DNA of 64,000 nucleotides from Astropecten irregularis (taxonomy: Eukaryota > Echinodermata > Asteroidea > Paxillosida > Astropectinidae): assembly GCA_963971285.1 (NCBI GenBank), contig OZ020246.1, positions 22,303,217 through 22,367,216 on the forward strand. The letters run 5' to 3'. This document shows, in pieces, positions 1 through 64,000 of this stretch. The translations under genes and the position numbers were made by a program. The notes under the pieces were generated by a model. The model did not search any database and was not told the origin of the DNA. It saw nothing but the letters and a program-made list of their open reading frames with translations. The stretch's first letter is position 1. Each line of letters begins with the position of its first letter.

Positions 1-140
1 TAAACTGCTGCACTGCAAACTGCTCATCAACCAAAATAATGACTTGAAATCTCAAAAATGCTTGGAGGGCCTGACGTTTCGATTCCTTTGAGAAAGATCT
101 TGCTAGGATCGTCAGGCCCTCCTAACTCCAAGTATCAATT
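1..140. mobile_element. MITE end, CTGCTGCAAACTGCTCATCA family (truncated by window start)
   Basis: It begins TAAACTGCTG with CAAACTGCTCATCAACCAAA and continues to the family core GATCTTGCTAGGATC and TCAGGCCCTCCTAACTCCAA. The same blocks recur at 9205-9312, 34990-35250, 46690-46800, 54515-54628 and 57585-57980. Confidence 0.6.
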
Positions 141-865
141 GGTTAATGAAACCATGCTTATTTATTTTCATGTTGTAATGTATGGACACAGGTAACCAAA
201 CTATAATGTTATACAGCAGGTGCATGCACTAACAGTTTATTGCAAGTAGGAACAAAAGTCTGACATGAAATTTAGTCCGACTCTGTTTTCATGGAAACAC
301 TTGGATTTATATTAGTAGATATAGTTGGCTTAGCCTTAGTTCAGATTAGAGTCATTGTCTCTAAGGGTTTTCATTCCTTGACGGGAGGGTTGGAGAACAA
401 CCAGGCTCTTTGTAAATCTGTTCTGATGCTTAAAGCTCAGTCCTAGACAGTATGCTGATCAGTTCTTATCCTGCCTAAGTATGCAATTAAAGTCAGTTTC
501 TGCAATCGGCCCTGTCTTGATAAGTTCAGGAAATTAAAATGCCCTCTCGGCCGCCTCTACTTGATGATTCCTTGTTCATTTCTTTTTTTTTACAAGGAAT
601 TTAAACCTCAATTCTTAATATCTTTAGAAGTCTGTGTATGTACACGTGTACTGTGTGTTGTGTTTGTAGGGTTTTTCTGCCCAGGGTGGGGTGCTAGGTT
701 TGTGTTTAAAAAGGGGCGGTGTTAGGGGTTAAATACTTTTAAATACGGTACTTTTTCCTTTTAAAATGATTGGGTTACATTGTAAAATTACCGGGTAAGG
801 GGCAGCAGAGTCTGTTAGGCAGACAAAGAAAGATAATGGACGTTTTGGGACACTGCCAACTGTTC

Positions 866-1000
866 ATAGTGTAAGGCTGCATAACTCAGTTGGTAGAACA
901 CCGGTAAGGTATTCTGGGGGTTGCAGGTTCGAATCCCACTCCAGTCATTTTTTTTTTTTTTTGTCAATGGCATGTAAGGTAAGATTTGAATGTGCTACAT
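866..1000 (+). mobile_element. tRNA-derived SINE
   Basis: It has a tRNA-like head with an A-box-like TAACTCAGTTGGTAGAACA and a B box GGTTCGAATCC (931-941), followed by CACTCCAGTCA and poly-T. The CACTCCAGT-TTTT junction is shared with the copy at 48412-48515 and, in reverse, 55485-55600. It is not a foldable functional tRNA. Confidence 0.6.
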
Positions 1001-1070
1001 GTACATATAAATAAAGAAGTGAGGATAAATGGTTAAATAATTTCTTGACAGTCAATTGCACTTGCATACT

Positions 1071-1225
1071 AATTACAGGCATGCAACTTTTCCTCGGATC
1101 AGCCGATTTCCTCTTTTTTCACTTCACTCTTTAGCCATTTAAAAGTGGAAAACACTGTACAAAGTTTGGTAAAGATTGGAATTTCCTATTTTTTTGGTCC
1201 AAGTCCAAGTTGCATGCCTGTAATT
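1071..1225. mobile_element. MITE with ends AATTACAGGCATGCAACTT
   Basis: A 19-bp inverted repeat closes at both ends (1071-1089 and 1207-1225). The interior CCTCTTTTTTCACTTCACTC matches a second copy at 11694-11822. Confidence 0.7.
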
Positions 1226-1522
1226 AGGGAGAAAGTTTTCCCATCACAGCTCTCCATATTGCAATAATTGATTAAGTATTCAAATGAAATGAAATGATGA
1301 CATTTACTATTTTATTCAAGTTTTCCACTGTGTACAGTACAGTGGACACATTCTACCTCATACAACATTCATGCCGCACACACAGTTAGCTAGCATCTGA
1401 CAGCCCCAGGGCTTAATCTTACTAAGTGTCTATCGCAACGTAAATTTGCTATTAGTAGAAAGGACACCGGTGGTTTGCAGCCGGCCCGTGATCTTATGAA
1501 TTTTTCCTCTTTGTGCCGACAG

Positions 1523-1623
1523 CTCTCTGTGCCGTGGGGATCCTCTGGTAGCTGCAGTCTGCTCGGACAGTGCTGTTCATGTCTATTCTAAGGGGACGCT
1601 TCTGCCTATCGGTACATTCCAAG
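1523..1623 (+). CDS. WDR89: WDR89 coding exon (first one visible)
   Basis: The acceptor is TTTGTGCCGACAG and the donor CAAG|GTAAGG. The exon starts in phase 2 (one base completes a codon), encodes 33 residues including [18 protein letters not shown] and LLPIGTFQ, and ends one base into a Gly codon. This matches the human segment around NLVAVLCSNGSIRIYDK. The next exon supplies GT to complete the Gly and continues [10 protein letters not shown], so phase and sequence both fit. Because it starts in phase 2, at least one upstream coding exon must exist. Confidence 0.85.
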
Positions 1624-4600
1624 GTAAGGCCATCAACGAGGTTGATTGTTGGAGGGTTATTCCTAGCTAGTAGGAGGACTAACTCCATAGACCATGTCGC
1701 AAATAGCGACCGCAGGTAGTTGTGGGATGCACAAGGGTCGAAAGTGAGGGCGCCACCGCCTGCTTACTTTTGGTCAGTTGTGTCTTTGTGCACTGTGTGT
1801 ATCACGTGAAGATACACCAAGATGTATTAAACAATGCTTTGCGAAAAAAAAATTGCGGTAATTCTTTTGGGTAAAAATGCTTTTTGCCAAAATACTAATA
1901 TGGCATTGTAATTGGAAGAGGAAGGCTTTATAATTAAATCCAGCCTTTCGTTATACAATGAATGATTACCCGGTACCTAATTTGGTCTTTCAAATTTGAT
2001 GAGTTACATGCATTTTTGATGTGGGTTCTTTGTAGAATGTTTCTTTTTTTATATTCATATATCTACATGGTGTAATGAGTAGCATGGTTGGCAAAAAAAT
2101 GTCTTGCCCATTAAAACAAACCACCATAAAAGATTCCGTTTGATATTCATGGTCGGTGAACAACAGCCAAAGGACAAGTTTTCACAAGTGATACACAACA
2201 CATGGAAATTTGGTTGTTAATCCTGTTTTTATTTAGACAGAAATTTCATGCTTAGCAAATTTTGGTGCTAAGCAGGGCTGTGAAATTGGCCCCTTGTCGT
2301 AGTATGTGAAAAGGTCCTTTAACCTTGTTCATTTTATGCAAGCTTGGGGCTGTAGAACTAATGAGCAAAGATGCAGTCACGGAACTTGGATTGAAATAGA
2401 TCAAGGAGGTTTTGACTTGTTGTTATAAGGCCATCAACCAGGGGCCAATTTCATAAAACTGTTAAGCACAAAAATTTGCTAAGCATGACATTTCTGTCTT
2501 AATAAAAACACCTGGGTTAACAACCAAATTTCCATGTGTTGTGTATCACTTGCAATTGTTATTTTGCTGACCATGAATATCAAATGGAATTTTCAATGGT
2601 AGTTTGTTTTATTGGGCGAGACATTTTTGTGCTTAGCAAATGTTTGTGCTTAACAGTTTTATGAAATTGGCCCCTAATTGACTGTTGGAGGGTTTCCCTA
2701 AGTAGGTACTAGGAGGAAGGCTGTAAATCCAGCCATTCATTGTGGAGGACCTTGGCTCTTCGCACGAACAGGATGAGCTATTTTTGATGCAGGGTTCTTT
2801 GTAGAATATTGCGTTTAAGTTTCAGATATTTGCATGGATACTGAGTAGCCATAAGTAGGCACTTGTTTGTGATGGCCACCCCAGAGATTTGGAAAAGGCC
2901 TTATAAGACATGCACACCCGCACCCATTATTTATGCACTATTTACTAAGATAAATCTAAACCTAAAAGGGCTTTAAAGGTAGTATCATACTTTGGTAAGA
3001 AACCAAAACAGAAATGGTCACAGATTTACGTATAACTTACAGAGTATGAAGATGGTGGTGGTAGAAACAAACCGTTAAAAGTTTTCCGCCTGAAATGGTG
3101 TATTTATCCAGAAATTATTAAAACAACAACGGAAAATCTTTTTGATCTTTTAAAAGATAAACAAAAATGGTTGATAGTGGTCATTTATAAGTAGGATGTC
3201 TTCCTGAATTCACGAACATTTTAGATCGCAATCTCCGGCGAATTTGCGTTTCTTTGTGAAGATTACTCATCACACCCGTCACTTACAGTTGTCAAATTTC
3301 TTCCGTTAGAGTCAAGTTATTAGAGTCAAATACGTTTAAGAAACTCAAGTGCAGCAACAAAATTCATATCGGATGTCGCAGTCTTGAAAAAGTGGTGTAA
3401 AAACTGTGACGTGGGCAGAAGGATCTGTGGTTTTCTGCACGATCCTTCCGCATACGAACATTTCACATGATGCATCGTTGCAATTCCACTCCAGCATCGA
3501 TACATGAGGTTTCCTGGAGGAGGTCTCAATCTCTGCTTAAAATAACGAGGGTCTGAGGTGATTTCATAGGACCTGTTTGTTTCAGGCATTGCGATCAGTG
3601 ATCTTGCAGATCCACGTCCCATGAAGGATACGCTAAAATGAGCAGCAGGATCAACGATCGCGTGCCTGAAACAAACAGGCCACTATTTAACAAGGATACC
3701 CTTCAGCTTCACATGTGACTCTATTTTTAACATTGATGCGATTCTAGTCAATGTCTTGCTAAAAATGGTCTCGCGTGAAAACGGCCTTTATGCTTTCTTT
3801 TCCTAGTCACGCAATCTTTTTGGCTTTGCTCTGATATGTTCACGGGCAGTTTTTCTGCATGGCTAGTCATGATGAGATGCTACCCAACACTGACCCTATG
3901 CCCTACGGAGCATTGGGATATATATAAATTCACCTCACTGCTAGATGGTTCTGCCCACATTGACCAAATCAGTCTTTATTGCTGTTTCCCTCTCATTTAA
4001 TAGGCTCTCCCGAGTCCCGATCCTTCTCGGTCAATAAAGGTTTGAGGCATCATGAGATACTCATTACAACTTATAGGTTGAAAAGCTGTTTTTCCCAGGG
4101 GATATAAGCTTATAAATTGCATGGTCAGTTTATTACTAGTGTTGTACTGATATAATGTGACCATGCATAAATTATGTACATAGTTGCTAACTATTCCTAT
4201 TTTGGAGGAATCATTCCTCTTTTGGGGTAAAAATGTATCACTTTGTACAAGCTCTTGACAATAGATTCCGATTTTCGGCTTGGGAATACACATATGTATT
4301 CCTATGTTCATAGTTTGCGCTGTGATTTTTTTTGAAGAAGAATGATTACAGTACAGTACAGTACAGGATTAGTAACATACCCAAACAGAAATGTTCACAG
4401 ATTTATGCATAACTTTCAAGGTATGAAGATTGTTCTGGTAGAAACATCATACCATTAAAATATTTCCGCCCGAAATGGTGCATTTATATAGAAATTAGTA
4501 AAACAAAAACCAAAAACAGTTTTGATCTCAGGGTAAGATCAAAACCATTCTTTATGTTTTATAAGAAAAATTTTGTCGTTTTTTTTTCTCGTGGCTCAGC

Positions 4601-7600
4601 TGTCCGATTGAGCTCAAATTTTCACACGTTTACCACTTCATGTACACGTTTGATCAGACAAAGTGTGAATGCTGCTCTGTGACATTTACCAATCATGTAT
4701 TATATATTTGGCTGCTATGTACAGGTGTATGTACCATACATTCATACAGTACATACATGGTTTACATTCATTGGCGTGGGCTATATGTATATTGTTTGAC
4801 AGCCTTGCCAAACCATATGCCTCTGCATTATTAAGAAGATGCAATGGATCCCCTAGGCCATACACGTACTTAAATATAATCTGGAGGATGTATCTAGCTT
4901 GTAATGTGATACTGCAAACCGATTAGAAAGTCCCATAGTGAGTATATGCATGATGGAGGCAGGGTATTCATTCATTCATGCACTGCAACTGCTTGTTGCT
5001 TAATATCAATAATATTTCATAGTATGCTGAATCTTTCCTTCCTGCAGTCCTGAGGCTTAATTCTCAGTCGTTTCCAAAGTCTGAATTTCTATCTTTTCCC
5101 CCCGATTTCTCGTGTTTCAACTCAGGACTAGGATCTGTTGTATGATAATTCCCTAAGTATCATCTCTGAAAATCCTCTGAGTGGAGCTCAAACTCCTTTA
5201 GTCCTTATCCAGTATGCAGAGTGCTGTGAAAGACTCAATGTTTTCCAAAGATTCCATTTCAAATGTTTGTTTGGAGAAAACCTGATATACCCTTCCATGA
5301 GTGGTGTGGTCTTCTGAAGCTTCTATTGACACAGACACAAAATGTTCAAAACCTCTGACTGGGCTTTTGTAAGCATTTTCCCATCATTTTGTAGTTTTGT
5401 GTAGTTTTCCCAGTACATTACATGTTCAAGATCATCTTGAACATACATGTACCCCATGTATATTTTCATGTGTACCACTTGTTCAATATTATCTTGAACA
5501 TATGTACAATGTGCCCCATACATGTGTATTTACCACTTGTTTGAGATCATCATAACATGTTCCACATGTTCCTTCAAGATTCAAGACTATCTTGAATGTG
5601 TACAGTCATTATTTCATGGTCATTGGTCATAATGGTCATTTATACACTGTCATTTTGTTCATTGACTTGAACATGTTGAACACTGTTCATTGGAACTGCC
5701 GTTTAAATGTAAGTGTAAACTTACGTTTAAATGTAAGTTTAAATGTAAGATGTTCAAGATCATCAGAACATATGTAAAATTTGTTTGCACATTATGGGCC
5801 TGTTTGTTTCAGGCACGTGATCAGTGATCCTGCTATTCCGGACCCCATTTTAGTGTATCCTGCATGGGACGTGGATCTGCAAGATCACTGATCACGTGCC
5901 TCAAACAAACAGGCCTTCATCACATGTTCAAGATCATCTTGAATGCATGTATGCATGTAACATATGCAGCAGATGTTTGTTTAACAGCTGATCCGTATCC
6001 TCAACAAAAAGCAGTGACCCGTCCATAACAGCTTCCATTAGACTGGAGAAATTGCCAGTAGACTCATCAACGTGGATGCGTCTCATCTCCATCGCGAGCC
6101 ATATACCGCCATGGTGTTGTAGTCCTGTAGCCTACATGTGGTGGGTTTGTGTATGCGAACAAGTCAAGTCAAGTCAAGTCAAGTCAAGTCGCAAGTGGAT
6201 AGTTGTCCATTTGCCGAAGGATTGAGCCTATGCATTTAATATTCTCCTGCGTGTCACTCACACATGGTTTAGAAGGTGTGGCAGTAACTGGCATGGCCGT
6301 CTAGCTCATCCAGGTGGAAATACCTTAATACCCTGTTAGATCATGGTTATAACCTTCTATCCTGAATCCAAATTCACACCTTGGGGTTTTACGCCAATTT
6401 GATGGATTGCGGTCTCTTACAGAATTGGAGATTTGTGTAGGATTTGGGATCTGTCCAGTATAATGCCCGGGGGATCTTGCTCTGTTGTTGAGGCAAATTT
6501 TGCGGGTTTTCAATTTTTTTCTTGGAATTTAGATGTAGAGTCTCAAATTTCAGCAGACTCAATGCATGACTTTTTGTCCAAGCCAAGAAAATGAAGGATG
6601 CTTAAAGTGTGTACGTACTGACGTAGGGATATGTATTCTGTACTTAAGTTGATGCATGCATGTATGGCCTCAGATTGTAAAAATGTTCCTCGATCTCTTT
6701 ATACATTTTGATTACATTTTGAATTGCTTTTCAATTTACAATGTTTTCAGTTATTTTCTTTTTTGGGAGGAAAATGAATGGGATTATTATTGTAAGCAAT
6801 AATGAAGTTGAATACTTATTTATTTATTTTTTGGATTAACTATAAAAGCAGAGATCTGCCAATTACAGGCATCATGAAAAATAAGCTGAATATATTAATA
6901 CATTAGCGATTTACAATTTTTTTTTAAAACAAACAAACATAATATAATCCAAGAAACAAACAACATACAATAACAACCAAATAAACAAACAATAGTTATC
7001 TATTATAAATTACAGGTAGTTAAAGTATAGATCTATAGGCTTTCAGTGATTAAACAAGGAATTTATACATTCAGAGCTAGAAAACCTTTATTTAAAAAAT
7101 TCAAAGATTAATCCATACGTACATGTAAAGCTGTAACTATTCCAATTGGCTTTTTATTCATACTCATAAAAACTAGTATTGGCGTGTAGTTACTCAATAA
7201 TAATCAAGAAACATTTGCCATCATTCGAGGGAGATATTGGCAAAACAGCAAATCATCATGAATTAATGAAATTGCACTGGAAGTGGAAGCCATCATGCCA
7301 GTGAAAGACATGAAACCTGGTTGAAGCAGACGATCAATGTACATTATTGATTTGATTCTGAACGATTCGTCTGGTGGAGATTCATGATCAGAGTCAGACT
7401 GAAGTAATTACTTGTCTATACTCCCGGTGATTACATGTGCATGTATGCATTACATGAAGTCAGCTGTACACATAGAGCTATATTAAAATTACTAGAGCGC
7501 TAGCTCTGTGTAAAAAGTGATGCCTGCTGGGCGCATCCATGTTTGTGCACAAACCTATGGAAAGCCCACAATTTTGTACGTTTTTTGTACGTTCATTTGC

Positions 7601-10600
7601 ATACCTGCGTTGTGTTCTATACAGGTGCGTTATCGAAGCCAAATCGACCCAAAATCCGACGCACCTTTTGTAAATGCGCGTTTCATTTATCACCCTGCGC
7701 ACACACGCTCTGCACTTCAGTCACGCAATGATTGCAAGCGTCATCAAGACGCGCTACCGGTACCGTTCGCGCATACTTGCGCGTTGCATATAGAGTACAC
7801 TCTTTGAATGGTATTCCAGTCAAAGTGTTCTTGTTCCACAGACACGCACTCAAATGCAAATTGACTGCACCCAGAACGGCTTCAAATCATCTACGCGCGG
7901 AGAACACAAGCGCTCTAGTAATTTTAATATAGCTCTATGGCTGTACACGATTTTGACGGATTTTTTACGTTTGTACCTCATACATGTAAACATGATGGAG
8001 CAGGGTTGTTTGATTTAAATCACTCGATTTAAATCACTGATTTAAATCATGATTTAAATCAATGGAAAAAAATAAAAAAAATCGCTCAAAAAAATCAATC
8101 ATAATTTTTTCATTATTTCTTGATTTTATTTGACAAAAAAACAGAAAATCGTACTGAAAGAAGACTTGCATTAACTTTTGGCTTAATTTTTCCACTATAA
8201 GTATAACAGGGTGTCTTAACAATTTATGTTGTGTTTTTACAAAGAGTTTTTACTGTACAAAATACGCATTTATGTACACTGTGTATAAAAAATGAGGCAG
8301 TATTCTGAAGTATGTGTACAGCATTACTCATGTTACTTGTAATCTGTACAATGAATAGAATTATCACACAGTATAATAATACATACAGTGCATGTACATG
8401 TATAGTAGGCCTACATATAACTCACGTACATGTACATGCAACTGCACAGAATTAACTTTTGTTTGTGTACATCACTACATCTTGACTTTGCACAGTAATA
8501 CTGTCATTATTAGCTCTAATACACATATATACTGAGATGCAAATGGACCACTGGTACGAACAAGCCATGAAACATCTTTGAATGTGGTCTTAAACATCCC
8601 AGCAGCAAGGAAGCAGTAGAGTATACCTGTAGTGGCAGTCAGTAATATGTTCTGTTTTTTGTTGCTTTGGTTTTTTGGGCTACATTTTAATGACCACAAT
8701 GCCAAAGCGACAAGAAGATGCAATTTAGCAGAATTTATGGGGTTTTTAAAGCAAAATATTATGATAGTAAGATGTTATTACGTAAAAACAATTGAGATTT
8801 TCATTTAAATAAAAAAATCGATTTAAATCAAAAAAATCTGATTTAAATCAAATAAATCCGATTTTTTTGATTTTTTTATAAAAATCATGATTTTTATCAA
8901 CCCTGTGATGGAGTAACAGATTTTGCAAATTTATATACTGCATTTAGGATATCAAATGCACCTGATTAATGGCTGGATTTTCCTGAAATGAGAGGCAGGA
9001 AATGGGATAAAAATAAGACTGAATTGGTGGCGTAATTTGTTCAAATTCAGGAGTTTTTAAGTGAGAATTTATCTTTGTGTGAAGGTCTGTTTATGGAAAT
9101 TATGGATGGTTTATAGAGAGGAAGTCATTATGCTTTTGAGCTGTCAGGAGATATTTATGAATATGATATAATACTGTGTAATATTAGATAACACGTTTTA
9201 TAGTTAAGTAATAAATTGCTGCAAACTGCTTATCAGCCAAAATAATGACCTGAAATTTATGCTTGAAATTAATGCTTGGATTTAGGAAGGCCTGACGTGT
9301 TTCGATCTGAGCAGAAATTACAATTATCGTAAAATAATACATTCTTTCCGTAACAGTTTTCGTCTGTAGCTTGGGACATCTTTAAACATTATTTTAAAAG
9401 TGCCATTTTGGACAAAATCTTGACCGTTTGAGAACTCAATGTTTCTTTGAAGTCTGTTAGATCAGTAATGTACATTCCGTTATTTAAGTTATTATTTACA
9501 TTGTGTGCAGTTCCGTTTGAGTTATTTGCAGCAATCTTTCATTTTTAATTCAAAATACGAACATCTTGTCAGTAACAGCACATATAATGCTGAATAATCA
9601 GAATAATAAATTGCAAAAGCATTGAATCCATATCACAATTTAACGTCCTTTTATATGAAAAAGGATGCTTGAAATGAGGCTACATTTGTACATGTTGTAC
9701 AGAGAGTCTCTTAATCACTGTATCTTTAATTAACGAGTAGTCTTGGTTCAAGAATCACTGACCTGCAGATTTCAGCATGAATATTAACAGGCTTTTCTTG
9801 CAGTGTGATGTCACTTTCACGAGCCAAGTCAGGGATGCAGCTGCATATTGTAGCATGATAAAAGATGCTGTCACTCAGTCATTCCTGAGCAATTTTTTTT
9901 CCAGATGATTGAAGAATTAATAACTACTTATTTACCATCTTATTGGTGTTTCTTTTAACTATTTGATTGGCAAAATCCTGCAATTTAAAAAATTGAAGAA
10001 ATTTTCATTTGTTATTGTCACGTGCTAATGAAACAAACATACACTACCCACGGTGGTACATCCATTTAGGATCGTTCATTCAAAAAGTACATGCTACTTC
10101 CATCATGTTTGTGCCTCAACTCATATCAGTTTGATCTTTGCCGCTGGCACTTTGCACTTACAAACGGTACATTTCCATTGATTTTCATCTGGGAGTCGCG
10201 TAGGCTCCTTGTAATATTATTAAAATTGAATCCTTACATGTAGCTGAAAGGTACATGTATGTATGCATACGAGAGGTGTATTATTGCACTGACGGAGCTC
10301 TGATGACTAAAAGCTTGAAATATATCATGCAATCCAGTTGGCATGTTACGTGAGCAACTCTGACACAAATGGCGCTATAATAGATTCATGCATTCAGTCG
10401 ACGCCAAGGCCAATTTGTGGATGTGTACGTTAGCTGGGCAGTGGCCCTTAATGCATGCATATGCATACCCGTGATTAGTTCAAGCCGTGTTTGCGTGTTT
10501 GTTCACCGGTTCGGAATGGTTGTCAAGACTATTTTTACTACTACTAGTGTGGCCTTCCGGTTAACATGACGTTAATGTTAATCTCCTGAAAATAATTTTT

Positions 10601-13600
10601 CCGTGTTAAACAAGGACAATTGACTGAAGCAGGATTCGAACCTGCAACCTCCAGAATAGTGGATATGTACTGTGCTCTTTACCAACTGCACTATCCACTC
10701 TATCATGTCTATGTTGGCTTCAGTAATGTGCATGTCACAAATTATTATTTACCTTTTTATTTTGCTGTGAATAAGTTTCAGTAAAATTAGATACACATGA
10801 ACGAATACACTGTGCCTTGTTGAGACCGAACACAATAGGATGAATAGCTTCCCACAGGGAAATTCTTAAGGTGTATACAGTAGGTCTCCACAAGGTTTTC
10901 ATGAAAATTAAAACATTACAAGGGACATTTGCTAGAAATTGCAACCCAGGAAAGTGATTCCGGTTCAAATGGGAGCGATTTCAATTCTGCTCTTCAGAGA
11001 GTGTTCATTAGTACACAAAAACAAAGCTATGTCTCCACAAGGATACAAATTCCGGTATTTTATGTAATGCATAGATGACTTGGCCCAGCTATATCTACAA
11101 ATGTTGCAACTTGCATTGGGATGTAATTGTCATATTAAGGTAAACCCTTGCCCGTCTTCCATATCCATATATGGATGGTCATGTGACTCACACGGTACTT
11201 GTATCTTCCTATTCAGGTCACAGTGATACGCTGTCTGGAGCAAGGTTTGGTAAACGCAACCCCAATCTATTATTCACATCCTCGAAGGATGGAACAGTAA
11301 GGTAAGACACTGATCTATGTAAGCATTGGATTGGATTCATCAATCCCCAGTCCTTAAAGGGAGCATATAGGATTTGCAAAGATGTGCATTTTGGATGAAT
11401 TTGGTTCTTAAACAGAAGTGAAGGTCTAAAACTTCCTTACAGACATTGTTTCATGTACCTTTTTACGCTTTGTTCATCTGGATAGCAGAAATACGGCCGA
11501 AATAATCTTGCCCCCTCCGAATCCTTAACGATTACACCACGCTTTTGAAATTCTACTAAATCGTTCAGACTGAATTTTGATTTCCTTGAAAAACCCAGCA
11601 TCTGATGAACCAAAACTTTTTGGAGTATGTATAATTTTGAGTTATAGGATACCATCATCTTTAAATATCCTAAAAACACAGGTTTACATCTTATAATTTC
11701 CTCTGATCAGCTGATTTCCTCTTTTTTCACTTCACTCTTTATATGCCATTGAAAAAGTGAAAAATACTTTACAGAAAGTATGGTCAAGATTGGAATTGTT
11801 AAGTCCAAGTTCCATGCCTGGAAACAATTAAATTAGCCATTTTTGTTGAGGATGTTAAAATTGTTTATGATCGCTTCATATTTGCTTGTGATTTGTGTGT
11901 GTATGCTTCAGTGTATCATACATACATGTAGGTTCTGTACATTGATATTGAAAAGTGCACACGTTAATCTTGTTCTACATGTAAGATCTTCACTCCTGCA
12001 AGATCATGAAAGATTCTATCCACAAACAGATTAGAATTTCTGGCCAATTTAAAAAGGTTAGGGGTGAGGCTTTATATAAAACTATTAAAATCTACAGTAT
12101 GAAGTAAAAGGGAAATATTAGATTATTCAACGGGATAATTCTGGTAAAATTTTATTATTAGATTTTGAGTGCTAACATTATCTTGAGACAGACAGTATTG
12201 AGAGGTTTGCAATGTGGAAAGGGCAACAAACGTCATGTACCGGTAATTTGATTCTTAGTGACAGAAATCTCTCCTTGAATCACAGGCTCATTGCATTAAT
12301 TCTTGTAGCGTTGATACAACCAAATTTGTTATCTTGAAGGATTTGTCTGCCTGCTGTGACATTTACATCAATCTTTTATATAAAAAAGTTGTTGTCGAAA
12401 TTCTGGGAATGAATTCAAGTCTTATCTTGTTATGCTATGGGCATTTATGAAACAGAGACTCGGGCTCCGTCTTGGGCTCTGTCTCAGGCTCTGTCTCAGG
12501 CTCTGTCTCTGTCTCAGGCTCTGTCTCAGGCTCCGGCTCAGGCTCAGGCTCCGGCTCAGGCTCCGGCTCAGGCTCCGGCTCAGGCTCCGGCTCAGGCTCC
12601 GGCTCAGGCTCTGGCTCAGGCTCCGTCTCAGGCTCCGGCTCAGGCTCCATTTCATGAATCCATTGCACTAAATAACGGGTATCAAAATAGATGATTTTGG
12701 CTGTGGTTTGGAAGTAGACTCTCTGGTTTGAAAAGGAAAACAGAGCTTTAGCTTCAATGAAAAAAAAACAACCTGTATTTTCATCATATGGATGACAGAG
12801 CTGGAGCCTGAGCCTGAGACACGTCACAGAGTTAAGACGCATCCTTTCTTTATGGACTCATTGCATCTATGCGACGCGTTGCGACGTGTCGCAGAGCGCT
12901 ATGAAATTGGCCCCAGCTTTCTGAACCTGATGCTAACATTGTGGAGTCTCTGCTTTGCAAGTAATTGATGACACAGTAGACTTGGTGTGTATTCAGGGTT
13001 ACCGGTAGACACTTCTGACTGACGTACACACACATGATTAATGGTGCTTGATGATACTTCCAACTTGTCAGCATCGGTGCTTTTGTTTGATGCTCTCACG
13101 TACATTAGAACTGTATGACGTTAGCATAGTGACTGACATGACTTGCAGGGCAAATCCGCTGTGATATATGATGGAGGTACAGCAGAGGAGGAAGTGCTCG
13201 CTAAAGCAAGAACAAAAAGTAAACTAGTTAAAATAATCAGGAAGAGACAGTTACAATTTCTATATCATATGCTGTGAGAAAGGAAGAATAGCGCTGCGCA
13301 CTAATGACGTCACACAAGTGATTTGGCCAGTGTGTGCATTTTGTACAAAAAACGAATGTCAGACAAACTTCTCATGCATGCACGCAAGCACACCCACCAG
13401 ATGTTTGCCGTGGTTGCAATGTTTGTCTGCTATCCGGTGTGCTATTGGAAGACATTGCAATGACAAGAAAAATTGTAAGGAAAAAGAGCTAGACTCACTT
13501 TCATCTCAAGTCTCAGCCGCTGGATGAAGATCAGTGAAATTGAAATAATAAGAACAGCAAAGGATAGGAGATTATGGAGATCCATGGTCGCCAACGTTCT

Positions 13601-16600
13601 TCTAAGAGAGAGACAGCAGAGGATGGGCAAATTCAGATTTATAACACCTAAAAGGGCAGGATGCCAGCCACAGAGAAAGATCAGTATGACAGCCGTGGCT
13701 GATTGTGAAGATGATGATGTTTGATTGAGGAGGGCTGCATATTTAGATATAATCCACATTTATCAACAGTGTCAGTGATTCATGGATTTGGGATTGGAAG
13801 TGCACTAACTCACATTTGGATCTTAGAAGTGGCAGATTTGAGAACTTTCTGGGGTGGTCTGTGCAGTAAGCCTGTTGAAAATTACAGAGAGGATAAATGG
13901 TTTTTGTAAAAATGTGAAGAATGCATTGTATGAATTAAGTACTTCAGAGAACAAATTGATTTGGAAAAAGTAATTAACCCTAACCAGCGAGCTATAAAAA
14001 GTCCCCATTCCCTACCACATTACCACAATCTCCACAGGGGAACTGGATCATAAACCACACATTTAGTTCTACACAAAGTCACAAACCACACTGTGGTGTA
14101 TTGTGGTATTCAGGATACCATATTTCCATTACTATAGATAAAACGAAGTGTAGTAAACTGTGGAACGGAGGTGGGTTACTGTTAAAGAAGCAATTTGGGA
14201 AAGGGCAGAACCATAAAGCTCCCAATCCTGACCAAATTTGCACAGATATTGGCTTATATGGAGACCTTTGATATGCAGTTTGCATGGAAATACTGTAAAG
14301 CTTCTCAGCTTCAAGACAATCTACATGTAGATTATTGTTAGGCCTCTGGATGAATGAAATAAGATCAGGATGATGGTTTGAATGTCAGCTTCTGATGGAT
14401 GATACTGACCAAGCCTCAGTAAAGGACTAACGTATCACGTAGACATTCATGTACATGTTTATGTACCAACCTGTTGTGTATTCAGTGACCTGGGCGGCCT
14501 ACAGCGCCTGAGCATGACCGAGTCAAATTAAGAAAGAAGGCTGGCCATATACTGTATGATGCCTGATGGCCCTACTAATGGATGGCTTTACGTGCCCGGT
14601 CATCAAGACTGTGATAATACTCTCACATGTATTATGTAAATGCTATCCGTGCTGTTCCAGCACCTGACTAGTATCATTGCAAAACCCTCAAGAGTTAGTG
14701 AAATACGGTTTACTGAAAGACTAGAGGAACAGGGGTTGATTTAAACAAACTCATCGTAACTTACTTACTTACACATTCTTTCTTATGACAGTGAAACAAG
14801 GAAATTGTTGATGATATTTGACATTTTGCATATTATGCCATGTTGAAATGTCAGCAGACTAGTGTCTAGCAAGGATTACTTAGGGGAGGATTAGGCCTAC
14901 ATGTACTGAGTGTGCCCAGCAGATGTTGTTGTGAACATATTCAGAAAATAAGTTTGTAGCATCACTTACTGTACCACCGAGAGCTTAAATAAGGTTGCAG
15001 TAGAATGGATATGAAAGAAAAAGAGGTCTTTCTACAAGCTACAGTGTATAGTACAACTTAAAAGCCTTTTAGGCATTATTCTTGAGGAACTTGAAAAGTG
15101 CCTAGAATGCACCGTGTTCAAGGTGGAATTACTCCACAGGGTGATTTCTCTACATTGAAAAAGCAAGAAGTCAAAGGAAAACTGCCACATAACCCGATCA
15201 GTGATTAAACTGGCTCAAATGAAAACAACATACTCATTGTCCTCTGTTGTGTGAATTTACCAAGAATCACTTCTTTGGGAGACATTGCCTTTTGAAATTG
15301 ACAGATGTTTGTATTGAAAGCTCTTCTGTCTTGCATTAAAATTTGGACACTTATTAAAAAAAAAGGTACATGTCTTAAAAAGCTAAAACCTGAAAGGTAC
15401 AGTACAGGATTGGTAACATACCCAAACAGAAATCTTCACAGATTTATTTATAACTTTCAGGATATGAAAATGGTGCTGGTAAAAACATACTCTGTAAAAA
15501 AAAATGTATATAAATATTTCCGGCTGAAATGCTTTATTTAAACAGAAATTAGTAAAGCAAAGACCGAAAACAGTTTTGATCGCGGGATGAGCATTCTTCA
15601 CAGTTTTCTACAGTTTTTGATGATGATATGAGCTGAATATTTCACAGGTTTGTTTTTATTCTATGCCAAATCAAATTATGAACAGTCTGCAGCTGCTCTG
15701 TCACCTTATCAATGCTGTATTATGCCTTTTTTAGGAGACATTAAAAATGTCCCGTAATTTCCAATGTCTTCCAAAAGCTCACTATCAGAATAGATGCTAT
15801 TAAACCTGTCTGCTTGAGAAAAAGAGGTTACCCAGGGGCCAACTGGCAAACTGCAGTCCTTGCAAGACTTTCATCATGATATACTGTAAGAATCGATCAG
15901 GAATCAGCCCTTGAACTTCAGAACAGCTCTATGTTATTGTACAGGCATCTGTTGCTAGTTGCTACCTTGGACTTGAGTCTCGGCTTTATTATACCTTGAG
16001 ATGTAATTCCTGCATAAATTTGGACGGTCAAACAAATTGCCTTCTAATAAGAACAAATCTACCTGATGAGGTTCAAGGCTCAGTGACTGTGATAAATTGA
16101 CATTGGTGATATCGTCATGGTGACAAGGCAGACGTTGATGATTTGGCCATTTTCAGGAGGAGACCTATAAATGTACAGATCTTGAATTCTCATTTTGGAA
16201 ATGACAACAATTTAACACAGTTTACCGAGCGGATGGGAAGCATTTATTTAAAAAAGAATTTCAGGAAATTGGAAAAACAGATTTTTTGTCTTTGATATAT
16301 AGTTACAACAATTAATGGCCACTTACATAATATAACATATTGTAGTCAGTGTGCTTCAAGGCGTAAGTTAGACCAAATCTGAGATTCACACATTATTATA
16401 CAAAATCATGCAAATATTCTCCACTGGAAGAAAACAGAAAGCCTTTTACAGTTGAAGGTAGTATCATACTTTGGTTCTTGTCAAAGAAATGCAGATTCAT
16501 CAGCAAAAATTGTGAAAATTTCAGTCCCATACGGTGCCCACTTTTTGAGAAAAACAGTGAAAAACGCTCACAGTATTTTCAAATCTGTTCACATGCAGGA

Positions 16601-18512
16601 GTTTTGATCTCCGAGATCAATATTGGTTTTTTGGGTCTTTGATTTTACACTTTTTTTTTTATTTTATAAATACAGCATTTCAGGCATAAAACATTTAAAT
16701 GGCATGTTTCTACCATCACCATCTATATACCCTTTAAGTTATAGGTACTGGAATCTGTGAAGATTTCTTTTGTGGTATGCTACTAAAGTATGCTAGTACC
16801 TTTAATCTGTTATTCTGTGTGCAGTCATCATCATTATCATCAGCAATAATTACAGCAGCTGCCTATGATGAATTATCATAAAACAGATATCGCATATCCA
16901 CCCATAGGGATTTTCAAGGTACTGATTAGAATATTATGGTCCCTGGTCAATGAATGGTTATTAACACACCTGAAACCATCTCAACTCCCAGGGAAGTACG
17001 GTATATACAGCCCAATCTCTTAATACAAGGGCACATATAAATAGTCATATCTACAGACATGTACCAATTAAACTCGGGGAGGAAGCTAGAGAACCAATAA
17101 GTGTCTTTCCCAAGGATCTTGGCCACAAGATCCTGAGCACAAAACACCTGTGGCCACTTACATGTACACTGAGTGGAACTCCACTATCAGACTACCGCAA
17201 CGAACATGGTGTGATCCACACAAATTGTTTGTTATAGTGGTTGTTCGTTAAAGTGAATAATGTTCATCAGGCCTGTACATTGTGCACAAAAATTGGGAGC
17301 CAAAGATGATGTTCGGTATAGCCAATTGTTCGGTATAGCTGTGTTCGTAATAGTGGCATTCCACTGCACATGTACTTAAGCTTTGCTTTTTGTAAGCATA
17401 AAAAGCCATGCTTAACTCCACTTGCCCAAACCCCATGTGAATGATACGTTAAGCAAACAATTTGGATACAAGTCAACATGGTCAAGAGTAAAGAAAGCAT
17501 CATGTTTTCACATGAAAAATTGGATCCATGATTTTTAGATTTCAAATGATGGCAGTATTCCTATTTTTATCAAAGAAGATCTAGTGTGCAAGATATTTAG
17601 GCCGACATTTTGGCACCGATACAGCCCTATAAAATTTGTCACCAGTTCACTTGGCGAAGGAGCTTTATAATAATGTATGGGATTCAGAAATTGGTACTTT
17701 TGCTGACATAAGAGTGGATCGTTGCACAAGTTCTATTTTTTATAGACATTTGCATCAGTTCATGACAGACCAGATTCAATATAATAAACATCAATACAAG
17801 CACCTTGTACAATGTACTAGATCATGTAGGTCAGGCTGACTACCAGTACCAAATAATTATGATATAGTACCAGCAACATGACCTTTCGCTTGGGTGTTAT
17901 AAAACAGCCTCGGGTGAGAAAGATACTCGGTGGGTTCTTGGACAGGTGTCACCCCAGCATTTACCTGCCATGCTCAGCCCCCCCTCCCTCCCAGCCAATC
18001 ACCAATTAATCCTACAGTCATCTCATATACAATGTACGTGAGTTGGACAGGTTTGAGAAGCCATGTCAGGACTGCATCAGAGAATTAGCTCAGGATTCGG
18101 TAGCAATTAAAGTTGTCATGTAGAGTTGGTCAGATATTAATTCAATTAAAGGCTGATTCGCTGGCTATAGTCTCAAAGGATGTCAGACTACATGAACAAA
18201 TGCATGTACTCTATATAATACATGCAGTATGTAATTGAATAGAAATTTGCAAAGAGCCGGCTGGCATTTGACTTTGAAGTCAATCAATTTACTCTATGGG
18301 GGTTTATGAAACCAAGGCTCAGGCTCAGGCTCCCGGCCGGCTCTGTCATCCACATGCTGAAAATAATATAGGTTGTGGTTTTTCATTGAAGCTGAAGCTC
18401 TGTTTTCCTTCTCAAACCAGAGAATCTGCTTCGGAACCGCAGGCAAAAGCCTCTATTTTGATAGCCGTTATTGTAGAATGGATTCATGAAATGGAGTTTG
18501 AGCCAGGAGCCG

Positions 18513-18582
<70 letters not shown>

Positions 18583-18601
18583 TTGAGCTTGAGCTTGAGC
18601 T

Positions 18602-18655
<54 letters not shown>

Positions 18656-21600
18656 AGAGCTTGAGCTTGAGCTTGAGCCTGAGCCTGAATCTGAGCCTGG
18701 TCCTCCATTTTGTAAACCCCCTATGAACCCACTCACAGTTATACATGAATTATTGTTTATGTACAAAATGACAATTTGTAAAAATGCATTCATTTGCTTG
18801 AATGTCAATCGATCAGAATATGAAATTTAGTTACATCGCAAGAGCTTTTGAGTGCATCTCATTTGTTATTTTATTTCAAAATGTCTAAATTTCATCATTG
18901 AGGCACGTTTCTGTCTTTCCTATGAATTCTGATAAAAGAAAAAACCTTCAAAAGATTTAGAATATTCCAGCCGTCATTGCAGCAGCTCATTAACCTTGCA
19001 CCGACTCAAAATCTGCCTTGGTTTTGTCGTTTTTGTGTTTGTTTTACAGTCTTTTACCCTGAAAGCAAAAAAAAATAGGCCTAAAAAACATCTCCTTGAC
19101 GTTTGGTGGCTGTACCAGTGATGAAGATTATAGGCCTCTACATGTATGTGATTGAAAAAAATGCAGGGATGTATGGTACATGTTGGGCTGATGAGCATAA
19201 ATCAACATCCTCCCCTCCCCTTCACAGTTGAATTGTTTGTGCAACCTTGCACACAGCCTGCATTAGCTGATTCTTCAGACCGATGACATTTACTAAATAG
19301 GAGTTATTATTTCAAGGAGTAGTCGTCTTCGTTCCTATGGAGCTCCTGTGTGTGCCGCTATCACATTACTCCACATTATTTTCTTTTTTCATTCAGTGCC
19401 CAGGGTCCACTCAGTACGTACAATTACTTTTCTATTTTTGTTGTCACTGTAGCGAAGAACGTTTACCAACAATGCATCGTACAGAAGCCATTACCATAAT
19501 TGAAATACTCATGCACTCATTTGCCAAATGCATTCTCTGTCTTTGTGTGTACGTGGCTCTACGTGCATGAACAAAAGAGAGGAATTCCATCTGCCCTAGA
19601 CAGACGTGATGTCTTGCAATATAAATGCCTAATGCTGACATACTTTTGTCGGCCTTGTTTGTAGTTTGACATTTTTTTCTTTCTTTGTTCACTTTTCAAT
19701 GATTTTTTCTTTTAACCTCGGAAGTACTTAGTTTTGCTACTAAGTCCAATCCTCTATTGATGTTTTGTAAATTCAGTGGCCTTTTTATATATTTGTATTT
19801 TTTTCATGAGCTTGAAATTGACCGAGAAAGCACAATGATCATATACATACATACAATTCAGTCAGTTTCCCTTGTGCTTTTTTAATGATTATTTTTATGA
19901 GCTTGACAGAAATTATACTTATAGAGAAACCGTTTGTGCACTGGTTCTTACGTTGTTTACCAGTTCAGTGCATACATTTTTTTTGCATCATTTTCCTTTT
20001 TTATAGCAATATTATAAGTGTGTTTTTTTTTGCTAATGCTCTCTTTTTGTATGATTTGTGCTTTCTCAATTGATTTTGACTTGTAGGCCTAGGTAGGTTC
20101 GAAAAGTGTAGTCAGTTTGACACTAAATAGATTTCGGAGACTAACTCATCTTGAAAACAAGTTTTTAGTCAACTAAATTATGATCAATGTTTCATTACAT
20201 TTGGCAATCTAGCTTGGTTTCAGCTGATACACACAACCTTCTCCTTGTATAATAAGGTGTGGCAGAAACTTTGAGTAAAAACTACAATAGGCCAATTACG
20301 TCTTTGTTTGCCTAACATCTCAGACGTCTCCACTTAAGCCACAGAATTCCTGCTACTCTAGAAATATCGAGAAAGATAATTTGAATGTTAAATTTTGCCC
20401 TCAATTAAAAAACAAATTAGCGACTGATTCTTTTTATAGTTGCTGATGCTGCGAGAAATTTGAAACGCACTGCAGTGCACTGACATGCTATTCCTTTCTA
20501 TAGAAGCATCTTGTATGGAATGTTTTAACCATGTAAATGGACGTTTCACAGTTTGACAAGTTTATCCTTTTGTCTAAATGCTAAAATATAAATTGCAATA
20601 ATAAACATGTACATTTGTAAATGTCAATTGCAAATAAGTATGTAAATGTAAATTTTAAAAATAAGCATGTAAATATGTATGTTCAGCAGTTTGACAATTT
20701 TATCTTGTTGTCTGAATGCTAAATGTAGAATGTAAATTGCAACAATAAGTATGTAAACGTAAATGTCAATTTTAATTGCAATAATAAGCATATGTAAATG
20801 TATGTTTTACAATTTGACAAGTTTATTCTGAAGGCTGAAATATAAATTGCAACAATGCTGAATCAATACTGGATTTTAGTTCAGACTCCTTAAACTGTTT
20901 AAAGGTACTATCATACTTTGGTAGTATACCGAAAAAGAGATCTTCACAGATTTACTTATAAATGCAGGGTGTAAAGACAGTGATTGTAGAAACATGCTGT
21001 TAAAATGTTTTTGCCTGAAATGCTGTATTTATCCAGAATAAGTAAAAAGTAATGACCAAAAATAATTTTGAAGATAAAAATAACGATGAAAAGATTTTCA
21101 AAATACTGTCAGACTGTGGGCATTTCCACCGTTTTCTCAAAAAGTGGGCACCGTATGGGACTGAAAATTTCACAGATGACTGCTAAGTACTGCATTTTCC
21201 TTGATTTTTGCCTGTGAATCTGCATTTCTTTCACAAAAACCAAAGTACGTGTATGATATTACTTTTTTATTCAAGATCCATTTTTTTGTTTGCAGATTTA
21301 TCTCTGTTTCCTTCATTGACTTCGGGAGAAATAATCTTGAGCAGTTTGCTTGAGGAATCTGGGAATCTATGCTTGGTATCAAACGTGAAACAAATCATCG
21401 TTCCAACCGAATCTTTACTTCAGATTCCCTCTGAGAATCTAATGAATTAAAATATACAGACCTGCATTCTGACCGTGGATTTAATTTAACAGAAGCCAAC
21501 AACAGAAAAAGAACAAAATGCCGGAGCCTGCTTATTGTGGGTGACATTTCAAATTTGCTTTGATTGCCATAGAATGCATGTGACAGTAGATGCAGTGCAC

Positions 21601-24600
21601 GACATATCTCAGTCCTTCTGTGATGCAGGAACGAGGAGACAATTCATATTATCTGTTTTGTCCAATTCAACCGATGAAGATTGCGCCAGCAGTGCATGCC
21701 GATGCATATATTTATCATCCGTTCTTTTAATACAGACGTCAGTGGACGTAATCTGTGCCCGGCTTTCTTTTTCATGCATTGCAAATGAATTCTAGGAATT
21801 TTCTGCAATTGGATGACATTTGTTTCTTTCAAAATTTAATTCCTTTGTCATAGATCGGCACCTTTGTATTGAATTGTAAATTGAGTTTGGGTTTTCATGG
21901 AGCTCCAGCGCTGCTGTGGCATTTATGTACTCTCTGCTCATCAGTATAGTGGGATGCCACTATAACAAACACAGCTATACCGAACATTTTATAGCTAGAC
22001 CATCATCATTGGCTCCCATTTTTTGTGTACAGGGTGTCCCAGAAAAAACGCAACACTGTTTCAGGAGGCATTATTTTATAATTAAACTGTTTATCACTTC
22101 AAGATTAGATATGTGATACAGCCATGCCTTGGCTATCACCATGTAGAATTTAAGCATATGTGAGCCGAAATTGGCGAAAATATGACCAATTGAAAGAGTA
22201 CTCCTTAAAAAACAAATTTGCAAGGATAACGTGCATAGTGGTCAATACACGCATAATGTGTTTGAAAGAAAGATGAACATCAGGTTTTGAGGTTGGGTAA
22301 TTCAGTCTTATTTTATTCACTCAATTTTTGTCAAATTTTGCTCAAATTCTACATGGTGATAGCCAAGACATAGCTGTATTACATATCTGAATTTAGAAGT
22401 GATTAACAGTTTAATTTTCATATAAAAGTTCTCGACACAACTGTTGCGTTTTTTTTTTAGACACCCTGTACAATACATACCCAATATAATGAATATGGCT
22501 CTATAAATCACTATAACGAACGACCACTATAACAGACAATATCTGTGTACGGCTGTCATGTTCATCATAGCGGTGTTCCAGTGTGGGCTCAACGATACTT
22601 GGCAGTTGTACTCTTATTCTGTAGTTATCTTTACTAAAAACAAAGTATGGAAAATTATTTGCATACTGTGAAAGTGGTTAACATGACACAGTTTTCTTTG
22701 CATGAAATTTGAAAATTACGAATGTAGAAATTATATGACACAGTCCCCTTCTGCACTTAAAAACAATTTCAAGCTGAGGAATGTTGTTTTGTTTTAGTTG
22801 CACTCCCATCAGCAACTTCAGAACAATATTTGGCAGTAATTTATCTCCTGCTCCATCATCAGTCCATGGTATTAGTGTTTCTTTCAAAACAGCCGGAAGT
22901 CATTACAGTTCTCTTTTGGGAAGATGTGATTGACCATTAGAATGAATCTTCAAATCCCCTGACAGACAATATAATCCATGGCGGAAATTTGCCACACACC
23001 TGGAACGCAATTATCAGACTTCAAACAAGCCGCCATTATGCCAAATACGTTGAGAAATGGCAGCAAGCAGCTCATAATTCTGTTGAGTGCCTGTATACAG
23101 TCTTTTTGTGTGACAATAGGAAATCCAGGATGTATTCCTGATCAGTTGAAAGGGTTTTTGCCTACAAATTCCTCTTCTCCGGAGGTTGGGGGGAGGGCTT
23201 TCACCTCCATGGAGGGTGTGGGAGGAGCTGACTTTTCTGGGGAGAGGGGGGGGGGGGGGGGAGGGGAGGAACCTCCTCTTCTGGGGAGGGTGTGGTGGGG
23301 GAGGGGCTTCCCTCTCTCACCAGGAAGGAGGGAACCAAACATTGTATGATGAGGGACACTTTGTACAATTTGTTGTCCAGGGGAAAACCTGTGTGCATGG
23401 TGTGTTTAGGTGTACATGTACTATTGGCTTTTGGCATCAACCACACATGGGAAAAGATATTTATTTGTTGATCCGATAGTAAGTGGATGATGATTGTTTC
23501 AGATTGTGCCAGCAGTTATAGACTTATTATTTATTATTTTGTTCTGATTGCTTACCTACAGATGCTGGGATATGAGGACCAAGAGGACAAGAGCCTCCCA
23601 AGTATATACAGGTACAGTATGATAGATTATTATATGATCGCTGGAGGATATACGGCTCTAGTACAGTAGACCTTTTTGGAATACTTTCTCTCATAACAAG
23701 TCATTACATGTAGCAACTAGACTCAAGCCAGGGCCCAATTTCATGGAATCCGTTAGTGTATAAAGCAAACATTTTTCGCTTACAATAATCAACTTTTTTT
23801 AGCTTACGGTTAGCATATTTCACGGGAGAGTTTTCTCTCTCGCTATGCTAAGCTATGACTTTTTGCAGAAACTGAATGAGCGCCGAAAGTCATGCTTTTA
23901 CGGATTCCATGAAATAGATTTGGCACATTACGTAGCAGTGTTCGTAAGCAGATTCCATAAAATTGGGCCCTGGTTTCATAAAGGCCCTTAGTACAGGTAT
24001 CAGGGGTCTGAAAACACCAAGCAAAATGTTGAAATTGCAAAGTTCCTATACTTTTTTTTTGTACAGAATACCAACTCTGTACAAAAGTACACAAGCGGAA
24101 ATTCTGATTTTAAATCTAATAAGCCGAAATCAGCTAAAAAAACTGAATTGTCACACACCTGAGGTATCACATGTCAACCCTCCAGGCGCGGTTCTAGAGT
24201 CAAAATTTTGGGGGGGCTAGAACAGCCATTATTTTTTGGGGGGGCTAGAAGACCCAATATTTTGGGTTCTTCTAACACTTGCTTCTGCTATGTCTTATTA
24301 GCGGCCGAAAAACATGCACATTATAGCCTACACAACGCGTTTTTATGTAATTGGCGCTTAATAACTGAAAAAATCCAGTATTTTCAATTTTTTTGTTTTT
24401 TCACTTGCATTTTTTTTGGGGGGCTAGACAAAATTTTTGGGGGGCTACAGCCCCCCCTAGCCCCCCCTTAGAACCGCGCCTGCAACCCTCTGACAAGTCT
24501 GATCACCATCTACACTCCCATAATTGTCAACCCTCCTGAGTTTTCTTACGTGGAAATAATCATTTAATGGAGAAGATGGCGTGCTGTTAAAATTACAAGA

Positions 24601-27600
24601 ACATTTTTTTATATGTAGTTGTTCTTGCCTCTTTAAACATGTATACCAACATTGTAAAACTTTGATGAAAAATATATCGTGCCCTTAAGAATGAATATCC
24701 TTCAGTTATGTCCGTGATAATTTGCATGAATTGCGCTAGGGAAGGTATGCATTAGAGCAATCAATATACAGTTAATTAGTTCTGCGACTCTAATGAGGCT
24801 CAAAGCCATCCTTTGTCTTGTCTCGCTAAAAAAATACCGCTTTAAAGGTAATATCATACTTTGGTAAGAAACCAAAACAGAAATGTTCACAGATTTACGT
24901 ATAACTTACAAGGTATGAAGATGGTGGTGGTAGAAACATACCGTTAACATTTGGGAAATCAGGTGTTTAAGTGAGTTTTTCTTTCTCTCTCTTGAGTCAA
25001 ATGGTGTATTTATCCAGAAATTAGTAAAACGACTGAAAATCTTTTTGATCTTTTAAAATAAAAGAGAAAAGACTTAGGAAATACTGTGGCTGTTTTTCAC
25101 TGTTTTCTCAAAAGGTGGGCACTGTATGGGACTGAAATTTTCACAGATGACTGCAACTGTATCTGTCTAATCTTGATATTTTTGCCCATAATCTGTATTT
25201 CTATGATAAAAACCAAAGTATGATATTACCTTTAACGGAGCGCTGTAATGTTCGCCGGTATAATTAGAATAATCATGAGTGGCGACGGACTGTCTGCAAA
25301 CATTTCTCAGGAAACGTGATGTAAGTGAAGGAGTCAGTCATTAGAACTAGAAGGATAGGCAATGTGTTCTGGATGACTTCACAGAGACTGATATGAGAGG
25401 GGCCAGGTATTTATGTTTTTCACATGGGAATTCTATTGATTGTGCCTTGTGGGTACTGTGAGTTGGAGTTTGGCCGTGTAGAAGCCCATGGCCGCGGAGG
25501 AGCCCACGGCCATGTTGACTGGCAATGAGGACATTGAGCGAAATGGGGCGTAGACAAAGAGCCTACCCTAATTCACCCTCAAGAAAACATGACGAGGAAC
25601 ACTGTTCTTAGGTAGCAAATCCTTTAGACTCATGGCCAGGACCTGAACATCAGTTGTTATTAGAAATCCACCATTCAAGAGGCACGGCCATACAAGCTTG
25701 TTTCTTTTCTGACAACGATCTCTCCTCGTATCCTAAATTAATTCTTAAAGGTAGTTGTTTAAAGGATTATTTAGAGATAATCATCCAACCATATGGTCTT
25801 AAGTCTTTTTAGATTCCAGAATTTATAGTACCCATTGCAGATCGGTTGCAAATTACAGAACTGAATATACTTCCCCCAAAAATATTATCGCCATGCCGTA
25901 CCTCTCCATAATTACATATTCATTGATCTTTTTTCCCTTTTTTGTGTGTAAAGGCGATGCCGCAATCCTTATGTGGCTCCAGTTTATTACATGTTTATTC
26001 CAGTCTTGGCTGACCGATTTTCACCCGCAGCAAATATGTGCAAATGCCAATCGATTTTGATTACAGCTGCAACAACTGTGACCAAGTTATGTCACTTTGT
26101 AGTCATGACACTGATGTATCGGTTCGGGCAGTCATGAATTTTGAAACATGATTCTAGTATGATCCAGTGGCACAGTTTCTTTGGCACAGTTTCTTTGATG
26201 TTTGAAGTGCTGGATGATTTTTATTTATTCCTCTGGAGATATGAGATCGGGAAATGCCGCAATACATCAAATGGGGCTTGACATTTTTCAAGTGACATAG
26301 GTTTATGTTTTATTTAATGGCATCCGGAAAGGAAAACCACATATGTAACATTGGTCGCAGCAAAGTTGAAAGCATTTGAAAGACATCTGGCCTCGGTTCA
26401 TTAAAGCAGGGATTAGATGTACGACACATACCGGTAATCTCATTCGATTCCAAAGGAGTTGGAGTGGGTGGGTGCGTGGGTGCAGTGCGTGGGTGCAGTG
26501 CGTGTTGATCGAGGACAGAATGAAACCATTCTTGTCCTCGTACTTTTTTCTTCACAATCGTCCTCTGACCTATGTGTGCTTAGTTTGTGGGAGTTTCCTC
26601 AGTCAGTATGTGAAGCACGAATGCTTGAGTTTGTAGTGGCATTCAAACCATGGACTAATAGCAAAAAGGACAATACGGTCCACGATTGCAAAAAAAGGTC
26701 AAAAATTGGAAAGCATTTGCAAAACCACTGGAGCTGCTACCCAAAAGTTGTTTAAGTTCAAGCGAAAGACGAACAATAAGGGGGGGGGGGCACGATTGTG
26801 GATCCTGTGTTAAGTCACTTGAAATTGGGTGTGCCTGTGGCTGTTGTGGCAAACTTTGGATTAATAACAAAAGGCTAGAAGGGTCCACGGTTGCCAAAAG
26901 GTCCTGATTGGACAAAACCAATGCAGCTGCTGCCAAAACGTTTTAGTCCCCACAAAAGTAGCTGGAGGTCTACGTAAGCCAACAGTTGCAGACATTTACA
27001 CACTTGCGTCTAGGCATGGGAGGTATGGATGTAAGAGCAAAACTACACATATTTACGACATGCCGTATACTCATATACGGCGCCCACCGATAAGAGATTC
27101 GATTCACTCAACTGACCCCAGCTTGCTCGGTTGGTCTAGCGGCATGGCATCTGCACTAATAAGCAAGAGGTCGTGGGTTCGAATCCCAACTGAGCCAGCA
27201 CATGATTTTTTTTCATGTGTAGTCAAAAGGCACTTAGTAAAGTGCTTATCTATGTTGTTGAAGTACAATAAATTGTTTGCATAATTCTATCTCCTCGATG
27301 AATAAATGAATAATTATACATATAGATTGGATATTTGTGGCCAGGTCTGATCAGTGCCGATTGTCAGCCACTGGTTGACTGTACCTGTGGTACTCAGGCA
27401 CTCTGTTCATGGTTATGCCAAGCAGAATCTACCAATAGTTGAGTGCATGTGATGGTAGCCGATCGTACTTGCCCTATTTGGCAGTTTTTCCTTTGGGTAG
27501 AAGGTTCAAATCAAATAGTCATTGGATTTTTTTTAATGCTGTTGGATGAGATCAATAAAGAGAAGTAGAAATAGAAATCTTGTAAACTTTGTTGAATGTT

Positions 27601-30600
27601 CCCATTCCACTTTCCCTTCCTTGTCACTCCACCTCCTTACCCTACCCTTCTCCTAATTCCTTTATATTTTCTTTTCTCTTCCTGTAACTTTCCTAAGACC
27701 AACCCCTAACCACACTCCAGTCCTCCCCCCACCGTCCACCTTCAACAAAAAGCTGCCTAGAGAATCATTTCCCCGAGGATGCATTGATTTTCCTTGCATC
27801 ATGAATATCTGTGGCCGGCATTTCCTTCCCCGTTTGCCATAGCAGGGAATTAACAGCGGTACGTGTATGTACTACGTACCCTGGGTCTTAAATTTGATAC
27901 ATAGCCACGGCGCGGCGGTCCATCCAGCGACTGAAATCGTGCTTCGTGATCCACCAGACTGCTGGGGCATGTCCTGACGAAACCCCCGCCTGAGGATTTT
28001 CTTTGCCCCTGCCATTACCTGGTGTCATATCGATCCGTCTCTTGACATTTAGGATCCGACATTGTCTCCCCACCTCCTGTTTTGATTTTGTTTTATTTTT
28101 GTTTATTTTATCATTTCCCATTCTTTCCATTCACAATACAGGTCTGTTTTCTATCAAGAAATCAGTAACTGTTCCTTTTCGTGGCTTTTTAAAAACATTT
28201 TAAACTGAATTTGGGGAAAAGTAGGCCAATGTGATTGGTATCGTGACTGCGCCACGAGTAGAAAGATTATGAGTTTCAAGCTGACAGCCTTCCCTTCTTG
28301 ACGAAAAGCAAACCCATTAGGAAATCAAACTCAATTAATTATGCAAGCAAATTAAGAGGCGGGTAAGGTGCAGTCAGTGTACAGAGGGGATAATTTGCCT
28401 CCTCGTATCAGGTTCAAGGACTGAGAGGAGTTTATTGGATTTGGTAGAGCTACTTGTAGCTCATGTGTTGCATCTTCACATGCACGTTTCGTCTTGACGG
28501 TTTGGGCAAATGGATCCAGCTACGTTGAGCGCCGGTTCGATATTATTTCATAAGGGTATAATAATGCAGGTGCATATGGAAAGCACAGATTTGTCAGATT
28601 GTGATTCTTCCTGAGCTGTGCACATAATGTGTGATAATGTAGATTCAAAAAAATGATGAACATGTTTTGCAGTGACGTGATGGCTTTTAAACTCCTCAGT
28701 TACCATGAGATTTCCCTTTTATGAAGTATTCAGTTATTGCTTGATTGGATATGCCGTTCCAGAGCCTTTCCAAATGATTTCCAAAGTTTTAAAATGAGCC
28801 ATTAGCCCGGCCCCCAAAACCTACACCGTAGGTTCAATGAATGCAAATCTTTGTAAAAGTCAAATCACATCTTGCGCATGTAATGACATTATACAATCTT
28901 TAACTTGTAAATGAGAAAATTACCTAATGTTGTAGGTACAAGGATGCTCCAAGAATACTGTTCCTTTGTATATGAATTGTTGAGGAAACTGTTCAACAGT
29001 TGAGCAATGAGCATAAGTCAGGGATGTGAGAGATTTTTTTTGTGTACACCTGCTGTGTACAAAAGTATAGGAACTTTTAAATTTCAGCTGTTTCCTTGGT
29101 GTTGTTTTTGTGGCCACTCACATCCCCTGATAAGTAGTTGCCCACCCCACCCCACTCCGCCTTACTTTGCGATCAGGAGACACCATCATAGCAAGAAGAG
29201 ATATTCCTTGTCCCATCGGTGGTTGCTGAAATACCCAAGAGAATCAGAGCACTTCATCAGCAGCTTCACATTGGTAGTGAATCTGTCATGCAGATTAATG
29301 GCCTGCCACAGTCAGAATGCTGTACATTATGTCATGCTTAGCCATTACTCTTCAATCTCCCTGTATGTATGTTGCAAGATATTGAAAGGGACATTCAATG
29401 TTTCTACAGATGCTGGGTGGGGGTGGGGGGTCGGTTAAGAGGAGGATTTACATGAAAACGGATTCATTCCTCATTTTTTTTTTCACTTTTGTTGAAAAGG
29501 CGCCCTATAAATCTTCATAAATCTTCATATTATTTCTGAAAGGTATAGCATACATGTAGGAGACTATATCAGACTTCTAAAATTCATCAGTTGATTGCCA
29601 ATGGATTGCACATCAATCATCTTTAAAGCTTTAAATCTTTAAAGCGAAATGAAATATCCACATGCCTTTGCTGCATTACATTACCGGTAATGGTATATAA
29701 AGTAAGGAATGTAGATTTGGGATTTACATTTATTATTGTTATGAAAGGGCATTGCCCATTAAAGGGAGCATGTAGGATTTGCAAAGATGTGCGTTTTGGC
29801 TGAATTTGGTACTTAAACAGAAGTGAAGGTCTTAAACTTCCTTACAGACGTTGTTTATTTCATGTACTGTACCTTTTATGCTTTGTTCATCTGGATAGCA
29901 GAAATATAGCAGAAATAATCTTGCCCCCCCTCTGAATCCTTCACGGTTTAATTACACCACGCTTTCAAAATGCTAAAAAGATTGTTTGGATGAACAATCT
30001 TTTTGAAATACACTAAATCTTGATTTCCTTGAAAAACCCAGCATCTCATGAACCAAGATTTCCCATGGTGACTGTTTGCACTGTTTATAAACTGTAGCGT
30101 TCATTTTCTGTCTCAAACTCAATATTTGTCTTTTGGCAGCCTTTCAAATCCTGTATGCTGCCTTTAAAATGTCACTGGAACGAGAATTTTAATATTTTTG
30201 AAATGGCTTAGATTGCTTCATGAAAAATATTAACCGGGAAATTTTAATATTTCTGAAATGGCTTAGATTGTTTCATGCGAAATATTAACCGGGAAACAAA
30301 GTAGCGATTCCTAAATGAGAAAGAGCTATTTTTGTTCAGCTTCTATGATGAAAAACGACTTGTCGGATCACTACACATTCATAAAGAAATAGATTTAGGG
30401 TCGTTGTACACTATCACCATTTTTGGTTAAATTGGTACAGTGCAGGATTGGTAGCATATCCAAACAGAAAGGCTGGAGGAAAAACTGGTTCTATAGGCAA
30501 AGAGTTCCAAAGAGATGTTGTATGAATAAAAAAGCTGTTGGAAGTTGTTTGGTATCTTAGCAGAGCCAGGGTGTATGAAATGAAAAGGCAGACCGGATGG

Positions 30601-33600
30601 TCTCACACTCAAACACCCTGATAGGGGGACCCAAGTTAGATAGGCCGACAGCATATTCACTGTGGTAATTAATCTGCAGCGAAGAGCAGAAACCTGCTAT
30701 TGCTGCAATCAGAAAGAATTCAAACTGTGTCATAGTTCAGCAGCTGAAAGGTTAGATCATACTTTGGTAGCATACTGAAACAGAAATCGTCACAGATTTA
30801 CATATAACTTACAGGGTATAAATACGGTGATGGTAGAAACGTACCATTAAAATTTGTCTGTCTGAAATGCTGTATTTATTCAGAAAATAGTAAAATCAAT
30901 GACCAGAAACAATTTTGATCTTTTTAATAAAGATAACAAATATCAGTTAAATTATTTTTTTTTAAAGGGGCATTTTCACTGTTTTCTCAAAAAGTGTGTA
31001 TCGTATGACTCGTAATGTATCTGTCTTGATATTTTTGCCCATGTTTCTGCATTTTTTGGACAAAAACCAAAAAATGATATTACCTTCCAGCACCATTGGG
31101 CCTGGCATTCCAGCTAGAAATACAATGTATCAGATTATTTCTGCTCATTTTGTCTAACAGGTATAGAGGGTAACATGTTCACTAGCTTTGATGTGAGCTG
31201 CAGTGACTCCATCCTGTGCGCTGGTACACAAGCTCAGGGAGATGATGCTTATCTGATATTCTGGTAAGTACTTCTGTTTCATTGTTGACCATCTGTTGTT
31301 TGTTTTTTAAGTCATTTTGAATCTTCACCCAACCTGTCCCACGTTAACCAACAATCAAATGAAGCAAATGAAAGACGAAAAGAAGAAAAGAACATCATAC
31401 AGTAATACAACCACTCAAACAGTTAAAGGGCGGGTGCAGTGCTTATTTTAGTCGGGTTATTTTATTGCCTTCATACAGAGAATATACTGACAAAAAATGA
31501 ATGGCAAGTCTTATTTTGGTTTCAAACCAGTATTTGGTTTTCTTTTGAATGGCTTTGCAAAATGGGTGATTTTCTTGCATACTCATGTAGGGAACCAACA
31601 GCCAAAATATAATGAAAAAACATAAACAAATGAAGAGGCAAACATGACCCCCAGAAATTGTTTGTCAAAAAAATTACACCACCAGTTGAGTGAAAGGAAC
31701 ATATTCAGCACGAAAAAACCCATTGAGGGGGAAAGTTTTGTCAGAAAACCTATAAAACAACCAGAACTTTTTGTTTTTGTGCACAAATCAATTGAGTTAC
31801 TGCTCTCAGTTCCCTAGATGACATCACAGTTTTGCTCATGAATATGGAAATGCTAATTAGCATACAAACTGAAAAACCTGTTTTTAACCCTGAATCAATG
31901 TGAGGAAGTGGGTAAAATCACAATCCCCATGTACAGTTTTTTTATTGGCACATGTTCAGGCCATAATATTCGCATTGCAGTGACCCTTTAATGTTAAGAA
32001 AATAAACAATACAAGTAAAAAACTGCTGCAAAATGCTCATCAGCCAAAATATCCAGAATAGGAGGAAAAAAACCAAAGACCAAAAATAAAAGCTCCTGTA
32101 ACAAGATTTTTCTCCATTTTCTCACAAAGAGGGCACCATATGGGACTGGGAATTTCACAGATGACTGTATCTTTCTTGAATATTTTTGCCCTTGAATCTG
32201 TATTTCTTTGGCAAAAAGTATGAAGTTACCTTTAAAATTAATCCAGGTAGTTTCCCTTGTGGGTATTTGTTGATTATATTTTTTTTTTTTAAAAGAGAAA
32301 AAAAAAGAACCTACAAAGGCTTTATGCCAATAAACATCCTTGGAGGGGGGAGGGATGATGATATGAAGAAAAAGTCCAAATGACGTGGGAACACCACTTG
32401 ATGCGCGGAGGTTGTGAATCCTTCAGGAGTCTCATTTAGTGCCGAAGAAGCTCTCCTCTTGGTCTTTTCCTCCCCGTCCTTCTATTTCTGGCACCGTGCC
32501 AAGAGGCTCAAGTACCTTTAATATACTTCGGGGCACGGAACTTCCGGACGTCACAGGAAGCCACGCTGAAAAAAACAAAACCGCCCGTGTTAATTATGAT
32601 AATAACAGTGAGTTAATGAGCGACCCCCCGGAGGAAAGCTGGAAAATATTTTCTTCATTATTTTTTCCTTGGGGGGGGGGGGGGGGGATGGGGTGATGTC
32701 GTAGCGAGGCATGTCTTGATTATTTTTTTTACCGTCAAGGGAAACTCAGTTCTTACTTGATCATTAGAATGCAAACTTGTAAATATCTGTCTTTTCATGA
32801 AGACATTTAGGCCCTGGGGCAATACACAACCATTGATGCTAACTACACCGGGATGCTTACTTATAAAGACGTCTACTTCTGCAAATTTAAAATTCAAATT
32901 GAAATGTGTATTTATACAAACCAATTAGATTAGAGATCAATGTACCATCGCTTTGAGGACTCATTTTGAATTCCTAATTTTCTAATTTGCTTTGGGTAAA
33001 TTGTAAGGTAAAAAAAAAATGCATTTAAAATGCAGAGATGTATAAGTGGACAGATATGGAAATGAAAAGAGGTTTTTTTGTGGGATTCATGACTGCTTGA
33101 TCTGATTGGTTTATGGTCTTTATGAATCAACAGCTAGATATTATGCTCGTAAATGCCTGACAAATATGACATATAAAATGCAGTTTTTCAGATTTTCATC
33201 TGAAATCATTTCTTTTCTTTTTTAATTTTTCACCCCAACTCTGATTTTTCCCGTTAACATTTTTTGAATTGTATAAGTCTTCTTTGATGGTATATCCACT
33301 TATCTTCTGGCAGAAGATAAGTGAAGACTTATACTGACTTTGATTGTGCTGTGTGTCTACATGCCTGACATGCAGCACACAAATATCTACGTGTACATGA
33401 TTGTATCTGTATTAACACAGACAGTAATTTTTAGATTTTTTTTGGTTTAGGCCAGTTGCATCTCTGCTATACTACAATATAAATGTCATGCATGGCCTTT
33501 ATGCAGTGACAACTGACAAACATGGTCTTTAAGACCACGTTTGACATGTTTGACAATACCGCAATGACATTGTCAAAAATGTCAATATGGTCTTATTGCA

Positions 33601-36600
33601 GTGACAATCAATGTCGTGCTACAATGACAATGTCATATGGTAATTGATGCAGTGACAAGCATAGTCTTACTGCTGTCATAACTATGGTCTCTGTACAATG
33701 TCATATACAAAAATGGTTTTACTTCACCGCCTAGCAAAGCCAAAGTTTCATTGCAGTTCTGTCATAAATAAATAACAAAGTCTACAATCTTACAACCATC
33801 AAACCTTCGGGTAGAGCATCTAGGCTTCCTGTACACAGATAACATCAGTATATTTATTTTCCCATTTACAAAGTTCCCTCCATTTAAGGATATTTAGTTT
33901 ACACCCTTGGAAGGCTCTGCCATCGATTAGAATCGTTCCAGAGGACATTGTAGAGAATAGCCCGAAGTTTCCCCGTGGTATTTTATCCACGTCCCATTTA
34001 AATCATTTGTCTTGGCATAGTGAGTGGTTTTCCCCTAGGCTTCAAGTCCAAGCGCAGTCCCTTGCTAGATGGCCGTTTAAAGGCATAGTACGGAATTGGT
34101 AAAGGTGACAGAACAGCTGCAGACTGTTCATAATTTGATTTTGTCATGGAATAAAAACAAACCTGTGAAATTGTCAGCTCATATGTCATCATCGAAAACG
34201 GTATTTCCAAATCTGGGAGTTTTTATCTCACCCCAGATCAAAACTGTTTTGGGTTGTTGTTTTACTAATTTCTGGATAAATACAGTGGAATGCCACTAAA
34301 ACGAACCTTCCGGAGTGCACAGTTATTGTTTGTTATAGTGGTCGTTCTTATAGTGAACAATGTTCAGCAGGCCTGTACGTACATTGTACATAAAAATTGG
34401 GAGCCAAGGATGACATTTTCAGTATAGCCAAATGTTCGGTGTTCGTGAAAATGTCATTCCACTGTACAGGATTTTAGCCAGAAATATTTTAACGGTATGT
34501 TTCTATCAGCACCATCTTCACATCTTGAAAGTTATAAGTAAATCTGTACTTCATATCCTGAAAGTTGTACGTAAATCTGTGAAAACTTCTGCTGTTTGGG
34601 TACTATGTTAACTGTACTGTACCTTTAAAAGATCCTACATGTAATGTAAGGCATAGCTATCTAGATAGATAGCAACATGTGCTATATAAGGTCCCTGGGA
34701 CATCCCTGTGTTACTGCCCTGCAAACTCCCACAGTCTACTGTTCTAGACAAATTGCATTAAGGCAACTGCACCGACACCTACATGGACTGTAATTGAGAG
34801 AGAGAGGGAAAGAAAAGGGATGAAGAAAGAATTGAATTCGGTCTGTAGACAGAAAGTTGAGAAGGAGATGTTCTGCTCAAGGCAGGAATGATTTTATTTT
34901 GGTTTGGCTGTGGAGTTTACAATGATTAATTGACAAAATGATGAATGTGAGGGGTTTCAGGTGGAAATTAGCATACTCACGTACAAAATTTAGACATACA
35001 AACGATAAAGATCCTGCTTGGATCGAAACGTGTCAGGCCCTCCTTAATCCAAGCAAACAATGATATTGTTAGGAGAGAGAGCCTGATTACATTCTAATCC
35101 TAACAGGATCATTCTCAAAGGTTTAAGAATGATCTAGCTGCTAGGATTGCATGAAATGTCAGGCCCTCTTAGCTACAAGCATTTGATATATTTCAGGTCC
35201 TTATTTGGATTGATGAGCAGTTTGCGGCAGTTTATTACTTGCATTGAAAAAATGATAGTTATTATTAATGCAAGGATTGTACACATTTTATGGTGAATTA
35301 GTTTCACAGCAGTAAAATCTCTTCTAATAGTTTCAATAAGCCATTTGCGAGTTAAATCTGAATAGTATCTGGTACACAGACTTCTTTCATTGCACATAAA
35401 CACCCCAATTTGAATTTCTATGACTAAAGACTGTTGCTGTATCACATGATTCAGGGCAATTAGCTTTTGCTTAGTTACATAATTACAGACATATTCCTCT
35501 AATGCACTGATCATAATGGATAAGAATGGCACAAAGGAACCAGTCCATTCCAGAGATGGGTATCGCTATGCAAAAGCCTGCCCCGAATCATGTGCCATAG
35601 CAACTGAGTCTTCCCGTCTTTAGTCAGGTAAATTCATATTGGGGTGTTTATATAATATGCTATGAAAGAAGTCTGTGTACCAGATACTATTCAGATTTTA
35701 CTTGCAAATGGCACATTGTTGAGCTGACAAAGGAGGCACATTGAAGAACATACTGTGCGATACAGGAATGCTAACGGTAGAAAAAAGAAATCACCAAATT
35801 CGATCAGCCTAACACTCAAAGACTGTCATCCTCTTTTCCATAAGAAAAGAGCCCGCAGTCATTTTGTAGTCGTTATCTATTTTCATCTGAGATCAACTTT
35901 CTCTGTCCTACAATGGTTGTTATGTAAAAAGCGGAGCAGTGGTTTGTGACTTAGTGCCAGCTTTGAGTACCGGTACCTGTATGCATTGTACATGCAGTCA
36001 TATACTCAGTGTTAGGGCCTATATGTATCAGTGGCAATGCTTTTCGCCTGTAGCTAGTTGCCGAGATATATTTTATATTATTATCTGGGTCTTCTAATGG
36101 AATTTGGTGTCACTACATTTGATCATGTTACATCCATTGGACAATTGTGAAGCAAGGAATGCAGTTATATACATCCATGCATCTGGCACATAGAGCGAGA
36201 AAATTTTTTGTTCGGGAATCATCTTTTTTTTCAGCAGACAACTTTGTCCAACAATAAAGCCGATGTTTCTTTACAATTTGAACAAGTTGTGCAATTAATT
36301 TCTTCAGGGTATACGTTCCTATACTTAGAAACACGTTTCCATGGCAATCTCCCACTTGTCTGTTGCCATGACGGAGAATGCCACGGCCGTCCTTGGTTTT
36401 GGCATCATTGCTCATGCATAGTCATAAATATTTATCGCAGAAATTTTTTTTCTTAGGATTCTTCTTTTATATTCCTTGAAGTTGGCAAGTGAACCATATG
36501 AGTGCGTAATAATAATGCATGAATGCATGCAGACGATTCCTACAGGCAGAACGTTGTAGGGAATTTTTGTTTTGTCCTTCTCTTTGGAACTCTTCTTTGA

Positions 36601-39600
36601 AACCTTTCAGGCTGTCTGGTTCGAAGGGGATGGTGGGTTGGGTTCTGGCACCTATTTTCCTGTGCTGTAATCATAACATGTCCGTCTCGGATTCTGGTTA
36701 AATGCTCAGGGCTTGTCTATGTGACATACATGTGGCTAAACAACAGGGCGTCAATTAATGCATTGGGATCAACCATGCATGATTATCACTACGGGCATTT
36801 CATGTCTCCCTGCTCCATCTCCACTATACTATACCAATCCATCTTCTACGTCATCCTCTACTAGTTCACCTCACTGGGATTGGTGTGGTACTTGGACATA
36901 AAGGTATAATACATGATTTGTAAAGGTCACAGAGCAGCACTCACACTTTGTCTGATCCAATACATGTATGTGCATGAAATAATAAGCCTGTGAAAATTTG
37001 AGCTCAATCGGACATCTGAGTACTGAGAAAAAAGCGCAAACCTGACTCAGTTTTTCTTGTAAAACTTACCCCGAGATCAAAACTGTTTTTGGTATTTGTT
37101 TGACTAATTTCTGGATAAATACACCATTTCGGGTGGAAATATTTTAATGGCATTTTTCTACCAGCACCATCTTCATACCCTGAAAGTTATACGCAAATCT
37201 GTGAACACTTATGTTTGGGTATGTTACCAATCCTGTATTGTACGTACCTTTAAACTCTTGTACATTTTCTGGGGCCCTCAAACCCCAAAATATGTCCCGC
37301 CCTGTCCCTTGGGGCTTGTTGCAATTAACCTGAACACCCTTGATACATTTCCTTTCACATGAACCCGATTTGGAATTGTATTTGGTCTGTTCGTAATTAC
37401 ATCGATGGTTGTTGATTGAGTCTGACGCAGTGCATGTCTCCCCATCCCTCCACAAAAAACCTGTCACTTCGTCAAATAGACTCCAGGGAAGAGCTGGAAA
37501 TAAGGTTAGTGTATGCGTGATGCATTCATGTCCTCTCCATCAGCTGTAATTGGATGCGACGGGGTGAAACTGGAGACGAAGTCTTGAGTCCTGGTAGCTT
37601 GGCAGACTTTCTATCTTGTCTGTAGGAACATGAGTCGGATAATAATTATACAGATTGGATTATGATTGGTCAGCGTGCTGTGAACATTTACCAGCATGTT
37701 CACAGTTGAACATGCCTGGTTTCTCCACAGAGTCACGCGGGCTTACAGAAGGTGTCAACTCAAATTTGTAGGTTACACCATTGCAAGACCTTAAAGATTT
37801 ACTAGTGTATGCATTTTCCTACCGCCATGCTCCTATGTAACAATTAGTTAATATTTTCGTGCAAGTTACAGCTGTATTAGACTTTCAGATATATACAGCA
37901 AGCTTTTGTTTCCATAGAGATGAACTTTCTTTTATGTGAGTTCACAGGGTTCTATAATGAGATTCTGTACACTGTGGCCTATAAATGAAAGGTATTACAA
38001 ATAAACTGATGTGTGTACACATTACACAATACATATTAAAGCCACAAGCCAAAAATATAAGCCACAATTAAGCTATGTGTTCCTATCCATACCCAAGCCA
38101 CAAGCCTACAATGCATGATGAAAACTACAAGCCATACGTGCAATCCAGTAATCCACTGAAATGAGTCATTGAGACTACAAACTGAACACCAAAGTTACCA
38201 AAGTGCTCCAACTGTAGGCCACAAACAAAAACTGCAAAAAGCATTCCAAAGCTGCAACGTCAAGCTACAAACAAAGAAAGTCGTTACCACTGTCAAAATC
38301 CAAAGTCTGCAGCCTGAAGCCCAATCGTAGCACTTCCTGAAAAAATGGTTTTTTTTTTTAAAGTACAAAATGTGCAGATTTCACATACTCTCTGGGGAAT
38401 TGGGTTTCATTCAAGCCATGTAAAAGAAAAGAAAAGTTTTGTAATCAAACAACCTTCCTTCATTGTGGTAGATTACTTGGACATTATTAAATTTCAGTCT
38501 TACTGATTGTGTTCTCCGGTCTACCCCGGTATGTAAGCTTTCCTGGTGCTGGGGTCTATTTCACAATTAAGCCCTACGATCGGTCATAAGTTGAGATACA
38601 AAGGCTAACCAATCCTATCCTTCAGCGTCTATGTGAGGGCTGCAATGTATCATAAGTCCTACGATTGATAGTAAGTTACGATGAGTTTGCATGGTGTAAT
38701 CAACCCCTGATCTCCTCTTTAGATGCATCATACTGAAAAAAAAAAAAAATCAGGAATACTTCCAATTGCTTTTCTCAACCAAAAAGTCTATAAGATACAA
38801 TTATGTAGTTATTTGTTTACTTAGTTTTGTTTGTATCAAGGGGATTTAGTTGGAAGCTGTAATTCAAGTGATTTCTTTCTTATTGGATTATCTTCTTACT
38901 TGGCTGTTTGATCTTGCCGATCATGATAAGCCAGCCATAGAGTAAATTGCTTTATAATGTTCTTTAATGTAGTGTATCATCATCATACTATTTCCATTGT
39001 TCTCTCTTAATGAGAAAAAAGTGCCTGTGCTTCCCCAAATGTTGGTTCGAAGTTAACTAAAGGCCTTTTCACACGATGCTAAAACAAATAACCTCACAAG
39101 GCTTGCGAGTTTTTCTCATGCTTGAGAAATTTACTCTAGCCACCGACAGTGAGCCTTCTCTCTTCGCTATCTGGGTCTGGCAAAGGTCAACTTACTCTTT
39201 TGTTAGATTTCTCAAACATGAGAAAAGCAATTTTTTTTATAGCATCATGTGTAAAGGCCTTAATCTGTCAAATTGAAATGCTATTACGATAATGGGAGAC
39301 TTTTCAGACGTTGGCGTTTTTGCTAGATCTGAGCATGCGTGCGCAATTGTGAGCGCTATCAAGTTGAAGACCCAGCTCCAAAGTCTCCCATTGCTTTCAT
39401 TTAAATCAGTTACAATGCTCTATTTAAGACCATAACCCGCCTTTTATTGACTGCTTTGGTGCATTGCATAAAAACCATCAGAGAAAAACAGTTTGTATAA
39501 TTTACGTGGCCTGTTTTGGTGCATGGGATGGAGATGCTGTACATGTAGATGAAACGAAAGCTAATGAGTTGTGTGGCCAAGGTGTGCACATTTTGTAATT

Positions 39601-42600
39601 GGCCCCATCTTGTAGCATCAGCTGGACCTAACAGAGCTTGATTATATTGAATGCCTGGGACTGTCCTGGCCCAGGGGGTTGATAATAATGGCCCGTCTTT
39701 CCCTTGAGTTGTCATGTATGAACTGGAGTCCATGATGAATATGGCTGCATGATGAACTGCTATATTGTATCCTGGATGTACAAGATTCGATATATCCACA
39801 TCATACACATACATTGTATAATCCACATTAGGCCCCCCCAAAAAAAAATTGTTGTGTTGCCCTCAGCGACCGACCGTAAAATGCCAAAACTTTGGGTCGG
39901 GATTTATTTTTCTTTTCTTTTTTCTCTGAGTCCTAAAGTATAAAAACTCACAATTTTTGACAGAAAATGTAAGATTTAGCAGTAAAAAAGCGTGTCTCCT
40001 CAAATCGACCCAAGACCGTTGATTTATAAGCCCTGGTGACCATACATCCTGTATTTATTCTTAAATGTTTGAAAGTCGGCAAAAAATAAAAATCGACCGA
40101 CCGACCCAAAATTTTAATTTTTCCGCTTGAGGGCAACACAACAATTTTTTTTTCCGGCCTTATTGTTCACATATTCACATAATATGCAAACATACATGTA
40201 TACTGTACACATAATCCACATATAATTCACATACTATGCACATATTGTAATCAATATGGGGGGCATAGGTGGCAAGTGCATTCGGCGCTCGCCTCTCACC
40301 AATGTGGCCCGGGTTCGATCTCGTCTTGAGTCATATGTGAGTAGAGTTGTGCCGTGGTTCTCTTTTATGCTACAAGGATTTTTCTCTGGTTTTCCTCCCT
40401 ACCCAAAAATCAAAACACTTTCGATCTCAGGCTGTGCTCCGTGATCATATATCACGTTGTAGCCACATCCTTCACAATTCAGCACCCCAGCTGTGCTAGT
40501 AAGGATGATTATATAACCTATCAAATTATTATTATATTATTATATAATCCACATCATATCCAATTTTGATATCCACTTTCAGATATTGCTGTCTTCTGGC
40601 CCACTGCAAGTTGTGATGTCTGTTTATAGAATGTGCCATTGAATAGAGTTATGAAAGTATTGAATTAATCCTATTTTACATATTGCATATTTATCTACAT
40701 GTAAAAACTATGTAGATCTGGTGTACATGTATGTTGAATCAAATCCTGAAAGCGAATTCAGTACATGAATCAGTGTGTCACTGTGAACTACAACTTGTAC
40801 TCTTGAAAAGCACTTAATTTGTGTAAAATGAAATAGGTATTTATGCATACAGTGGAACGCTGCTGATATAACAAACACCTCTATACCGAACATTTGGCTA
40901 TACCATGGAGAAATAAGACACAGTGTCTTATTTCTCCACGGCTATACCAAACATCATCCTTGGCTCCCAATTTATAGGCATGCTGGACATTGTTCGCTGT
41001 AACGAACGACCACTATAACAAACAATTTCTGTGCATCCCAGTGTGTTCCTTATACTGACGTTCCAATGTATTGCCAACATTCAGGCATCTCTTTGTTGAT
41101 ATTTATAGTATCACTATTTTCTTTTCTGCAAAGAGGGTTGGTGGTGCGTATTGTTCAACATGCCATGAAAAATATGCAGGCAACTTGTTCACTTGACTCT
41201 TGGGATTGTTGAAGCTGAGCGCTCCACTGTGATGTACCATTCAATTGAATGTGCATCACCATGGAACATGATACACAGTCTGGGACTTGCTTTTTATAAA
41301 TATCCCCACACTGTATACATTCATTTACATGTATACAAACCGCTCAAGGAGACAGCCCTATAAATATTGCATGTCATTCATGCCTATTTCTGAAATCTGA
41401 AATTTCCATACTGATAGTAATACTTGTTTTATACGAAAAAAATGATAAGTCTTTAAAAAAAGGTACCTGTGACTTTAAAATTGTCTCCCTAAAGTCTGAT
41501 GTCTGTATAATGTACCCTTTTGTAGCAAATGCGTTTTCCCCGAGGAACATTGTAAAATGTGCCATTTAGAGAAATATCCAGTGGACATGTTGGATGTATT
41601 TATAGCGTGGCCAGTCCGTCATTTTGAAGGAAGGCTAATCAATCTTTCACAATGACTACGTGACAGAACGGACCGATAGACGCCTTGAAGCAATTTCGCC
41701 GTGAATGACTGGATGGAACCGTACTGCCCCTGATAGATGCTCTTTCTAGAAGCCAACCTACGTAACATTCACGGGGAATCTTGCTTGTATTGATTTTTTG
41801 TCGTTATATTAAGGCGCAAGGACTCGTAGATTGCATCGGTACTTCTGTTATTTTTGGTTTTTCCCCCCCTTTTTCCTTTTGCGACGCTCGAAGGCTTTGA
41901 AATGATGCTAGGCTAGGGCCAAGGAAGGAGACATTTTGATCTTGGCTAGATATCAAGGACCTTCCTTATTAGCCTCTGTGAGGAAGGACAGAAATATATG
42001 TGTATACTGAGAAATTTGACGTTATCTGAAGGTGATGTCACCAGTTCCGACGGGCTTCATCTTGACAACTAAATTGAATTTTTTTCTTTTCCCCCTGCGG
42101 ATTTATTCTGCATTTGTCAACATTACAAACCGGCAGGATTTAATTAAATTTGCAAGAAAAAAAACTCCAAAATGCCTGTAAATTTCTTCGTGTTGAAGAA
42201 TTTATGTTATCACAGTGGAGGAAAGATAAATATCCGAAGTTATGATAAACTAACAAATATTGCCGGCAAGCAAATTTAAGATATATCATTTTTTTAGTCG
42301 AGATATATCACTGTGATTTATCTATGATGGTAAGGGGTGGATTTTCTGAATTTATAATTTGCCATTTCAGTTGTTACTGCAGTCAGTACAATTGCTTGTT
42401 GTTATGAGAGAGTAGAATTGTTAACAGTCATGATGATGAGCAGGCTAGTCAAAACGTTGAGACCTTACGAGAAGTGCGAACGAAATAGAAGTACGAAAGT
42501 ACGAACGATTCTTACATGGTCCCATTTCGGTCCCATACGGTGCCCACTTTTTGAGAAAACAGTGATAAATAGCCAAATCATTTCTTTTCTCTTTTATTTT

Positions 42601-45600
42601 GATCTTAAAAACATTAAAAATAATTTTGGTCACTGGTTTGACTCTTTTCTGGATAAATACAGCATTTCAGGCAGACAAATTTTAATGGTACATTTCTACC
42701 ATCACCATCTTTATACCCTGAAAGTAAATCTGTGAACATTTCTGTTTTGGTATGCTACCAAAGTATGATAGTACCTTTATTAAGTACACTGACTAAATAA
42801 ATGCAGTATAATGCTTATTACTCAAGCCGCATGTTCACTGTTCATTGCCATTGACATGATTGATATACATGTGCATCTGCATTGCCAGTGTGCAACTGGA
42901 TGGTGGCACTGCACTTTGTAGCTCTTGAAGTATAAAGTGAAGACTCACCCAAGAGTCACAAGATGGAGGAGGAGGAAATGACAAGGAGCTAGAGTGAAAC
43001 AAAATTGATGAGCACTGGCAATTGCAAAAAGGAAAGCAGGTTTTTAGTTTCAATTCCCATGCAGGAAAGTTGACCTTTGCCAGACCCAGATAGCGAAGAG
43101 AGAAGGCTCACTGTCGGTGGCTGGCTCGCAACACATGGCTCAATAATTCATTGCTTCAAGAAGTGACAAGATTGTGATAACCAAACTGGGGAAGATCAAA
43201 TGTTTAACCATGGAGCTAGATCTATGGTTTAACTGGTTTTGTTTGTGTTATTTCTGTTCATGCAGGGATTGCCGTTCGACCAATCTCTTGGGAGCGTACA
43301 AGGAGTCCCACTCGGACGACATCACACAGGTACATTATTATAATGCACGGAGTCGCCTCACAAATATCATTTTCTCAGTTTGTGTCGGGTACATAGACCC
43401 TATAGCTAACGATACAAGCATTGTAATATGGAAATTAGGCCTTCCCTTCACCGACGTAGATGAGCGCTGCATACTCAGTCAGTGCTTGTTGAATGCACAT
43501 GAACAATTCATGCGCTGACTTGGTGGGATTCGAACTCACGACCTCCTGCTTACTAGTGCAGATGCCATACCGCTAGGCATCCGAGCTAGCTGGGGTCAGC
43601 AGGGTGAATCGAATCCAATATCACGGCGGGCACCGCCGAATCCCACCTGAGCTTGCGCATGATTTGTTCATGTGCACTCAACAAGCACCGAGTATATATG
43701 CAGTGCTCAACTACGTCGGTGAAGTGCAAGCCTAATTTGCATATTATCTGTCTCCTGACCAAAAACATTAATATTCATGATACTACCTTTGCCCAATCAG
43801 GTCTTACTACCGTACATCTACGAAGAGACTCCAATAATGGAATTTATAAAGGGCCTGTTTGACACCATGAAAAACCATGAAACCACTCACATATCACTAT
43901 ATCCCAAGGATCAGTTTATCGATACGCGCAGCAAATCTGCAACCTGAGACTTTTCAATGACTTAATATACAATCAGTTTCCCTTGTGGTTATTTGATGGT
44001 TACATATTAATGAATTATAACTGATGGGATTGGCTGGTGTCTGCAATACTGCCTCTCTCTCATCTTGTAGCATCCAATGTCTTATTTTCTGCTCTTAAAT
44101 TTCTTGATTTGTCTCCTCCTCTTCTTCCTCATTGCTACACACACAACAGCAAAATCCATTTATCATCCAGCAGGTACATTGTACATTCATCAGCATTTCT
44201 TCTTCATGTTAACTCTCTTTTCCCTTTTATGGTGTATCACCTGCATGATGTCTATGCATGAACTCTGTGCATTTAGTGTACATAGTTGTGCCCAACCCAG
44301 TCCAGCAAAATGAGTCTTAAGTCACCCAATTTTCTGTTGAATGTGTTTGTCCACATGCAAAATCAAGTTACAGGCTTTTAATAGCAATTTACATGTTCCT
44401 ATAAATAACACATGCCTGTTGATGTTGGGTATATATGTTTATAGAATGTTGACCAGTAGGTTACATGCAATGTGTGTGAGGAAAGCAAGACAATAATTTG
44501 GGGTTTTGTAAAACTACCCAGAAGAAATTGACCAAGACTAATTTTGTGAAATCCGGCTTCAAATATTATGTTTATAAATATTTGGCTCTGAAAATTGAAA
44601 ATTTGTGATGGATTTTCCTTCAGACTTCTAACATTGTTGACAGTTACTCAAATTTCACTGTTGCCTAGCTGAAACTGACTGGGACTCAAGTTGTAATGTT
44701 AGGAGTCTTGAAAATCTCGCTTTTTTAAATACAATTTTGAAATACAATGTCGCTGGAGAAAGCAAACTCAGTGTTCATTTCCTCATTGTCATACGTGCAT
44801 TTGAGGGAGCATTCCTGGGAGTTACTAAGACACATAATTGTCATCTATTTTCTTGCCAGACGTTTTCAAATTTTTATCCATGCTAAGCCCCACTGGCGTT
44901 TTGAAGATGGGTTATGATCAAGTTAAGCACTGAAAAATACCAGATTTGTGGATGTGTTGCTTTTTTATTTTTCCTTGTTGCATTCTGCCACTCTTACATG
45001 TTTACCTCTAAGGCCCAACGGTGTTGTGTTACCAAGATCATCGATTGAGCCACACACTGGCAGGTGGAACTGAAAATGAAAACAATATACTGACTGTCAG
45101 TGTCAGCCAGCAGTATAAGCAGTCAGCCTGGCTTTGAACCTTTGAATCATTATCCTGGCATTTCCTAGAGCACAAAACCTGACATTCATGCTCCATTATG
45201 AAATAACCTAGCCAAGAATAAAATGCAATCAATGACGGCCCCTGCCCGATCCTAGCTGCTAAAGATTGTTCTTTGTGAGGCTTCGGAAGGGACTTGCACC
45301 TGTGATTTGTTTCTTTCTTTTCCTATCAACACGTAGACAGTTTGGCCGTCCGCATTAGATTATAATTACGTCTCCAAGGAAGTAAATTATGGTTTTATTT
45401 CCAAGCTCCGTATGATCTGGGGCCTTTCTCAAAGCTCATCTCCGGCTCAGACTTCATCTCTGTCATCCATATGCTGAAAATTAAGGTTTGCCTTTTCAAT
45501 CCAGAGAATCTACTTCTGATCCACAGCCAAAAGTCTCTATTTTGATACCCATAATTTTAGAATGGATTCACGAAATGGAGCTAGAGCCTGAGCCTGAGCT

Positions 45601-48600
45601 GAAGCCAAGCTTTGAGAAAGGCCCCTGTACAATAATACAGTTTCTGTCCCTGTCTCTAGCAACGACCCTTTTATATCTTCTTGCTCTGTAAGCCTATGTT
45701 ATGCCAATGGGAGACTTTTGGAGAGTCGGTCTTGAGTCAACAGCGCACAGACGCGCAATACAATGTACGCATGCTCACAATTGCGCAAGCATGGTTTGCG
45801 CTTGTGCTGTTGACTCAAGACCGACTCTCAAAAATTTTCCCTGTTGCTGTCCAGTGATGTAAATTAGTGGTTTTTGTCAACATTTGTGAAACAAACTCGT
45901 GATAACTGTCTTCTGTTTTGAGTATGCTGTACAATGTACTGTATCAGAATTTCCTTTTGATTGCACAGTAGACTGCTTGGAATTTGTGCCACAAGCATGA
46001 ATGGTGACCAGTTAGACAAATCATTGGATTGGTTTCCCTCGAAGCTGTTTTGTGTTTCTTGTGTTCACCAAAGTTCTCAAATTGTAAATCGGTATCCCGA
46101 AGAATTTGCATTCTTAAGTGGCGAACTTGAGGGGGGAATTTTTTTTTTTATAAAGTGCATGACACGAAGAATTGATTAAGGGAAGGTGCTAGTAGTGCCA
46201 GTACTCGTTGATGGGAATCATTCAAAATGTCACGGACTTGTGAAATTGAGTTTGGCCGGCATTCTAAACAAGAGAAACGTGACTAGAGTCAGGCATTAGC
46301 CTTGGAAGGCAATATGTGATAATGGCCAACTAGAAGTCCTTTTTATAAAGTCTTCTTCAAAATGGGAGGTTGCTATCTTCAGTTGCTTGTGTCCAAATCC
46401 AAAAGATGCAACAGCTTTTTGATTGCAACATTTGAGAAATAATGAGTAAAATCTTCCAGGTACATTTTGTGTATAACCAGTCCAATTAATAAATTTCACT
46501 CGGTTGTGCACTTGTTGAAATACATTCTTCTGTCATTACAAACAATGTTATTTACTTTTAATCCCCCTTGAAAATACTTGAAACTTGTTTATGTGATGTT
46601 AAATGTTTAGTAACTGGTTAAGTTGTCAGAATGCCCAGTGTGCACTGTGCAGAAAACATCTTGCAGTAAAATGTATTCAAAAGGTGTTGAGTTAGGACAG
46701 CCCAATGACATTTTGATCCTTGTAGGATCTTTGCTAGGGTCCTGCTACGATCAAAACAAAAGGCCCTCCCAACTCCATAGTTTGCTGGAGTTTATTACTT
46801 GTGTAAAAATATATTAATTAGTTTGAAAATCTATTTCTGCAAACTGTTTCTTATAGGTGAAGTTCCATCCCAACAAGCAAGAGAGCCTAGCCACGGGATC
46901 CACAGATGGTCTGGTGTGTGTCTTTGACATCAGCCAGAGCAGTGAGGAAGATGCCTTGGTCACTACTCTCAACTCTGAATCCTCTGTGGTGAGTTTACAA
47001 GAACTAGATACTCCTTCTTGACTCACTATGATTAGTAATCACTGAATCACTAGATGACTCAAGACAGTTACGGCAGTTGTGGCATTTATTTTTGACATTT
47101 AAAGGTAGTATCATACTTTGGTTTTTATCAAAGAAATACAGATTCATGGGCAAATATATAAAGGAAGATACAGTAAAAGTCATCTGTGAAAATTTCAGTA
47201 CCACATAGTGCCCACTTTTTTAGAAAACGGTGAAAAACGGCCACAGTATTTCTTATATCTTTTCTCTTTTATTTTTGATCTTTGATCTTTTAAAAGATCA
47301 AAAAGATTTTTCGGTCGTTGTTTTACTCATTTTTGGATAAAGACACAATTTCAGGCGAAAAATTTTAACAGTAGGTTTCTACTAGCATCATCTCCATACC
47401 CTGAAAGTTATATGTAAATCTGTGAACATTTCTGTTTTGGTTTCTTACCAAAGTATGATACTACCTTCAATACATGTATGTGCAGAGGCTAATGCCATCA
47501 TGTCAAGTGCCTGTGCTATATTGCACTGTATGTTCTAATATTTTCTGTATTTCCTTTTTCTCATTCTTCTTGTCTTTTTTTAGAGTCGAATTGACTGGTG
47601 TGGGTCAAACAGTGAGTATTTGTACTGTCTGACACACACAGAAACCATTCTCATCTGGGATGCTGTAGAGGTAATGAACAGTTCAAAATAGTTTTTTCAT
47701 CTTTTGAAAAATATATTAAAAACAGTTTGTTTGATTTACATGTATTTGTCACAAATGCTTGTTTTATTTGTGTACTATGACACGTCAGCACAGTTTTAAT
47801 AAATTTACCCAGTAGTGCTTTTATAGTTTTGTTAAGACACATTTGTCAGGATTTGATAAGAGGTCTAGGGTCGATTTCACAAAGCCCTGCGATCGATCGT
47901 AACTCGAGTTACGAAGGATAACCCATCGTAGGTGGCCTATCCCATGTAGGGCTGCAATGCATCAAAAGTCCTACGATTGATAGTGAGTTACGAAGAGTTT
48001 GGTGAAATCGACCCCTGGTTGATAAGCTGACAATATTTATTAAGATAAAGATTTGATATGTTTAAACAATGAGATTTATTACTTCTATAGTTTTGGTAAA
48101 ACACATTTTTCAGGATTTGAAACCTGTTCTGGTTGATTAATGTTAAGACAAAGGTGTACTATCTCTGTGCTTTAAGATTATCTTTGATAAAACCTGATTG
48201 ACCGTGCAAACAGCATAACGATTCAAATTTGTCCGTTTCTGTCCCAAAATACAGTCATCAGTGCTGACAAGATTTGATGATGTCCGGGAAAAGCTTGCGG
48301 TAAGTTTGGATAAAATCCTCCTTTCTTTCCATTTTGAGGTTGGGATGAAAAATAAAATTGCGCGTTATTTTAGAAAGAAGATGATTTCTTACCAATTAAA
48401 ATAATGAATAATAAACCCGGTATGGTGTTCCGGTGGTTGCTGGTTCGAATCCTACTCCAGTTTTTCTTTGTTCACTTTTCAATGACTTAATATTCAGTCA
48501 GTTTCCCTTGTTTGATGAACCCATTAGAGTTGCACTAGTAAATTTATGCTGGTTATCATACAGTGTATTATCTTGGTACATTTCATTAATATGCTGAATG

Positions 48601-51447: not shown

Positions 51448-51503
51448 CTACCGGAGGGTATGGAGCACTACGAACTGTGTACGCTGCTCTCCTGACAGTT
51501 GCA

Positions 51504-51509
51504 AATAAA
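51504..51509 (+). terminator. candidate polyadenylation signal of WDR89
   Basis: AATAAA lies 57 bp after the WDR89 stop codon, the first canonical hexamer downstream of the stop. The short 3' UTR this implies is possible but unproven. Sequence from about 51765 onward is repeat material, which favours an end near here. Confidence 0.35.
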
Positions 51510-51764
51510 CTGAAACCGAAGGACAGTGAAGAACTTAAAGAGTATGTCTATGCTCTGCGGCGATGACACTCTTAAAAATCAGCGTGAAGGCGTCCTGGTC
51601 CTGCTGGCATGATCAAATGACTCTGGCGGAAGAGGTGATGACGTTTCGAGAATTCCTGCCAGACCACACCGAGACAATTCGCCCTGTAGAATTCACAATA
51701 CGCTGATATTTACTGGGATCATTCAAGCGGGATGTCAGTTTGTAGATCAGTTATTGTCAGTTCT

Positions 51765-51905
51765 GGGGTCGATTTCACAAAACCTTACGATCGATCGTAA
51801 CTCGTGTTACGAAGGATAACCAATCGTATCCTACGTAGGGCTACAATGCATCATAAGTCCTACAATTGATAGTAAAGTTACGATGAGTTTGGTGAAATCC
51901 ACTCC
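51765..51905. mobile_element. MITE, GGGGTCGATTTCACAAA family
   Basis: GGGGTCGATTTCACAAAACC at the left, TTTGGTGAAATCCACTCC at the right; inner CGATCGATCGTAACTCGTGT and ACAATTGATAGTAAAGTTAC. It lies about 320 bp after the WDR89 stop. Confidence 0.8.
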
Positions 51906-52988
51906 AGGATATTATTTCAGTGTACTTCTGATATCATCTGATGATAAAGGTGTGAGACGTAGGGTATTACTCTTCTTGAAGTTCTACTGTTTTGTTTTAT
52001 CGTTGCTGCAAAAAAAAAAAGGCAAAACAAAACGAGAGTGACAAATTTTGAAACCCAGAGTGCGGGGGCTGACTCTTTCATAAGAATGGCCCCCTCTTGT
52101 TTGTCTTTCAAGCATTTCAAAGCTTTCTTTCGAAGTTTTTGCATGACTGGTAAGAGCTGAGGTTATTATGCCTTTGCCTCAAATGTAAGTTTGCATACGT
52201 TTAGGAGAGGGAAAAGTGAACTTGGTTTTGAACCAATCTAAGTAGGGAAACAGCCAGTGCTTAGAACGGACTTTGGTTTTGAAGCCAGCTGAATATCTTA
52301 CTTAAAAACGACATTTTCAGTTTTGAAAAAATGCATTTTGCCATTAATCATAGACAAGCAAAATTCTATTAATTGTATTTTTTATAAACATGTACATCGA
52401 TTATCATGTTCAAATGTAAAAAAAAAAATTAATTAACAACATTATTAAAAATGGTGACTTTTGATCATGTGTGAAAAATTTACAAATCATTTCTGTTTGT
52501 GTTATCTATTTTACTTATAAAAAGGCACTGCAGTTTGTTTGTTTTTATTTTTTTTTATTGATTAGGCCGATATGTTTTATGCAGTTGAGAATATTTGAAT
52601 TTTCGGATTGTAATCATAAAATGTACATGTCATTTTGTAAGAATCAGAATTGTTATACATTTAATTCAGTTTTTGTCTGCTGAATTTAAATTTTTGGAAG
52701 CCCTAAATTTCCCTTGTTTTTCTCCACATTTTTCAACTTCTTAAAACTTTCTTAGAGGAACTTGTCTTAAAGAAAAAAACTAAACTTGTGATAATGGTGA
52801 ATAAAATGCACTGTATAGATAAGATTGATTAAAATGTGATGCACTATGCAAATGGTATTAACAAGCACATGATCACAGTTATTTGCACTGAGGTCAATAG
52901 ATGGCGCTGTTTTAAATTCTAACCACCGAAAGATTGTATCAGATGTAACGCTTTGCATTATGGGATAGATACTCTTCAGATGATATTA

Positions 52989-53270
52989 GGCCCTTTTCCA
53001 AACCTTTGCTCCGGCTCCGGCTCTGGCTCCGACTCCGGCTCTGGCTCTGGCGCCGGCTCCAGCTGCAGCTTCAGCTTCAGCTCCAGCTCTGTCATCTTCC
53101 ATATGCTGAAAATATAAGTTGTGACCTGTCATTGAAACCGAATCTCTGCTTTCTTGTTCAAAATAGATATCTACTTCCAAACTGTAGCCAAAAGCCTCTA
53201 CATGTATTTTGATAATGGAGCCGGAGTCGGAGCCGGAGCCTGAGCCAGAGCCGAGGTTTGGAAAAGGGCC
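52989..53270 (+). mobile_element. hexamer-arm inverted-repeat element, copy D
   Basis: The exact 17-bp ends are GGCCCTTTTCCAAACCT and AGGTTTGGAAAAGGGCC. The left arm has about 14 GGCTCC/GGCTCT/CAGCTT units (53008-53090), the right arm about five GAGCCG/GAGTCG units. The core runs CTCTGTCATCTTCCATATGC to CTACATGTATTTTGATAATG. Here the opposite arm from copies A and B is the longer one. Confidence 0.85.
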
Positions 53271-53888
53271 ATGATTTCAAATACATTCTTAAAACTTCAA
53301 GATAAAAATGTAGAATCAAGCTTGATAAGAAGGAACTTATATAGTGGGTTTTATATGTTTTGGTGTAACAAGACCATTTGTAGGGAATAGTTGACTTGAA
53401 TTAAGTGAAGAAGAAACTGATGTTATTCTCAACTTTCTGTGCTATGAGTAATTCAAGAATAGAAGAAAAAAATGGCAGTGGATATAGACAGAAACTATAA
53501 CCGTGATGAGGGTTCCTTTTATTGAACTGTGCCACAGGGATTACACGACAAATGTACACGCAATGAGCCTTTGTAAAATAGCAGCACACATTCCAAAAAT
53601 ACAACCAGTTGCATGAAATTTGTGGTATTAAACTTGTCTCTATACCATTCCCGCCATTATTGTTTTTCCCTTTTATCCCACTCTGTTTGGCCCTCAGGGG
53701 CTGATAAATATTTGAACATCGATTTCTAATCAGCTGAAAACTATTCGTTTTTATTAGATTTCCCTTTGCACTTTTTGTTTGGTGGTGATTTGTCCTTTTT
53801 GTACATTTATCAGATTTTGTATGATTCATTGAGTTTTATTTTTGGCCCTCTTTTGGTGTTTTCAGCCAGAAAAGTGTAATGGAAAAAT

Positions 53889-54154
53889 GAAGAGTTCATT
53901 TGCAAAAACAGATAACTCCATTTATGAAAAATTAATTTAATCATGCTTTACATTTTAGTATCCATGAAAACCGCATACATTTGAACATAATTTTATAAAA
54001 CTTATTAATTTATTGCAAATTTATCAAAGTACAGAAAATGACAAAAAAAAAGAGAATGTATTGGTGTATCCTTCAATAAACAAAAAGAAGCATCCGTGGT
54101 GATAATGTAAATTTTTCAAAAAAGGACTTATCTGTTTTTGCAATTGAACTCTTC
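53889..54154. mobile_element. MITE with ends GAAGAGTTCATTTGCAAAAACAGATAA
   Basis: GAAGAGTTCATTTGCAAAAA and CAGATAACTCC at the left are mirrored by GGACTTATCTG and TTTTTGCAATTGAACTCTTC at the right, about 30 bp of inverted repeat. The interior is AT-rich and non-coding and includes an AATAAA at 54075. Confidence 0.82.
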
Positions 54155-54514
54155 AAATACTTTGGCACTGTCAGACTACTTGAGTCACAGATTAGGCAAT
54201 AAGAGAGGGCGCCCTTTCATAGTTAATGACACTATCTCAGAAACACCATCCAGAATATATAGCTTTATTGGTCGACTCATAAATGTGATTTTGATATACT
54301 TATCCTGCTTTCTTGGGAAAAAATCAGGATCTGTGAATGATTTTGTAAAGCAAAATGCTGGGTTTTTTTTAGTTGTCTGAATTTCTATAAAGTTAAAATT
54401 GATGGACTGTAACCAATTCTAACAGTGTCTTTCATTGAAATTAAGCACAAAAGCTGCAGTGGATATTGGAATAGCTTACCGGTACTCATTTCAGATGTAA
54501 CCCAAAATTAAGCC

Positions 54515-54628
54515 TTTGAGAAAGATCCTGCTAGGATCGAAATGCATCAGGCCCTCCTAACTCCAAGCATTTGATATATTTCATGTCATTTTGGCTAATG
54601 AGCAGTTTGCAGCAGTTTATTACTTGTA
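54515..54628. mobile_element. MITE half, CTGCTGCAAACTGCTCATCA family
   Basis: CTTTGAGAAAGATCCTGCTA, GGATCGAAATGCATCAGGCC, CTCCTAACTCCAAGCATTTG, TAATGAGCAGTTTGCAGCAG, TTTATTACTTGTA: a clear right half. Confidence 0.72.
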
Positions 54629-55484
54629 GTAATGCAAAAAGACGATTAGGAAGACACACATTTTGTTTTGACGATGTCCGTCTTGCATCAGTGAACTTGT
54701 ACCATCTATTATCGATTACTATACTTCTGAATTAGCATGTGTATATTTCCCTGTTCAAGGAGCAGATTGACTTCATCCTCATTCAAAGAACAGCAAATGT
54801 GCACCATCAAGTACATGTATAAGGGATATTATAATTTGAATCGTGCAAGTTCACTGATGCAACATGGACACTGTCACAAACTGTGCCCAACTTGGTGGAA
54901 TGACCCATATAGCCCTACTAGTTGAAAGCTGCTGACATAGGCTCAGTTTGTTTCACATAAACTCTTATTTTAATCAGTTATAAAACCATTGGTTTGCTGT
55001 TTGCATAAGAAAATGGAGGATCTAGTGTGAACGCACGAGGATCACATTGAGACCCGAATCCATGATTGTGTGAATCAAACAGCCCCTTAATGTAGTAGCT
55101 GCCTGATTGGTTTCTCCTTGCCATTTTTAAATATTAGTAATTCAAATTGTAAATACAAATTTTCATGGAGCTTTGTGGGCACATACATTGTTTTTTTTCT
55201 AAGGCACAGGAAAGGGTTTTGACAAGCAAACACAAAATATCTTTCACAAATTTCGTGTAGTGTTTTATGCTGCTAAAATAAACCCATATTCATCTGAAGT
55301 ATAATAAGCATAAAATATCATTATTTTCGGTTACAGACAGATCTGAAAAATTGTGAATTAGAAACAAATTATGATCACTGTAGGTTTTTTTCTTTTCCTC
55401 TTTTAAACGTTTGGTATTATATGCATTTGTCCAAAGCAAGCTGACCTAAATGGTCTTTCTATTTAAATTTTCATTTTTAAAACA

Positions 55485-55600
55485 TTGAAAAGTGAACAAA
55501 GACAAATTAACTGGAGTGGGATTCGAACCAGCGACGTCTGGAATACCGTTTGGGCGGCGCTCTTACAAACTGGGCCACCCAGGCCTATGTTGGTGGTGTC
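55485..55600 (-). mobile_element. tRNA-derived SINE, reverse orientation
   Basis: The tail CATTGAAAAGTGAACAAAGA and ACTGGAGTGGGATTCGAACC (reverse B box) are followed by the tRNA-like half through CTGGGCCACCCAGGC. It is the same family as 48412-48515. Confidence 0.7.
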
Positions 55601-55984
55601 CCTATAATAGTCAATCAGTATCTTTGTTCGTTTTCATTTTAGCTTTATTGTACTCTTTTTAGCTTGGGCTTCTGTGATTTAATTTTGCAAAAGAGTCATT
55701 GAACAATTACAACGAACTTGTTCGTATCCAGTTTAAAATAAATATAAATATATATTTTTTATCTCTTTGTTCTGTCTTACTCGACCAACAAAAAAAATAT
55801 ATTATTATTATTTCTGATTTTCTTTAAGTAATAGACACAACCAAATTATGTGGTTTTAGTGTTCTCCAAATAGAGCGTCAAATTCAATTTCAGGAGCACA
55901 GGTTGCACTCAATAATTGCCTCATTTTCACAACTTAAAACTTTATTCGTCACTCGTAATTAATAAAAAACTAAGTGTAATCTGT

Positions 55985-56361
55985 TTAAAGGTAATATCAT
56001 ACTTTGGTATAGGAAACCCAAACAGAAATGGTCACCGTATTTACCTATAATTTACAAGGTATAAAGATGTACCTGGTACAAACATACCGTTGAAATTTCC
56101 CCGTCTAATAGACTGTATTTATCCAGAAATGAGTAAAACGAAATACCGAAAACAGTTTTGATCTTTGAGATCAAAACCTCACAATTACAATTACCTTGCA
56201 ATTTTGCGTAACAATCGCAACGGTTTTCGCTGTTTTCTACCGTTCCCAATGACCAATTGAGCTGGAAATTTCACAGGTTTGTTTTTATTCCATGACAAAT
56301 CAAATTATGAACAGACCGCAGCTGTTCTATCAACTTCACCGAAGTATGATACTACCTTTAA
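55985..56361. mobile_element. MITE, TTAA family, complete with intact TTAA flanks
   Basis: TTAA (55985-55988) AGGTAATATCATACTTTG at the left; GAAGTATGATACTACCT TTAA (56358-56361) at the right. GTTTTGATCTTTGAGATCAA is the central hairpin. CAAATTATGAACAGACCGCA marks the subfamily shared with 15392 and 34079. Confidence 0.85.
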
Positions 56362-56654
56362 CCATAGGTCCTCTGATTGTATGAAATCAGAGGAACAATT
56401 TTGATGTCTTTCAAAAAAACATGTTTTACTTGTAATATCAAATCTCACCAAATTTATTCTATATTTCAACAAGCATATTTACAACGACTTGGTGTTTTGC
56501 AAGTTATATCACACAAGGTATAGTGGTGTGTTGGTATGTCATATGATATTAACTTCACCTCAAAATTATTTATAATAAAGACAATAAAAAAAGAAATCAT
56601 ACTTGAATGCAGACGTTTGATTGTGATTTGAACGAAGTTTTTAATTTTCAAATG

Positions 56655-56745
56655 TATACCACTGTAAGGGAAACTGACTGGATTAATAATATTTAAAGTC
56701 ATTGAAAAGTGAACAAGGACAAATTGACTGGAGCGCTGTTGACAA
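56655..56745 (-). mobile_element. SINE tail, reverse orientation
   Basis: TAAGGGAAACTGACTGGATT, AAAGTCATTGAAAAGTGAAC and AAGGACAAATTGACTGGAGC form the reverse of the 48470-48515 tail. The tRNA head is missing. Confidence 0.6.
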
Positions 56746-56768
56746 CCAGGCTCGATGGACCTCACCAA

Positions 56769-57011
56769 GGTTCCAATTTCATAAAACTGTTAAGCACAAA
56801 AATTTGCTTAGCACAAAAATGTCTCGCCCAATAAAACAAACCACCATTGAAAATTCCAATTGATATTCATGGTCAGCGAACAACAGCCAAAGAACAATAT
56901 CTCAAGTGGTACACAACACGTGGAAATTTGGTAGTTAACCCTGTTTTTATTAAGACATAAATGTCGTGCATAGCAAATTTTTGTGCTTAACAGTTTTATG
57001 AAATTGGCCCC
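56769..57011. mobile_element. MITE, GGGGCCAATTTCATAAA family
   Basis: GGTTCCAATTTCATAAAACT at the left and AGTTTTATGAAATTGGCCCC at the right. Internal order is as in 2441-2674 but inverted. Confidence 0.8.
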
Positions 57012-57030
57012 TAATCTCGTTTTGTGCTCA

Positions 57031-57292
57031 GGAGCCAATTTCAAAGAGCTGCTTAATGCGCAAAATCTTACTTAAATTTCGGAAAGGTCTTCCTTGATCA
57101 AACAGGATTATATACCCACCAAATCCTCATGTGATATTTACGGCAGTTTTGAATTATATTCGGTCATCGTTTGCTGAGCGTATCATTCACAAGGAGTTTT
57201 GGCTGGCATAATGATTTGATTTACCATCTTTATTTTACTTTTTGGTGCTTAAGCAAATTTTGGTGCTTAAGCAACTCTATAAAATTAGCGCC
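57031..57292. mobile_element. MITE, GGAGCCAATTTCAAAGAGCTGCTT family
   Basis: GGAGCCAATTTCAAAGAGCT at the left; GCTTAAGCAACTCTATAAAA and TTAGCGCC at the right. It is a relative of the preceding element, placed 20 bp after it. Confidence 0.7.
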
Positions 57293-57584
57293 AGTTTCCG
57301 AGCTTAATTGGCTATATGCCCCATATGCATCTATTAGAAGGCATCAAAATATAGATACTGTTTTCAATAAACGAATTTCAACTGATGAACAAGCAAACAA
57401 ACAAACAAACAAACAAACAAACAAAATACGTATTTCCAACTTTTAGCTAAATGACCCCGGAAGACATTTACACACCGCCCAAAGATGCCCTTCAAACCGA
57501 CTTACTGCCAGTGGATTATCCCTCCACTCTCAATTTAAAGTAGGCCAAGATTTAAAGCCAAAATCTATCAAACTATACCACCAA

Positions 57585-57980
57585 ATGCTTGGAGTCAGAA
57601 GGGCCTGGCGCGTTTCGATCCTTGCAGGATCTTAGCAGGATCTTTCTCAAAGGCTATGCAGTGGCGCACCCGGGGGGGGGGGGGGCTTGAGCCCCCCCCC
57701 CCCCCAAGAGGGTCCCTGAAAAAAAAAAAAAAAAAAAAAAAAAAAACGAAAAAAAAAGGGGGGGAGAGGGAAAGGGAGAGGAGGAAGGGGGGGGGGGAGT
57801 CACAAAATGTTTTGTGGGAGAAAATTTTTCTTTGAGCCCCCCCCCAAGACAAAATCCTGGGTGCGCCGGTGAGGCTATGCCTATATATAAAAAAAAATCG
57901 AAACGCGTCAGGCCCTCCAAACTCCAACTTAACTTGTAAATTTCAGCATTTTTTCATTTTGGGGGGCTTATGAGCAGTTT
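57585..57980. mobile_element. MITE, CTGCTGCAAACTGCTCATCA family, with nested hAT-like element
   Basis: AATGCTTGGAGTCAGAAGGG, CCTGGCGCGTTTCGATCC and GATCTTAGCAGGATCTTTCT, then (after the insertion 57659-57871) TCGAAACGCGTCAGGCCCTC, CAAACTCCAACTTAACTTGT and TTATGAGCAGTTTGCA. Confidence 0.7.
57651..57879. mobile_element. hAT-like MITE with 8-bp duplication, homopolymer-rich
   Basis: AGGCTATG at 57651-57658 and 57872-57879 brackets a 213-bp element with ends CAGTGGCGCACCC and GGGTGCGCCGGTG. The interior is runs of G, C and about 28 As. The runs could carry sequencing or assembly error. Confidence 0.82.
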
Positions 57981-60179
57981 GCATAAATACCACCAAGTTT
58001 GAAGCACTGAACCCCAAGATTGTGAGACTTATGTCACTTTTACACAATCTATTAATTTCATGAACCCCAAAGCGTTATTCATTTTATGATTATCAGTTTA
58101 GCGCAGCGATTTTGGTCTGTTGAGTGTGGTATATCGCATAATGTTCTGGCATGCAAATTAATACTTTGGGCTACGATTATGCTCCTGCTGCGACCAGAGC
58201 CGTAATATTTACGGCTCTGGCTGCGACCAAAATAATGCGCCCTCAACGTCTGAAATAATGTAGTTTGGGAGGCTGGCTCGGTTTGATCATGGAGTAATGA
58301 ATGGTCACAAAAAGTGAAACAATGACCATGCAGTTACAAATAAAAGGTTACTAATGTTACAAGCTTACACAAAATAATTGGAAGAAAACCAATCTGAGTC
58401 ATTTTGACCGGGTAATTAGGCCTGTCGCTTTTGCTTCACTAGATCTTTATAACACTCTAAGTTGATGTCCCCCCATGTTCGTGTGTTATCTCATGTATTT
58501 CTACCTCCATGGTTATAATATCTAATCCCAGAATAAAAAAAATTGAAATCCTATGGACTATGGACAAAAAAGTGTTTTAAAAAAGACCGTAAAAAAAACA
58601 CGAAGGACACAATCCGTGAATGTTATGAACAGTCTAATCTAAGCAGCATGTCTGAGCTGCCAGCCACACCATCAGTTATATGTAAATCGGCCCATTTAAT
58701 CTCTTAATCCTGTCACTATTATTGGAGGGTGATTATTGTCAATCATTCTTTCCCTGACCCGTGTCCCATGGCTGACAGTGTCAAGTTGGAAAACACATTC
58801 TTATACCATCAATCTGTTAATCATCAAATAACGCAACAGATTTGATATAATTCTTCAATTTCTCAAGTTTCTATCTGCCATGAAATTACAAGAACATTTT
58901 TAGTTCGAAAAGTAAACTTTACCACATCGATTAGCATTTACCCAGCAATCATCTCATGTATACGGGCACGGAAAAAATTAACACTATACCACTATACCAG
59001 TATACCGGCAATGGAGACATCTATACCGGTATATTGATTATCGTGTTTCTCCTCATGTAAATGGCCTTCGTTCAAACAAGCCGAATCGGCTTTAAGTTCA
59101 CCTGAGCCCCAGCTCAACAAGAATAATCAATAACTGGGCTGTGAAGGAGATGATGGAAAAGACTGCCCTGTCATGTCATGCCAAAGGTTTCAGCATAGTT
59201 CTAACTGCTTATTAGTCTTAAACTGTTTGACAAATTGAATTGAATTGTTGCAGTGACGTCAATGTTCAAGGGAAAACTTTCAGGGAAAGCCGTGAAATTT
59301 TTTAATCTGCCTTAGAAGTTCAACCAGACCACATCAATGTGATTATGTTGTGTTACTGGAGATTTAATTGCTACTCAACACGGCGGTGACAGTTTCATAA
59401 AAACCAAAACAAACAAATTCAAAACTTTAAATACGATGGTGGACCTAGATATTTTTTAAAGGGATGGAGAAGACACGTTATCCCCAAAATGAATAAATGA
59501 ATAAATAACTTAAAAGGCTCTATGCATTATCAGAACACATTGGGTCTGTTTTTAGGAATGCATTTGATCTGGAATCGTTGTAAAAGTGGTAGGATGTTCA
59601 AAAACATTTTGGAAGTAGATTACTTAAAACATTCAGCCTATATTTCTTAGATAAATTGCTTTATATATTTTATAATATAAATTTTTATATAGTTTTATTA
59701 CGGTTTGATGTAAAGTGAAAAGCCCAATTCTCTTTAGAACTGCTGCCAGTTTCCAATCCAGTTGAAAGTTCCTTTTTGCTGAACCCAGAATCAACTACGG
59801 TTTTCTTACTTTCCAGTTTCCCAACAAAGATAAAACATAAGGTATGAAAGAAGACGAAGTGAATGTATTCAGAACACGTATGAAAGTAACTCAAACCGTT
59901 ATGAGAAGAAGAAGTGAAAGAAGACATGAAATTATTGAAAATGACGCACAAAATGAAGCGCATTCGACAAAAACAGAAAGTTGAGTCAATGCATTCTCGT
60001 AGTAATACAAATGAATTACAGGCCGCAAATCTCGTAGGATTTAAAATTACTATACATACACGCTTGAATGCATTTTACCCACAAGGCTGTGTAGGTTTCC
60101 AATCACTTACCGTACGTACGTATACCTGTTGTACTTGTTCCCTATACAACAACATTCATAATACACTGACCGTGTAGTG

Positions 60180-60339
60180 AGAGTGCACGTCGTGTGTGAT
60201 GGTGGTGGTAAGTGCTGTAGTTTCCTTAAGTTTTCTGCCAACTTCTTCGCCCATGAAAGTCCAATTTCTACCCCAGTTGTGGTCTCAAGTACTCCTGGAG
60301 TATGTAGAGTACTGATGTGTACCGACAAGGAGCGCAGAC
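60180..60339 (+). promoter_or_regulatory. PSKH1 5' leader with an in-frame upstream ORF and possible mini-intron
   Basis: An upstream ATG at 60199 opens a 38-codon ORF that ends at TGA 60313-60315, in the same frame as the kinase start 24 bp later. If transcribed it would act as a uORF. Alternatively GTAAGT at 60208 and CTACCCCAG ending at 60276 could bound a 69-bp intron that removes most of it. No TATA box or other promoter signature is clear. Confidence 0.3.
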
Positions 60340-61200
60340 ATGGGCTGCGGTGGCGGTAAACTCGCGCCTGAGACGCCGGCAGATCGCCACATCGACTGGG
60401 TGAAAACAGTGGAACCCGGTGGTGCTGGGTCTTCGTCCGGTGCCAAAAACCAGTACAAGAAGAGCGAGGCCGGTAAGGTACACCACAAGCCCAAATATAA
60501 GGCCAAATTCGACCCCCGCGTCACTGCCAAGTATGACATCAAAGCACTGATAGGCACGGGTAGTTTCAGCAGGGTTGTTCGGGTGGAGCATCGTTCCACT
60601 AGGAATCCCTATGCCATCAAGATGGTAGAGAAGAGACGAGAAGGCAAGCAATGCTGGGAAGTTGAACTCAATATACTCCGGAGAGTTCGACACACGTACA
60701 TTATACAACTCATCGAGGTGTTTGATAGTAAGGAACGACTTTACATGGTGATGGAGTTAGCAACGGGAGGAGAGTTATTCGACCGCATCGTCGCTAAAGG
60801 GAGTTTCAACGAGCGAGATGCAACCAGGGTGCTACAAATGGTCCTGGAAGCAGTGCGTTACCTCCACAGTCTCGGGATAACTCATCGAGACATAAAACCT
60901 GAGAACTTACTCTACTATCATCCCGGTACGGACTCCAAGATAATGATTACGGATTTCGGACTAGCGAGCTGTCGGAAGGGAACCGGGGATAGCGATGAAG
61001 CGATGAGAACAATATGTGGGACTCCAGAATACATTGCCCCGGAGATTCTACTAAAGAAATCCTACAATCAGTCCGTAGACATTTGGGCAATTGGTGTTGT
61101 GACATACATCCTGCTCAGTGGACGAATGCCGTTTGATGACGATAATAGAACTCGCTTATATCGCAAGATTCTACGAGCCAAATACTCCTTCACAAGTGAG
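60340..61200 (+). CDS. PSKH1: Serine/threonine-protein kinase H1 (PSKH1), first coding exon, 287 residues, C-terminus beyond window
   Basis: CaMK-group protein Ser/Thr kinase. Family members are N-terminally acylated and found at Golgi, plasma membrane and nuclear speckles (family knowledge). The start is supported by a GACATGG context and an in-frame TGA at 60313-60315. MGCGGG offers Gly2 for myristoylation and Cys3 for palmitoylation. After a variable linker (about residues 27-52) the shared KYKAKFDPRVTAKYDIKALI leads into the kinase domain. Visible motifs: glycine loop GTGSFS at 72-77, catalytic AIK Lys94, HRDIKPEN 182-189, DFG 205-207, APE 233-235, and DNRTRLYRKILRAKYS near the end. All catalytic residues are intact. 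The exon ends in phase 0 at GAG|GTGAGT. Human PSKH1 has about 424 residues, so roughly 130, including the end of the C-lobe and the Ser/Arg-rich tail, are not in the window. Near-identity of FDPRVTAKYDIKALIG to human makes the assignment firm. Confidence 0.95.
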
Positions 61201-64000
61201 GTGAGTAATAAATAGCCCACATAATCTTTGCCATTTTACAACTACAGAGATTGACTGGGGTCGAGGTTAGTGTGCTTTAGTCCAAAGGATTCTTTTCGGA
61301 GTAATTGCAGAATATATACCCTGCCACTGAGAAACCCTAGGTGCATAAACATATATGAGTGGTCAAGAACGACATTGTAGACAGGTTCAATGAGGGAGAG
61401 GTGAGTGGCGGGGTATTCTGCAATTGAGCCCTATTTTCAGACCCTCCATAATCATGATAATTTCCCCAAAAATGCAAAGCCCTGCCCTCTTTCCACAAAT
61501 CAAACTTTACTAACATTGAAGAGGACATCACACCTGGTCAACATACTTAAGTGAGTTAGTTTACTGTAGAAGCCATGTCTAAAAATAATCCTTGTGGGCT
61601 AAAGCACACTAACCCCCTTGGAGTCAATGTACATTGGATAAATGATCTTCCTTTTCTTTTGTAGGCTTTTCTTTCATTTTGTTACTCCATTAATTTCAAG
61701 GTCGAGAATATTGGGCATAATTATTCTACATGTGAACTGCAGACTGAACTGCCTGGAGCTGGCTAGCATCATCACTCATGATACAAAACTTTCCAAATAC
61801 ACAGTATGACCAATGTGTCATATATGTGCGGTGGTGAAAATTCCGCAAATATTGATAGGAAACATTTGGTTTTGAAAATTGTTTCAGGAACGCCTCCTTA
61901 TACATATAGCATCCATACAGTAATTGAATTGATTGAAATGCCCTAAACATCATACACATCTCATGAGAAGATGTGCCAAAAATAACCATAAGTCCTGTTT
62001 TCTTAGTTACAGCTCCAGACTAGGATCTATGCATCTTTCTTTGATGCTCTGTTATCCCTTAAATTTCAAGACTTTCCAGTTATTAGGAAAATTGATATAA
62101 ATGTGTTGAATTGAAAAAATAACACTCCATGGCCTTCAGTGATACTTGTACTTAACTGAACACTGAGCTGCAATCAAGACGAGGATTTAGCTAAATAGCA
62201 CTCTTGCGCAAATCTTCTTGTACACGTTCTGGCTTTATGATGGTACTGATAGTCTGGTTACAAGATGTTGCAATGGATGGAAGAACATTATTAACAGTCA
62301 GATAACTTGTGAATTATGTATCTTTTTTTTGGGGGGGGGGGGTGGGTCCTAAGAATAAATCAATTTGAGTTTTTAATTAACCACCAAAAATCATTTGTTG
62401 GGGTTTGTTTTTGCAATTTATGAAAGTTTATTTTTGACACTTTCCTGGTCCATGAAATACCTAAATCATTTTTAATTCAAACCTCATTTTCCAGTTCAAG
62501 TACATTAGCCAGACATCGGACCTGTAGCACAAAGTCAATTGTCATACATGGTACCCCACTACCCTGTATCTCATTTCAAATCTAACTTCGAACCATTTTT
62601 TTTTTTAGTAAGACCTAATCCTAGCTTGCTAGTTTCCTAGCTTGTAAAAGAGTTATTGTATGATAGTTATTTGAAGTAAATTTCAGAAAATGTGTGATAA
62701 TTGAGTCTTCAGATTGTGACACAGTGCCAACAATACAAGTCTGCAAGTTGGAACCTGGACACACTATGCCTATAGGTCAGAATAACTACATAGAAATCTT
62801 TAAATCCCGGACAATAAAAAACACATTGCCAGTGAAATTTAATAGAAACTACTTATCCAACACTACACCAGGTTTGCAGTTCAGTACTTTGTGAAGTTTT
62901 TAGACGAAATTATGAGGAAGTGATTTACTATTTATAGAGTTGAGGTAGCCTTTTTTTGTAGGTTGGCTATGACCTTTTCTTCTTATAGGGCTTGAGGCTA
63001 GGCTTGGGACTTATTTCGCTGTATACCGCCATTTGAGGCCCACCAAAATGAAACGGAGAGATTGGGCCACGTGACGAAGCCGAAGAAAGGCTCCAGCTTG
63101 GCTATGTATCTCAAGCCCTTCGTTTCGTGTATGACACAAAATGGTGGTACCCTAGCAAAATAAACCCCAAGCCTATACCTTCAATCAAATCTGGTTTCGT
63201 AAAGGCCCATAGTTCATAGTTCAGGAAAATCACGGCTGAAGCTTTGCTGTAAATGAAGGATGATGGAGTCCAATGACAGACTGGACTGAAATGTAACTGG
63301 GACAAAGGTTCAATGCATCAACTATGATTGAGATACAATGCTGTGTGCCCTGAAAAAAATGCCTCTAATTATGGCATGGGATGGGTGGGCGTGGTCATAG
63401 GGTGTGGCAGGCGAGTCCACACCCACAGACGTCTCGAGACGATTACCTGGGATACCATTCTTTTGTACATATATGTACGTGCTCTTGAAAGAAACTGCAA
63501 CATTAATACGGGAACCCCGAACCAACCAGTCAGAGCTTTGTAGGGTTTGCGTGTCATCTCTGACCTGCCCGCCGGCTCCCACTTGCCTGGTACAATAGCG
63601 CCAATATAGCATGATCGTCCTGTCTCACTACTCGACCCTCCTATTGTCTAGCAGGTGTTTTGCTAGTGAGGAGTCAAAAAATGCCGCGTGAGTCACGATA
63701 AGAATGTCTCAGTGTCCATCTTTCGGCTGACTGAACACTCCTTCCCTTCCCACCAGTTCCTATTCTTAACTTTCTTCCTTTTCCTCCCTCTCTCTCTCGT
63801 CTCTCATTCATGTCGGAGTTGTGGAAATTAAGTCAGAGTTATTTGAAGAACCCGGATGGGGGGAGACGAATGTAGTTGGGATGCATGCAGACTATGTATC
63901 CTGTTTGTGTTACATTGTAGCAGGCAGCCTTAGTAGTGCTAGCAATTACACAGAGGTCCATGTTTGCTCAAGGGTCACAATCTATACATGTTAGTCCAAT
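61201..64000. other. PSKH1 intron, runs off the window
   Basis: It begins GTGAGT after residue 287. I searched for the expected C-lobe end (P-W-P...LAKDFI, HPWV) and Ser/Arg-rich tail and did not find them. No mobile element was recognised; a short poly-G run lies at 62331-62343 and C/T-rich sequence at 63770-63800. Confidence 0.6.

What the first reader, a model, noticed from the sequence alone, without database searches (positions are those of the whole stretch)
12439..53270. Four-copy transposon family whose inverted-repeat arms are GGCTCN hexanucleotide arrays
Copies at 12439-12915, 18298-18721, 45419-45625 and 52989-53270 share a core of about 130 bp (TCTGTCATCC-ATATGCTGAAAA ... GGATTCATGAAATGGAG). 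Outer ends are exact in two copies (18-bp GGGGCCTTTCTCAAAGCT and 17-bp GGCCCTTTTCCAAACCT). Between ends and core both arms consist of GGCTCN hexamers, complementary across the element. The array is therefore part of the element, which spreads an expandable hexanucleotide repeat around the genome. Array length ranges from 2-3 units to about 33. I know of no named family with this design; that is a limit of memory, not a search.
Basis: partly seen in the sequence, partly recalled or inferred. Interest (0 to 1): 0.75.

Follow-up and report, generated by a model that had tools for sequence, protein, structure and literature searches.

The report
Tiny transposon seeding hexanucleotide repeat arrays
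A very abundant small parasitic DNA element carries a few copies of a six-letter repeat just inside both of its ends, so that wherever it jumps it plants the seed of a repeat tract that can later lengthen on the spot; transposons that carry such repeats are known, and this is a new, unusually clean variant.

Summary
The four copies belong to a high-copy family (1988 exact copies of one core end) in the window's 476-Mb eukaryotic genome: a non-autonomous inverted-repeat element (MITE) of about 200-240 bp. The GGCTCN units are part of it. All 30 sampled exact type-I ends have a hexamer inside them; only 10 of 1511 genome-wide clearly lack one. Of 14 consecutive arrays with 6 or more units, 13 sit within 150 bp of the MITE core. 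Type-I copies duplicate a 3-bp CWG target, and two host repeats show the matching empty site. With GGG ends, this fits the NuwaI group of PIF/Harbinger-related (PHIS) transposons. The transposase partner was not found.

What spreads is a short seed. 67 of 89 arms not chosen for arrays are 3 mod 6, so arms change by whole hexamers. Left and right arms are uncorrelated, and long arrays show no clustering on a weakly resolved core tree. This suggests growth in place.

Unexpectedly, near-identical cores occur with at least two end types at different targets (CWG versus mostly TAT/ATA). MITEs carrying microsatellites are known, so this is a new variant of a known kind.

The parts
12439..12820 (-). 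Copy A: type-III-like end at 12439 (after TAT), long right arm, core 12645-12800 reversed, short left arm 12801-12819; outer left terminus not recognisable
12459..12648 (+). Expanded GGCTCN arm of copy A
   Evidence: (TRF)
18298..18721 (+). Copy B: both ends type III (GGGGGTTTATGAAACC / GTAAACCCCC), target duplication TAT at 18295-18297 and 18722-18724
   Evidence: read directly
18316..18343 (+). Left (short) hexamer arm of copy B
18507..18699 (+). Right hexamer arm of copy B, expanded, read as NGAGCC
45420..45624 (+). Copy C: both ends type I (GGGCCTTTCTCAAAGCT exact), CTG duplication at 45417-45419 and 45625-45627; 2-4 units per arm
52989..53270 (+). Copy D: both ends type II (GGCCCTTTTCCAAACCT exact), left arm 53006-53089, right arm 53217-53253; no clear target duplication
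   Evidence: read directly
10958..11058 (+). Copy of an unrelated dispersed repeat without the MITE: a paralogous empty site for the insertion at L013 (single CTG at the junction)

Best explanation
It is a high-copy non-autonomous DNA transposon (MITE) of the PIF/Harbinger-related (PHIS) superfamily; its type-I subfamily is NuwaI-like. It inserts at CWG and duplicates those 3 bp (shown). Its ends are a 17-19 bp GGG... terminal motif, then a subterminal arm of GGCTCN units, then a core of about 120-155 bp, mirrored at the other end (shown). A transposase supplied in trans cuts at the terminal motif (inferred; partner not found). Each jump delivers arms of about 2-5 units (inferred from the usual arm length). 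Replication slippage or unequal exchange then adds or removes whole hexamers in each arm independently, so some copies grow to tens of units (step size and independence shown; mechanism inferred). The repeated units may also serve as extra binding sites for the transposase or its Myb-like partner (inferred, untested).
For: 1511 exact type-I ends genome-wide, 0 in the reversed control; only 10 of 1511 clearly lack a hexamer, and the 4 of those 10 that I fetched are still the same MITE with a degraded or lost arm. 1988 exact copies of a 21-base core end. 914 of 1511 ends have a perfect unit directly adjacent. 26 of 30 sampled ends have the core within 400 bp. 13 of 14 consecutive arrays of at least 6 perfect units on C1 lie within 150 bp of the core. 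TSD: 13 of 36 independent insertions have identical 3-bp flanks against 4.3 in shuffles, 0 of 20,000 shuffles as high; 4 of 39 match at 2 bp (shuffled 1.8) and 0 of 39 at 4-10 bp. Empty sites for two host repeats. Arm spans: 67 of 89 are 3 mod 6, and 26 of 35 in the set found by the end pattern alone. Arms uncorrelated. Long-array copies not clustered on the core tree. NuwaI definition: CWG TSD, ends usually start GGG, 12-61 bp.
Against: No transposase with these ends was found; only two of several DDE_Tnp_4 families could be examined, 3.7 kb each, and neither had the ends. Only 13 of 36 insertions keep a perfect TSD, and only 19 of 36 left and 14 of 36 right flanks are CWG. The core tree is poorly resolved (5 of 62 inner branches well supported), so transposition of already-expanded copies is not excluded. 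One of 14 arrays (L061) has no core. 4 of 30 end loci have no core beside the end (L046, L050, L051, L054). Type-III copies of the same core do not fit the NuwaI site.
Confidence: 0.8

Rival explanations
1. Foldback-type element: the hexamer arrays are the functional inverted repeats, as in Galileo or Tetris, with array length selected for transposase binding and symmetric pairing of the arms.
For: Arms are inside the ends and complementary; the single strand of copies B and C folds better than shuffles (z -3.75 and -5.11); foldback elements carry tandem repeats within their ends.
Against: Arm lengths left and right are uncorrelated and 81 of 89 arms are 39 bp or less. The 3-bp CWG duplication and GGG ends point to PHIS. 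Much of the fold of copy C comes from its 17-bp ends.
Confidence: 0.1
2. Independent microsatellites: the MITE inserts preferentially into pre-existing GGCTCN arrays, or the arrays are coincidental neighbours.
For: MITEs that target microsatellites are known (MuTAnT, PMC4486113, listing); 1 of 14 arrays has no core.
Against: The arrays lie between the ends and the core, inside the target duplications. The two empty sites hold no array. 13 of 14 arrays have the core.
Confidence: 0.02
3. Expanded arrays transpose as such: one or a few long-array master copies generated the long-array copies.
For: Long arrays often lie in copies with a type-III or IIIb end: 7 of the 14 sampled arrays plus copies A and B, although exact type-I ends are commoner genome-wide (1511 versus 907).
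Against: Long-array copies are not clustered on the core tree (15 changes against a shuffled mean of 14.4, 398 of 500 shuffles as low; weak resolution). The expanded arm may be on either side. Runs of 3 or more perfect units are no commoner beside type III than type I: 272 against 907 listed with one unit, versus 300 of 914; the 907 is itself an undercount, because that pattern barred G at its last flank base.
Confidence: 0.2
4. The hexamers are protein-coding repeats (poly Glu-Pro or Ser-Gly).
For: ORFs of 117-147 aa with EPEPEP or SGSGSG runs at 12435-12857 and 18383-18830.
Against: Open frames follow mechanically from a stop-free hexamer; the units occur in both orientations inside a high-copy mobile family.
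Confidence: 0.01

Closest known systems
NuwaI group of the PHIS superfamily (PIF/Harbinger relatives), PMC4482050 (passages; sections 7 and 8 read)
   Same: 3-bp CWG target duplication, ends starting GGG, end length in the 12-61 bp range; NuwaI is reported only from animals
   Different: No coding capacity here; hexamer arms are not mentioned in the sections read; type-III ends of the same core do not show the CWG site
MITEs with hitchhiking (GTCY)n microsatellites in Lepidoptera (Coates et al. 2011; seen only as text and reference entry in PMC9659126)
   Same: A MITE that carries and disperses an expandable short tandem repeat with one degenerate base
   Different: Tetranucleotide; whether it has two inverted arms beside the ends was not read; host differs
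Xmix MITE / Xstir of Xenopus (Hikosaka and Kawahara 2004; seen only as table row and reference entry in PMC9659126)
   Same: Tandem repeats arising in the terminal inverted repeat of a MITE
   Different: Listed as satellite DNA; superfamily given as '-' there
Foldback elements Galileo and Tetris (PMC4079207 abstract and passages; PMC3688188 start of abstract in a listing)
   Same: Tandem repeats inside both terminal inverted repeats, varying in number, able to seed tandem arrays
   Different: Units of about 220 bp and very long ends in Tetris; Galileo is P-superfamily; here units are 6 bp and the ends are PHIS-like
Subterminal hexamer repeats of Ac/Ds (AAACGG) - recalled, no call
   Same: Short hexamer motif repeated just inside the ends; there a transposase-binding site
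   Different: hAT superfamily; dispersed copies, not head-to-tail arrays

Membership tests
NuwaI (PHIS superfamily), type-I ends | 3-bp CWG target site duplication | tested here: met
   13 of 36 independent pairs identical at 3 bp (shuffled 4.3); CWG on 19 of 36 left and 14 of 36 right flanks; context C|CWG|G in base counts of 39
NuwaI (PHIS superfamily), type-I ends | Paralogous empty sites with one CWG | tested here: met
   L013 host repeat empty at window 10958-11058 and in L090; L034 host repeat empty at L041 180-314. A third candidate (L008) has an indel at the junction and is unclear; most of the 38 joined flanks tested had no paralogue spanning the junction
NuwaI (PHIS superfamily), type-I ends | Ends of 12-61 bp, usually starting GGG | tested here: met
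   GGGCCTTTCTCAAAGCT, 1511 exact places; definition read
NuwaI (PHIS superfamily), type-I ends | Autonomous partner with DDE transposase and Myb/SANT ORF bearing the same ends | tested here: inconclusive
NuwaII (PHIS), considered for type-III ends | C|TNA|G target | tested here: not met
   70 outward flanks: TAT 18, ATA 15, TTA 5, GTA 4; TNA forms (TTA, TCA, TGA) 8 of 70; CWG 0 of 70. In favour: fourth base G in 50 of 70
MITE | Short, no coding capacity, inverted ends, high copy, defined TSD | tested here: met
   the ORFs in copies A and B are repeat translations
Foldback element (Galileo/Tetris type) | Long inverted repeats largely made of tandem repeats at both ends | tested here: not met
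   Median arm 27 bp in 89 arms; of the 14 array copies only L087 has 7 or more exact units in both arms
MITE carrying a microsatellite | Repeat lies within the mobile unit and varies in unit number between copies | tested here: met
   67 of 89 arm spans in 6-bp steps; 13 of 14 arrays beside the core

The most novel reading that the evidence does not exclude
The GGCTCN arrays act as joints at which terminal motifs are exchanged: one MITE body has acquired at least two sets of ends (perhaps three) recognised by transposases with different target specificities (CWG versus C|TAT|G-like), so the body can be moved by more than one machinery. Evidence: cores with type-I and type-III ends are 85.9% identical against 87.4% and 86.6% within types, while the flanking 3-mers are CWG in 14 of 36 versus 0 of 70; two hybrids (L037, L094) carry one end of each type.
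Probability: 0.25. Interest if true: 0.6.

Novelty: new variant of a known kind. Interest (0 to 1): 0.42.

Why it matters
It gives a quantitative case of a transposon as the likely main source of one microsatellite class in a genome (13 of 14 arrays sampled): over 1500 exact ends, nearly all with a hexamer seed, hence very many parallel starts for studying array growth. Because the copies share a common usual length and step in whole hexamers, growth and loss of arrays could be measured directly between individuals. The link between end type and target site, with the body nearly constant, is a natural experiment on what the ends of a PHIS element specify.

Tried and rejected
Rejected: microsatellite-targeting insertion (empty sites hold no array); coding repeat; copy A extending to 12915; a long-array clade (none visible). 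The idea that type-III ends go with longer arrays is left open: 7 of 14 sampled arrays are in copies with such an end, but runs of 3 or more perfect units are no commoner beside type III (272 against 907) than type I (300 of 914).

Led nowhere: organism identification (GFP family gave nothing, and its control rang nowhere; my first guess of an amphioxus is unsupported); autonomous partner (families around C8:30.47 Mb and C11:20.82 Mb carry none of the three ends within the 3.7 kb read); no exact type-I end on C1 lies within 10 kb of a listed PF13359 match on C1 (my reading of the listings; the second is capped); paper searches for the element's own strings found 0 papers; 'LanceleTn' found 0 (one paper spells it LanceletTn). 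One pattern was sent in the wrong orientation (5 matches) and repeated correctly. One search was a malformed request.

Dropped rows and biases: before the TSD count, cores without both type-I ends within 3 substitutions and 160 bp; three further copies of one duplicated insertion (L032, L033, L035) removed but kept. Before the tree: 8 of 73 cores (short, over-long or duplicate). Before the core-identity comparison: 10 of 73, leaving 63. The 89 arms (95 with duplicates) exclude ends with more than 3 errors, truncated cores and spans of 300 bp or more, and still include three spans of 172-292 bp that may join neighbouring elements. 54 of the 89 come from loci L001-L030, found by similarity to whole copy C, which favours short arms; the 35 from L031-L060, found by the end pattern alone, give 26 of 35 at 3 mod 6, median 22 bp. 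Some 'long' labels (L036, L043) rest on such joined spans. The 14 arrays come from one 2-Mb stretch, the first 100 of 18,550 listed places. The type-III flanks are the first 71 of the 100 rows shown, one near-duplicate left out, transcribed by hand.
Full report
OBSERVATION. The four copies are real. I read them directly, and a BLAST of the shared core finds four copies and no others in the window. Hexamer arrays in copies A, B and D are found independently by TRF; copy C has only 2-4 units per arm. Copies C and D have exact inverted ends, but of two different kinds. Copy B has a clean structure at 18298-18721 with TAT on both sides. Copy A lacks a recognisable far end.

FAMILY. Copy C as a query gave 3567 first-look candidates in the 475.7-Mb genome; all 40 places that were scored matched at E of 5.3e-40 or better. 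The 17-base type-I end occurs 1511 times exactly, the reversed control 0 times. A 21-base core end occurs 1988 times exactly. From the loci the element reads: GGGCCTTTCTCAAAGCT end, GGCTCN units, core of about 120-155 bp, NGAGCC units, AGCTTTGAGAAAGGCCC end, in total about 200-240 bp. I see no gene in it.

ARE THE HEXAMERS PART OF IT? (i) Ends to hexamers: the first 30 end places in contig order (28 distinct elements) were fetched; all 30 have GGCTC with at most one mismatch within 13 bases inside the end (a loose criterion), and 26 of 30 have the core within 400 bp; L046, L050, L051 and L054 do not. Genome-wide, a pattern that demands clear absence of the unit in register finds 10 of 1511, against about 42% expected for random flanks (0.75 cubed, used). 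Four of those 10 were fetched and all four are the same MITE with a damaged or missing arm; six were not examined. A perfect unit sits directly beside the end in 914 of 1511. (ii) Arrays to core: the first 14 distinct arrays of 6 or more perfect units in contig order (C1, 1.35-3.33 Mb; from the first 100 of 18,550 places) were read; in 13 of 14 the core lies 2-146 bp away, L061 has none.

HOW IT INSERTS. For 39 copies with both type-I ends, flanks agree at 3 bp (15 of 39 identical, shuffled 5.2), with base counts of C, W, G and a preference for C before and G after; 2 bp gives 4 of 39 (shuffled 1.8) and 4-10 bp give 0. Removing three copies of one duplicated insertion, 13 of 36 have identical 3-mers against 4.3 in shuffles, none of 20,000 shuffles reaching 13; CWG is on 19 of 36 left and 14 of 36 right flanks. 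Of 38 joined flanks tested against the DNA in hand, two different host repeats provide paralogous empty sites with a single CTG or CAG at the junction; one empty copy lies in this window at 10958-11058. CWG duplication plus ends usually starting GGG is the published description of the NuwaI group of PHIS transposons (PMC4482050: passages, sections 7 and 8 read). The genome holds many matches to the Harbinger-type transposase family PF13359 (151, a lower bound), but the partner of this MITE was not identified: two families examined over 3.7 kb each have none of the ends.

HOW THE ARRAYS BEHAVE. In 89 arms from loci not chosen for arrays, the distance from core to end is 3 mod 6 in 67, with values 9, 15, 21, 27, 33, 39 and so on; 81 of 89 are 39 bp or less. 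In the subset found by the end pattern alone it is 26 of 35, so similarity to copy C does not explain it (1/6 expected). So length changes by whole hexamers. Left and right unit counts are uncorrelated (46 copies, Spearman 0.06; 39 copies not chosen for arrays, 0.05). In the long copies the expanded arm is on either side; 7 or more exact units in both arms occur in L087 and in L043, the latter with a doubtful far end. On a tree of 65 cores, 16 long-array copies need 15 changes, shuffled mean 14.4; but only 5 of 62 inner branches are well supported, so this says only that no clustering is visible. The simplest reading is a short seed delivered by transposition and later local growth by slippage or unequal exchange. 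The mechanism of growth is inferred.

TWO SETS OF ENDS. Type-III ends (TCCGTTTCGTAAAC.CCC outward) occur with an adjacent unit at least 907 times. Their 3-base flanks are TAT 18, ATA 15, TTA 5, GTA 4 of 70 transcribed, the fourth base is G in 50 of 70, and CWG is found in 0 of 70, against 14 of 36 right flanks for type I (Fisher p about 4e-8). This does not fit the C|TNA|G rule of NuwaII well (8 of 70). Yet the cores are barely differentiated: mean identity 87.4% within I (45 copies), 86.6% within III (10 copies), 85.9% between, a small difference that 17 of 500 permutations reach. Two copies carry one end of each type, L037 and L094; by eye neither has a target duplication, as expected if they arose by recombination after insertion. 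Type-II ends (copy D, L016, L029) make a third set with too few copies to define a site. Either ends evolve fast while the body is kept, or ends are exchanged, possibly through the arrays.

WHAT IS KNOWN. MITEs that carry and disperse short tandem repeats are in print: a review (PMC9659126, passages seen) lists lepidopteran MITEs with (GTCY)n microsatellites and Xenopus MITEs with repeats in the ends. Foldback elements carry longer tandem repeats in their ends and can seed satellites (PMC4079207, abstract and passages). I found no paper with six strings of this element, and none of the 5 papers that hold 'MITE', 'hexanucleotide' and 'terminal inverted repeat' has them in title or abstract; these searches cover only open-licence papers, and Repbase was not available. 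Hence: new variant of a known kind.

LIMITS. The organism is not identified. Genome sequence could be fetched only in small amounts, so array statistics rest on 14 arrays and 73 distinct cores. Counts by exact pattern are lower bounds for the family.

Noticed in passing
   Followed up: partly
window 60316-61215 (+): Open frame with a strong protein-kinase domain (PF00069, E 6.6e-64); resembles PSKH1 (name recalled, not tested).
   Followed up: partly
window 13-50, 9206-9260, 32009-32051, 35186-35260, 54574-54628: A second, abundant short dispersed repeat: the flank of L022 matches five places in the window and a number of other loci.
   Followed up: no
L032, L033, L034, L035 (C1 about 0.91-1.19 Mb): The same MITE insertion inside a host repeat occurs in four places within 0.3 Mb, so the MITE was apparently carried by duplication of its host.
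   Followed up: partly
G000 C8:17078241-17250758: Type-III ends with identical flanks recur about every 40-50 kb, suggesting a tandem segmental duplication.
   Followed up: no
window 30185-30296: Two head-to-tail copies of a 55-bp unit, 92% matching.
   Followed up: no
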